Below are positions 1-64,000 of a stretch of DNA of 64,000 bases, in pieces. The position numbers and the translations under genes are program-made. The notes beneath the pieces are model-generated. The model was not told the origin of the DNA. It was given only the letters and a program-made list of their open reading frames with translations, and made no database searches. The stretch's first letter is position 1; each line of letters opens with the position of its first letter. The DNA comes from Physcia stellaris (lineage: Eukaryota > Ascomycota > Lecanoromycetes > Caliciales > Physciaceae): contig JABSSW010000084.1 of the NCBI GenBank assembly GCA_018902385.1, forward strand, positions 20,744 to 84,743, written 5' to 3'.

Positions 1-787
1 GATTTATTCGTAATTTCAATCGTATCGCGATTTTACTTATTTCAATGTTGAAAAATTCTGAAAAAACATACAAAAAAAACAAATTTCGAAAACGTAAACG
101 AAATCGAAATCGAAACTTTCAACGTTTTGCAAAATTCTTTACTGTTAAAATTGTCGAAACGTTCGAAATTTTGAAAATTTGCTTTATTGAAATGTCGTTA
201 TTGCATCATTTCAATTTTATTTGTCGATTTCGAATTGAAATCGATGTTTTCAATAAAACGATCGAAAAAATTTTCATTCAATTTATTGACGGCGAATGAC
301 ATTCAATTGTTTACTATTTTTTCAAGATGAATTCGACACAATGCAATTACGAAATACACGATCAGAAATTGTTGATTATTGTTGAAACATTCAAGCATTG
401 ACGACATTATTTGAAAAACGCTTCACACGAAATTCTCGTTTTCACGAATTATCATAATTTGAAAAAATTCATGAAAAATCACAAAATTATTGTCGCGTCA
501 AATTCGATGAATTCAAAAATTGTCACGATACAATTTTCGTATTGATTATCGTCAAAATAAAAAAAATTCAACGAATGCGTTATTTCGACGCTCAAACTTA
601 ATGCAAAAAAATGAAAATGTTCGTGAAAAAAATCGTCGAATTTTGCATCGTTTTCAGAAATTTCTACAGAAACAAAATGTTGACGTGAAAATCATGCTCG
701 TCGCAACATGCAAATTTCAAAACGAAATCGAAAATTCAAATTTTTTTGCAATTCACAACGAAACAGAAAATCAACAAAAAATTGATT
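1..787 (+). pseudogene. Gypsy-B copy 1: RNase H end of pol (truncated by window edge)
   Basis: This is the RNase H portion of a Ty3/Gypsy polyprotein, which normally degrades the RNA strand during reverse transcription. Visible landmarks are the RT/RNase H connection (LLHHF, near 196-213), the segment after DGE, and KLLIIVETFKH followed by RHYLKNASHEILVFTNYHNLK (about 365-455). The end of the domain reads LSRYNFRIDYRQNKKNSTNAL (519-588), equivalent to the family's YRPGxxNxxADALSRR. TGA at 297-299 sits where Gypsy proteins have Trp (GEWHP), and another TGA replaces Trp in the KxWRHYL motif. Gly positions read as Asp, Asn, Glu or Lys. The frame shifts near 490-520. RT proper lies outside the window. 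Family assignment is firm; the exact 5' boundary is unknown. Confidence 0.85.
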
Positions 788-1019
788 GACGCACATTAAT
801 GATTGACGAAACATACGTATTTGAACGTTTCAAAAAATTAATCGCAATGCGTAACGTCATGATTTCAAAACAAATTTACGACGAAAAAATAATCAAATTT
901 TTCGTCGATTTGATTTTTCAAATGTTGTTTCAAAATTTTTTTGTCGTTTCGTTTCGAAAAAAATTAACTATTTTTAACGAAAATGACGAACATTGAATTG
1001 ACGAAAATGACGTTTTTCG

Positions 1020-2010
1020 TTTTGACGACAAATTGTATATATCAAAACGAATTCGATTCGATGTGTTACAACGTTGTCACGATGATTTTTTTGCAAATCA
1101 TTTCGAAATGAATAAAATTTTGAAATTATTTCGTCGCAAATATTATTGATTTGATCGAAATCACGATTTTGACATGTTTGTTGACATGTTCGAATTCGTC
1201 AAAAATTATTGCGAAAATTGTGTTATTTGCAAACGAAACAAAACATCAAGACATAAATCATATGAAAAATTTCAATTTTTTTTTATATTTCAATATCGTT
1301 GAGTTGATTTTACAATGAATTTCGTGACAAATTTATCAACAAATAAAAATTGAAACGATGTCAAATACGACAATATTTTTGTCGTCGTCGATCGTTTTAC
1401 GAAAATGATTCATTATATTTTCGTCACGAAAACAATTAAAATCAAAAATTTGACGAAAATGTTTATACGAAAAATAATTCGATATCATGATTTTTCTAAT
1501 TTTATCATTATTGATCGTGAATCATTGTTCACGTTCGAATATTATTATTTTTTGTGTTATGTATTGAAAATAAAAAAAAAAACGTTGACAACGTTTCATT
1601 CTCAAACTGATGAACAAACGAAACGACAAAATAATATCATGAAACAATATCTTCGAACATACGTCAACTTCGCTCAAAATAATTGAATTTTTTTACTTTT
1701 TATGATCGAATTCGTTTACAACAATGCGAATCACGTTTCAACAAACATGTCATCGTTTCGAATTAACTTGAACTATAATTCACGAATGATTTTCGAAAAA
1801 AATTCTAATTCACGATCACGAACTCCGGCAGCATTAAATCATTTCAAAAAATTACGTCAGTTGATTGCTGTTTTCAAAAACGAATTGATAAATGCTCAAC
1901 GAAATCAAACACGATTCAAAAATAAGCGAAACATCGTCAAAACGTACAATAAAAACGACATGATTTGATTGAATATCAAAAATATCAAAATCAAACGAAA
2001 TAACAAATTG
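1020..2010 (+). pseudogene. Gypsy-B copy 1: integrase
   Basis: Integrase inserts the element cDNA into the host genome. A zinc-binding HHCC region ends in CENCVICKRNK (about 1210-1245). The catalytic core follows: VDFTMNFVT with the first Asp (about 1305-1330), IIDRESLF with the second Asp (about 1510-1535), then QTDEQTKRQNNIMKQYLR (about 1600-1655). The third catalytic acid, normally Glu after Met, reads Lys (AAA at 1642-1644), as expected if ATGGAA became ATGAAA. TGA codons interrupt at conserved Trp positions, for example after NNIMKQYLRTYVNFAQNN (1684-1686) where Trp is usual. Together with the neighbouring RNase H and chromodomain this is the 3' half of one pol gene. It is non-functional. 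Confidence 0.85.
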
Positions 2011-2059
2011 AAACATCGTCTTTTCGAATCGTTCAAAATTCTCGATACACATGAATTTA

Positions 2060-2535
2060 ATGTTTACAAATTGACGCTTTTCGATCAATGACACATACAC
2101 GATGTATTTCACGTCTTTTTACTGAAAAGAAACAATTCAAGAAAAAAAAAAATTCAACAATTTCTGTCACGTTTTCTTCTGATTATATTGACGTGAAAAA
2201 TCAAAATTCGATGTATCAAATACGTGAAATTGTTGACAATGTTGATTTCGAAACGAACAAAATTTTCAATCGATTTGAATGATTAGAAAATTTTTATTAT
2301 CTAATAAATTGAAAAAGTTACGAAAAATATGATCGCACATGAAAATTTTATGAAAAAATAACACATTTGAAAAAAATTTTTCGTCAATTTCACGATGAAA
2401 ATTTCAACAAATCGAACGATCGAAAATTCACATCGACGTCAAAATCAAAAAATTTTATTTTTAAATCAAAAATTTTCAAATCGAAAAAAAAATCAAATCG
2501 TTTTCGCAAAAATCAATGACGAATATTTGATTTAA
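2060..2535 (+). pseudogene. Gypsy-B copy 1: chromodomain tail of integrase
   Basis: The C-terminal part of a chromovirus-type integrase. The sequence reads IHDVFHVFLLK (about 2095-2125), the HPVFHVSLL motif that precedes chromodomains in Ty3/Gypsy elements. A chromodomain-like stretch follows at about 2212-2385 (YQIREIVDNVDF, then FYYLIN-stop-KSYEKYDRT-stop-KF). Chromodomains bind methylated histone tails and target integration to heterochromatin. Three TGA codons fall at the Trp positions expected in a chromodomain (WLENPYYLIxWKGYxxxxxTW). A Lys/Ser-rich tail continues to about 2535. Domain identity is inferred from order and motif spacing. Confidence 0.75.
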
Positions 2536-2793
2536 ATACAATGTTTACGAATTTTTTCGTCAAATTTTATTTTTCATTCGAATTTTCGTCGTCGTCAAAT
2601 CATTATCGTCGAATTATATAATTCGCAATACAATTATTTGATCAAATTTCGATCAATCATTTGCAACGATTCAACAAACGCATTTGCAAAAATCATTGAA
2701 TCAACGCATGATCGCGAAAGTAATTTCGTTTTTTTCAAATTTTCATTGAAAACATATATCATTTGATCATTTTTTATTGTTTCAGCAAATCAC

Positions 2794-2997
2794 GCACTTT
2801 TTTGTTCTGTTTTTCACTGAATTTTTCAGATTTTAACGAGACGTAAACAAAAAGCGAAAAAATCTTTTTTATTTTCGTATCAGAGTCGCGAAGCATTTCG
2901 TCATTTTTCTTTTTTTATGCATTTTTTTATTCTGTTATTTTTTTGAATTTTTCGAATCTCAATGAGACATCGACAACGAACGAAAAATTCTTTGTTC
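2794..2997 (+). repeat. Imperfect direct repeat, two units of about 78 bp
   Basis: Unit 1 (2794-2871) and unit 2 (2919-2997) share the order GCA, T-run, TTCTGTT, TGAATTTTTC, a GAGAC-type core and CGAAAAA/TCTTT. Offset is 125 bp. Duplicated blocks of this kind in LTR U3 regions can be promoter elements; that role is inference. Confidence 0.5.
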
Positions 2998-3072
2998 AAA
3001 CAAACATGTAAGCAATCGTCGTCGTCATCGTCGCAACAATCAAACTAATTTCAATTCGAAAGTGATTTCGAC

Positions 3073-3080
3073 TATATAAA
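3073..3080 (+). promoter_or_regulatory. TATA-like box upstream of Gypsy-B copy 2
   Basis: TATATAAA lies just upstream of the gag-like region and downstream of the U3-like repeat, a reasonable place for an LTR promoter. In DNA this AT-rich a chance match is quite possible. Confidence 0.35.
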
Positions 3081-3085
3081 ACATT

Positions 3086-3790
3086 TTCAAATTTTTTTTT
3101 CATTATCATTTTCGAGATCGCTTTCGAGAGCAAATTTCTTGAAAATGTCACAAAACGACGACGTCATCAGCGAATGATGCTCGAAAAAATTCGTCGTCGA
3201 TTCGTAAACGTCAAACACGTGAATTTCATGAAACTTCGATCTCGTTGAAAGAAAATAATGTAACGATGCAAATCGAAATCGAATAAACGATTTGCAATGA
3301 TTCAAATCAAAAACGAAAAATCGATTGCTCGACATTGATGCTCAAATTCTAAAAAGCAAATTTCGATATATTCGTCGAACGATGTAATCAGAAAAATTGC
3401 ATGAATTTCAATTCGAAAATCTTGAAAACTAAAAATAAATCATGTATTAACGATATGCGATAGTCGCTGAAAATCTCGATAAAAAATCGCCAAATACATA
3501 GTAAATCACGAATTTTGTTTCTGATGAAACAACGATTCGTCTGAATATCAAAGACATGCAATTTTAATTCTAATCAATTGATGCAAATAAATCAATTTTC
3601 TGAAAGAAAAAGTTTTACATTTTCGAAAATCGAAATCAAAAAAGTAATCGACTTGATGATTTTCAATCAAATTGACACAAAAAAAATTCAATATCAAACG
3701 AGTGTATCGACTTTAATCATGACGATTTTTTTACAATCGATATCGAAATCAAAAGTGTCAAACGTCGTCGTCGAAAACTTCGCATAACTA
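3086..3790 (+). pseudogene. Gypsy-B copy 2: gag-like region
   Basis: This occupies the gag position, between the LTR-like spacer and the protease/RT region. With TGA read through, one frame runs almost continuously, including ERKSFTFSKIEIKKVIDLM (about 3600-3655) before a TAA at 3784-3786. I see no zinc knuckle and no motif that proves Gag. The region 3100-3560 keeps some ApG/CpT and is less mutated than pol. The assignment rests on position only. Confidence 0.4.
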
Positions 3791-3799
3791 AATGTAAAA

Positions 3800-4230
3800 A
3801 AACAAAATCAAAATGAACAAGAAATTTGACGAAAAAAAAATTTGAAATTCGAAATCGTCATGAATTTTGAAGCAAAAGTCAATCTAATAAATCATATTCT
3901 CGTTAAACAACTCGAATTAATATTTTTCAACGTATCAAATTGCGAGATCGTGACTATAAATAATCACTTTTTCAAAACTATGAAATTTATTTCGTTCAAT
4001 TCGAAATACAAAACGAAAACGACGTAAATCGTTTTTTCAATAATAGTTTTTTAGAAACAAATTTCGCATGAGATATGACGTTGAATTTGTCTTGAATGCA
4101 ATTGTCAAAAATCAATGTGAATTGAAATATCGATAAAATCGAATCGTGATCACTAATTGTAAAATCAATTCTTTTCACAACAAATCGTATCGAGAAAATT
4201 GAATCAGAAAAACTAATCAACGCGATGATT
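3800..4230 (+). pseudogene. Gypsy-B copy 2: retropepsin-like protease region
   Basis: Retroelement aspartic proteases cleave the Gag-Pol precursor. MNFEAKVNLINHILVKQLEL (about 3860-3920) matches the segment following the catalytic D[TS]G in fungal Gypsy elements (EVNLINxxLVKQLGL type). The catalytic triad itself cannot be read, since its Gly codon is a prime target of the mutation seen here. The paralogous minus-strand copy at 51511-51699 preserves the same block. The frame is interrupted beyond 4020 but leads into the RT region. Confidence 0.6.
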
Positions 4231-5160
4231 GATGACAAGAAACAAATTTTCGTCATGTTCGTACGAATCATTCATGATAAAATGAAAAATCTGAATAACG
4301 TGCACATCGAACGAAAAATTCAAATCGATTTTGCTTTCGCGAAAATTGAAAATAAATCAAATATCAAAATCATCATTTTCGAAATTTTGAAAGAATTCGT
4401 TGATCTGACAGATAAAAACAAAACATATGAATTATTTGATCATGAATCAGACGATCACGCAATAAATTTGAAATTTGACAAGAAATTTTCATATGATTTC
4501 ATTTATTCGTTGTCAGAAAACGAACTTAAAATATTGCGAACATATTTGAATAAACATTTCAAGAACGACTTCATTCGACTTTTCACTTTTTCGATTGACG
4601 CATCAATTTTATTCGTCAAAAAAAAAACGAAACGCTGAAATTATGCGTGAATTATAAAAATTTGAATTTTCTAACGATCAAAAATAAATATTTTCTATCG
4701 TTAATTGATGAAAGTTTGAATCGTTTAAACAAAATTCGCATTTATACAAATCTCGATATGATAACGACGTACAACAAATTTCGTATTAAAAAAAAACGAT
4801 AAGTGAAAAACAACGTTTCGAACACGATATGAGCATTTTGAATATATCGTTTTATTTTTTGATTTCATTAATGCATTTGCAACGTTTCAGAATTTTGTCA
4901 ATAAAATTTTAGCGAAACGATTCGATTTCTGTGTCATAATATATTTCGACGATATCGTCATTTATTTTATGAATCGAAAATAACATATCGAAAACGTCAA
5001 ATGAATTTTTCAACGCTTAAAGAAACACAAACTTTTCATCAATATTGATAAATGCAAATGATTTACGAACAATATCGACTTTTTGAACTTTGTCGTTTTT
5101 TCAAAAAATGTGCAAATGCAAAAAAATAAAATCGATGTCATACAAAATTGATCGATTTCA
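4225..5160 (+). pseudogene. Gypsy-B copy 2: reverse transcriptase
   Basis: Reverse transcriptase of Ty3/Gypsy type. The N-terminal lead-in reads YSLSENELKILRTYLNKHFKNDFIR (about 4505-4580), then ASILFVKKK (about 4598-4626), then a TGA-broken LCVNYKNLNFLTIKNKYFLSLIDESL (about 4637-4715). The catalytic YxDD survives as IYFDDIVIY (GAC GAT at 4948-4953). Here the first Asp codon is preceded by C, so the observed context would not mutate it. Multiple TGA codons sit at Trp positions. Pol continues into RNase H. Confidence 0.85.
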
Positions 5161-6010
5161 AAAAACGTGTCAAAAATTTTGAAATTTTTAAAATTATGTA
5201 ATTTTTACAAACGATTCATTAAAAATTTCAATAAATTAACATTATTTTTGATCGTTATGTTAAAAAAATCAACAAAATTTAAAAAAAAAAAAAAAAACAC
5301 AATCGAAACAAAAATCAGAATCGAAATAAATTATCGAATGAATTTTTGATTTTCGACGTTTTCAAAATTTGCAAACGTTTACGAAAAACATTCATAAAAA
5401 CATTTATTTTACAAGCATTTCGATTCGATTAAATTCATTCGTGTGAAAATCGATGTTTCGAATAAAACAATAAATGAAATTTTTTGTCAATCAAATGACA
5501 AAAATCATTGACATTCAATAATTTATTTTTCAAAAAAAATGATTTCGACGAAATGCAATTATGAAATTCACGACAAAAAATTTTTGATTATAATTTTCGC
5601 ATTCAAACAATGACGTCATTATTTGAAAAAAACGAAAAAACAAATTTTCGTTTTGACGAATCATCGAAATTTCAATCGTTTCATGATTACAACGAAATTA
5701 TTTTTTCGACAAATACGATGAACGCAAAAATTATCACGTTATAATTTTGTCATCGATTATCGTTTTGACAACAAAAATTTTGCGAACGATTTGTCAAAAC
5801 GATTCGATCATATAACGATTATCGAAAAAAAAAATTGAAAATAATCGTCAAATTTTGACGCGTTTACGACAATTTTTACAAACGAATTCGAACGAATTTC
5901 AAATTTGCGTGAACGAAATCAAAATTACGTTGTTCAAATTCGATGAAAATGAAAAAAACAATTTTGCGAATAATTTTTTTGAAAAAACGAAAAAAACAAT
6001 TTCACGAATG
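5161..6010 (+). pseudogene. Gypsy-B copy 2: connection and RNase H
   Basis: LKFLKLCNFYKRFIKNFNKL (about 5180-5240) is the RT/RNase H connection (family form FLGxxNFYRRFI). RNase H segments read NEIFCQSNDKNH-TGA (about 5475-5515), CNYEIHDKKFLIII (about 5552-5595) and RQIR-TGA-TQKLSRYNFVIDYR (about 5710-5765), matching RQARWxxxLSxYNFxIxYR. The TGA between RQIR and TQ is at the canonical Trp. A Lys/Asn-rich linker follows. Copies 1 and 2 differ enough in the linker to be separate subfamilies. Confidence 0.75.
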
Positions 6011-6059
6011 ATTTTTTTAACGTTTTCGATGAAAAATCAAACGTGATTATCGATAAATG

Positions 6060-7300
6060 AAAAACAATAATATTGAATAATGCAACGATTTTCGAGTCGA
6101 TCAACGTGATGATTGCGCGAAAACATATTCACGAACATGATGCAACATACGACGATAAAATCGTTGACAATTTCGTCGAATTGATTCGTTCATTGTTAAA
6201 ACAAAATTCGTGCGCAATTCAAATGAAACAAAAATTAATTATTTTTGAAAAATCACATTCGCATTGACACGACAAAAAAAAATATTATAACACGAAAAAT
6301 GTTTGTACGTTTCGTCGAATTTGAGAAAAAAACGTTATAAAAACAAATCATGACAATTTTTTCGTTAATCATTTCGAAATCAAACGTATTTTTGAATTGA
6401 TACAACGAAAATATTATTGATTCAATCAAAAAAAAACGATTTCGAAAAAAACGTCGAACATGATTCAAACATGCGTACACAAATAAAAAAATATTGCGAA
6501 ACATGCGCAATTTGCAAAAAAAACAAAACATTTCGACACAAATCATACGAAAAATTTTCGTTTTTTTTCATATCAAAATTCAAATGAATTGACATAACAA
6601 TGAATTTCGTGACAAATTTATTAAAAAGCAAAACATGAAACGAAACGACGTACGATTCAATATTCGTCGTTATAAATCGTTTGATCAAAATAACACATTA
6701 CATTTCAATCACGAAAACGATGATCGCAAAAAATTTCGTCGAAATATTGATTCGAAAAATCATTAAATTTCATGATTTTTTATCGTCGATAACAACAAAC
6801 AAAAATTCAATTTTTATTTCAAAATATCATGACGCATTGTGTTATGTTTTAAAAATAAAATTTAAATTATCGACGATTTATCATTTACAAACAAATAATC
6901 AAACGAAACGTCAAAATTCAATCATGAAACAATATTTCAAAATTTTCGTCAATTTTCAACAAAATGATTGAATAAAATTATTGTCGATGATTGAATTTAT
7001 TTACAACAATAATAAACATGCATTCACGCAAATGTCGTCGTTCGAAACAATGCAAAAATACACATTTAAAATGTTTTTCGAAAAATTTGCAAATTTCAAA
7101 ATTAAATCAAAATTTGCAAAAAAACATGTCGAAAAATTGATCGCGTTGATGAAAATATTGAAAATCAATTTAACACACGCACAAAAACAACAAATCAAAT
7201 ACAAAAATGCAAAAACAAAATCGAAAAAATTCGATGTAAAAAATTACGTCAACGTCAACGATAAAAATATTCGCATCAAACGCAACAAAAAATTAAAATG
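6060..7300 (+). pseudogene. Gypsy-B copy 2: integrase
   Basis: Linker LIRSLLKQNSCAIQMKQKL (about 6180-6240) leads to an HHCC region whose cysteines appear at about 6490-6515 (YCETCAICKKNK). The DDE core shows SIFISKYHDALCYVLKI (about 6808-6860), HLQTNNQTKRQNSIMKQYFK (about 6885-6945) and LSMIEFIYNNNKHAFTQMS (about 6978-7035). The catalytic Glu of the MEQ motif reads Lys (MKQ). A basic C-terminal tail ends at a TGA near 7301. Clear Gypsy integrase, non-functional. Confidence 0.8.
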
Positions 7301-7625
7301 AAAATTTTTCAAAAAAATTCTGAATTGAAGTCATTTTGAACAATAAAATTTACAAAAAAAATCAAATTTTTGATAAATCGTACAGCGAATCAAAATTTTA
7401 TTATTTTGTTCAATGAAAAAATTATGAAAAACGTATTTGAAAATCAATTGCGATGATCAAACATTTACGAAATATGTTTAAAAAATTTCATGCGAAAAAT
7501 TTCAAAAAAAACGATGCAAATAAAATTATCAATCGTTGACGCGTTCGACGTCAAATAAATGTAATTTTTATCGTGAAATCGTTGACAAAAAAATCAATTT
7601 TTCACATTTAATTCGATGTTATTTA
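7301..7625 (+). other. Degraded integrase tail up to the Copia junction
   Basis: With TGA read through, a frame continues the Gypsy-B integrase tail (about 7400-7620), but no chromodomain motif is convincing. It stops abruptly at the Copia LTR at 7626. The five bases before the LTR are ATTTA. Confidence 0.35.
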
Positions 7626-7765
7626 TGTCAAAATTCAAATTTCGAAATTAATTTTATATTTTTGTCACGTGATTTAAACGATTTTGACGTTTCAATATGT
7701 ATATAACGAATTCAAATTTTCAGCATTTTTAACAATACAATGCGTTTTATTTTTTATTTTTGACA
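7626..7765 (+). repeat. Copia copy 1 5' LTR (140 bp)
   Basis: Direct repeat of 15054-15193, 29961-30100 and 49156-49295. Starts TGTCA, ends TGACA (inverted termini). It contains CACGTG followed by a conserved block and a TATATA stretch at about 7699-7704 that could serve as the promoter. ApG and CpT sites present in the 49156-49295 copy are mostly ApA and TpT here. Confidence 0.95.
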
Positions 7766-7779
7766 AATTATGAATTCGA
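7766..7779 (+). promoter_or_regulatory. Copia copy 1 primer-binding site (mutated half-tRNA type)
   Basis: AATTATGAATTCGA begins directly at the LTR end. Applying the window's rule backwards (G to A after a purine, C to T before a pyrimidine) to a GGTTATGAGC(T/C)CGA-type site gives exactly this string. Such a site pairs with the anticodon arm of initiator tRNA-Met, as in Drosophila copia and yeast Ty5 half-tRNA priming. The location is certain; the tRNA assignment is inferred. Confidence 0.6.
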
Positions 7780-7925
7780 AAAAACGAATAATTTATTTGT
7801 AATTTTCGTATCAAATTAATCGTTTAAACGAACGAACGTTATTATTGTTTTTATGTCAAAATTCAATACATTTTTACGAAATTTTTTTTTAAAAATTTTT
7901 CAAAATCAAAACTCATTGCATTGCA

Positions 7926-9600
7926 ATGAAAAATACAATTTCAAAAAACATGAATTTTGAACAAAAAAACAAATTTCAAAAATGTCATCGAAATTCGTTC
8001 GACATAATTGAACAAAAACAAATTTCAAAAATGTCGAAAAAATTGAACAAACGATTAAATTTATTTTTTATTCGCGATTTGTCGTTTTCGTTAAAAAACG
8101 CATTGATTAATGAAATTGTAAACAAACAAATCATTGATGAATTCATTCAAACGATATGTATCAATCATGTGATCATGTGAAACGATTGATATCGCAATTG
8201 ATTAACGAAATTTGAAACGCGTTTAATTTCGTCAAAATACGAATGTCGAATCGTTAAAAACATGCAAAATTTTTTCAATTTCAATTTTTTCAATTCATTT
8301 GAAATCGTATTGCGAAAAATCAACATCACAAAAATTCGAACAATTGATTTCGAACAATCGAAATTCGAATTCAATCAATTTTTTTATTATTTTCAATCAA
8401 ACGAATCACAATTGCGATTCACAATAATTTCGTATTGATTTATCAAAATCAATAATCGATCAATTGTTGAACGATTTCAAAAACAAAATTGAATTGAAAC
8501 GACAAATGATTTTGATCAAAATTTTAACGCAATTGCATATTTCAATATCACGAATTTTGATTCATTCGATAATTTTTCAATCATTCGATTTGTCAAAAAA
8601 AAACAAATAAATTGATTCAAAAAAACAAATTCGAAAATTAAAAACGTGTCGCATTGAACATTGTTGCAATTAATGCACGATCGAATCAAATTGAAATCAT
8701 TCAATCATTCAATATTAAACGAAATTCAATTTTTTGTTTTTCAAAATTCAATCAAAAAATGATTGACATTTCAATAAATCAAACATTTGAAACAAATTCA
8801 AATTCAATAACGATTGACAATGTCAAAACGAAAATTGAAATCATTGTCGTATCATCAAAAATTGAATTTTCAATTATCGTGAAAATTGAAATTATTGTCG
8901 CAACAAAAATCGAATTTTCAAACAATGTTGAAACAAATGCATATAATCAAACATTTTTTTTCGAAAAAATTGACAAAAAACGAAAACGTTACAAAATTAT
9001 TTTATCATTTGAAATTCACGTTTATTTTTCACAATTTACATTTACGTTTTTTTTGCAATTATTTAAAAAACGATTCAAATTCAATTTCGAAAATTTTCAA
9101 CAATTCAATTGAAATGTGTCAATTGATCAATTGTTTTCAATCAATTTTATTAACAAAATAAAAATCATTCGTTATTTATACGTAAAACATTTCGAAACAA
9201 AATTTTTTGACATTGTACACGAAATTGCACAAATCATAATTGATCATTTTCGCGAATTAAACGAGAAAAACACTGAAAACTACGAGTATCAATTTTCTTT
9301 TTTCAAATTCGCCGAATTCTCATTTATAGATTCATTTTCTAGTTTTCAAATATCGAGTTCATCGAATTTTCTCGATTTCTTTCGTTTAATCACACGAATT
9401 TTTTTTAAATTTTCAAAATCATCATGTTCAATTCGACAATTCAATTCGACATCGAAAACGTCTTTTTCATCGTTTTCGCTTTCGTTTTCGTTTTTCTTAA
9501 AATCATCATCAAAATCAGTGATTTTCAAAAATATCTCAAGTGAAATCGAGAAATGAAAAATGTTCTCAAATGAATTCGTTTGTGAAAATATATTCAACGA
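7926..9600 (+). pseudogene. Copia copy 1: gag-like region
   Basis: Occupies the Gag position after the leader. With TGA read as lost Trp, one frame runs from MKNTISKNMNFEQKNKFQ (7926) through about 8640. A second frame carries 8654-9112, and a third carries 9116-9556 (RYLYVKHFETKFFDIVHEIA, then a Ser/Phe-rich stretch that would have been Ser/Pro-rich). A Gag zinc knuckle is not visible. Region 9255-9560 keeps ApG/CpT while the same segment of Copia copy 3 has lost them, which is useful for reading the mutation context. Function by position only. Confidence 0.5.
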
Positions 9601-10699
9601 GCGTTTTCAATTGAAAATGAAAATAATGAATTGTGTTGTATTGTTTTACGTACAATTGTGAACGACGATTTGTATCATGACATTAAAAATATCAATGTAA
9701 TCAAAAATGTTTGAAAAAAAATTATTCAAATTTGCAAATTCAAAAAATTCAATGCGTTCATGATTATTTATAACAAATTTGAATTTTTCAAAAATTTTTT
9801 TGCGTCGATATCAATGAATATAAATTCAAATTTCGAAACATTATTAACGAATTCGTCATTTATTCATTCAATTCAAAAATGAATGAAAATTGATTTATTT
9901 ACAAATATTTTGCGAATTTTTCAAAATTCGTTCGTTTTTTCATTGATCGTTGAATTTCGAAACATGAATTTTTCGACAATAATCAAAAAAATGATTTCAA
10001 ACACGTTTTTTCGAACGTTATTCATTCATACGAAATTCAATGCATCAATTTTTTTGAAATTGCGATCATCAACGATATTGATTTTGTTTTTTTAATTATC
10101 GATTTTGTTTCAAATTTCATCAAATCGTTTCAACAAAACGTCATTTTCGAACATATCAAAATTATTATTCAAAAAATCAAATGATGCGATCATTGTCAAA
10201 AATTTTATCATGATATTATCGAATGCATCATCAAACATTTTCATTTTGTCGTTGTCAAACAAATTCGAAAAAAAAAAAAAAAACGACGCAAACGCAAAAA
10301 TCAACAACGCAACGATAATCAAAATCAAAATCAAAATCAAAATCAAAATCAAAATCAAAATCAAAATCGAACGAAAAAAAACAAAAACAAAAAAAACAAC
10401 AAAAATAAAACGAAATTCGACGAAAATTTTTGAAAATTTGTAAACGAAACGATAATCACGCATTCGATTTTCGTCGAAATTGTTGTTTTTTCGAAATCAA
10501 TCAATTTTGACAAATTTATTGTCGTCAAATTTTTTTTTTCATTTTTGTTATCATCAAAATTTTGAATTTCAATATCGTTTGATTGTTCGATACGAACGTT
10601 TTTTTTCACATGATTAATAATCGTTGATTTTTCATCAATTTTGTTGTCATTTTCGATATTTCAATTGAAAACATAAAAAAAAATTCAAATTTTTCGATT
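9601..10699 (+). other. Copia copy 1: gag/protease interval
   Basis: Expected to contain the end of Gag and the protease. Short frames such as MKIDLFTNILRIFQNSF (9883) are conserved in copy 3, but I recognise no D[TS]G protease motif, which this mutation would erase. A polyA run and a hexanucleotide array lie at 10265-10368. Confidence 0.35.
10317..10368 (+). repeat. AAAATC hexanucleotide microsatellite
   Basis: About eight tandem AAAATC units, flanked by other A-rich runs. The same array is present in Copia copy 3 at 44379-44430 with one variant unit, so it predates their divergence. Depending on frame it encodes a Lys/Ile or Asn/Gln repeat. Confidence 0.9.
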
Positions 10700-11800
10700 A
10701 CGATATTGTGCGATTTTTTTGCGACATTTTTAACGAAAATCGTTATTTATTTATTCATCAAATGTTTTACGTTTCAAATTGCATTTATAATTTTTTTTTT
10801 TTTCAATTTCAACAAAACGATTGTTTTTTATTTATTATATTCAACGATTTCGCAATGAACAACAAAAACATTCATGTTTTGAAACAACAAAATTTTTACG
10901 TTTTTCAATTCGACAAATTCGTGATTTGTTTAATTGTCAATCAAAACACGTTGAAAATGTGACACGAACGATTGAATCATTTGAATATTCAAAATATTAT
11001 TCAAATAATTTATCAACATGATATTGATTTTTTCAAATTATCATTATCGAATTCGTGCATTTTTTGCGAAAAAATCAATGATAAAACGAAATTTTATCGA
11101 AAATTTATCAAATCAAAACGTCATGTTGACGATTTCATTCACGATAATTTGATAAATTTTTTTCAAAAAAACAAAATGATGTTTATTGAATAATGATTTG
11201 AATTGACGATTTTATTCAAATGTTTCACGTGAACATTTTATACGACAAAACATTTTTCGAAATTTTGATTTCATTCAAAAATTTTTGAATATCATTGAAC
11301 ACGATCATTTTCGTTGCATTCGTTTACGAATTGACAACGATAATGAATTTTTTGAAAATGTTTTTACGATTTATCGAAAAAAACGCGACATCATAATGAA
11401 ATTTTTTATTGTTGAAAATTTTCAAATGAACGAATACGTTGAACGTTTTAATCAAATTATCATACGCAAAATCAACACATTTTTGAAAAATTCAAAATTG
11501 TTCATAAAATGATGATTCGAATTTGTTAATGTTGTCAATCACATTCGCAACGTTTTTATTTTCATTTTCGTAATCGACGACAATGACAAATCAATATTTT
11601 TTTATCAAAAATTTATCGATCATGTTTATTTTATCGAAAAATTTCGTCGCATCGATCAAAAAAAAAATATTTGATAATCAAATTCAACATTAATTGAAAA
11701 AATTTCAAAATTATCGTCAACGTGAAATTTTGATAAAATACGATGAAAAAATCATATATCGAATAATCATCATTTCGAACAACATTTATCGTTTTTTAAC
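10700..11800 (+). pseudogene. Copia copy 1: GAG-pre-integrase and integrase
   Basis: A frame covering CDIFNENRYLFIHQMFYVSN (about 10720-10780) leads into the GAG-pre-integrase motif WHxRxxHL, here KM-stop-HERLNHL. The stop is TGA at 10960-10962, exactly at the invariant Trp. CIFCEKINDKTKFYRKFIKS (about 11056-11115) is the CxxCxxxKxxR segment. The integrase core reads RCIRLRIDNDNEFFENVF (about 11313-11367; family RTDNGGEF, Gly replaced by Asp/Asn), then IVENFQMNEYVERFNQIII (about 11409-11463; family PQxNGxAERxNxTI). Two TGA codons after FIK (11509-11514 region) match a conserved WW pair. Confidence 0.88.
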
Positions 11801-12333
11801 GTCGAATGATTGAACAACAAACGATTTCATTCAACGACAAAATCATTTGCGCAAACATTTAAAAATCAAATCGACATTTTTTTAAACAATTTGAACGTGA
11901 AATTCAAAAATGACAATCATTGCATCGATATCATTTTTCGTTTCACACAAATTCAATCGCAAAAAATTTTTCAAAACAATGCGTTCGTGATTTTTGACAC
12001 GTTCGATTTCGAAAACGATTTCGAAAAATCGCGAAAACAACGTCAATTTGTTTTTTCGTTTTTCATTTTGAAAAATTCAATTCGATTATTTTTTACGTTG
12101 TTTGATAATGATGTCGACGAATTGATTATCAACATTTTCGATTTCGTTCAATTCGAAATCGTCAATATTGTCAATCAATTCGAAAAAACGTTGAAACAAC
12201 ATTTTTATTTGCGTTTTCGTCGTGATTTTTCAATGAATTTTTTGATTTTGTTGATTCAATATGTTTTTTCAAATTTTCACGAATTCAAAATTTACAATGA
12301 AACAATGACGAACGTTCAACACAAAATGAATTG
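11801..12333 (+). pseudogene. Copia copy 1: integrase C-terminus and linker to RT
   Basis: A 174-codon open stretch (11810-12334) between integrase and RT, beginning MNNKRFHSTTKSFAQTFKNQ. In Copia polyproteins this interval is a poorly conserved linker, often Pro/Ser-rich; Pro codons would have become Ser, Phe or Leu here. No catalytic motif is expected. It stays open because it lacked Trp codons. Copy 3 has the same stretch at 45882-46406. Confidence 0.55.
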
Positions 12334-13845
12334 ACAATTAAATATGAACGATAAAATGCAATTTCATAAAAACAATGACATTTGAAAATTCGTGTTTTTC
12401 GTGTTTCAAAATCGTAAAATTTTTTTGATAAATGAATTTATAAAAAAAAAAAAATCAATGATAAAATGATCAAATATAAAACACGTTAATGTGTTCGAAA
12501 TTTCGAACAAAAAAATTTTGATTATCACGAAACGTTTTCAATCGTGATTAAATTTATGAATTACAAAATCATTTTCGTCATCGTCGTTGCGAATGATTGA
12601 AAAATAAAACAAATAAATGTCAAAATCGTTTTTTTGTATGAAAACATCGATGAAAAAATTTATGTGAAAATTTTTCATGAATATATTGATTTTAAACGAA
12701 AAATGTATTGTCGTTTACGCAAAATTTTTATGAATTCAAACAATCGTTTCGAATTTGATTCAATATTTTGATCAATTTTTTTAAAAAACATAAATTTTTT
12801 TTTTGAATGCGAATCAAAGTGTTTTTTTAACGACAAAATCATTATCGTTATTTACGTGAACGATTTTTTTATTGTTGAATTTAACAAAAAATTCATTCGA
12901 CAAATTAAAAAAATTTTCAATAAACGTTTTCAAATGACGAACATGAAATCATTTGTTTATTATTTAAATATAAACGTAACAAAAAATAAACAATAACGAA
13001 TTTTTTGTTTCAATCAAAAAATTTATTTGAATTTTTTTTTCAAAAATCATGAAATGTGAAATGTTAATTATAAAATCACATTTATGAACGTCAATATCAA
13101 ATTTGAATTTGTTGATTTTGATTACATTTGTTTCGTTTTCGACAAATTTCGTTATCAATTCGTCGTTGATTTTTTCATGTACGCGATGTTTAAAATTCGT
13201 TCAAATATTGCATATGCGATATCAATAATAAATCGATATGCATTTAATTTCACGAAAATTCATTGAAAAATTGTCATCAAAATTTTCAAATATTTTCGAC
13301 ATTTTTTCGATTTGTTTTTTATTTTTTTTGAATTTTTTCGTTTTTTGACAAATTACATCGATGTCGATTGAATTGACAACAAAAAAATTCGTCGTTCAAT
13401 TTTCGATTACATTTTCAATTTCGATAACGAAATTTTCAATTAATTATTCAAACGACAAATCATTGTAATTTTTTTTATTTGTGAAATCGAATATATGAAT
13501 CAAATTCAAATTGTCAAAAAAATCATATCGAATTTGTTGAACGAATTGCAATTTTTCAATACGATTAAAAATAATTTAATTGTTTATGAAATTTTTGTTT
13601 ATTGTTTCGTAATCATTATTATTTATTGCGACAATCAAAAAACACAAACGTTAATTCGTAATTTCAATCAACACGTTCGAAACAAACATATCGATATTCA
13701 ACAACATTTCGTCAAAAACAAAATGCAAAACGATATTTTGAATTTGCAATATGTTTTTAATAATCAACAAATTGTCGACGATTTAATCAAATTTTTGTTC
13801 AAAAACAAATTTTTGAAATTTCGTCGCGACATTGATTTGATGTAA
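12334..13845 (+). pseudogene. Copia copy 1: reverse transcriptase and RNase H
   Basis: RT motifs: VKIVFLYENIDEKIYVKIFH (about 12620-12680; family MDVKTAFLNGxLxEEVYM), KRKMYCRLRK (about 12699-12725) and the active site IVIYVNDFFIV (about 12845-12880), where YVDD has become YVND, as the context predicts for GTGGAC. RNase H: MYAMFKIRSNIAYAISIINRYA (about 13177-13245), a TGA at 13264-13266 where the family has HW, then KIFKYFRHFFDL. After N-TGA-LFKRQ (family SWSSKRQ) comes CEIEYMNQIQIV (about 13482-13515). The C-terminus reads NKHIDIQQHFVKNKMQN and ends RRDIDLM-TAA at 13845. Confidence 0.9.
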
Positions 13846-15053
13846 TCGAAAAATGTTGTTATTTGACGAATTTAAATAAAATTTTTTTTTAAATAATAAT
13901 TCGTTCAATCGAAATCATTTTTTGAACGATTAACACATTTTAATCAAAACACAATCATTTTTATTCAATGATTTTCATGAATTTTTCAAAAACGAATTTG
14001 TTCATGAATCAAAAATTTCAACGTTCAAATCGAATTCAAAAAACGTATCAAAAAATTTTTGTTACATTAAACGTTTATCAAAATTTCATCAAAAAATTTC
14101 AACATTCAAATGATTTCATCAAAAATAAAAATTTATTCAAAAATTTCAACATTCAAATCAAATCGATTTTCGTCAAAAATTGATTTGAAAACGTTTCAAA
14201 AAACGTTCAAAACGAACACAAACATCAAAAATTCGCATCACGAATCAATGTTCAAATTCAAAAATCGTTATCATTTTTTTCGAAAAACGAAATTCATACA
14301 ATTTATCGAAAATACATTCAATCGTTATCATTTTTTTCGAAAAACGAAATTCATACAATTCATCGAAAATACATTAAAAAAAAAATTTTATAATTTCACG
14401 TTTAATTTATCAAACAACGACATTCGAACAAATTATTCAAATATTTAATTTTCAAATCACATATCAAATACGTACATTATTTCGAACAAAAATTATTTAT
14501 TTTCGCATTTCAATTATTTGTGAAAATTATTTATTGTTTATTGTTAACGTTTGAATCATGTGAAAATTATTTATTCGTTTTTTCGAATCATGTGAAAACA
14601 TTATTCAATATTTTTTATTATTTACATTTATTATTTTCGTATTTTCGAAAATTTATCATTTGCATTTTTTATACGTCAATTTCATTCAACAACGAAATCA
14701 CATAAAATTATTTATATTTTTCATATATTTTTCGAATTCATTTTTGATTCAAAACAATAAACATACAATAAATTTCAAAAATAATTTTCAAAAATCGCGT
14801 TTTTGTCAAAAAAATACATTTTTTTTTATTTTCGCGCATTTAACAAAACGTTTTATCATCGACAAAAATTTGATTTCGAATTTTATATTGATTTTATCGT
14901 CGTCGCATAAAATTTTTTTCAAACATAATCAAAAAAAAAAAAATTCACAATTTCTTATTAACATTCACATCTCAAAAAGAATGTGAAAATTGTGAAAATT
15001 GTGAAAACAAATTAGAAAATACAAAATGTTGAAAAAATAAATTTAAATGAAAA
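13846..15053 (+). other. Copia copy 1: 1.2-kb segment between RNase H stop and 3' LTR
   Basis: Unusually long for a Copia element. Short frames (13968-14183, 14110-14448, 14660-14986) are partly conserved in copy 3 (48008-48271, 48847-49134), including FIKKFQHSNDFIKNKN. I recognise no domain. It holds a 57-bp tandem duplication and ends in an A-rich tract before the LTR (degenerate polypurine tract). The segment 14935-15005 keeps some ApG/CpT. Confidence 0.5.
14263..14375 (+). repeat. 57-bp tandem duplication
   Basis: Units 14263-14319 and 14320-14375 are nearly identical (AATCGTTATCATTTTTTTCG at the start of each). In frame they encode NRYHFFRKTKFIQFIENT twice. The duplication is also present, less mutated, in Copia copy 3 at about 48352-48465, so it is a property of the family. 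Confidence 0.9.
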
Positions 15054-15193
15054 TGTCAAAATTCAAATTTCGAAATTAATTTTATATTTTTGTCACGTGA
15101 TTTAAACGATTTTGACGTTTCAATATATATATAACGAATTCAAATTTTCAACATTTTTAACAATACAATGCGTTTTATTTTTTATTTTTGACA
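15054..15193 (+). repeat. Copia copy 1 3' LTR (140 bp)
   Basis: Starts TGTCA and ends TGACA. Compared with the LTR at 49156-49295 it carries nine transitions; eight are ApG to ApA or CpT to TpT and one is TpG to TpA. No CpG site changed. Confidence 0.95.
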
Positions 15194-16281
15194 GAATTCA
15201 CATCGAAATTATTTATTTCATCATATGTTTTGCATATTTCATTTCAATATCATTCGTGCGTCGAATATTTCGTTCAATTTTCGTCAATGATTCGATTTCT
15301 AAAACATATCAAACAAATCAATTGTTCGAAAAAATTTGCAAACATTGCGATGCAAATTTCAATTTCAAAAATAAATTTCACGAACATATTCGCGAACAAC
15401 ATATTCAAAAATCGAATATCAATTCGAATTTTCGATTTTTTACATCAGAATTCACGTACAAAATCAAGAAAAAATCAACAATCGTTTGTTCGTTTGTTTC
15501 ATTTGTTTCGTTTGTTTCGTTGATTTTTTTTGCAATATTTACATCGATATTTGAATCAATATTATCAAAATGTTCGAATTTTTTTATTGCGACATTCAAT
15601 ATCATATCGAAATCGATGAAAAAATTATCAATCAATTCATTTACATTTACGATTTCATTTTTTCGAACATTTGTACGAAAACATCAAAAATTTCACATTC
15701 AAAAATTTTATTTCATCATCGATGATTTGATTCGCATGTTTCGTGAAAAATTTAAATCATTTGATTTACATTCGCATCAAAAACGTCGTTTTTTTTTTTC
15801 ACGAAATTTTGACATTTTTTATCAATCACGAATTATCGTTTATTTTTTGTTTGCAATCAATCAAAAAACATCGATTAATCAAAATTCGAAAAATTCAAAA
15901 TCGAAAATTTCGAAACAATACATGTTCGCGAAGTTTATTCGCATTGTTTTCAACAATTTTTTTGAAAAATCGATCATTTTATTATACAAAAAATTAAACA
16001 TTTTTTACATTTCGTTGCAATCAAAATTTTCATCAAAATTTTCATTCGCATGATTTCGATTTACGTTTTCGTTTACGTTTTCGTTTACGTTTTCGTCATT
16101 TTTTCGATTTCGAATTTCAAATCACGTTTGTTGCATTTGTTTCGATCATTTCAATTTTCGCAATGATTCGTTCAATTATCGACGTTTTAATCAATCATAT
16201 TTTTCGAATCGTCGATCGATGAAAAAAATGAAAAAAATAATTAATCGTTTCGAAACGAAATTGAAAAAAAACGAAAAATAA
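15194..16281 (+). pseudogene. C2H2 zinc-finger retroelement ORF, C-terminal part
   Basis: Contains the longest open frame of the window (15112-16053, 313 codons, starting inside the Copia LTR, so that start is artificial). A C2H2-like finger reads CKHCDANFNFKNKFHEHIRE (15337-15396), completing as Cx2Cx10Hx6H. A Ser/Phe-rich region follows that would have been Ser/Pro-rich, then DDLIRMFREKFKSFDLHSHQ (about 15724-15785). A second finger-like CCICFDHFNFRND lies near 16130-16165. It ends about 20 nt before an LTR-like TGTGACGAACG. No Gly, Pro or Trp remains in the open frame. The resemblance is to zinc-finger proteins carried by fungal retroelements; the role is unknown. The 5' part is cut by the Copia junction. 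Confidence 0.6.
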
Positions 16282-16425
16282 TGTGACGAACGTATTATGT
16301 GTTAAAATTTTGATAAATATTTGAATTTTTATTTTATCACATCGAAATTCGAATTCGAATTTCGTTTATGATCAAATCATTTACATATGTTTTGTCAAAT
16401 TTTCGTAATTAGTTTTGCAATTTAG
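16282..16425 (+). repeat. LTR-like sequence, TGTGACGA family (diverged)
   Basis: Begins TGTGACGAACGT immediately after the zinc-finger ORF and shares ordered blocks with 51902-52101 and 62692-62755 (TTATTTTATCACATCG, ATCAAAT, ACATATGTTTT). The right boundary is approximate. Confidence 0.6.
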
Positions 16426-16428
16426 AAT

Positions 16429-16465
16429 TTTGTTGTTTATTCATATTATTGCATGACATTTTACA
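16429..16465 (-). repeat. Short conserved motif TGTAAAATGTCATGCAAT
   Basis: Read on the minus strand, this matches 25160-25191 and 61961-62001 over 30-40 bp. It begins TG and follows the end of a zinc-finger gag-like frame here, so it may be the start of an LTR or a 3' end signal. Confidence 0.5.
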
Positions 16466-16479
16466 CGAACAAATGATTG

Positions 16480-16877
16480 CTTCATTTCTTTTTGATTTTG
16501 TACGTAAATTCTGATGTAAAAAATCGAAAATTCGAATTGATATTCGATTTTTGAATATGTTGTTCGCGAATATGCTCGTGAAATTTGTTTTTAAAATTGA
16601 AATTTTGTTCGCAATGTTTGCAAATCATTTTCGAACAATTGATTTGTTTCGTATGTTTTAAAAATCGAATCATTGACGAAAATTGAACGAAACATTCGAC
16701 GCATAAATGATATTACGACGAAAAATTTGATGTAAAAATAAATGATTTCGCGATAAATTCGAACGAAATAATAAAAAATGCACATGTTAAATTTCGATCA
16801 AAATTTTGTATAATGATGAAATTTGATTAATTATTGAATCATGCGAAAGTTGAATTTCGAAAACATTTGAATAACAA
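16480..16877 (-). pseudogene. Zinc-finger gag-like gene, 3' part (split by Gypsy-A)
   Basis: Minus-strand paralogue of the 15194-15470 region: MIRFLKHTKQINCSKMICKH then CEQNFNFKNKFHEHIREQHI (Cx2C...HxxxxxxH finger). The upstream part continues to 16877, where the Gypsy-A LTR begins. Its 5' half resumes at 24312 beyond the insertion. A frameshift separates the finger from the upstream frame. This is a host element for the nested Gypsy-A and is itself a retroelement relic. Confidence 0.6.
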
Positions 16878-17059
16878 TGTCATAAAGTCGTCGCATGTAA
16901 TTAATTGTATTGAAATTGACGAAAATATTAATTATGCAAAAATATTAATTACATGTTGAAAAATTTTCTATTTGCGATAATCATTCGATTAATCGTTTCG
17001 TTGATTCGCAAATTCGTTTCGTTCGAACATAACAAAAATTCGAAATCAAAATTATCACA
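16878..17059 (-). repeat. Gypsy-A 3' LTR (182 bp)
   Basis: Plus strand begins TGTCA and ends TCACA, so the element strand reads TGTGA...TGACA. It differs from the other LTR by nine transitions and one transversion. Seven transitions are ApG to ApA or CpT to TpT, and two are CpA/TpG type. Confidence 0.95.
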
Positions 17060-17586
17060 TTTTTTTTTAAGATTTCGCGAAGTTTCGACGAATTCGTTTC
17101 GTTGTTTTTTCACGTGCATGTTGTCATAAACGATCGTTAAATGTATCAATTTAATTTTTAAATTTTTTGAACAATGCATAATGTTCATTTGAAAACGTCA
17201 ATGTACGTGAAACAATCATTTTAATGCGTTTTCGTTTTTTCAATGATTTCATTAAACGATTAGAATTGATTTTCAGTAATTGCGTTCGTTCGTTCTCATT
17301 AACATTGCTCAATGTTTATTAAGTTTTTTGCTATTTCGTTAATTATTTGATGAAATTCAATTTTCAAATCGTACAAAAATTGCATGTGAATTCGTTTTTT
17401 TTGAATGTTTGTGATGAAAATTTGTTATCAAATGCGACGTTGTTTTCAAATCGATGTATGTGTATCAATCGAACGTTGTATTAAAATTATTTTGATTTGA
17501 TTATTTTATTCGATATTTTAAACAATTTTTAATTTTTGTGATTGAATCATTCATTTTTTTATCGATTTTGAAATTCAAAATTTCGT
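17060..17586 (-). other. Gypsy-A region between pol and 3' LTR
   Basis: No coding motif seen. The patch 17255-17340 keeps CpT/ApG. Probably the degraded end of pol plus 3' untranslated region. Confidence 0.4.
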
Positions 17587-18776
17587 TTATTTTTCACAAA
17601 TTTTCATTGACATCGATCGCAACAAATGACGATTGCACGTTTTGTTGTTCAAACATCGAATTTTCATCATCGAAATGTAAAAATCAAAAATGAAATATTG
17701 AAAAATATTTTTCATGATTTGCGACAATTTCAATTCGTAAACACAATTGTCAATCACTCGTATAATTTTGAAAAAATTCAAATTTTTATAATCGAAATTT
17801 TTGTTGAATCGCATGATTTTAATATATCGTGCATTCAACATGATCATGTCATTTATTTTGAATTCAAATGCAAATGTTCGATGCGCATTAACATATTTTT
17901 TTTGTTTGATTTGAAATCATTTGAGTTCGTTTTTCAAATATTGTTTTAATTTTTTTTGTTTAGCAATGAATTTATCGACATTTCTCATTTTTCGTCGTTG
18001 TACAAACTTTTCTGTTATTGAAATCGATGATTTCAAATTTGATTTAAAAATATAACTTTTAATGATCAGAAACGATTCAATGTCATTTGATGCATTTTTG
18101 TTGAAATTGTTTTCGAATTTCGCTATAAAAAAATAATCGTATCAATCGTTTTGACTGAAATTGACGTAAATTTTCAAATATTGTTTGAAATTTGCATTGA
18201 CGTTTTCGATTTGATCGTTTGTTTCTGAATGTCAAACGATGAAAAATTTGAAATGAATTTTTATTTTTTCGCACAATCGCTGTCAAAAATAAAATACGAA
18301 TTGAATGTTTCGATTTGATATTATTGAATTTGAATAATTTTTTTTTTTCATATTCATTTTATGAAAATTTGTATCACGACATTGACTTTCAAAAAATTTA
18401 ACGAAATATATTTTTTCTTTTTGAAAAATCTATTCACGATAATCATGATGTGTTCGTAATTTTTATCGTTACGTTTGCATATCGATAAAAATGTTATAAA
18501 ATTTATTGATATGTTTTGAAAATAACGATTCGATATAAATAACGATTTCAACAATTTTTGTTTATTTTTTCGATATGTTTTGATTTTTTTGCATTGATGA
18601 CAATTTTTGACGTATCAAATCATCGTATCGATCATGCGTGATCAAAAATAATACGTAAAAATTTTGTTATAAATTGTCGTTTTGTCGACATGTTCGTCAA
18701 ATGATGATTCGTGTATTTGTTTAAATATTGTTGAAAAAACGTCATCATTGTGTGATACGTAAAATCTGCTTTTTAT
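17587..18776 (-). pseudogene. Gypsy-A: integrase and C-terminal tail
   Basis: Reading leftward, 18,220-17,950 holds the end of the integrase core: VNANFKQYLKIYVNFSQND then TGA, equivalent to VNxxLEQYLRxYVNxxQxDW. The C-terminal tail at 17847-17587 reads MIMLNARYIKIMRFNKNFDY, then FFKIIRVIDNCVYELKL, matching the fungal Gypsy form VxLxARNIKTxRPSKKLDxK...GPFxI...YELxLP. Gly and Pro are replaced by Asn, Phe and Ser. HHCC residues lie toward 18600-18700 but are hard to read. A chromodomain is not evident. Confidence 0.8.
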
Positions 18777-19853
18777 TCAAAATAACTCGTTTTTTATTTC
18801 GCAATTTTCTAGTTTCAAACGTATTTCGATTTTGATAATGTTTGTCGATATTCGTTTTAAATCATTGCGTTTACTTTTCATTATTTTTTGTAAAATGATG
18901 TCATCGAAATATGTCGTTTTTATTTGCTTTATTATATCGAATTGAGACGTGAATGAATCAATCACTGATTTTTTTTTTGATTTTTCAATTGTTGATTTTT
19001 TTTCAAAAACACGTTTTGCAAACGATTTTTCATTTGATTTCTCGTTTGCAAAAAATTTCTTTTCGCTCAATTCGTATAGCATAATCGTTAAAATAATGAC
19101 ATTTTTCTGATTTTCATTCATCAATAAAAATGCGAAACTGATAACATTACGAATTTTTGTTTTCAAATAATGAAATTTAAACAAAATGCGATAATTGAAT
19201 TGTTGACGTTCGTCGTGTTGTTTTTTTGATAAATTTTGAAATTTTCGAATTAAATTATTTGATTTAATGTTTTGAATTTTTGATCGATAAATTATTTTAA
19301 AATTGAATTCGATCAAAAATTCGATTCATTTGATTTGTCGACGATTCAATTGTTTAAATGTCATGAAATGTTTCAAATTTTTGTGATCGATGAAAATCTT
19401 TATGAAATTTTTCATCGAAATTTTTGCACATTCAAATCGTCATTTTTCGAACGTTCTAATTATCGTTAACAATTTTTTGTCATAAATTTCGTAATTGCAT
19501 TTCGCTGAAAACATTTTCTTGAACATATATGTCATCGAATGAAATTTGTCATTTGATTTTATTTGATTGAAAATCGTCGCAACGACGAAGTCGAAAACAT
19601 CGATTTTTATTCATGTTTCGTTATTTGAATTGAAATGTTGTAATATAAATGCAATTGTAAACGTCAATTTTAAAATTCGAAACGCGATTTCTTCGAAATC
19701 GTCGAAACTTCATGAAAATGCGAAATTTTTTTTCTCGTTTTTGATTAATCTATTCAAAAATGTAATTATTCTGAAATAATCAAAAATGAACTTTTTATAG
19801 AAATTAACGAAATCAAAAAAAGTCTGAACGTTCTTGACGCATTTAGAAAATTT
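18777..19853 (-). pseudogene. Gypsy-A: RNase H and linker to integrase
   Basis: MIEFNFKIIYRSKIQNIKSN (from 19316 leftward) is the RNase H terminus (family form LSxFNFxIxYRPGxxNxxADxLTRR). It is followed by KKQHDERQQFNYRILFKFH, a linker seen in many fungal Gypsy elements. The linker remains open to 18777 because it lacks Trp. The segment 18760-19120 keeps some CpT/ApG. The RNase H body (19330-19850) is broken by TGA. Confidence 0.75.
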
Positions 19854-20775
19854 TCAATTGATTATGACATTCATTTTTTTGAAATTTATCGTGATTTTAT
19901 CTGTTGTTATGATCAACTCGAGATATTTAATCGACGTCACAAAAAATTCAAATTTGTCGATGTTCAAATATAATTGTGTTTTTTTCAATTTGATTAATAT
20001 TTTAAACACGTGATTCACATGAACGTTTTTAATATCGTTGTAAACAATGACATCGTCGACATATTTCGAACAAAAATCATCGAAATATTTTTTCAATGTG
20101 ACATTGATAAACGCTTGAAATGTTTTCGAAACATTGCATAATTCGAAAAACATGATCACATATTCGAATAATTCATAACGAATCAAAAACGTTGTTTTTT
20201 TTTTGTTTTTTTTTTTGATGCGCATTTCGTTGAATGCGATTATGATATCGAATTTGTTGTAAATTTTTGTCGAACACAATTTGATCAACGTTTTTTTAAT
20301 TAACGAAAATGCGTTTTTATTTTTGATCGTCAACGCATTGAAAATTTTATAATCAACACACATTTTTAAATTTTTTCGAATTTTTTCATCATCAAAATCG
20401 ATGCGACATATTCGAAAAAATTAAATTTGATGAAATTTTTGTTCAACATATCGTCGATATATTTTTTAATTATTTTGATTTGATCGCGAAATAAATCGTA
20501 TGTTTTTTTGTTGACGATGTCGTTTCGAATTTCAAATCGATGCGATGATTTCATTTTTTTTTGAAAAACAATTTGTTGATTTCGACAAAACTGAAAATCT
20601 TGACGTATTTGTGAAATTTCATAAAAATTCTTTTTTTCAATTGTTTTTTCGTGAGCGAAATTTTGTCAATTTTGTTGAAAAATTTTTCGAAATTTTCGAC
20701 AAAAATTGCTGTTATGTTTATCGCAAAAAAATTCGTCAACATGTATTTATTTTGTTTTTTAAATTTATTCAACAT
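19854..20775 (-). pseudogene. Gypsy-A: reverse transcriptase
   Basis: The best preserved RT of the window. From 20363 leftward it reads MCVDYKIFNALTIKNKNAFS (family CVDYRxLNxxTIKNRYPLP). It continues KIYNKFDIIIAFNEMRIK, FEYVIMFFELCNVSKTFQAF (family MPFGLxNAPxTFQ) and CSKYVDDVIVYND. YVDD survives because its Asp codon follows C (GTC GAC). The N-terminal lead-in at 20554-20366 (HRFEIRNDIVNKKTYDLFRD) is in another frame. The cysteine/FF element KFEFFVTSIKYLELIIT matches KCEFxxxxVxYLGxII. Confidence 0.9.
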
Positions 20776-21560
20776 TTCAAAATGTTTCGATCACATTGTT
20801 ATAATTTGATTTTTGTTTTGAATCGTCATTTTCATGAATGCAATAATTGTGATTTCGATTATGTCGACATCGATGAACGATTTTTTGTTCGACGATTTTT
20901 TGATATCGACGTTGTAAATCGTTGTTGATTGATAATTGTGAATGCAATTTTTTAAACAATGATCGAATGCGAAAATTATTGATTTATTTTCGCATAATAT
21001 ATTCATTGAATATTGTTTCAATCAAAACATATTCAAAATCAAATCGAATTTTTTTAAAAATGTCATCAAACATCATATTTCATTGACATGTTTTTTTAAT
21101 TGAAATTTTATTCGAATCATGCGAATAATATTGAAAACAAATTTATTATCGATTAATCGTAATTTGATCGATTTGATAAAAACAATGATATTTAATTTGT
21201 GTCGTTTTACGAAATTGATATTCACGAAATTTGACGCAAAAATTTTTGTATTCGTTATAATCGACGCTTTTTGATTTCAGAAAAATTTAAATTTTTTTTG
21301 AAAATTGAATTGTCGTTCATTGTTTATTTTGAATTGCAACGCGTTTTGAATTAATGATGACAATTTGACGATATTAAAATGCGAATCGATTATTTGTTCG
21401 AATTGTTTGATTCGTTTGCGCATTTCGTCAAAAAATTTTTGAACACGATTTTGTTCAAAAATTTTTAATTTTTCGATTCATTTTTTGTAATCGATTCAAA
21501 TTTTTTTTCAAACAAAAAATGATTTGATTTTGTTTTCATTTCGTTTCATTCGATTTCAAA
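20776..21560 (-). pseudogene. Gypsy-A: retropepsin-like protease region
   Basis: Leftward from about 21300, the minus strand reads NFVNINFVKRHKLNIIV, then KSIKLRLIDNKFVFNIIRM, then a stretch ending KFDLILNMF before a TGA. These match the fungal Gypsy protease blocks (GxVDxxFVxRHxL, KPxxLxxxDG, KFDxILGMPWL), the last Trp being TGA. The catalytic DSG cannot be read. It lies between the Gag zinc knuckle and RT, as expected. Confidence 0.65.
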
Positions 21561-21570
21561 TTTTGTTAAT

Positions 21571-23510
21571 TCAATTATGATTTTTTTTTTTTTTAAAATT
21601 CGTTTTTTGATTTTTACAAAAAGCATTTTGTTCATTGATTCGATGATCAAATTTGAAACATTTGTAACATTTATTTTCGATTTTTAATTTGAAAACAATA
21701 TGAAAAAAAAATCGAATTAAATTGTATTCGACATTTTTATTTTTGATTATTCGAAAAAAAATTTTCGTGATTTTAATTTTGAACGTTTTTGTTGTTTTGA
21801 ATTCGATATGTCGATCAATATCGTTCAAAAAAATTTTTTGATGAATTATTGTTCGTATTTTTTTCACGAATTTATGATAATTTTTGCATTCGAACAAATG
21901 AATTATCGCGTTGATCAATCGTTTATTGATAATTTTGAACAATTGATTGATTTTCAATGCATCATTTAAATTTAATGATGTCATCAAATTATTGAAACGA
22001 TTCAAATATTGATCAAAAATTTCGTTTTTGTTTTTGAATTTCATAAAAAATTTGTCATCGAAAAATTCATTGTATGCGTTGTTCATTTTGTCGAAATTTT
22101 CGCATACATTTTTCAAATCGTTTATTAATTTTTCGATCGATTCGTAAAAATGTGAATTATTATAATCGATTCGATGTTCAATGATATTTCATGTCAAATT
22201 TTTGCAATGATTTCGTGCGTAATAAATTTTACTTTTTTCAATAAAAAATTGTCATGAATTCGATTCGAATTTGATTTTTAAATGAATTTTTCACTTTTTT
22301 CACTCGTCATGATTTTCATAAAAATTAAAAATGTTCTGATATTTAATTTTATGTTCATGAAAAACACGAATCGTTAAAAATTGCTCGTTTGAAAAATTGA
22401 TTCGTGAAAATGTTCAAAAATTCGTTTTTGAAAAAAAATAATGAATTTTCGTAAAAAAATTTTAAACAACAATTCGATCATTTCGACATCGCGTTCAAAA
22501 TTTTGACGTTTAATTTTTGTTCGAAAATTTTTTTGATCGAAATCGTCAATGAAATTTGATTGACGTGATTGTTTATTGATGAATTTCAAAAATTTTTTTT
22601 CAAAAATTGTTTTGTCGAGTCGTAACGTTTTTATTTTTTCGATTAATTCATTTTTTCGAAATCGATGTTGATTTTTACAACGTTTCATTTTAATTATTTT
22701 CATTTTTTGACGAATTAAATCATTGACAACAATTTGATTGAATAACAATTGATTTTCGATATCGATCAATCGAAATTGTAAATCGAACATTTTTGTGTTT
22801 GAACGATGTTTTGACGTTTTTGTTTTTTCAATTGTACAACAGTTTTCGCATGTTTTTGTTGAACATTTTGTTTTAGTTTTTTGATTACATTTATTTCATC
22901 AAAAACATGAAAATATTTTGCATTTAATTCGTTGATCGTTCAATAACATTCTTTTTGAATTTATCAATGTTTTTTATCATGAATGAAATTGATGATTTGA
23001 TATTCTTGTCAATCAATTTAAGATATAAATTCAATGTTTTTTTTTTACGATGATAATTTTTTGATTTGCAAATTTTCATTCTATAATAAATCGTCGATGA
23101 AAACGTTTATGTCGAAATTGATGTCGAATTTTAATGATTGAAAATGTTATTTGAAAATCATTTTCGCGAATCGATGTGTGTGAATTTAAAAATTCATTTT
23201 GTTGTGAATTTTTACATTTTTTTTTTCGTTTTTCGTTTTTGAATTTGATATGTCATGTTTCAATAAAAAGTTCGAAAAATTGAACACTTTGAATTCGTAA
23301 AATTTTTTTTGAATGATTTGATTTTGAATGTTCAACATTTTCTTCATGCGATTCAAACGCGTGTTGAAAATTGATTTTTTGAAAAATTGACTTGATTGCT
23401 TTGCAAAAGATTCGAATATTTGATAAATGAATGTTTTTTCGTCAAATAAATCAAAATAATGAATTGATTTTCGAATTCGATTGATACGTTCACGATTCGT
23501 CATACTGAAA
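21571..23510 (-). pseudogene. Gypsy-A: gag
   Basis: Gag forms the particle and packages the element RNA. The N-terminal part starts near MTNRERINRIRKSIHYFDLF (about 23503). A charged, probably coiled-coil middle lies at 22790-22374 (RLDKTIFEKKFLKFINKQSR, RDVEMIE). The capsid-like part is at 22116-21750 (FDQYLNRFNNLMTSLNLND; family FxxYxxxFxxLxxxL). A zinc-knuckle-like CYKCFKFDHRINEQNAFC follows, leftward from about 21690. The spacing after His is wider than the usual CX2CX4HX4C. A basic tail ends at 21571. Frames are broken by TGA. Confidence 0.75.
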
Positions 23511-23570
23511 AAGATATGTAGCGACGACATTTCAAATTTTGACTTCGAATGAATAAAGAAATTAAGTCGA

Positions 23571-24129
23571 GTCAATTTAGATTTTGATGATGTCGTGATT
23601 TGTCATTTTTTGTTTCAAGTATGCTTTGAATTCGTGAACTGATAAATAATGAGAAGTAATAATAGAAACAAATGTCGTAAATTTCGTAACGTTGCTTGAA
23701 TGATAAATAAGTAAGATTTGACACTCTAATGTAAATGTTTCGTGTAAAAAATAACATCGAAATCAACATTCTGATTCACAGTTCACGATATTTTCGTCAG
23801 CATTGAATTTTTCAACTCACGATATTTTCGTCAGAGTTGAATAACACTCGTAAGATTATTATTGTGTCATACATTGATCACAATTTTCGACTCACGATAT
23901 TCTCGTCAGAGTCGAATAGTCTCGAAGATTACAAAATATTACATTGATATTCTCAATCGTAATTTTCAATTCACGATATTCTCGCCAGAATTGAATGTGT
24001 AATAATGAATTGAAAATTCTTTTTCTCGTTCGAATTTAGATAGCTCGAGCACGATATTCTCGAACTATCGACGAATGATTACAATCGCTGAGTAATCGTC
24101 GTTGTCAGTCGATTGAATAATTAATATTG
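23571..24129 (-). promoter_or_regulatory. Gypsy-A 5' leader with serial hairpins
   Basis: Untranslated leader between the 5' LTR and gag. It contains at least three perfect 8-bp inverted repeats around nearly the same 15-nt core ACGATATTYTCGYCA: 23811-23841, 23886-23916 and 23965-23995. A variant lies at 24039-24069 (GATAG...CTATC with inner TCGAG/CTCGA), with a further hairpin at 24071-24102 and a weak one at 23775-23807. Retroelement leaders often carry packaging or dimerisation structures; that role is inference. The leader retains CpT and ApG, unlike gag-pol. No standard tRNA primer site is recognised next to the LTR. Confidence 0.7.
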
Positions 24130-24311
24130 TGTCAAAAAGTCGTCGCATGTAACTAGTTGTATTGAAATTGACGAAAATACTAATTATGCAAAAATATTAA
24201 TTACATGTTGAAGAATTTTCTATTTGCGATAATCATTCGATTAGTCGTTTCGTTGATTCGCAGATTCGTTTCGTTCGAACATGACAGAAATTCGAAATCA
24301 AAATCATCACA
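24130..24311 (-). repeat. Gypsy-A 5' LTR (182 bp)
   Basis: Nearly identical to 16878-17059 but retains most ApG and CpT sites (for example at AACTAGTT and GCAGATT). It is the less mutated reference for reading the mutation direction in the other LTR. Confidence 0.95.
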
Positions 24312-24640
24312 AACAAAACGAACACATTTGATTTTCGATATTGATGTTGACATTGTTCGAAATGTTGCAAAAAGTTCGTGATTTGATTATACAATTCGAA
24401 TTTTTGAATATCACATATGAATGTTGAATCGAATATATCGATATCACGAAATGTTGATATAAATTTTGCAATTTCGATAATTTTTTTTTGAATTCGTCGT
24501 TGACGTAAATTTTGCAATCGTTGTTTGATTTTCAAAATTTCGATTTTCGCGATTTCGAAATTTGTTCGTTTTTGAATTTCTGAACAATGCATTGTTCGTA
24601 TCGCGAAAATTGAAAAAACGATCGATTTGCTAAAAATCAA
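24312..24640 (-). pseudogene. Zinc-finger gag-like gene, 5' part (split by Gypsy-A)
   Basis: Minus-strand frame reading SEIQKRTNFEIAKIEILKIK, QRLQNLRQRRIQKK, STFRDIDIFDSTFICDIQKF, then ITNFLQHFEQCQHQYRKSNV. It joins the frame at 16877 once Gypsy-A and one AACAA are removed. The basic/coiled N-terminus with a following HFEQC...YR segment resembles gag-like proteins of fungal retroelements. The start codon near 24640 or 24590 is uncertain. Confidence 0.6.
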
Positions 24641-27600
24641 ATAAAAATTTCAATATGTTTTTCAATAAAAATGATGATATAAATATTGAATATTGATTGA
24701 ATGTTTGAGAAAAAGATTTTTGTATGTAAAATTCGATTCGTAAAATTGTGACTCGAAATGTTACTGAATTTATTACAGAAACAAGAAACAAATATTGATT
24801 TGTTAAATAAATAAATATGATTGTGAAAAATTCTCGAAACAGATAAATGATTCGAGTGTTAAATTATCGTGATCGTTTTGAAATTTGATTTGAAATTTCG
24901 AAATCGATTTTTTGAAAAAAATGTAAATGTTTGTTTTATTTCGCGTATCACAAACGAACGATAAAAAATGTATTGATTTAAATAAACGTGTGAAGAAAAA
25001 AATCGAAATTCGTTGATAATGATTTAAAAATTAAAATCTGATCGACGAAATTTTGTTGCGAAATAAAATTCGCAATGTTCGATTCAATTGTTTGTTACAA
25101 ACTATGATTGAAACATGTACGAAAACATGTTTCGATGAATTTGTAAAAGTTTAAAATAATGTAAAATGTCATGCAATGATATAAATAACAATATTCGCAA
25201 ATTGATGATCGATTTCTCGAATACGTTAAGATTTTATAAACGAATTTGATAAATCAAACGTATGTTTTTGTTTACAAACGTGTCAAACGTTTTCAAATTG
25301 ATGAAATAATCATTCAATTTGACAAAAAAATTCAAATTGACAAATATATTTTTTATTGTCAATGTTTTTTTGATTTTCAATAATTTGCAAATTTCAAAAT
25401 TTTTGAAAAACAAATCGTTTCATGTTAATTGATGACATTTTCGAATTTTCGTTTTTTTTTTGCATTGTTTTTTATTTGAAAATTTATGCATCACAACGTT
25501 CGCAAAAATATTTGACAACATTGTGAATGTCATGTATGAAAAATTTCATTCGTGTTTTCATAATATCAAATTTTTTCGAATATTGTCAATTTTACATTTT
25601 CAATGATTTTTATCATATTATAAAGTCACGATAGTTTCGAAAAATTTTTTATGCATGATGTCATGCATGATGTCATTGTAAATAATGTCGAATTGTTTTT
25701 TTTTTCGTTGTTGAAAATTTTTCAAACAAATTGAAATACGATGATCATTGAAACATGATTAAAATATATTTTGTTCATTGTTAAACGTTTGAATATTTTG
25801 TCGATTATTCGAATTTTTGAAAATTTTTAAATAAATCGTCGTGAATCAAATTCATCAATTTTCGAATTTTCGTCGTCGATTTAAAAAATGTTTTGTAATT
25901 TTGATCGTCGTCAAATTGTTTATCATTTTCGTCGTATCATCAAATCATTTCATTTTTTTCAACATTGCATTTTTTTTTGAATTGAATTCAAATTGTATTC
26001 AAAAACAATTTGTATTCAAAATTTTCGAATCGCGTTATTCAATCAACAAAATTCAATGCATTCATTTTGCGTTGATTTTTTTTTTTGACATCGTCGCATT
26101 TTGCGTGATATTTGTTAATTGTATATTGCAAATTTCATTGATTTGAATTATTTTTTTCAATTTTTTCGTTGTCGACGTTGTATTGACATCGAACATGACA
26201 TCAACGATGCGCGAATCAATCGAATTTTGATTTTTCAACATTAACGACATGATTTCAATTTTTTTCGTTTAAAATAAATGCATTGCATATCGAATGAAAT
26301 GTGTCGATTATATTTATTTTCGATTTTGCGTTGATTTTTTAACGATATAATTATTCGTCGATTTTTTTGATCAATTGAAAATCATTAATTTCGTGCAACG
26401 ACAATTGTTCAACGTGTCGAAATGATTGATTTAATTTTTGCATTCGTGAACAAATCAAATTATTGCAACAAAAAATCGAATAATATTTATTTTTGTAAAT
26501 TGCAACAAAAATTTTTTCGATAATTTTGTTCGCAAATTTTGTTCAAATCAAACAAATTTATTCAATTTTTAATCATGTTTTTATCGTCGCGTTTTTTTCG
26601 ATTGTTTCGTTTTCGATTCGACGATCGTTGTTGACGTTAATAAAATCATTCATTGACGTCAATTCGTCGAATAAATTGTCGTCAAACGTCATTTGATCAT
26701 TTTTTTCATGAAAATCGTCATTTTTTGTTCGAACATTTTTTACGTTTTTGTCGTTTGATCGCGAAAAATCGCGTCGCGATTCATCAATTTTTTTTTGAAT
26801 TTGCGAAAAACAATATAAATCGTCGAAACATTAACGATGAACATTTCGTTGATATTAATCAAATGCGACATGACATGCAATATCATTGTTTTATCGAAAA
26901 TATTGCGAAATTTATCAAATCGAAATTTTCATCATCGTTCGAATTGTCATATATTTTTTTTCGTTGAAATCGAAATTTATTTTTTGATTTGATTTTTCGA
27001 TGTCGATCGAATTTCGCGAAAAACATTTCGTCGATTAATTTTTTGCGTTTATCAAACGTTTTTTTGAACGACGAATTTTTGTTGACGAAAATATATTTTG
27101 TATTTTTCGAAAACGTGAATGATTGTAAATATGTCAATCATTGTAATCATTCAATGTAACAATTACGAAAAATTGTTTTATCGCATGCGATATTTTCGAT
27201 TTTTTTAAATTTTTCGAACGAAAACGTTGTTGATTCGTGAATCGTTTTTTGTTTGACGATATTGAATTTTCGTCGTCGTCATAATAATTTTGTTACAAAC
27301 ACGTTAATTTCAAATTTCAAATTTTCGATTCAAAAATATTTGACGTTTTTGAATCGTTTGTTGACATTCGAATCGATTGTGATTGTTATGTTCACGATAA
27401 AAAAAAACAAAATATACAAACAAATATTCATGAAAATCGATGTCGAATAACGAACGAAAACAAAATCAACGTTAAAATGTTAAATGACGAAAAAAAAACG
27501 TTCAAAAATGAAATCGAAACAAAAATTTTAACGCGTTTCGAACGCGTTTCATTCGAATATCAAAAAATTAATTTTATCGACGAATCATCGTCGTTTGTTC

Positions 27601-28170
27601 ATTTCATAATTGAAATATAATTTGATTTTCAAATTGAATTGTTGTGTCGTCGAATCGATCGAATTTCGTTTATACATATTTATCGCAATGTTGAATTTGA
27701 TTTATATTGCAATCAATTTGAATTTTTATTTGAATGATGCGAATATTTTGTTTTGTTTGAAATTAAATTTGTCATTCGAAAATGCGTTCGTTCTTTTTTA
27801 TCATCATTTTTTAACATTTCATTATTTTTCATGTCACGTTTTTTTTATTTTTATCGCGTTCGCGTGCATATCATCAATTGATTAACGAAAAAATCGAAAT
27901 GAAAAAATTTCGAAACGTGACGTCGTGATTGTGAAAAACGTTTGAAAACAAATTGTTGAACGAAAATCGAATATAACGAATGATAAATATTCGAATGATC
28001 GTTTTAAATCATTGATTTCAATCAAAATCGTCATCGAAATGCGATTTTTCAATGAATTGATCAATCGATTTGAATTGATACTTTTTTAATTGATTTTTTT
28101 CTGAATAATGATATGTTTGTTTTCATCGAAAATTATTTGTTTGTATATGTGTCGACGACAATTAAATTTT
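24641..28170. other. Unassigned AT-rich interval
   Basis: 3.5 kb where I recognise no domain on either strand. Open stretches exist on both strands (for example plus 25841-26146, minus 26883-27137), but none has motifs I can name, and plus-strand ones look like hydrophobic shadows. 24641-25220 keeps CpT/ApG; 25300-28170 is fully depleted, so it was probably repetitive. Given the neighbour it may include the 3' part or a second ORF of the Plavaka-like element. Confidence 0.4.
25160..25191 (+). repeat. Short conserved motif TGTAAAATGTCATGCAAT
   Basis: Shares about 30 bp with 61961-62001 (plus) and 16429-16465 (minus). Confidence 0.5.
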
Positions 28171-29960
28171 TCGTCAAAAAATCAAAATCGTAAATGATGT
28201 TGTATTGATTTCAATTCGCGAATGAATTAACATAATGAAAATTTTTTTTTTCGTCGACGAATATTACATGCGTATTGCGAATGATTTGTCGAAAATCGAA
28301 AAAACGATTTGAATTTATATTTCGCGAAATGACGATTTTTGACGAAAAAATTGTTTTAATTCAAACATATCATGCGTGTCGTTCATTGCATCATTTTTTC
28401 GTCATCGATATAATTGAACAAATGCGTTCGTGTATTATAAAGATTTTTTGTTTCGATTGCGACGTTTTATATCAAATATCGTTAAAATCATTCGAAATCG
28501 TGTTATGTTTCGATCGACATTTTTTTCGTTTCGCAAACAACGTTGTCATTTATTGAATCGCTTTGAATTCATACGTGATTTTTTCGTGTTACATTTTTTT
28601 CACGTAAATTGAATGCACAGCGAATTAAATTTTTAATTAATTTTTCGTTGTCGTTGTTATTTTTATCATTTGACATTCAACAAACGATTGAATTATAATA
28701 AACGACGTAACAAAATTCGATTCAATTTGAATTTTGTTTTCGTCGAATGACAATATTAATTTTTTTTGTAATGTCATTCATTTTTTTTTTTTCGATTTTT
28801 TCGCACGAATATCGTCAAAACATGAATGAATTTTGCAAAATCGTTATCAATACGAATAGCAAAATTTTTGATTGATCGTTATGATTTTAAACACAATTCA
28901 TGTCGTTTCATAAAAACAATGTCAATATGAACGTCAAAAAAATTGAACAATTGTATTATTCGTGTTGATTGTGTTATTTTCGATTTCAATGTTTTTTTTG
29001 TTTTGATTTGTCGTCGATTATTTTTATACATTAATAAATCAATCATGACGATCATTTTTGTTCGTCGTATGTTATGATTCAATATTTGAATTTCATAATT
29101 TTCGTTTTTATTAATTCGAAAAAAAAATTTTTTCAACAAAAATTTATGCGCAATTTCGTCGTAACATGTATCGTAATTTTGAACATTGTCATAAAAACGA
29201 ATGAATTGTTCGTAATGTGTAATTGTATGTCATTTTGAAATGTTAAAATTATTTTTTGTCGAATTTGCGTCATCGTCGTTTTTGTTGAATTTATCGTTTG
29301 AAAACGTCGATTGTTTATATTTGACAAACACGTATTTGAATTTGTCGATACGATATATGATTTGTTTTATGTAATTCAAAATCGTTTCGTCATGCACGAC
29401 GTATTTCGTCAACGTGACGAAATTCAAAATAATTCGAATACAATGAAACGCGTACGATGCAATGTTGCGCAATAAAAAAATAACAACAAACATCAATTGT
29501 TTCATTATAGTTTTTTGTTCGTTGTCGATTCATTGTTTAATTTGATTGAATTTTTTGAATCTTTTCAATTCGACGAAAAAAATAATCTGTTTGAATCGTT
29601 CATTTAATCGAAAAACAAAATTTTGTTTGACATTTTTATTTGATTCACGTTTTTTTTTTGATCGCGAAAACAATATCGACGATCAAAAATTTAAATCATT
29701 GAATCAATTTCATGATAATATTTTTGAAACAATCGTGAAACATATTCATCAACATAATGACATGTATATTGATCATCGAATGATTTTAAACAAAATTGTT
29801 TTTTCGATGAACGTTCATTACATTTTTGACAATATTGTCATGTTCGTTTTTGTTTCAATTCGCGATTCGATTTTGATTTTGACGATGTATTTGTTTCGAC
29901 GTGTATTCGTGCGTTTTAAAAAATCAAATTTTGATCATATGTTTTCGTTGATTCGAAAAC
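28170..29960 (-). pseudogene. Plavaka-like (CACTA superfamily) transposase, C-terminal portion
   Basis: A cut-and-paste transposase fragment. Reading leftward from about 29640: VKQNFVFRLNERFKQI, FNQIKQ-stop-IDNEQKTIMKQLM (family FxQWTGxExKAxxK), then IRIILNFVTLTKYVVHDETI (about 29440-29380). Next come HTITHYEQFIRFYDNVQNYD and DEIAHKFLLKKFFFRINKNE (about 29215-29115), equivalent to HxLxHYxxxIRxxGxxxxYxTExxExxHK...RTNK. NHNIRRTKMIVMIDLL follows. The C-terminal region near 28400-28330 reads FVQLYR-stop-RKNDAMNDTHDMFEL (family YxxWRNNGxxNDTHGMFEL). TGA codons sit at Trp positions. The N-terminal part is lost at the Copia LTR at 29961. Assignment is from remembered family patterns. Confidence 0.6.
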
Positions 29961-30100
29961 TGTCAGAATTCAAATCTCGAAATTAGTTTTATATTTTTGT
30001 CACGTGATTTAAACGATTTTGACGTTTCAATATGTATATAACGAATTCAAATTTTCAACATTTTTAGCAATACAATGCGTTTTATTTTTTACTTTTGACA
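29961..30100 (+). repeat. Copia copy 2 5' LTR (140 bp)
   Basis: TGTCA...TGACA, same length as the others. It keeps ApG/CpT at several sites lost in copy 1 (TGTCAGAATT, AAATCTCG, TTAGTTTT, TTTAGCAA, TTTACTTT). Confidence 0.95.
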
Positions 30101-30114
30101 AATTATGAATTCGA
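30101..30114 (+). promoter_or_regulatory. Copia copy 2 primer-binding site (mutated)
   Basis: AATTATGAATTCGA directly abuts the LTR, identical to copy 1 at 7766-7779. Confidence 0.55.
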
Positions 30115-30287
30115 AAAAACGAATAATTTATTTGTAATTTTCGTATCAAATTAATCGTTTAAACGAACGAACGTTATTATTGTTTTTATGTCAAAATTCA
30201 ATACATTTTTACGAAATTTCTTTTTTAAAAATTTTTCAAAATCAAAAATTCATTGCATTGCAATGAAAAAATACAATTTCAAAAAAC

Positions 30288-31606
30288 ATGAATTTTGAAC
30301 AAAAAAACAAATTTCAAAAATGTTATCGAAATTCGTTCGACACAATTGAACAAAAACAAATTTCAAAAATGTCGAAAAAATTGAACAAACGATTAAATTT
30401 ATTTTTTATTCGCGATTTGTCGTTTTCGTTAAAAAGCGCATTGATTAATGAAATTGCAAACAAACAAATTATTGATGAATTCATTCAAACGATATGTATT
30501 AATCATGTGATTTTGTGAAACGATTGATATCGCAATTGATTAACGAAATTTGAAACGCGTTTAATTTCGTCAAAATACGAATGTCGAATCGCTAAAAACA
30601 TGCAAAATTTTTTCAATTTCAATTTTTTCAATTCATTTGAAATCGTATTGCGAAAAATGAACATCACAAAAATTCGAACAATTGATTTCGAACAATCGAA
30701 ATTCGAATTCAATTAATTTTTTTATTATTTTCAGTCAAACGAATCACAATTGCGATTCACAATAATTTCGTATTGATTTATTAAAATCAATAATCGATCA
30801 ATTGTTGAACAATTTCAAAAACAAAATTGAATTGAAACGACAAATGATTTTGATCAAAATTTTAACGCAATTGCATATTTCAATATCACGAATTTTGATT
30901 CATTCGATAATTTTTCAATTATTCGATTTGTTAAAAAAACAAATAAATTGATTCAAAAAAACAAATTCGAAAATTAAAAACGTGTCGCATTGAACATTGT
31001 TGCAATTAATGCAAAATCGAATCAAATTGAAATCATTCAATCATTCAATATTAAACGAAATTCAATTTTTTGTTTTTCAAAATTCAATCAAAAAATGATT
31101 GACATTTTAATAAATCAAACATTTGAAACAAATTCAAATTCAATAACGATTGACAATGTCAAAACGAAAACAAAAATCATTGTCGTATCATCAAAAATTG
31201 AATTTTCAATCATCGTGAAAATCGAAATTATTGTCGCAACAAAAATTGAATTTTCAAACAATGTTGAAACAAATGCATATAATCAAACATTTTTTTCGAA
31301 AAAATTGACAAAAAACGAAAACGTTACAAAACTATTTCAGCATTTGAAATTCAAATTTATTTTCAACAATTTATATTTACGTTTTTTTTGCAATTATTTA
31401 AAAACGATTCAAATTTAATTTCGAAAATTTTCAACAATTCAATTGAAATATGTTTATTGATTAATTTTTTTCAATCAATTTTATCAACAAAATAAAAATC
31501 ATTCGTTATTTATATGTAAAACATTTCGAAACAAGATTTTCAAATATTGTACACGAAATTGCACAAATCATAATTGATCATTTTCGCGAATCAAACGAAA
31601 AAAACA
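30288..31606 (+). pseudogene. Copia copy 2: gag-like region, truncated
   Basis: Frames at 30288-30518 (NFEQKNKFQKCYRNSFDTIE) and 30990-31418 (NIVAINAKSNQIEIIQSFN) match copy 1 at 7950-8180 and 8654-9050 almost residue for residue. A few codons differ, as CpT/ApG sites were hit independently. The alignment to copy 3 breaks at 31606. As in the other copies no zinc knuckle is seen. Confidence 0.6.
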
Positions 31607-34154
31607 TTGTTTTATCAATCAATTGATTTTTATTCGAAAATGAATTTCGAATATTGCGTGTTTACATCGAAAAACATTTAATCAACGAATTTATTCGATT
31701 TTCACAATTTTTGCAAAAACGTTCATTTTGTTCGTCAAAAAACGATAATTTACGACTGTGTGTAAATTACAAAAGTTTCAATGTTTTTACATTGAAAAAT
31801 AAATATTTTTTTCGTTAATCGATGAAATTTTAAATAAATTCAACAAAATCGTCAAATATATCAATATCGATTTGATTGTTGTTTATCATCAATTGCGTAT
31901 CAAACATAAAAACGAATAAAAACAGTTTTTCGTATTCGATATAATTATTTCGAATACAACGTTTTTTTCGATTTCATTAACGTTTCGACGACGTTTCAAA
32001 ATTTCATCAATCGAATTCTAACGATTCGTTTCGATATTAACGTTATAATATATTTGAACGATATAGTAATTTACACGATGAACGTCGAAATTCATGTCGA
32101 TAATTTCAAATGAATTTTTGATTGTTTTAAAAAGAATAAATTATATATTGTTTTTGAAAAATGCAAATGATTTGTTGACGAAATAAATTTATTTGAATTC
32201 GTTGTTTTATTTCAAAAAAATACGAATGCAAAACAAGAAAATCGAAATTATTCAAATGATTTGTATTTCGTAACGTTTTCGACATCATGCAATTTTTCGA
32301 CATCGTTAATTTTTATCGACAATTTATTAAACATTTCATAAAATTGTCGAATTTCTGATCGTTATGTTAAAAAAATCGCAAAAATTACGAAAAAATATTC
32401 GTAAACGTAAACGAAATCGAAATCGCAACAAATTTTCGAATATTCACATTTTTTTGATCAATGAAACGTTGAAAATTTTCAAACGATTTCGCAAAACATT
32501 TATCGAAACATCAATTTTACGTCATTTCGATTTCGAACGTGTTATTCGAATCGAAATCGACGCATTCGACGAAATCATCGAAATCATTTTATGTCAACAA
32601 AACGACGAAAATCATTGACATTTTGTTGCGTATTTTTCGCGCAAAATGATTTCGATCGAATATCAATTACAAAATTCATGACAAAAAATTGTTGATTATT
32701 GTAATTTCGTTCAAACAATGAAAACATTATTTCGAAAACACAAAAAAACAAATTTTTGTTTTTATTGATTATTGCAATTTAAAACAATTTATGATTACAA
32801 TTAAATTGTCGTCACGTCAAATTCGATGAATTCAAAAATTGAATCGATACAATTTTTTAATCGATTATCGTTTCGATAACAAAAATTTTGTTGACGAATT
32901 TTCAAAACGATTTGATTACATAATGATTATTGAAAAACGTCGAAAACAATCATCAAATTTTGAAACAATTGCAAAAATTATTGATCGCAAATTCGAAACG
33001 TTTCGAAAAAATGCGAATAAATGCGATCAAAATTAAATGCGATGCATAACATGAAACGTCGATCGCATTTAAATAATTCAACAATCGAATCAATCAACGT
33101 TGTTTCAAAAACATTTGATTCAAAAAATTCAAAACAAAATCGAATTTCAATCAACGTTGTTTCGAAAACATTCGATTCAAAAAAAATTCAAAAAATTCGA
33201 AACATTCGATTCAACAAAAATCAAACGTGACATTCATAAAATGAAAATTTTTGATGTTAAAATCAACGATTGTATTTGAATGCGCAATGCATAAAATTCG
33301 AATACAAATTGTTTTACGAAAAAAAACGACATATAACGACGAATCAACACAAATTGTTAAATTTCGTTCGTGATTTGATCGTTAAAATCAATTCGTTTTT
33401 GAAATATGTCGAAAATTAATTATTTCGAAAACAAAAACAAATCAATTGACAACACAAAAATGAATTTTTGTATTACGACGACGTCGTTTACATTTCAAAA
33501 ATTTGCGTGAAAACGTTATTCGTGTCAATCACGATAATTCGTTCGTTGATCATTTTTCGACATCGAACGAACGTTAAAATTGATACGTCGAAAATATTAT
33601 TGATCGAATCAAAATTTTATCGAAATTTTTGAAATGCGACAGCAAATCAAAAAACATTGTAAAACATGCGTCGTTTGCAAACGAAACAAAATTTCACGAC
33701 ACAAATCATACGACGAAATTTTTTTTTCAATTTTCGAATTTAAATGAATTGATTTTTTCATGAATTTCGTAACACAAAACTTTTTCAAATAAAACGTGAA
33801 ATGAAACGATTTACGATTCGATTTTAATGATTGTAAATCGTTTAACGAAAATGATTCATTACATTTGAAATGATTAAAACGATTTTCGCAAAAATTTGAT
33901 CGAAATCATATTTCGCGAAATCATTCGATTTCACGATTTTTTTTTTTTCAATCGTTATCGACAAAAATTTTATTTTCACGTTCAAATCAACGACAAACTT
34001 GAAAATTTTAAATTGTTTTTTCATTTTCAAATTGATGAACAAACGAACGAATAAACAACGTCATGAAACAATTTCTTCGCGTTTACGTCAATTTGAACAA
34101 AATGAACGTGAAATTTCAATCGTTTTTCGTTTTCAAAACAAACATATGAACAAA
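31607..34154 (+). pseudogene. Gypsy-B copy 3: RT to integrase fragment
   Basis: Starts within the RT lead-in (FENEFRILRVYIEKHLINEF, about 31635-31695; LRLCVNYKSFNVF near 31750), lacking LTR, gag and protease. RT is TGA-broken; the active site appears as IYLNDIVIY near 32047-32075, with Asp to Asn. The RNase H lead-in is TSILRHFDFERVIRIEIDAF (about 32508-32567) and its end NRYNFLIDYRFDNKNFVDEF (about 32842-32900). HHCC shows HCKTCVVCKRNK (about 33650-33690). The DDE core is poorly readable. The fragment ends at the LTR at 34155. The minus-strand copy at 49296-51901 is its closest relative. Confidence 0.8.
33095..33188 (+). repeat. Imperfect tandem repeat in the Gypsy-B linker
   Basis: A block of about 40 bp beginning TCAACGTTGTTTC occurs twice, encoding INVVSKTFDSK each time between RNase H and integrase. 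The minus-strand copy carries the same duplication near 49490-49600. Confidence 0.75.
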
Positions 34155-34335
34155 TGTTACGAACGAATGACAAAAGATAATTTATAATATATGATCGACA
34201 ACGAATTTTTCTAATTTTTCGTCGAAATTAACGTGATTTGAAATTTGACACATTGTTTGCAAACATTTTGTATTTAAAAAAAATTGTTTTTTTTTTAATT
34301 AATTAATCGATCAAATACAAACACGATTCGTGATA
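34155..34335 (+). repeat. Gypsy-C copy 1 5' LTR
   Basis: Shares TGTTACGAAC, CGTCGAAATTAACGTGATTT, CACATTGTTTGCAA and ACACGATTC(G/A)TGATA with 40574-40817, and with the minus-strand LTR at 52655-52892. The right end is approximate. Confidence 0.75.
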
Positions 34336-34511
34336 TTATAAAAACAAACGACGTTCAAAAATAAAATTTCAAATCGATTTTTTGAAAAACGAAACGAAAT
34401 TTTTTTGACGAAAATCGTGTAATTACAAATCGAATTTACACGCAAACGACGAAATTTTCGACGATAAAAAACGACAAAACGACGATTTTTTTTTTTTTTT
34501 ATTTTTTCGAA

Positions 34512-35960
34512 ATGATTCGCAATCATCATGAAACAATTTCATTCAATTCATTTCGTCAAAATTTGAATATCGACGAAATACAAAAAAACGTTGAACAAAT
34601 GTTGAAAAAAATTCACGAAATCGATGAAAAATTCACGATTCGTTACAAATTTCGTCAATTTTTTTTTTATTTCAAACGTTGTGTCGAATCAAAACGACGA
34701 TATCACGCATTTTTTGAACATAAAAATCGTTCGTCAATTGAAATATTGAATTCAACATCATTTCGACGATTTTTTGAACGTGTTCAATGATTTACGCATC
34801 GATCGAAACAAATATTTGATCGTTTTAAAAAATTTTCACGAATTCGTCAAATTGTTCAAAATTCAAAAAAAAAATTGTTCGATATCGATAATATTTTGAA
34901 CAAATACGCGACAAATTTAAAACGTTCGAAAAAAAAAAAAAAAATGAAAATCAATTCATTGACAAACGTATTGAATATGACGATTTGATCAAATTGAATA
35001 AAATTCGTCGTTTCGAACGTGTTTTCAATTTCGATTCAAATGAAAATTCAAACAATATCGATGATGACGAAAAAAATTTGTTGTTGACGATTCGATCGTT
35101 ACAAATTTTGTCAAATTTTCGAAAAAAAAACGCACGAACAAACATTCGAATTTCGATAAATTCACGAACGATTTGAATTTTGATTGATTTACGTGAAAAA
35201 TCAACGTTCACGATAAATTCACGATCAACAACGATTGATACGAAATTGTTCGTTTCATGATCACGACAATAATTGATTGAATTGAAAAAAAAAACAATTA
35301 AACATATTCAATTTCGTCGATACAACAATTTGAATTATTTCGAAAATGAAATAATGATAATCAATTTTTCGAAAACATTTATGAAAATTCAAATTATCAA
35401 CGCAACGTACGTCGAAAATATCGAAATTTGATCATGTTCGACATTCAAAATTTTCAATTTTTTTATTCGAATTTTTATCGTTTGAATATTCAAATCAATT
35501 TCGATCAATTCACGTTGATGAAAAATTTAATTGACAAATTCATCATGTCGTTGAAACAAATTTTGAACAATTCGTTTCGTCATCATTTTATTTTGTTCGC
35601 GTGAAAAAATGACATTCAACAAATGTATAACGATTTGATCAACATTCGAAAAAAAAAATTCGAATTCGAATTCAAAAATCAATTTTAATGATTTTCAAAT
35701 CGATTTTTGTTGTTTCGATTGCAATTTCGTTTGTCAAATCAATTACGTCGACGTTTTTCGTCAAATTCAAAAACGATTATAAACATGATTCGATTATCGA
35801 TCAATTGATTGTCACGAACAAATGTTTCACGTGTGAAAAATTCGATCACGATTGAAAATTTTGTTTCAACGTCAACAAATTTCAAAAACGTCAATGACAT
35901 AAATTACAAATACATCAATTGAATTTTGATATCGATTCGAGCGAATTTGATTCGAAAAAT
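34512..35960 (+). pseudogene. Gypsy-C copy 1: gag with CCHC zinc knuckle
   Basis: Gag region starting near MIRNHHETISFNSFRQNLNI (34512). A helical, charged N-terminal part is followed by an Asp/Ser-rich acidic segment near 35030-35070. The diagnostic feature is a CCHC knuckle at 35823-35864, spacing CX2CX4HX4C (CFTCEKFDHD-stop-KFC). The stop inside it is TGA at 35853-35855, where aromatic residues are common. Zinc knuckles of this type bind the element RNA. Frames are broken elsewhere. Confidence 0.75.
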
Positions 35961-35991
35961 TGACAATTCACGTCAAAAACGCGATTGATGA

Positions 35992-36400
35992 ATGTTTAAA
36001 AATTTTTTTATTCACGATAATAATATGTTTGATTTTTTCATCAAACGATTTTTAATCATCATTTGTACGTTATCATTCAACGATAATAAACATAAATTAA
36101 AAATTTTAATAAACATTGATGCAATCGATTATGCGTTCATTGATAAAAAAATCGCGCAATTTGTATGCAACATGTTGAACATGAAATTCGTATTTTTATT
36201 GAAATCGAAATCATTGATTGAATTCGACGATCGTCATGTTTTTTTTATAATTCACGCGATATATTTCAAATTGACGATAAAATTACATTTCGAATTGATC
36301 GTTTTTTTGTTAATCATTGATTTCGATAATCATTCGATAATTTTAAAAAAATCGTGAATGAACAAACAAAATAAATTATAAAAATTATATTGAACATAAT
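35992..36400 (+). pseudogene. Gypsy-C copy 1: aspartic protease
   Basis: LKILINIDAIDYAFIDKKIA (about 36090-36150) corresponds to the catalytic LIDTGAxxxAFxDxxxA of fungal Gypsy proteases. The catalytic Asp-Thr-Gly now reads Asn-Ile-Asp. FLLIIDFDNHSIILKKS-stop (about 36304-36357) matches LLITDLGxHxIILGKPWM, the stop being TGA at the Trp. The order gag, protease, RT is as expected. Confidence 0.75.
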
Positions 36401-36521
36401 TTAATAAATTTTTTTGATCAAATTTACGATAAATTGATTTTTAAATCGTTCAAATGCAATCATCACGACAACATATTCAATCAAACGATGCAAATTCGTC
36501 GTTTAAAAATTTTCAAATCAA

Positions 36522-36553
36522 ATCGTCGATGAAATGTATCGTCGATGAAATGT
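36522..36553 (+). repeat. 16-bp tandem duplication
   Basis: ATCGTCGATGAAATGT occurs twice in a row. The paralogous minus-strand copy near 63740-63765 has it once, so the duplication arose in this copy. Confidence 0.85.
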
Positions 36554-36559
36554 ATTTAA

Positions 36560-37380
36560 TTGACGTCGCGATGCAAAATTATCGCGAAAAATAATACAAA
36601 ACACATAACGACGATAAAATTTCGATATATCATTTTGTTTCGTTTCAAAATCAAATTTTTATTTTTTATTGTTGAAAACGAATCAAATATAATCGATTCG
36701 AAATGTTTCGAAATCAATTCAATTCATTCAAAAATCGAAAACGACGACGAATCGTCAACAATCGAATCAAATAATTCAAAAATTGATATTACGACGATTA
36801 CGAAAACGACATTCGTCAAAAAAAAAATTGAAAAATCAACGTAATAAACGATGAAAAACGAAAAAACAACAATCAAAATTTTCGTTATTTTCAAAATTGA
36901 ATTTTGACGATTCGATGAATATCGCAATGATTGATGCAATTTTTTTTGTTTGTTGATCGATGTCAAAAATCGAAAACAAAACGTTCAATGTTTTTTTATT
37001 ACGATCAATCAAATCGATTTCGCGTTCAAAACATTACAAACGAATTTTGAATCGTTGAAAATCGTCGTCATAATCAAAAAAATTTTAAAACACGAACAAA
37101 TCAAAAAATTCAAAAAAAAAAAAAAAATTTCAAAAATTTTCGATATTCGAACGCATAATGAAAAAAATATTCAAAATATTTTCGTCATTTATCAAAAATA
37201 TTTGATTTTCAAAAATTATCAAATTTTTTTTTTTAAAATTATACGATCATAAAATCGAATTTTTTAAACGATAACAATTTTTTATTTCGCAATCGAATGT
37301 ATTTTTTATTCGAATTCAAATTCAAAAAAAAAAAAATATTTGAAAAAAAAAAAAAAAAAAAAAAAAATTTATCGTATTTA
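36560..37380 (+). pseudogene. Gypsy-C copy 1: protease-RT interval
   Basis: Frames MTSRCKIIAKNNTKHITTIK (36560-36844) and LIDVKNRKQNVQCFFITIN (36950-37252) are conserved in the minus-strand copy at 63747-63469 and so belong to the pol reading frame. No catalytic motif lies here. A-runs at 37324-37367 mark low-complexity sequence. Confidence 0.55.
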
Positions 37381-38530
37381 ATCAAACGACATATGTTTCA
37401 TTTGTTTTATTTGCGATCAAATTCAACGATCAATTACGTTTGTGTGTGAATTATCGTCGATTCAATCACATTACGAAACGCAATCGATATTTCATTTTTT
37501 TGATTGAAAAATTTTGATCAAAATTCAAAATTGCAAATATTTGATCAAATTGAATATTATATCAATTTTCAATAAATTTCGAATGAATGAAAAAAATGAA
37601 AAATTCATCACGTTCGTCATTTTTATGAAATCGTATAAATATCGAATATTATTTTTGAATTAATCAACGATTTTGCAAATTGACAACATTACATGAATGA
37701 TTTTTTGTTCAATTTTTTGAACGAATTTTGTCAAATTTATTTGAATGACATATTCATTTACAACAAATTCAAAAAAAAACATATCGTGCACGTTCGAACA
37801 ATATTGAAAAAATTCAAAAAAATCGATTTACAAATGAATATTGAAAAATGCGAATTTTTCAAAAAAATGATTTTTTTAAACGTTATATTTTCGATAAATG
37901 ATTTTCGCATGAATTCAAAAAAAATACAAATCATAATTGATTGAACACGTTTTATCAATTTCAAAAAAATACAAATTTTCGTGAATTTCGTCAATTTTTA
38001 TCGACGTTTCATTCGTGATTTTTCGAAAAAAATCAAAATTTTCATTCGAATGATCAAAAAATTCGTAAAATTCGAATGAATTACAAAAGCAAAAAAAATT
38101 TTCAATTTATTCAAAAAAACGATAATCGAAATTTTCATATTTCGTCATTACGATAAAATCAAACAAATCATTTTAAAAATCGATTTTTCAAATTACGTCA
38201 ATGCGAAAATGTTATCGCAATACGATGACGAAAAAATTTTACATTTCGTTATTTTTTACAATCGAAACATGATTTCAATCGAATGCAATTATGAAATTTA
38301 TGATAAAAAATTATTGATTATTATTCGTTGTTTAAAACATTGACGTTCAAAATTCGAAAAAATTGACGAATCGATCAAAATTTTCATCGATCACAAAAAT
38401 TTAAAAATTTTCATGATTTCGAAAAAATTAATTTTTCGTCAAATTCGTTGAGCAAAAATTTTATCGAAATTCAATATCGTCATTCAATTTCAATCAGAAA
38501 TTCAAAACGTTAAAACAAACGTTTTGATTC
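37381..38530 (+). pseudogene. Gypsy-C copy 1: reverse transcriptase and RNase H
   Basis: LRLCVNYRRFNHITKRNRYF (about 37435-37495) is the RT core. The active site reads QIYLNDIFIYN with TTG AAT GAC at 37741-37749, so YLDD has become YLND. FVNFYRRFIRDFSKKIKIFI (about 37990-38045) is the connection. RNase H shows ECNYEIYDKKLLIIIRCLKH-stop (about 38281-38343) and RQIR-stop-AKILSKFNIVIQFQ (about 38435-38490). The TGA codons replace Trp in HWRxxLE and RQARWxxxL. Confidence 0.85.
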
Positions 38531-39860
38531 GCATGTCGAATTCACGATTCAAAAACGATAACGACGAACGACATCAATATAAAAAACAAATGTTGTTTAT
38601 TTCAAAACGATTCGAAATTCATGTCGTCGAATTTGACGAATCAATTTACGAACGAATTTTCGTCGTAAACAAAACAAACGACGATTGTCGAACATATCGT
38701 GAAACATTCAATCAAAATTTCATTTTCGTGAATGAAATCAATTTACGCGATTGTCAAAAAAAAAACGATGTTTTATATTACAAAAATCGATTATGAATGT
38801 TCGTCGATGTTTTTTTGTTCGTTGATTTTTTCAAAAAAATTCATGAATTTTTCGCATCGAATCATTTTGAATTTAATCGCATGAAAAATTTTTTACGTCG
38901 TGATTATTATTGATTCAACATGCGCAAAACAATTCGTCGATATATACGTAATTGTCACGAATGTCAACGAATTAAAATTTTCAAAAATCGTAAAAACGAA
39001 TTATTCATTTTTTTGATTATATTTTTGCAACGTTGAACGAATATATTCATTGATTTTATCACGAAATTATTTGACGTTCACGATCATAATGTCATTTGCA
39101 CGATAATCGACAAATTTAATAAAAAACGTCATTATGCATTTTGTACAACGAAAAACGAAAACACGAATGTTGAAATCACAACAAAAATATTCATTCAATA
39201 CGTGTTTCGTATTCATGATTTTTTTTTTTATAACATTTGATCGAAATTTTCAATTCGTGTTTTTCGTATGACAAATTTTTTGCAAAATTTTCGACATCAA
39301 ATGTAAATTTTTCACGATTTTTCATTCAAAATTGATAATCAAATCGAAAAAATCAATCAAAACATCGAAAAACAATTGCGACAATATTGCAATTACATGC
39401 AAAACGATTAAAACGTTTGATTATTTATAATCGAATTTGCAAACAATAACGCGATTTTTGCATTTATTGAATTATTATCGTTTTTCGTCAACAAAAATTT
39501 TCATTTTCGTATGAAATTTTTTATCGAATTTTATTTCGTATGTTATCACAAAAAAACGATTTTTGATCGTCAAAACGAAAAACATCACGAACACAATGCA
39601 AAACATTTTCGATTATGTACGAATTCACGTCGAAATAATTCAAAAACGCATAACGACACAAATCAACAAACATCGCAAAATCGTGAAATACGTCGAAAAA
39701 AATTACGTTTTTTTGAATCGACGAAACATCAAAATCGTTAAATCATTCGACAAATTTGACGACAAAAAATTAAAATCGTACAAAATGTTAAAACGTATGA
39801 ACAATTTTTATCAATTTGAATTGTTTGAAACAATGCGAATTTATGATGTGTTTCATTGTT
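38531..39860 (+). pseudogene. Gypsy-C copy 1: integrase
   Basis: The linker reads DERHQYKKQMLFISKRFEIH and YERIFVVNKTNDDCRTYRET (38570-38720). HHCC ends IRRYIRNCHECQRIKIFKNR (about 38930-38992). The core begins IFIDFITKLFDVHDHNVICT (about 39045-39105) and continues with IIEFANNNAIF (about 39425-39460). The C-terminal RNIKIVKSFDKFDDKKLKSY (about 39723-39783; family RNIKTxRPxKKLDxKKxGPF) comes from the 39563-39862 frame; the overlapping 39511 frame is its shadow past about 39560. DDE residues are partly replaced. Confidence 0.8.
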
Positions 39861-39939
39861 GATTTTTTCGCAAAAATTTTTGTGATTTTTTCGAAAATCA
39901 AATCAACGAATCATTCGATTTTGTCATAATCAACGAGAA

Positions 39940-40573
39940 TTTCGAATGAAAAATGAACGATATTTTAAAATTTCGATATCATTACGATCGATTTCAATAT
40001 CGCGTCAATTGATCAAATTGATCGCATGATCGAATTTGATATTACGTTGACAACGATAAATTCGATAATGTTCGTGACGTGATAAATAATTATCATCGAA
40101 ATCATTTTATCGTCGCAAATTCGAAATCATTTAAAATTATTATTTTTTCGTTTTTCAAATCGATGATCAAAATTCATTTGCGAATCGTCGTCGTTTTCGA
40201 AAAAAAATCGTCGTTTTGACATTCATTGAAATTACGTTCGATTAAAATTTGAAAATTTCAATTGAATTTGAATTCATTTTGATTTCATTCGTTCGTTTCA
40301 AAATTTTTTTTTTCAATTTCAAATTTCATTATTATCGTTTCGACGTTGTTTACAATCAAAATTTACGTCGCATGAAAAATTGAATCGTGTCAAAAACATT
40401 TTCAAAAATTGTTGTTCGATTTTATTGAATTTGAATTGATAACAAATATTGAAAAATCAAAAATGATGATCGTGAAAATTTCGAATTTTGAATTCGTTCA
40501 AAACAATCGACAACGTTTTCGTTTCGAATCAACAACGAATCGTCGAAACGACGTTCGCGAAAAAAAAAAAAAA
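39940..40573 (+). pseudogene. Gypsy-C copy 1: chromodomain-like C-terminus
   Basis: After a TGA-broken segment the frame reads NDILKFRYHYDRFQYRVN-stop-SN-stop (about 39957-40025). It matches the chromodomain pattern ILxxRxxRxxxxYxVKWxGW, with both stops at Trp. YYVDNDKFDNVRDVI follows (about 40045-40090). A polar tail (40409-40591) ends in the start of the 3' LTR. The chromodomain call rests on position and the KWxGW-like spacing. Confidence 0.6.
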
Positions 40574-40817
40574 TGTTACGAACATGTTTGACAAATAAAT
40601 TTGACAAATGTTTAACAAATAAATTTGACAAATAAATAATTGATATGATATAATCGAACAACGAATTATGTTTTAATTTTACGTCGAAATTAACGTGATT
40701 TGAAATTTGACGTCGCACATTGTTTGCAATTTCAACATTTTGTATTTATTTGTTTTTGCAAATTTATTGTTTTCGTTTAATTAATCAATAATACGTTTTC
40801 AAACACGATTCATGATA
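40574..40817 (+). repeat. Gypsy-C copy 1 3' LTR
   Basis: Begins TGTTACGAACATG and contains tandem AAATTTGACAAAT-type units (40600-40640) absent from the 5' LTR. The right end is approximate. Confidence 0.75.
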
Positions 40818-41675
40818 TTTAAAATCAAATTTTTGATTCAAAATAATCAACGTAAAAATATTTTACGCGTTTTTTTTTTCGTTTTTCAAATCAGAAATTT
40901 TGAAAATCAACAATTCATTATAACGCGTTTTATCGTTTTTCGAATTTTGAAAAAACGCAAAAGCGAAATTAAATTCGAAAATTCGCAAAAAAACAAAATT
41001 TTGAACAAATTTAAAATTGAATGACAATTTCGATTATTTTTCAATCGAAATTTTGAATAATTTCAATTTTACAAAACGTGATTTTCAAAATCGTTTATAA
41101 AATTTTGCAATATTGTAAAAAAATTTTCATTTAAAAAAATTTCAAATTCGTTTGAAAATCGATATTGTTCAAAAATTTAAAAATTTCGAAAAAAATAAAA
41201 AAACAATTGAAAAAATTTTTTTTACGAAAAAATTGAACGAAATTTTTTTGCAATTTTCGATTCATGTAATTAAAAAAAAATTCAAATCAAATTTGATAAA
41301 ACGTGAATATGTTAAAATTTGAAAAACGCGATTGTTGATTAAAACAACGAAAAAAATTTTTTCAAAATCGATATCGAAAAACATCAATTTTCGACGAATT
41401 TTTCAAAAAAATTTTTGAAATCAATTGCAAATAAAATTCAAATCGTACGAAAAAAATGAACAAATTTTGATAAAAAATTTATATTTTTTTTGAAACACGA
41501 TCGAAAAATTTGATAAAACGACGTTTTCAAAAATACGTTAAAAAAAATTTAAACAAATTTTCAAAACGATGAAAATTTAAAATTTCGAAAACGATAAAAA
41601 ATTCATTATGATTAAACAAAAGAAAATGCGTTTTGAATAATTTTTTTCAATGTTTAAAATTTCGAATTTTCAAAA
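40818..41675. other. Unassigned, very low complexity
   Basis: No protein motif or repeat recognised. The sequence is almost entirely A/T runs with short CG, CAA and CGA islands. It adjoins a stretch (41676-43100) with many small indels relative to other copies, so base-level accuracy here is doubtful. Confidence 0.3.
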
Positions 41676-41816
41676 TCTGATTCAAAAAAATTTCGAAATG
41701 AATGTTTTATATTGAAAAAATTTAAACGATCTTTTTTCAAATATTAAAACGATTTCAAATTCGATTTCAAAAAATTTTTAAAAAACAATGCGTTTCGAAA
41801 AAAATTTTTGAAAATT
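41676..41816 (+). repeat. Copia copy 3 5' LTR, strongly degraded
   Basis: Ordered matches to the 140-bp LTR include TTTCGAAAT, TTTTATATT, ATTTAAACGAT, TTTCAAATT and ACAATGCGTTT, with numerous substitutions and small indels. Boundaries are approximate. Confidence 0.55.
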
Positions 41817-41979
41817 AAATCGAATTCGAAAAACGAATAATTTATTTGTAATTTTCGATCAAAATAATCGTTTAAACGAAAAAAATTATTGTTTTTAAAT
41901 CAAAATTTTTACATCTTTACGAAATTTTTTTTTTAGAAAATTTTCAAATCAATATTATTTTTGCATTGCGAAAAAAATT

Positions 41980-43700
41980 TGAAAAAAATACAATTTCAAA
42001 AAATTTGAATTTTGAACAAAAAAACAAATTTCAAAAAAATGTCATCGAAATTCGTTCGAATAATTGAACAAAAACAAATTTCAAAAATGTCGAAAAAATT
42101 AAACAAACGATTAAATTTATTTTTATTCGCGATTTGTCGTTTTCGTTAAAAAAACGCATTAATTAATGAAATTGCAAACAAACAAATCATTGATAAATTT
42201 ATTCAAACGATATGTATCAATCATGTAATCATGTGAAACGATTGATATCGTAATTGATTAACGAAATTTGAAACGCGTTTAATTTCGTCAAAATGTTTGT
42301 CGAATCGTTAAAAACATACAAAATTTTTCAATTTCAATTTTTTCAATTCATTTGAAATCGTATTGCGAAAAATCAATATCACAAAAATTCGAACAATTGA
42401 TTTCGAACAGTCGAAATTAAAATTCAATCAATTTTTTATTATTTTCATTTTCAAACGATCGAATCACAATTGCGATTCACGTAATTTCGTATTGATTTAT
42501 CAAAATCAATAATCGATTCAATTGTTAAACGATTTCAAAAACAAAATTGAATTGAAACGACAAATGATTTTGATCAAAATTTTAACGCAATTGCATATTT
42601 CAATATGAACGAATTTTGATTTTTCAAACGATAATTTTTCAATCATTCGATTTGTCAAAAAAAACAAATAAATTGATTCAAAAAAACAAATTCGAAAATT
42701 AAAAACGTGTCGCATTGAACATTGTTGCGTTGAAAAATCGAATCAAATTGAAATGTTCAATCATTCAATATTAAACGAAATTCAATTTTTTGTTTTTCAA
42801 AATTCAATCAAAAAAAATGATTGACATTTCAATAAATCAAACATTTGAAACAAGTTCAAATTCAATAACGATTGACAATGTCAAACGAAAATTGAAATCA
42901 TTGTCGATCATCAAAAATTGAATTTTCAATTATCGTGAAAAAAAAATTATTGTCGCAACAAAAATCAAATTTTCAAACAATGTTGAAACAAATGCATATA
43001 ATCAAACATTTTTTTTCGAGAAAATTGACAAAAAACGAAAACGTTACAAAATTATTTCATGAAATTTGAAATTCACGTTTATTTTAACAATTTACATTTA
43101 CGTTTTTTTTTGCAATCATTTAAAAAACGATTCAAATTCAATTTCGAAAATTTTCAACAATTCAATTGAAAATGTGTCAATTGATCAATTGTTTTCAATC
43201 AATTTTATTAACAAAATAAAAATCATTCGTTATTTATACGTAAAACATTTCGAAACAAAATTTTTTGACATTGTACACGAAATTGCACAAATTATAATTG
43301 ATCATTTTCGCGAATCAAACGAAAAAAACATTGAAAATTACGAATATCAATTTTTTTTTTCAAATTCGTCGAATTTTCATTTATAAATTCATTTTTTAAT
43401 TTTCAAATATCGAATTCATCGAATTTTTTCGATTTTTTTCGTTTAATCGCACGAATTTTTTTCAAATTTTCAAAATTATCATGTTCAATTCGACAATTCA
43501 ATTCGACGTCGAAAACGTTTTTTTTATCGTTTTCGTTTTCGTTTTCGTTTTTTTTAAAATCATCATCAAAATCAATGATTTTCAAAAATATTTCAAATGA
43601 AATCGAAAAATGAAAAATGTTTTCAAATGAATTCGTTTGTGAAAATATATTCAACGAACGTTTTCAATTGACGATGAAAATAATGAATTGTGTTGTATTG
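41980..43700 (+). pseudogene. Copia copy 3: gag-like region
   Basis: Aligned with copy 1 at 7926-9660. Up to about 43100 single- and dinucleotide deletions break every frame. After that the match is tight (FSINFINKIKIIRYLYVKHF, 43180-43260). At 43300-43640 nearly every ApG/CpT site of copy 1 is converted here. Confidence 0.55.
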
Positions 43701-44773
43701 TTTTACGTACAATCGTGAACGACGATTTGTATCATAACATTAAAAATACAAATGTGATCAAAAACGTTTGAAAAAAATCGTTAAAATTTGCAAATTCAAA
43801 AAATTTAATGCGCAAATGATTATTTATAACAAATTTGAATTTTTTCAAAATTTTTTTTTGCGTCGATATCAATGAATATAAATTCAAATTTCGAAACATT
43901 ATTAACGAATTTGTCATTTATTCATTCAATTCAAAAATGAATGAAAATTGATTTATTTACAAATATTTTGCGAATTTTTCAAAATTCGTTCGTTTTTTCA
44001 TTGATCGTTGAATTTCGAAACATGAATTTTTCGACAATAATCAAAAAAATGATTTCAAACACGTTTTTTCGAACGTTATTCATTCATACGAAATTCAATG
44101 TATCAATTTTTTTGAAATTGCGATCATCAACGATATTGATTTTGTTTTTTTAATTATCGATTTTGTTTCAAATTTCATCAAATCGTTTCAACAAAACGTC
44201 ATTTTCGAACATATCAAAATTATCATTCAAAAAATCAAATGATGCGATCATTGTCAAAAATTTTATCATGACATATTATCGCATCATCAAACATTTTCAT
44301 TTTGTCGTTGTTCAAACAAATTCGAAAAAAAAAAAAAAAAAAAAACGACGTAAACGCAAAAATCAACAACGTAACGATAATCAAAATCAAAATTAAAATC
44401 AAAATCAAAATCAAAATCAAAATCAAAATCGAACAAAAAAAAAAAACAAAAACAAAAAAACAACAAAAATAAAACGAAATTCGACGAAAATTTTTGAAAA
44501 TTTATGAACGAAACGATAATTACGCATTCGATTTTCGTCGAAATTGTTGTTTTTTCGAAATCGATCAATTTTGACAAATTTATTGTCGTCAAATTTTTTT
44601 TTTTCATTTTTGTCATTATCAAAATTTTGAATTTCAACATCGTTTGATTGTTCGATACGAACGTTTTTTTTCACATGATTAATAATCGTTGATTTTTCAT
44701 CAATTTTGTTGTCATTTTCGATATTTCAATTGAAAACATAAAAAAAAAATTCAAATTTTTCGATTACGATATT
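43701..44773 (+). other. Copia copy 3: gag/protease interval
   Basis: Matches copy 1 at 9660-10700. Carries a long A-run at 44325-44345 and the AAAATC array at 44379-44430. No protease motif recognised. Confidence 0.4.
44379..44430 (+). repeat. AAAATC hexanucleotide microsatellite (copy 3)
   Basis: Same array as 10317-10368, with one unit changed to AAAATT. Confidence 0.9.
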
Positions 44774-47700
44774 GTGCGATTTTTTTGCGACATTTTCAAC
44801 GAAAATCGTTATTTATTCATTCATCAAATGTTTTACGTTTCAAATTGCATTTATAATTTTTTTTTTTTTCAATTTCAACAAAACGATTGTTTTTTATTTA
44901 TTATATTTAACGATTTCGCAATGAACAACAAAAACATTCGTGTTTTGAAACAACAAAATTTTTACGTTTTTCAATTCGACAAATTCGTGATTTGTTTAAT
45001 TGTCAATCAAAACACGTTGAAAATGTGACACGAACGATTGAATTATTTGAACATTCAAAATATTCATTCAAATGATTTCATCAACATGATATTGATTTTT
45101 TCAAATTATCATCATCGAATTCGTGCATTTTTTGCGAAAAAATCAATGATAAAACGAAATTTCATCGAAAATTTATCAAATCAAAACGTCATGTTGACGA
45201 TTTCATTCACGATGATTTGATAAATTTTTTTTCAAAAAAACAAAATGATGTTTATTGAATAATGATTTGAATTGACGATTTCATTCAAATGTTTCACGTG
45301 AACATTTTATACGACAAAACATTTTTCGAAATTTTGATTTCATTCAAAAAATTTTTGAATATCATTGAACACGATCATTTTCGTTGCATTCGTTTACGAA
45401 TTGACAACGATGATGAATTTTTTGAAAATGTTTTTACGATTTATCGAAAAAAACGCGACATCATAATGAAATTTTTTATTGTTGAAAATTTTCAAATGAA
45501 CGAATGCGTTGAACGTTTTAATCAAATTATCATACGCAAAATCAACACATTTTTGAAAAATTCAAAATTGTTCATAAAATGATGATTCGAATTTGTTAAT
45601 GTTGTCAATCACATTCGCAACGTTTTCATTTTCATTTTCGTAATCGACGACAATGACAAATCAATATTTTTTTATCAAAAATTTATCGATCATGTTTATT
45701 TTATCGAAAAATTTCGTCGCATCGATCAAAAAAAAAAATATTTGATAATCAAATTCAACATTGATTGAAAAAATTTCAAAATCATCGTCAACGTGAAATT
45801 TTGATAAAATACGATGAAAAAATCATATATCGAATAATCATCATTTCGAACAACATTTATCGTTTTTTCAACGTCGAATGATTGAACAACAAACGATTTT
45901 ATTCAACGACAAAATCATTTGCGCAAACATTTAAAAATCAAATCGATATTTTTTTAAACAATTTGAACGTGAAATTCAAAAATGACAATCATTGCATCGA
46001 TGTCATTTTTCGTTTCACACAAATTCAATCGCAAAAAATTTTTCAAAACAATGCGTTCGTGATTTTTGACACGTTCGATTTCGAAAACGATTTCGAAAAA
46101 TCGCGAAAACAACGTCAATTTGTTTTTTCGTTTTTCATTTTGAAAAATTCAATTCGATCATTTTTTACGTTGTTTGATAATGATGTCGACGAATTGATTC
46201 ATCAACATTTTCGATTTCGTTCAATTCGAAATCGTCAATATTGTCAATCAATTCGAAAAAACGTTGAAACAACATTTTTATTTGCGTTTTCGTCGCGATT
46301 TTTCAATGAATTTTTGATTTTGTTGATTCAATATGTTTTTTCAAATTTTCACGAATTCAAAATTTACAACGAAACAATGACGAACGTTCAACACAAAATG
46401 AATTGACAATTAAATATGAACGATGAAATGCAATTTCATAAAAACAATGACATTTGAAAATTCGTGTTTTTCGTGTTTCAAAATCGTAAAATTTTTTTTG
46501 ATAAATGAATTTATAAAACGAAAAAAAAATCAATGATGAAATGATCAAATATAAAACACGTTGATGTGTTCGAAATTTCGAACAAAAAAAAAATTTTGAT
46601 TATCACGAAACGTTTTCAATCGTGATTAAATTTATGAATTACAAAATCATTTTCGTCATCGTCGTTGCGAATGATTGAAAAATAAAACAAATGAATGTCA
46701 AAATCGTTTTTTTGTATGAAAACATCGATGAAAAAATTTATGTGAAAATTTTTCATGAATATATTGATTTTAAACGAAAAATGTATTGTTGTTTACGCAA
46801 AATTTTTTATAAATTCAAACAATCGTTTCGAATTTGATTCAATATTTTAATCAATTTTTTTAAAAAACATGAATTTTTTTTTTGAATGCGAATCAAAATG
46901 TTTTTTTTAACGACAAAATCATTATCGTTATTTACGTGAACGATTTTTTTATTGTTGAATTCAACAAAAAATTCATTCGATAAATCAAAAAAAATTTCAT
47001 TAAACGTTTTCAAATGACGAACATGAAATCATTTGTTTATTATTTAAACATGAACGTAACAAAAAATAAACAACAACGAATTTTTTATTTCAATCAAAAA
47101 ATTTATTTGAAAAAATTTTTCAAAAATCATGAAATGTGAAATGTTAATTATAAAGTCACATTCATGAACGTCAACATCAAATTTGAATTTGTTGATTTTG
47201 ATTACATTTGTTTCGTTTTCGACAAATTTCGTTATCAATTCGTCGTTGATTTTTTCATGTACGCGATGTTTGAAATTCGTTCAAATATTGCATATGCGAT
47301 ATCAATAATAAATCGATATGCATTTAATTTCACGAAAATTCATTGAAAAATTATCATCAAAATTTTCAAATATTTTCGACATTTTCTCGATTTGTTTTTC
47401 ATTTTTTTTGAATTTTTTCGTTTTTTAACAAATTACATCGATGTCGATTGAATTGACGACAAAAAAATTCGTCGTTCAATTTTCGATTACATTTTCAATT
47501 TCGATAACGAAATCATCAATTGATCATTCAAACGACAAATCATTGTAATTTTTTTTATTTGTGAAATCGAATATATGAATCAAATTCAAATTGTCAAAAA
47601 AATTATTTGATTATCGAATTTGTTGAACGAATTGCAATTTTTCAATGCGATCAAAAATAATTTAATTGTTTATGAAATTTTTGTTTATTGTTTAATTGTC

Positions 47701-47931
47701 ATTATTATTTATTGCGACAATCAAAAAACACAAACGTTAATTCGTAATTTCAATCAACACGTTCGAAACAAACACATCGATATTCAACAACATTTCGTCA
47801 AAAACAAAATGCAAAACGATATTTTGAATTTGCAACATGTTTTTAATGATCAACAAATTGTCGACGATTTAATCAAATTTTTGTTCAAAAACAAATTTTT
47901 GAAATTTCGTCGCGACATTGATTTGATGTAA
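44774..47931 (+). pseudogene. Copia copy 3: pol (integrase, RT, RNase H)
   Basis: The same domain string as copy 1. The GAG-pre-integrase motif has its Trp as TGA (45026-45028). The integrase core RCIRLRIDNDDEFFENVF lies at about 45384-45438, followed by QMNECVERFNQIIIRKINTF. Copy 1 has Tyr where this copy has Cys. The open linker is at 45882-46406. The RT active site is YVND near 46930-46945. RNase H reads MYAMFEIRSNIAYAISIINR (47257-47316) and ends RRDIDLM-TAA at 47931. A one-base indel near 45065 shifts the frame relative to copy 1. Confidence 0.88.
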
Positions 47932-49155
47932 TCGAAAAATGTTGTTATTTGACGAATTTAAATAGAATTTTTTTTTAAATAGTAATTCGTTCAATCGAAA
48001 TCATTTTTTGAACGATCAACACATTTTAATCAAAACACAATCATTTTCATTCAATGATTTTCATGAATTTTTCAAAAACGAATTTGTTTATGAATCAGAA
48101 ATTTCAACTCTCAAATCGAATTCAAAAAACGTATCAAAAAAAATTTTTGCTACATTAAACGTTTACAAAAATTTCATCAAAAAATTTCAACATTCAAATG
48201 ATTTCATTAAAAATAAAAATTCATTCAGAAATTTCAACACTCAAATCAGATCGATTTTCGTCAAGAATTGATTTAAAAACGTTTTAAAGATCGTTCAAAA
48301 CGAACACAAACATCAAAAATTCGCATCACGAATCAATGTTCAAACTCAAAAATCGTTATCACTCTTCTCAAAAGACGAAATTTATACAATTCATCGAGAA
48401 TGCATTCAGTCGCTATCATTTTTCTCGAAAAACGAAACTCATACAATTCATCGAGAGTACATAGAGAAAAAAAAACTTTATAATTTCACGTTTAGTTCAT
48501 CAAACAACAACATTCGAACAAATTATTCAAATGTTTAATTTTCAATTCACATATCAAATACGTACACTATTTCGAGCAAAAATTATTTATTTTCGCATTT
48601 CAATCATTTGTGAAAACTATTCATTGTTTATTGTTAACGTTTGAATCATGTGAAAATTATTCATTCGTTTTTTCGAATCATGTGAAAACATTATTCAATA
48701 CTTTTTATTATTTACATTTATTATTTTCGTATTTTCGAAAACTTATCATTTGCATTTTTCATACGTCAATTTCATTCAACAACGAAATCACATGAAATCA
48801 TTCATATTTTTCATATATTTTTCGAGTTCATTTTTGACTCAAAACAATGAACATACAAGTGAATTTCAAAAATAATTTTCAAAAATCGCGTTTTTGTCAA
48901 AAAAATACATTTTTTTTTATTTTCGCGCATTCAACAAAACGTTTCATCATCGACAAAAATTTGATTTCGAATTTCATATTGATTTCATCGTCGTCGCATG
49001 AAATTTTTCTCGAACATAACAAAAAAAAAAAAAAAAAAAAAAAGAATTCACAGTCTTTTATTAACATTCACATCTCAAAAAAATATGAAAGTTGTGAAAA
49101 CTGTGAAAACAAATTAGAAAATACAAAATGTTGAAAAAATAAGTCTAAATGAAAA
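47932..49155 (+). other. Copia copy 3: segment between RNase H stop and 3' LTR
   Basis: Counterpart of 13846-15053. From about 48080 on it keeps many ApG/CpT sites that copy 1 lost, so it approximates the unmutated family sequence. The frame MNDQHILIKTQSFSFNDFHE (48008) continues through FKNEFVYESEISTLKSNSKN and is clearly shared. The 57-bp duplication is present at about 48352-48465. A 23-nt A-run ends at 49043. Confidence 0.55.
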
Positions 49156-49295
49156 TGTCAGAATTCAAATTTCGAAATTAGTTTTATATTTTTGTCACGT
49201 GATTTAGACGATTTTGACGTTTCAATATGTATATAGCGAATTCAAATTCTCAGCATTTTTAGCAATACAATGCGTTTTATTTTTTACTTTTGACA
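49156..49295 (+). repeat. Copia copy 3 3' LTR (140 bp), best preserved
   Basis: TGTCA...TGACA. It retains ApG or CpT at nearly all sites that vary among the four LTRs, so it serves as the reference. Confidence 0.95.
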
Positions 49296-51901
49296 CAAAT
49301 CACGAACAAAATTCAATAATGAAAATGTTGATTCGTCGTTATATGTCGTTTTTTTTCGTAAAACAATTTGTATTCGAATTTTATGCATTACGCATTCAAA
49401 TACAATCGTTGATTTTAATACAAAAATTTTTCATTTTATAAATGTCACGTTTGATTTTTGTGCAATCGAATGTTTCGAATTTTTCGAATTTTTTGAATCG
49501 AATGTTTTCGAAACAACGTTGATTGAAATTCGATTTTGTTTTGAATTTTTTGAATTAAATCTTTTTGAAACAACGTTAATTGATTCAATATTTTTTGAAT
49601 CATTTAAATGCGATTGACGTTTTATGTCATGTATCGCATTCATGAATCGTTTTATGACATACATCGCATTTATAATTTTGATTGCATTTATTCGCATTTT
49701 TTCGAAATGTTTCGAATTTGCGATCAATGATTTTTGCAATTGTTTCAAAATTTGACGATTGTTTTCGACGTTTTTTTCAATAATCATCATGTAATCAAAT
49801 CGTTTTAAAAATTCGTTAACAAAATTTTTGTTATCGAAACGATAATCGATTAAAAAATTATATCGATTCAATTTTTGAATTCATCGAATTTTGATATCAC
49901 GACAATTTAAATTGTGATCATAAATTGTTTCAAATTACGATAATCAATAAAAACAAAAATTTGTTTTTTTGCGTTTTCGAAATAATGTTTTCATTGTTTG
50001 AACGAAATTTCAATAATCAATAATTTTTTGTCATGAATTTCGTAATTATATTCGATCGAAATCATTTTGCGCGAAAAATACGCAACAAAATGTCAATGAT
50101 TTTCGTCATTGTGTTGACATGAAATGATTTCGATAATTTTGTCGAATGTGTCGATTTCGATTCGAATAACACGTTCGAAATCGAAATGACGTAAAATTGA
50201 TATTTCGATAAATGTTTTGCTAAATCGTTTAAAAATTTTCAATGTTTCGTTGATCAAAAAAATGTAAATATTCGATAATTTGTTGCGATTTCGATTTTGA
50301 TTTCGTTTGCGTTTACGAATATTTTTTCGTAATTTTTGCGATTTTTTTAGCATAACGATCAAAAATTCAATAATTTTATTGAAATGTTTAATGAATCGTC
50401 GATAAAAATTAACGATGTCGAGAAATTGCATGATGTCGAAAACGTTGCGAAATACAAATCATTGTTGAATAATTTCGATTTTTTTGTTTTGCATTCGTAT
50501 TTTTTAAATTTATTTCGTTAACGAATCATTTGCATTTTTAAAAACAATATATAATTTATTTTTTTAAAACGATCAAAAATTTATTTAATATCGTCGACAT
50601 GAATTTCGACGTTCATTGAATAAATTATTATATCGTTCAAATATATTATGACGTTAATATCGAAACGAATCGTCAAAATTCGATTGATGAAATTTTGAAA
50701 CGTTGTCGAAACGTTAATAAAATCGAAAAAAAAAAATACGTTATATTCGAAATAATTATATCGAATACGAAAAATTGTTTTTCATTCGTTTTCATGTTTG
50801 ATACGCAATCGATGATAAACAACAATCAAATTAATATTGATATATTTGACGATTTTGTTGAATTTATTTAAATTTTCATCGATTATCGATAGAAAATATT
50901 TATTTTTTATCGTGAAAACATTAAAATTTTTGTAATTCACACATAGACGTAAATTATCGTTTTTTTTGACGAACAAAATGAACGTTTTTGCAAAAAACTG
51001 TAAAAATCGAATGAAATCGTTAATTAAATGTTTTTCGATGTAGAAACGTAATATTCGAAATTCATTTTCAAATAAAAAATAGATTGATTCATGCGACGAT
51101 TTTTTGTTTTTTTAAAATCAACAACATGATCGTTTGAATCATAATTCGATAATTCGTAAATTTTATTTTCGTTATCGAGTTTTTCATACGTTTTCAAAAT
51201 ATCGAGAAGAATGATTTTGATTCGAATTTTTTTTTTCATTTCAATCAAAACAAATTTTATTTGAATTCGTTTTGAAACGTGCATTTTATGCATGTCGAAT
51301 TGTTTGTCAATATACATTCGTACGAACATGAAATACGTTTCAATTTCGTTATCGATGACGTTTATGATCAATTGTTTTAATTCGATGTTTTTGATACGAT
51401 TCGTCGTGAAAATGAGATTTTTTTTTGCAACGTCAAATTTTGATATTGTCGTCGTTTCAATTCATTTTGATTTTCGAAAATTGTATTCAAAACATGTTTA
51501 ACGTTAAATTTCAATTCAAATTCACGATCAAAAACGATTTCTCGAAAAAACGATTGATTTTTTTGACGTTTGACATTTTGAATTGTACGAAATAAACGTC
51601 ATATGCTTTTAAACAATAATTGTCGATTGTTATTGCATCACAATTTAAAATTTCGAAACGACGAAAATCGAATTTTTTCGCATAAACATGATTTATCAAA
51701 TTAATTTTCGTTTTTGTATCGAATATTGTTTTCGATTCGTTTCAAATTTGATTTTTGTTTTGTATGTTAATTTTGATTTTAACGCATTTACGAATCACAA
51801 ATTTTTTAAATTTTTTGCGTCGTTTTTTTTGTTAACATGATTTTTGTTCATGTTTGAAAAAAACGACGTATCGAAATCGAAATTCGAAAAAAAAAATTTT
51901 T
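49296..51901 (-). pseudogene. Gypsy-B copy 4: protease to RNase H fragment
   Basis: Minus-strand relative of 31607-33340. From right to left: protease block MINHVYAKKFDFRRFEILNC (51699-51511), RT lead-in (51371-51024, MHKMHVSKRIQIKFVLIEMK), RT core LRLCVNYKNFNVFTIKNKYF (about 50955-50890), connection MQFLDIVNFYRRFIKHFNKI (50431-50372), RNase H (TSILRHF equivalent near 50190) and its end NRYNFLIDYRFDNKNFVNEF (49868-49810). The linker repeat follows, and the fragment is cut at the Copia LTR at 49295. It lacks integrase and LTRs. Confidence 0.8.
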
Positions 51902-52101
51902 TGTGACGAGCGTGCATCGAATTCAACATTTGAGCAAAATTAACATCGTGTTAACATCGTTATTTTATCATCGAATGTTAGAGTCGAAATTCGTTTTGAC
52001 GCATTCAAAAAATCAAATTTTTTATTTATGTTTTTGCAAATTTTCATGTATTTGCTCTCTATTTAAAAATTCTCGTGTAATTATGTATTAATATCATACA
52101 A
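51902..52101 (+). repeat. LTR of the TGTGACGA family (about 200 bp)
   Basis: Starts TGTGACGAGCGTGCATCG, ends near ATCATACA. Shares long blocks with 55153-55316, 62692-62755 and 16282-16425. It appears solo: the left flank is a Gypsy-B fragment and the right flank is unassigned sequence. It keeps ApG/CpT at several sites. Confidence 0.7.
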
Positions 52102-52654
52102 ATTTGCTCGTGAATTTTTTCAAAAAAATTTCGTGCAGAACTTCAAAGTTAAATTTGAATTTGATAAAATTGCGAAAATCGATATCTCGCAATTGTTTTG
52201 CGATTTCAACGATTTCGCATTTTCATAGCATTTGCATTCAATAAATAAAACATACAAACGAAAATTCGTTTTGAAACTCGAAATGAACTCTATTCAAATA
52301 ATCAATAATATCGAAAATCGATCGAATGCGCATTGAATTATGATCGAAATCGCATCGAAACGCTGCAAACATTTGAAAAAATTGAGTTTTCAAAAAGCGA
52401 AACGCTCGACGATGTAATCTTGAAAGTTTCAAAACTATTGCGATAACGAATCGATTTCAATGATTTTTGAAACGTTGAAATGCGTTCATTTAACTCTACA
52501 ATTTCGAATATTTAAGTGAAAATCATATGTGATTGTTGATAAAGATGCAAAATGCGAAACAATTGTACAGACAACGAAAAATTGAACGAAACTTTTTCGC
52601 AGACATTTCAATTGACGATTTGACACAGATTTGACAGCGACGAAGTTTTGAAAA
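52102..52654. other. Unassigned, lightly mutated
   Basis: No protein motif recognised on either strand. It contains many ApG, CpT and GC dinucleotides compared with its neighbours, so it probably escaped the mutation process, perhaps because it was single copy. A minus-strand open stretch (52432-52238, RRAFRFLKTQFFQMFAAFRC) has no recognisable domain. Confidence 0.4.
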
Positions 52655-52892
52655 TTATCATGAATCGTGTTTGAATAGACGTAATATTGACTAACTAGAC
52701 GAAAACAATAAATCTGCAGAAACAAATATGTACAAAATGATGAAATTGTAAACAATGTGCGAACGTCAAATTTCAAATCACGCTAATTTCGTCAGAAAAT
52801 TAAAACATAATTCGATTTAAATCTATTTGCTTAATCATTTATCATATCATTTATTTATTTGTCAAATTTATCTGTCAAACATGTTCGTAACA
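52655..52892 (-). repeat. Gypsy-C LTR, minus strand
   Basis: On the minus strand it starts TGTTACGAACATG at 52892 and runs to a CACGATTCATGATA equivalent at about 52655, matching 40574-40817. Lightly mutated. Confidence 0.75.
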
Positions 52893-55152
52893 TTATTTTT
52901 TTCTTTTCGCGAACGTCGTTTCGACGATTCGTTGTTGTTGCGAAATTTGAAAACTTTGTAAAAAATTTTGCTGATCAAATTGTATAATTGCAAAATTCAA
53001 AAATTTCACGATCATCACTTTTCATTTTTTAATATTCTAGTGTCATTTCAACGTTCGATAAAATCTGACGACAATTTTTGAAAATATTTTTGACACGATT
53101 CAATTCTTCATGCGATGTAAATTCTGACTGTAAATAACATCGAAAAAGTAATAAAAATTGAATTGTTGAATAAAAATCGTGAAATCAAAAACGAATGAAT
53201 AAAAATTGAATTCGTGACGTCAAATGTTAATCGAAAATAGTTTCGATTAATGTTAACATGACGATTTTTTTTCGAAAACGACGACGATTCGTTGAAAAAT
53301 TTGATTCGTTGACGACGATTTGAAATATTGAAATCAACGTTTTGAACGATTTTGAATTTGTTGTCGTGAAATGAATACGATGAAAATCGTTCATCACGTC
53401 GCGAACATTATCGAATTTTTCGTTATCGACATAATATCACGTTCGATCATGAAATCAATTCGATCAATTGACATGATATTGAAAACGATTGTAATGATAT
53501 CGAAATTTCAAAATATCGTTCATTTTTCATTCGAAATTCTCGTTGATTATGACGAAATCGAAAAATTCGTTAATTTGATTTTCGAAAAAAATCACGAAAA
53601 TCTTTGCGAAAAAATCAACAATTTGAAAACACATCGTAAATTCGCATAATTTTTGATAATTCGAATCGATAAAAATCGTTTCATACGTTTTAACATTTTG
53701 TACGATTTTAATTTTTTGTCATCAAATTTGTCAAATGATTTGATCGTTTTGATGTTTCGTCGATTTAAAAAAACGAAATTTTTTTCGACGTATTTCACGA
53801 TTTTTCGATGTTTGTTGATTTGAATTGTTATACGTTTTTGAATCATTTTTGCATGATTTCGTACGTAATTGAAAATATTTTGCATTGTGTCGATGATATT
53901 TTTTGTTTTGACGATCAAAAATCGTTTTCTCGTTGTAACATACGAAATAAAATTTAATAAAAAATTCATACGAAAATGAAAACTTTTATTGATGAAAAAA
54001 AATGACAATTTTGTAATTGCAAATATCGCGTTGTTGTTTGCAAATTCGATCATGAACAATTAAACGTTTCAATCGTTTTGCATATAATTGCAATATTGTC
54101 GCAATTGTTTTTCGATATTTTGATTAATTTTCTCGATTTGTTCATCGATTTTTGAGTGAAAAATGATAAAAAATTTACATTTGATATCGAGAATTTTGCA
54201 AAATGTTTGTCAAACGAACGATATGAATTGAGATTTTCGATTTGACGTTATAAAAAAAAAATTCATGCGTACGAAATACGTAATTAATAAATATTTTGAT
54301 TGTGATTTTCGCGTTTGTATTTTCGTCGTCGACAATGCAAAATACGTAATGACGTTTTTTATTAAATTTGTCAATTATCGTGCAAATGACGTTATGATCG
54401 TGAACGTCGAACAATTCGATAATGAAATTCATGAATATATCGATTCAACGTTGCAAAAAAATGATCAAAAAAATGAATAAATCATTTTTTCGATTTTTGA
54501 AAATTTTCGTACGTTGACATTCATAACAATTACGTACGTATCGACGAACGAATTTACGCATGTTGAATCAATAATAATCGCGACGTATAAAATTTTTCAT
54601 ACGATTGAAATTTGAATGTTTCGAAATCGAAAATTCGTGAATTTTTTTGAAAAAATCAACGAATAAAAAAACATCGACAAACATTCATAATCGATCATTT
54701 CGATATAAAATTTCGTTTCGTTCATTGCAATCTCGTAAATCGATTTCGTTCATTGAAATGAAATTTTGTTCGATAATTTCACGATACGTCGTGCAATCAT
54801 CGTCAATTTTATTGACAATCAAAATTCGTTCATAAATAAAATCGTCAAGTTTTATCGCGTGAATCTCGAATCGTTTTAAAATGAACAATATTTATTTTCG
54901 ATATTGATGTCGTTCATCAATTTCGTTTTTGAGTCGAAAATCAAACATACGAATCAAAATATTTATTTTAACGTTTTGAATTTCAAATTGAAATTGAATG
55001 AGAATGTTAAATTTCGAGAAAAATTTTGCTCAACGAATTTGACGAAAAATAAGTTTTTTCGACGTCATGAAAATTTTCAATTTTTTTGATCGATGAAAAT
55101 TTTGATCGATTTCTCGATGTTTTCGAATTTAAAACGTCAATGTTCTAAACAG
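52893..55152 (-). pseudogene. Gypsy-C minus copy: RNase H end, integrase, chromodomain
   Basis: Right to left: RNase H end (about 55152-54900, CLEH-stop-RFKFENIEK), linker YERILIVNKIDDDCTTYREI (about 54830-54770), integrase MNFIIELFDVHDHNVICTII (54432-54373) and MIEFANNNAIFAITKLSFFF (54053-53994). RNIKTIKSFDKFDDKKLKSY follows (about 53765-53705), then a chromodomain-like tail and the LTR at 52892. It is interrupted at 55152 by plus-strand Gypsy-C2. RT and upstream parts of a Gypsy-C copy resume beyond it at 62756. Confidence 0.8.
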
Positions 55153-55316
55153 AATTAACATCGAATTAACATCGTTATTTTATCACATCGAGTGTTAGAA
55201 TCGAAATTCGTCTTGACGCATTCGAAAAATCAAATCTTTTACATATGTTTATACAGATTTTCATGTATTTGCTTTTCATTTCGATATTTTCGTGTAATTA
55301 TGTAATTAATTCATAT
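55153..55316 (+). repeat. Gypsy-C2 left LTR, lacking its 5' end
   Basis: Begins at AATTAACATCGAATTAACAT, internal to the TGTGACGA LTR, and continues colinear with 51940-52095. It retains many ApG/CpT sites. Confidence 0.75.
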
Positions 55317-57500
55317 TTTTGCATAGCATTTCACATTATATCGAAATCATTTTTTTTTCATGTTCGTTCATGATACGCGAACATTCAAATAAACAAAACT
55401 TTTTACAATTAAATTCAATGAACGAATAAAAACATAATAGATTCAATTTGATTTTGATCATTCAACGAAAACAACGAAACATAATAAACTCGTTGTGAAT
55501 TGAAAAAAACGAAACATAATAAATTCGTTTGTTTTGTTTTAAAAAACGTTCAAAACAAACGAATTCACGCGATAGTTTCGATTCACAATACAACAAATTT
55601 TTTTTTTTATCATTTTTGACGAAGCATTCGTGTTTGAAAATCAGAAAATCATCAAATCAAAAAAACATCAACAAACAAACATTTTTATTCAACATTCATT
55701 TGTTTCATCATAAAAAAACATTTAGAAATTTCATTCAACATCACATCGAATTTGTCATTTTAAATGAAATTCAATCATCAAAATTTATTTAAATCATTGT
55801 TTTGTTTATTTTTTTTTTTTTTGTTTCAACAATTATTCGATTTCAATTCACAATCATGATTTTTTCAAATTTTTTTTTCGAAATCAATTTGAAAAATCGA
55901 TTATTGTTTAACGAAATCACACAATTGAACGTGTATGTTTTTGATCGAATAATCACAAATTTCGAACAACATATCATCGACATTTTTTTGTTTTAAATTT
56001 TAATCAAAATGACGATGAATTTGATGAAAATGAATCGTTCAAAATCGTTAATTCGATAAACATTTTTTCGAAACAACAATTTCAATCAATGATCGTCAAT
56101 CATTTCGACGAATTATGAATTATTTTCGAAATTTTTCGACGAAATCGAAATCGAAAAATGATCGTCATTCGAGTTTGAAATTTTCAAATAAAAAACATGA
56201 AAATCAAAATTTCGAATCATAATAAAAAAAAATATGAAATCAACGAAATTTTGCGTGTCGTCAAAATCGAAATTTTTGTTGTTCAAATTCAATGTAATGA
56301 ATTTTTCAAAATTCAACGAGTTCGTGAAAATAAAAATAAACAACGAAAAAAAACTGTTAAATTATCAAAATTTGAAAAATTTTTCAATTTCGAAAAAAAT
56401 TTCGTTTTGAATTTAAAAACGCTCGTTCAAACAATTTGATTTTTTGTTGAAAAATTTCGTTTTGATTTTAAAACGCGTTCGTTTCGACATTTTGATTTTT
56501 TTATTTTTTTTGAACATAAAAATTTCAATACATTCGAATACATTCGTTACGATATTTGAAAAAATAAATGCATTGATAAATTGAAAATCAATTTCGATTG
56601 ATACGTCGATAAATTCAAAAAATTTTTGCAATTATTGATTGAACAAAAAAAAAATTTGCGAAACATATCGATATTCGACGCGAAATTAAACGCAATTTTT
56701 TCGAATCAATTGATCAAATTTTCAAATTTTTGAACGACATTTATATCGATGTTGATCATTTTCGAAACGTTCGTCGTCAATACGATGATTTGAAAATGAA
56801 ATTCATTGAATTTTTCAACGAATTTTATTTCGAATTTTTTTTTTAATCAATCAATTGTTCAAAAAAAAAAAAAAAACAAAAAATTCACAATTTCGAAAAA
56901 AAAAAATCACAACAAAATTTCAACATGTCGACGTTGTTTTGAACGATTATGAAATTTTTGACGATTATTTTCGCAAATTTCAAATCATGAATAACAAACA
57001 TCGTCGCATCAAAAACAACGATGTTAAAATCAACATTTTTTTCATTAAAAACAAATCATCGATCAATCAATTAAATTTTCGAATTCGTCGCAATGAACAA
57101 TACATAAAAAATTTGAAAATTAAATATACGATTTTTTTAAAAAAAAACGTATAAAATTGTCATTGTTCGTTTTAATTTGTTTAAATTGAAAAAAAATGTC
57201 GAAAATGTGATAAAAAAAATCATTGATAAAAAAAATGCATTTTTGACAAATTATTTGATAATTGAATCGACAATTTGATCAAACAAAAAATGTTTAATTT
57301 GCAAATCATTTTTTTGATCAACGATAATTTTTCAAATATCGACGACGATAATATAAATTTCGATGTTTCAATCACATTCGACGTTGAATCGAAAAATTAA
57401 CAATTTTTTTCGAAAACGCGAAAAAAATTATCAAAATTTGTTCACGAAATTTTCAACATAACATTTTTAACGAATTTCATTGTAAATTTTTAATTAAAAA
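55317..57500 (+). pseudogene. Gypsy-C2: leader and gag-like region
   Basis: After a lightly mutated leader (55317-55620), several short frames occupy the gag position: 55529-55792, 56197-56439 (KKKYEINEILRVVKIEIFVV) and 56855-57154 (DYFRKFQIMNNKHRRIKNND). The acidic/basic composition resembles Gag, but I found no intact zinc knuckle. Function by position. Confidence 0.45.
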
Positions 57501-57507
57501 AATAAAT

Positions 57508-58440
57508 TTGTTTTCGAACGATAAAAAAATCATGATTCATGATTTAATTGATATCGATGTTTTTGAATACGTTTTCATTAATGAAAAAATTGCGCAAAAA
57601 ATATGTCATAAATTAAAATTAATTTCAATTTTTTATTTCGATTTAAAAAAATTTTTAATTTCGAAAAAACGAAAATCAAATTTATTATTCATCAAATATT
57701 GTTCAAAATGACGATACAAAATCATTCAAAATTTTTCGTTTCATTGTTTATCATCAAAATAAAACAACATTCGTTGATTTTAAAAAATTTTGAATGAACA
57801 AACATGAAATGATTTTCAATATAATCAACGACGAATGTTATTTCATTTCAAATCATTGTGATCACGTTGAAATTTTTTTTTGTTATCACGTTCGTTTATA
57901 TTTCAAAAATTATTTAATTCGAACAAACAATCGAATAAAACGTTTTATTTGTCATTTTTTGAACGATTTTTAACGTCGTTTTCGTCGACAAACGTTCAAA
58001 AATATCAAATATTGCAAAAACGATCAATTTCGACATTTTTTCGAATAATTTTTTTCGTTTTATTGTGAAAAATTCGAAAAAAAACGAACAATCAATAAAA
58101 AATTTTGCATTTCGAATTTCAAATATGTCATTGAAAAAATAAACAAAAATTATTTTTCGAATAAATTTTTCAAAAAAAAAACGAAAATTGAAAATCATAC
58201 GCGAAATTCAAAAATCGAATTTAATTAACGTTTCAATAAAAAAATTTGACATTTTCAAAAAATTTGCACGTCGATTTAATAAACGATTTAAAATTACGAT
58301 TTCGAAAATTGAAAATGACGAACAAAATTTCGATTTTGATATATCATTGAATGTCGTTTTTATTGACGCAACGATTTTTCAATCTTTAACAAAATTTAAA
58401 AAAAAAAAAAAAAAAATCAAATTTTTTCGTTGATTATGAA
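57508..58440 (+). pseudogene. Gypsy-C2: aspartic protease and RT lead-in
   Basis: MIHDLIDIDVFEYVFINEKI (about 57532-57591) matches LIDTGATxxAFxxxKxA, with the catalytic Asp-Thr-Gly reading Asp-Ile-Asp. AQKICHKLKLISI follows. Later frames (57880-58433) include FARRFNKRFKITISKIENDE and correspond to the protease-RT spacer of Gypsy-C copy 1. Confidence 0.65.
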
Positions 58441-58457
58441 AAAATTAAACGAAATTA

Positions 58458-60235
58458 TTGACAACGTTAAAAAAATTAATCAAAATAAAAATTGATTTTG
58501 ATTTGAATTTCAAAAAAATTTTTAAAATCATGAAAACAATCGTCGAAAAATTAAAACGTAAAATTTTTGAATTTTTTAAACGATTCGAAAATGTATTTAA
58601 TTTAAAAAAAATCGACAAATTATTTTTTCATAAATTTTACGATTACAAAATCGAATTGACGAAAAATTCGAATCAATTTTTTCGAAATCGAATTTATTTT
58701 TTATCGTTCAAAAAATTCGAAATTTTTCAAAAACATTTACATGATAATTTCAAAGAAAAATTTATCAATTCAAACAAAACGTTTTATGTTTCGTTTATTT
58801 TATTCGTTGTCAAATTCAACGAACAATTTCGTTTGTGTATCGATTATCGAAAATTGAACGTCATAATCAAACGTAATAATTATTTTATTTCGTTGATCGA
58901 AAAAATTCTCGCAAAAATTATCGATTGTAAATTTTTATTCAAATTGAATATTATATCGATTTTCAATAAATTTCGAATGAATTCACAAAACGAAAATTTT
59001 ATTATTTTTATATGTTCGTTAAACATTTACAAATATCATGTATTGTTTTTCGATTTTATCAATGATTCGATCAATTGACAACATTACATGAACGATTTGT
59101 TGTTTGAATATATTAATCATTTTTGTCAAATGTATTTGAATGATATTTTCATTTACAACAAAATTCGAAAACAACATGAACGACATTTCATTCAAATTTT
59201 TCAAAAATTGAAAAAAATTGATTTTCAAATCGATATCAAAAAATGCGAATTTTTTCAAACAAAAATTTCATTTTTAAAAATCATATTATCGACAAAAAAT
59301 TTACGCATGAATTTCAAAAAAATGCAAAACATCGTCAATTGAATTCGTTCAACATGCATCAAAAAAATGCAAACGTTTGTGAATTTTTGCAATTTTTATC
59401 GACGTTTGATCAAAACGTTTTCGAAATTCGTCAAATTTTTAATTTGAATAATTAAAAAAATTGATTTCGAATGAATCGATTTCGTTAACGAAATATTCGA
59501 AATTTTGAAAAAACAAATAATCGAAATTTCAATTTTTCGACATTACGATCGCAATCGCAAAATTATTTTGAAAATCGATTTTTCAAATTGATGTTTAAAT
59601 GAAATTTTATTTCAATACGACGACGACGAAATTTTTCATTCGATAATTTTTTTCAACAAAAAAATGATTTTTGTCGAATGCAATTACGAAATATATAACA
59701 AAAAATTTTTGATCATTATTCGATGTTTGAAGCATTGAAAATTTGAATTCGAAAATATCGATAAATCAATCGAAATTTACATCGATTACAAAAATTTAAA
59801 AATTTTTATGACAAACAAAAAATTCATTTTTCGTCAAATACGTTGAGTCGAGATTTTGACGAATTACAACATCAAAATTCAATATCAATTCGAAATCAAA
59901 AACGTCAAAACGAATGTTTTGATTAAAATGTTTGAATTTCGTTTCGTCGAAAACGACGAACGTGAATTTTATAAAAAACAAATTTTGTTGTCATTTTTTC
60001 GATTGCAATTATGTTCGATTGACGTTCAAAACGATTTATACGAACGCGTCATGCAAATCAATCGAAAAAACGAAAATTGTATTAATTATCGTCAAATTTT
60101 GATCGATGAACAAAAATCAACGAAAAATAAATTTGCAAAATTGTTTCGATCGAAACGAAATTTTTTTAAAAACGAAAATTTAAATAACGAAATTTTATCG
60201 AAATTCGAATTAAAATTTTTTTTTTAAAAAAATTT
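58458..60235 (+). pseudogene. Gypsy-C2: reverse transcriptase and RNase H
   Basis: The 206-codon open part (58458-59078) contains no Gly, Pro or Trp. It reads YDYKIELTKNSNQFFRNRIY, VKFNEQFRLCIDYRKLNVII and CKFLFKLNIISIFNKFRMNS, matching RT blocks 1-3. The active site is CQMYLNDIFIYN with TTG AAT GAT at 59136-59144 (YLDD to YLND). KCEFFQTKISFLKIILSTK follows. RNase H shows ECNYEIYNKKFLIIIRCLKH-stop (about 59679-59738) and RQIR-stop-VEILTNYNIKIQYQ (about 59835-59890). The linker to integrase is open at 59856-60227. Confidence 0.9.
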
Positions 60236-61320
60236 TCAAAATTAAATTTCGATTGAAATAAAATTGAAAAAAAATCAAAATTTTTTTTTGTTCAAAATTC
60301 GAATGAAATGAATTTCGTAAATTGAAAAATTATTAAACGTTATTATTATTGATTGAATCGTATTGAAAATTATTTTTAAACGTTATATTCGTAATTATTC
60401 GAAATTCGAAAATTAAATTATTCATCAATCGTTATTTTCGAATCAAATTGATCGTACGAAACAAATTCGATCGAAATTTTTAATCAACGATTTGCAAAAT
60501 TCGATCACGAATTTTTAATTTCAATTATCGATTTTAATCAACAAAAACAACAATAAATTGATATATCGATAAATTTTTAATCAAATTATTTAATTTCAAA
60601 AAAAACAATTTTCATTTCGATTTTTAATCAACGATAAATTGATATATCGATGAATTTCATAATTGAATTATTTGATTTCAAAAACAACAATGTCATTTGT
60701 ATTATTATCGATCGTTTAATCAAAAAACGTCATTACGTTTTTTGCGTGATCGATGACGATGATTTAACAATGCAAATTTGCGTCAAAATATTGTTACATT
60801 ACGTATTTCGTATTCATGAATTTTTTTTTTCATTATTTCAAATCGAAATGATCAATTCGTAAATCGCGTTTGAAAAATTTTTTGTAAACGATTAAAAATC
60901 AAATGTAAATTGTTCATTGTTTTTCAATTTGAAATCGATGATCAAATCGAACGAACGAATCAAAATATCGAAATTCGATTGCGTTTGTATTGCAATTATC
61001 GTCAAAACGATTGAATTGATTGAATAAATATCATGAAATTCGTTGACAACAACGATGTTTCAACAATCATCGAATTCATTTCATTTTTCATTAATAAAAA
61101 TTATCATTTTCGAATGATTTTTGAATCAAATTTAAATGATTACGAAATCATTAAAAAACGTTTGTTGATTAAACAAAACGAATTCATTGTCGAAAAAATG
61201 AATCGTATTATCGAATACGTCAAAATCAATGTTGTCGATGCAAAACAAAAAATGATTGTTCGAATCAACAAATTTCGTTTGTTTATAAATTTTGAAATAA
61301 AAAATTATTTTTGATTAAAT
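60236..61320 (+). pseudogene. Gypsy-C2: integrase
   Basis: The core starts MNFIIELFDFKNNNVICIII (60650-60709; family MDFIxxLPxSxGxxAIxxVxDR), followed by HYVFCVIDDDDLTMQICVKI. The segment 61033-61314 reads MKFVDNNDVSTIIEFISFFI then NKNYHFRMIFESNLNDYEI, matching YxDNxxxxxxTGxSPFxxxxGxxPR. Catalytic residues two and three fall in a TGA-rich stretch (60840-61030) and are hard to verify. An HHCC domain is not evident in the shortened stretch 60236-60640. Confidence 0.8.
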
Positions 61321-61960
61321 CGTCGTTATATAAAAACGATTCGTTCATCAAACAAATTCGATGACAAAAAATTGAATTCATACAAAATAATCAAAAAAAA
61401 AATTTCGTTTATGAATTGAAATTGTTCGACGATATGCACATTCATTCAATTTTTCATTTTTGATTGTTAAAAAAAATTTTAAAAATTCGTTGAAAAAACA
61501 ACATAACGATTTTTCAAAATCAATTATCGCAAACGAAATGTTTGAATGAAAATTCGATAATATATTGCAATTTCGATATCATTATTATCGTTTTCAATAT
61601 CGTTGCAAATGATCGAATTGAAATTTTCATGATCGAATTTGATATTATGTCGATAATGACGAATTTCAAAATATTTAAAACATCGTGAATGTTTTTCACG
61701 AAATTAATTCAAAAACAACGAAATTTGTTTTACGAAATGATTAAATTGTAAATTTTATCGTTTATGATCGATCAAAAAACGTCAACATGAATTCGTTACA
61801 ATTCATTTTCAAATTGATTCAAATATTTTTTTTTTTTTCGATTTTTCGTTTTCATGTTATTTCGCGTTATTTATTGTCAAAATTTACGTCGCATGAAAAA
61901 TTGAATCGTGTCAAAAACATTTTCAAAAATTGTCGTCAAATTTTATTGAACAATAAATAA
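61321..61960 (+). pseudogene. Gypsy-C2: integrase tail and chromodomain
   Basis: A tail homologous to RHIKTxRPSNKFDDKKLxSYKI (about 61320-61390), then LQFRYHYYRFQYRCK-stop-SN-stop (about 61568-61620; chromodomain YxVxWxGW pattern with Trp as TGA). YYVDNDEFQNI, NIVNVFHEINSKTTKFV follows. From about 61860 it matches the end of Gypsy-C copy 1 (40355-40430). Confidence 0.65.
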
Positions 61961-62001
61961 TGTAAAAAACGTGTCATGCAATGATATAAATAAACAACAA
62001 A
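61961..62001 (+). repeat. Short conserved motif TGTAAAA...GTCATGCAATGAT
   Basis: Third occurrence of the motif seen at 16429-16465 and 25160-25191. Here it lies between the chromodomain end and the zinc-finger region. Confidence 0.5.
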
Positions 62002-62691
62002 TTGTCAAAAAATTCGAATATTTACAAATTCGTCAACAAAATTTTCAATTGTTTATTAATGACACGCGAAATTATTTGTAAAATTCGTTCAAAATATTTG
62101 TTTTTCAAAAATTTAATACATGCATATTTCGTTGAATGCAATGTACGAATCAAATGTCGTATATGCGATAATATCGACGCGTTAATTTTGATGACAAAAA
62201 TTTTATCGACATGATCAAATTGTTCGTTTCGTGATATCAATTTGATGTTGCAAAAATTTTCAAAATTGTTGACGCGTTAAATCGAATTCACAATTTTTTG
62301 TTTATTAATGTTCGTCGAAATTATTTTTGACGAAACGTATGAATTGATTATTTTTCAAAACATTCATTACATTCACGTTTTGTCGCATGCAATGTACACA
62401 CAAATTTTCGCATACGCGAAAATATCAATACGTTAAACATTGTTACGATGATTTTATTAACATGATCAAATTGTTCATTTCATCGTAAATCGATTTGATG
62501 TTTTCACGATTTTTGACGAATCGATTTCGCGAACGAAATCGATTTCACAACATTTCGAATTTATTTTTTCATTTTATCAATCATTCAATTCAACGTCATT
62601 CAACAACGCATTTAAATCGCGCAAAACGTTCGTCAAAAAAAAAAATTCAATTGATCGTTTCGAAACGAAATTGAAAAAAAACGAAAAATAA
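62002..62691 (+). pseudogene. Zinc-finger-like region upstream of the right LTR
   Basis: CKIRSKYLFFKNLIHAYFVE then CNVRIKCRICDN (about 62080-62175) has the spacing of the C2H2-like finger at 15337-15399, with one Cys replaced by Arg. The end (about 62655-62690, DRFETKLKKNEK-stop) is the same as the end of the zinc-finger ORF at 16240-16282. The region is therefore a diverged relative of 15194-16281. Its role in the element is unknown. Confidence 0.5.
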
Positions 62692-62755
62692 TGTGACGAA
62701 CGTACATCGAATTCAACATTTGACAAAATTAACATCGAATTAACATCGTTATTTT
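62692..62755 (+). repeat. Gypsy-C2 right LTR, 5' part only
   Basis: TGTGACGAACGTACATCGAA and onward matches 51902-51965, then stops at ATCGTTATTTT. Minus-strand Gypsy-C sequence follows. Confidence 0.75.
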
Positions 62756-64000
62756 TTCATTTTTTTCATTCATTCGAAAGTTTGTTGAAAATCGATATAA
62801 TATTCAGTTTGATCAAATATTTGCAATTTTGCATTTTAATTAAAATTTTTTCGATCAAAAAATGAAATATCGATTGCGTTTCGTGATGTGATTGAATTTC
62901 GATAATTCACACACAAACGTAATTGATCATTTGATTTGATTGCAAATAAAACGAACGAAACGTAAACAATTTGATTAAATACGATAAAATTTTTTTTGAA
63001 AATTATTTTTCAAATATTTTTTGAATTTTTGAAATTTGAATTCGAACAATGAATATATTTTGTTTCGAAACAAAAAATTGTTATCGTTTAAAAATTCGAT
63101 TTTGTGATCGTAAAATATGCGAAAACAATTCAATTGTTTTTGAAAATCGAATATTTTTGATAAATGTTTGAAAATATTTCGATATTTTTTTTTTATTATA
63201 CGTTCAAAAATCGATTTGATTTGTTCGTGTTTTAAAATTTTTTGATCATGACAACAATTTTCAACGATTCAAAATTCGTTCGCAATGTTTTGAACGCGAA
63301 ATCGATTTGATTGATCGTAATGAAAAAACATTGCATTTTTGTTTTCGATTTTGAAATCGACGAACAAACAAAAAAATTGCATCAATCATCGCGATATTCA
63401 TGAATCGTTTGAATTCAATTTCGAAAATAAAAAATTTTGAATTGTTATTTTTGATTTTTCAACGTTTATTACGTTGTTTTTTCAGTTTTTTTGACGAATG
63501 TCGTTTTCGTAATCGTCGTAATATCAATTTTTGAATTATTTGATTCGATAATTGACGACTGGTCATCGATATCGACGTTCGAATGAGTTGAACATTCGAA
63601 ACATTTCGAATCGAATATATTTGATTCGTTTTCAACTGTAAAAAATAAAAATTTGATTTTGAAACGAAACAAAATGATATATCGAAATTTTATCATCGTT
63701 ATATGTTTCGTAATTTTTTTGCGATAATTACGATATCGCGACGTCAATTAAATACATTTCATCGACGATTTGATTTGAAAATTTTCAAACGTCGAATTTG
63801 AATCAATTTGATTGAATATATTGTCAGTGATGATTGCATTTGAACGATTTGAAAATCAATTTATCGTAAATCATGTTCAATATGATTTTATGTTTGTTCA
63901 TTTACGATTTTTTAAAATTATCGAATGATTATTCAAATCGATGATTAACAAAAAAAGCGATCAATTCGAAATGCAATTTTATCGTTAATTTAAAATATAT
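62756..64000 (-). pseudogene. Gypsy-C minus copy: gag end, protease, start of RT (window edge)
   Basis: Reverse complement of 36500-37610 of Gypsy-C copy 1. RT start (FNKFRMNE equivalent) lies near 62770, LRLCVNYRR near 62920. MTSRYRNYRKKITKHITMIK is at 63747-63688. The protease end lies beyond. It continues past the window. With 52893-55152 it may be one copy split by Gypsy-C2, though about 0.7 kb of RT/RNase H is missing between the two pieces. Confidence 0.75.

Follow-up and report, generated by a model that had tools for sequence, protein, structure and literature searches.

Near-complete loss of CpC and CpT from transposon-rich DNA in Physcia stellaris, a lichen-forming fungus, points to a RIP-like process with an unusual target context

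What kind of process removes cytosines that stand before a pyrimidine and leaves those that stand before A or G? This question is raised by a stretch of 64,000 nucleotides, hereafter the window, from Physcia stellaris, a lichen-forming ascomycete with a genome of 44 Mb. An initial annotation had stated that surviving C in the window nearly always precedes A or G, and the dinucleotide counts bear this out: there are only four CC and three GG, when 1,056 and 888 are expected from base content, and 311 CT and 285 AG, when base content predicts 3086 and 2852. CA (4246), CG (3660), TG (3590) and TA (3421) each account for about 1/16 of the dinucleotides. All 32 bins of 2 kb are skewed, with observed/expected ratios of 0-0.04 for CC, 0-0.44 for CT, 0-0.06 for GG and 0-0.36 for AG, and of 3.0-4.9 for CG and 1.1-1.7 for CA. 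At a finer scale, 162 of the 320 bins of 200 bp have no CT or AG at all, and 52% of the residual CT/AG is concentrated in 32 of them. A recount of the segment singled out by the annotation (8041-8160) matched exactly. The loss of CpC and CpT in the window is real and extreme. The main features are given below, with strand where one applies; the repeats are among the matches listed (20 of 41 families).

1-64000, both strands: stretch depleted of CpC and CpT, GC 0.246 (contig C84, positions 20744-84743)
1601-4600: residual CT/AG island, CC/GG almost nil (nine 200-bp bins with at least 8)
7626-9302, + strand: repeat with copies at 29961-31636 (84-97% identity for the blocks listed) and 41985-43360 (D1, D2, D4, D9, D16, D17, D19)
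8041-8160: example of the initial annotation, with 7 CA, 7 CG and no CC, CT, AG or GG by dinucleotide count
9201-9600: residual CT/AG island with one CC/GG (200-bp bin count)
9294-14676, + strand: long direct repeat, blocks 91-99% identical to the partner at 43351-48766, spacing 34,057-34,090
19857-20363, - strand: reverse transcriptase relic in an open piece (RVT_1, E 6.4e-11, Pfam on ORF)
23401-24200: residual CT/AG island with one CC/GG (200-bp bin count)
38395-39143: inverted-repeat arm, partner at 54338-55086, 749 nt, 82% (I1)
43351-48766, + strand: partner copy of the direct repeat at 9294-14676 (D5-D8, D10-D14, D18, D20)
48201-49200: residual CT/AG island (3 of 5 bins above the cut)
52001-53200: residual CT/AG island (4 of 6 bins above the cut)
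58815-59276, + strand: reverse transcriptase relic with one internal TGA (RVT_1, E 1.9e-9; C84:79558-80019)

Of the window's 20 ORFs that reach 120 aa or more, 10 were searched against Pfam, with a single match, the RVT_1 domain at 19857-20363; scans of the window for Rfam families and for tRNAs found none. Because the island at 1601-4600 keeps CT/AG but almost no CC/GG, CpC is lost before CpT.

In the stretches sampled, the skew appears to be limited to repeats, as the annotation had proposed, and is absent from gene-rich DNA. Among twenty 10-kb stretches of the genome, 18 are normal (GC 0.473-0.512; observed/expected 0.87-1.01 for CC and 0.98-1.12 for CT), including two (L035 and L036) that each contain short mutated segments. 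The remaining pair, L030 and L039, show the CpC/CpT loss and are rich in AT; L039 lies on the window's own contig and so is not an independent sample. Six change points between mutated and gene-rich DNA are all sharp, and at the one in L007 the share of CpY (C followed by C or T) drops from 248/478 to 1/444. Confinement to repeats with genes spared, as in RIP in the broad sense, was thus found in the stretches sampled. A sample of 160 kb of gene-rich DNA was then converted in silico at all its CpC and CpT sites, whichever strand they lay on; the predicted GC was 0.247, against 0.246 in the window, and the dinucleotide percentages, predicted versus found, were 19.7 and 19.3 for AA/TT, 13.6 and 13.7 for AT, 1.34 and 1.27 for GC, 5.46 and 5.72 for CG, 4.46 and 5.35 for TA, and 6.87 and 6.12 for CA/TG. 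Complete CpY conversion of ordinary P. stellaris DNA yields the composition of the window. Conversion at CpA only, at CpA plus CpT and at CpG only was modelled as well, and none of these matched.

The context of mutation was read from retrotransposon copies, with the unmutated copy L041 as reference, the graded copies L046, L047, L048 and L049 as targets, in that order below, and the unmutated copy L040, 95.5% identical to L041 over 3.3 kb, as control. C>T changes were found at 374/490, 416/486, 423/490 and 441/491 CpC sites (76-90%) and at 185/414, 204/413, 232/415 and 280/419 CpT sites (45-67%), against 11/421, 11/419, 20/421 and 22/421 CpA sites (2.6-5.2%) and 12/437, 13/436, 18/436 and 15/437 CpG sites (3-5%). 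The control differs from the reference by 2-4% everywhere (CpA 10/422, CpC 15/487, CpG 18/434, CpT 18/419). CpC is hit harder than CpT, and the families aligned confirm, as the annotation had claimed, that C before a pyrimidine is converted far more often than C in CpA or CpG. Neither outcome that the annotation had named as a refutation, CpA changed as often as CpY or the same skew in unique genes, was observed. C>T/G>A changes dominate, as in RIP in the broad sense, with 583-759 per graded copy, compared with 19-27 transitions in the reverse direction and 19-26 transversions; the CpA preference of canonical RIP was not found.

The effect of the 5' base is mild, the mutated fraction being 0.82-0.90 for CpC and 0.43-0.60 for CpT over the four 5' bases, with GCT lower. 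Deaminases of the AID/APOBEC type read the 5' base, and UV light, which acts at dipyrimidines, also damages TpC. Strand-biased patches and a dipyrimidine target would fit either agent in outline; here, however, the 3' base dominates, TpC before a purine is spared in L046 (TCA 2/107, TCG 4/134), and such damage would not be expected to end at repeat edges, so that we regard both as very unlikely.

A comparison of L046 with L047 captures what looks like a single event. Over approximately 3.2 kb the two copies differ by 113 transitions (82 C/T and 31 A/G) and one transversion, concentrated in 1.2 kb, within which L047 carries 85 C>T changes relative to L046, 84 of them at CpY, one at CpG (1/206) and none at CpA (0/201); 75 lie on the + strand and 10 on the other, with one more + strand change outside. 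L046 itself has a patch of about 1.2 kb in which CpY is mutated at 23/144 sites on the + strand and 139/182 on the - strand. Mutation of both strands with strand patches is again a property of RIP in the broad sense. Among the stops of the four copies, TGG>TGA accounts for 9/9, 14/14, 16/16 and 16/18, and 150 scored RVT_1 matches hold 250 TGA, 33 TAA and 3 TAG.

Stop types that obey codon logic in this way, together with the normal gene-rich DNA and the grading of the copies, argue against a sequencing or assembly artefact; assemblies do fail most in repeats, but this one was built from approximately 31-fold nanopore and 30-fold Illumina coverage (PMC7513301, excerpt), and we give an artefact scarcely any credence.

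The oldest copies of a second family were compared with L010, a less mutated relative. Across seven targets, 96-100% of CpC and 87-99% of CpT sites have changed, as have 2-10% of CpG and 4-17% of CpA sites. In a chunked BLAST of the window, with 117 of 229 alignments used (self matches, mirror images and those below 150 bp were dropped), CpA differs among saturated copies in 1738/18,745 cells and CpG in 558/15,855. The sparing of CpA claimed by the annotation thus holds in young copies, which are at background, and fails in part in the oldest. Because older copies lose some CpA and CpG, either CpY specificity is strong but incomplete, or these sites are subject to another, slow process.

A rival account is that CpC and CpT in repeats are methylated, for instance by a DIM-2-like protein, and that the methylcytosines deaminate spontaneously over long times; the slow extra loss at CpA and CpG in old copies speaks in its favour. 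A gene for such a protein (the name is our inference) is present in the genome, and Neurospora DIM-2 methylates mainly non-CG sites with CpT preferred, according to an excerpt of a 2026 review (PMC13297926). Against this, C>T/G>A changes outnumber transversions by 583:20 to 759:19 with CpR still at background, the 113 transitions against one transversion between L046 and L047 are clustered in 1.2 kb, mostly on one strand and in one direction, and strand-biased kilobase bursts are not expected from spontaneous deamination; slow decay is therefore an improbable account. Canonical RIP at CpA, with CpA sites rebuilt or hidden so that the CpY target is only apparent, fares worse still. It could draw on the RID-like and DIM-2-like genes and on old copies, in which CpA ranks next after CpC and CpT, but CpA was untouched in the 1.2-kb event and at background in the four young copies, and its product TpA is rare in the window (3421, ratio 0.38), at 5.4% of dinucleotides when the CpA conversion model predicts 18%. 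For the copies examined, the graded series, the 1.2-kb event and the composition model refute it, and we assign it a negligible probability.

In all likelihood, then, the window is transposon-rich P. stellaris DNA hypermutated by a RIP-like, repeat-directed and CpY-specific process. The copies show that it changes a C to T if the next base is C and, with lower efficiency, if it is T. Both strands are hit, in rounds of kilobase scale that can be strand-biased and that halt sharply at the gene-rich edge, and young copies keep their CpA and CpG at background. Dependence on the 3' base with little effect of the 5' base suggests a methyltransferase-type mutator, putatively of the RID/DNMT1 family, which could act directly or through methylation followed by rapid deamination, a mechanism also proposed for RIP in other fungi. 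The targets would be recognised by their repetition, a step that we infer. One observation speaks against an active homology-triggered process, namely that L040 and L041, given their identity, should have been mutated. Many mutated copies of elements are present alongside this unmutated pair, and L042 is a further unmutated copy.

Three DNMT1-family genes were found in the genome, two RID-like (L018 and L016) and one DIM-2-like (L017), and the presence of RID-like methyltransferases agrees with RIP in the broad sense. Both RID-like loci carry the motifs PPCQ and QIGNAVPP. In a quick LG+G4 tree (168 columns, midpoint root), built without 37 of the 145 proteins selected, in which a start motif did not match, and without most of the hits P0148-P0237 and all of P0110-P0120, L018 groups in a clade with other ascomycete RID-like proteins and L016 falls in a separate RID-like clade. 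The process is probably run by a DNMT1-family enzyme, the most likely candidate being either L016 or L018, with an altered reading of the 3' base.

With Neurospora-type RIP the P. stellaris pattern shares C>T and G>A changes in repeats on either strand, patches of strand bias, abrupt edges, copies mutated to different degrees and the presence of RID-like and DIM-2-like genes. The context order in N. crassa, however, is CpA>CpT>CpG>CpC (PMC5496416, excerpt), whereas in P. stellaris CpC exceeds CpT, CpA and CpG stay near background and the RIP indices are negative. RIP in Trichoderma reesei, a repeat mutation seen experimentally in a member of the Pezizomycotina, is led by CpA and CpG with CpC last (same excerpt). 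RIP with CpT signatures is known from Botrytis, Sclerotinia, Magnaporthe, Colletotrichum truncatum and Anisogramma, and excerpts describe CpT mutation as accompanying CpA in such fungi (PMC4352252, PMC10998396), a TpA/ApT of 0.93-1.68 in C. truncatum (PMC6180176), and CpT and ApG as forms that dominate in fungi able to carry out RIP (PMC7882544); P. stellaris shares the CpT target but spares CpA and is led by CpC. Basidiomycete RIP-like mutation is also repeat-linked C>T, but it targets CpG (TpCpG in Microbotryum, CpG in Rhizoctonia), which P. stellaris spares; the raw density of CpC changes exceeds that of CpG changes in Rhizoctonia solani AG8 (PMC4014442, excerpt), but there genes are hit as much as repeats. 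Repeats of Cladonia rangiformis have 10-20% GC (PMC12542154, excerpt), less than the 24.7% at which CpY-only conversion of P. stellaris DNA bottoms out, so the process in that species is predicted to act on further contexts.

The nearest precedent comes from Stagonospora nodorum, whose short rDNA repeats show CpT>TpT without CpA, a change that the authors doubted was RIP; it involves CpT alone in short repeats, and the excerpt (PMC2621366) reports no CpC lead. A search of PMC7493409 for CpC and CpT terms gave no match, and loss of CpC and CpT with CpA and CpG spared was not found reported in the open-licence literature, a scope outside which most subscription journals and preprints lie. The annotation's statement that it knew of no well described example therefore stands for combined CpC and CpT loss but has to allow for S. 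nodorum, and its view that the pattern resembles neither CpA RIP nor basidiomycete CpG mutation agrees with the reported contexts, which are CpA, CpT with CpA, or CpG.

The finding has consequences for how RIP is surveyed. Canonical cut-offs are TpA/ApT >1.15 and (CpA+TpG)/(ApC+GpT) <=0.75 (PMC7882544, excerpt), and the window, at 0.39 and 1.47, scores as having no RIP with its targets nearly all gone, so that surveys based on these indices are open to false negatives. RIPCAL already offers indices for CpC and CpT (its equations 5 and 7; PMC2621366, excerpt), and these set the window apart immediately: 0.0008 and 0.024, where gene-rich DNA gives 0.827 and 1.004. CpA-based tests miss the P. stellaris pattern because its preference is nearly the reverse of the reported rule. 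From 1,239 fungal genomes, a screen published in 2025 concluded that a CpA preference is common to RIP-like defences (PMC12543289, excerpt). P. stellaris is a clean counter-example, and its near-reverse preference implies that a complete switch of target context is possible within Pezizomycotina. Which RID or DIM-2 residues set the context, and whether the enzyme itself mutates, can now be tested. We tentatively propose, as a reading that may well prove wrong, that a lineage of lichen fungi runs its own repeat-mutation system, in which a second RID-like protein (the L016 clade) would read a 3' pyrimidine rather than a purine, turning pyrimidine tracts into T's with the last base free, leaving CpA and CpG intact, disabling genes chiefly through missense changes and TGG>TGA, and reaching a GC floor of approximately 25%. 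If this is true, surveys based on CpA loss would overlook such a system.

Physcia stellaris is a lichen-forming ascomycete (Pezizomycotina, Lecanoromycetes, Caliciales, Physciaceae), and its DNA in the window (G000:C84:20744-84743; genome of 43.97 Mb in 147 contigs) is strongly depleted of C before C or T (CpY). Dinucleotide counts against base-content expectation gave 4 CC (~1,056 expected), 3 GG (~888), 311 CT (~3,086) and 285 AG (~2,852), with CA, CG and TG normal or high. The initial annotation had claimed a window-wide loss of C before a pyrimidine, which the counts bear out in every 2-kb bin, and its account of 8041-8160, where all C were said to lie in CpA or CpG, was reproduced by a count of that stretch. 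Saturated copies at 9294-14676 and 43351-48766 of the window are 91-99% identical, perhaps partly from convergence under complete conversion.

A single CpY rule accounts for the composition of the window. When all C before C or T were converted in silico on both strands of 160 kb of gene-rich DNA, GC content became 0.247 (window, 0.246) and the dinucleotides AA/TT 19.70% (window, 19.34), AC/GT 4.36% (4.16), AT 13.61% (13.73), CA/TG 6.87% (6.12), CG 5.46% (5.72), GA/TC 6.64% (6.88), GC 1.34% (1.27) and TA 4.46% (5.35). Conversion at CpA, at CpA plus CpT, or at CpG did not reproduce it.

Direction and context of change were read from a retrotransposon encoding integrase and reverse transcriptase domains, of which the copies L041 (contig C12) and L040 (C5) are unmutated and the remainder form a graded series whose identity falls from 81% to 69% (42 matches, with 40 candidates scored out of 309). 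In the four mutated copies most similar to the unmutated ones, hence the youngest (L046-L049), alignment to L041 gave C>T at 76, 86, 86 and 90% of CpC and 45, 49, 56 and 67% of CpT, versus 2.6, 2.6, 4.8 and 5.2% of CpA and 2.7, 3.0, 4.1 and 3.4% of CpG; the unmutated control pair L040/L041 showed 2.4-4.3% across all four contexts. Tabulation by 3' base thus agrees with the proposed hypermutation at CpC and CpT, both far above CpA and CpG, and the 5' base has only a mild effect (GpCpT 0.43 versus 0.56-0.60 for other NpCpT).

L046 (C95) and L047 (C51), one transversion apart, are nearly identical outside a single 1.2-kb stretch and carry private mutations within it, which would fit descent from one copy, or gene conversion, with each copy then mutated in rounds of its own. 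From L046 to L047 this stretch holds 85 C>T, of which 84 fall at CpY and 75 lie on one strand, with all 201 CpA unchanged; in the opposite direction there are 27 in total (CpY 23, CpG 4, CpA 0). Such a spectrum is nearly that of individual mutation events. In a strand patch of L046, CpY was changed at 23/144 sites on one strand versus 139/182 on the other, and across the four copies CpY-type transitions numbered 583-759 versus 19-26 transversions. The transition/transversion ratio, the strand bias and the kilobase scale of the patches speak for mutation in active bursts rather than slow decay.

CpY targeting bars CAA, CAG and CGA from becoming stops and allows TGG to change to no stop but TGA. 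In the 866-codon frame of L041, with 50 CAA/CAG/CGA codons on offer, TGG>TGA made up 9/9, 14/14, 16/16 and 16/18 of the stops gained in the four copies. RVT_1 matches (150 scored among 527 candidates) contained 250 TGA, 33 TAA and 3 TAG, non-independent counts given the common ancestry of many copies, and 10 rows were stop-free.

In a second family, the partly mutated L010, which is related to the window repeats, was compared with seven targets, which had T at 96-100% of its CpC, 87-99% of CpT, 4-17% of CpA and 2-10% of CpG sites. Among saturated copies CpA differed in 1738/18,745 cells and CpG in 558/15,855. On these CpA values, CpA is a weak, late target.

Comparison with gene-rich DNA, as the initial annotation had suggested, found the skew missing in 18 of 20 fetched 10-kb stretches (GC 0.473-0.512, CC and CT close to expected); the other two, L030 and L039, the latter from the window's own contig, show CpC/CpT loss as in the window. 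Short mutated segments lie inside two of the 18, L035 and L036, that at L036:2082-2547 spanning only ~465 bp between normal flanks. Edges are sharp: at L007:960 the CpY share of C drops from 248/478 to 1/444, and at L030:2411 it drops from 596/1173 to 27/922. Mutated 500-bp bins numbered 17/380 (19 stretches), which probably understates the genome share since contig interiors were sampled. The published assembly (46.57 Mb, 184 scaffolds, GC 43.32%) was sequenced at ~31-fold nanopore and ~30-fold Illumina coverage from an ascospore-derived culture, and the paper uses neither of the terms RIP (repeat-induced point mutation) and point mutation (PMC7513301). The 43.97-Mb genome analysed here is smaller and probably represents a reduced form of that assembly. 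From GC values of 43.3% (published), 49.8% (gene-rich) and 24.6% (window), arithmetic rather than measurement puts the mutated share at roughly one quarter.

L040 and L041 are 95.5% identical over 3.3 kb and both unmutated, which shows that the process either misses some duplicates or was idle for a while. Because their codon changes are 122 synonymous versus 8 non-synonymous, the two diverged under selection and escaped mutation.

In the available portions of published accounts, RIP follows the order CpA>CpT>CpG>CpC in N. crassa and takes CpA and CpG first and CpC last in T. reesei (PMC5496416). CpT signatures accompany CpA in Botrytis, Sclerotinia and Magnaporthe (PMC4352252), Anisogramma (PMC10998396) and some families of C. 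truncatum (PMC6180176); CpT and ApG are given as dominant forms in RIP-capable fungi (PMC7882544), CpT occurs without CpA in short rDNA repeats of S. nodorum (PMC2621366), and Monilinia has CpC>TpT double changes next to CpA (PMC8959702). The lichen fungus Cladonia rangiformis has strong RIP, described there without its context (PMC12542154), and a screen of 1,239 fungal genomes published in 2025 reports a common CpA preference, its main text mentioning neither CpC, CpT, Physcia nor lichen (PMC12543289). We found no report in the open-licence literature of mutation at CpC and CpT that spares CpA and CpG. Canonical CpA RIP, tried as an explanation, failed on both context and index.

A PF00145 profile search of the genome returned three methyltransferase loci. 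L017 matched chains of PDB 9bap and 9baq (E ~1e-181), titled only DNA (cytosine-5-)-methyltransferase, which we infer to be DIM-2. L016 and L018 (contig C5) are RID-like, carrying the motifs PPCQ, EET or EQT, and QIGNAVPP, of which PPCQ is the catalytic one; the RID-like P0054 of Haloplaca sp. has PCCQ where the others compared have PPCQ. A quick tree places L018 in a 51-row clade (SH-aLRT 98) including Xylona, Pseudocyphellaria, Usnea and Teloschistales proteins, and L016 in a separate 37-row clade (SH-aLRT 99), whose sole named member is from Heterodermia aff. obscurata, also Physciaceae; Heterodermia has an L018-type protein too. The second RID-like gene lies at L016:844-2570 in three pieces, ending with QIGNAVPP. 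Among the 120 matches listed, no P. stellaris protein matched L016, and L018 has one, 99% identical to its frame across 99% of the length; the L016 gene may have been left out when the genome was annotated for publication, or 90% database clustering could hide its protein. We would prefer a RID-like enzyme as candidate mutator because of RIP proposals from other fungi, and DIM-2 is still a live candidate because a review credits the Neurospora enzyme with a CpT preference (PMC13297926). As a mutational pattern, a RIP-like process in P. stellaris whose context preference is nearly the reverse of that of canonical CpA RIP is well shown.
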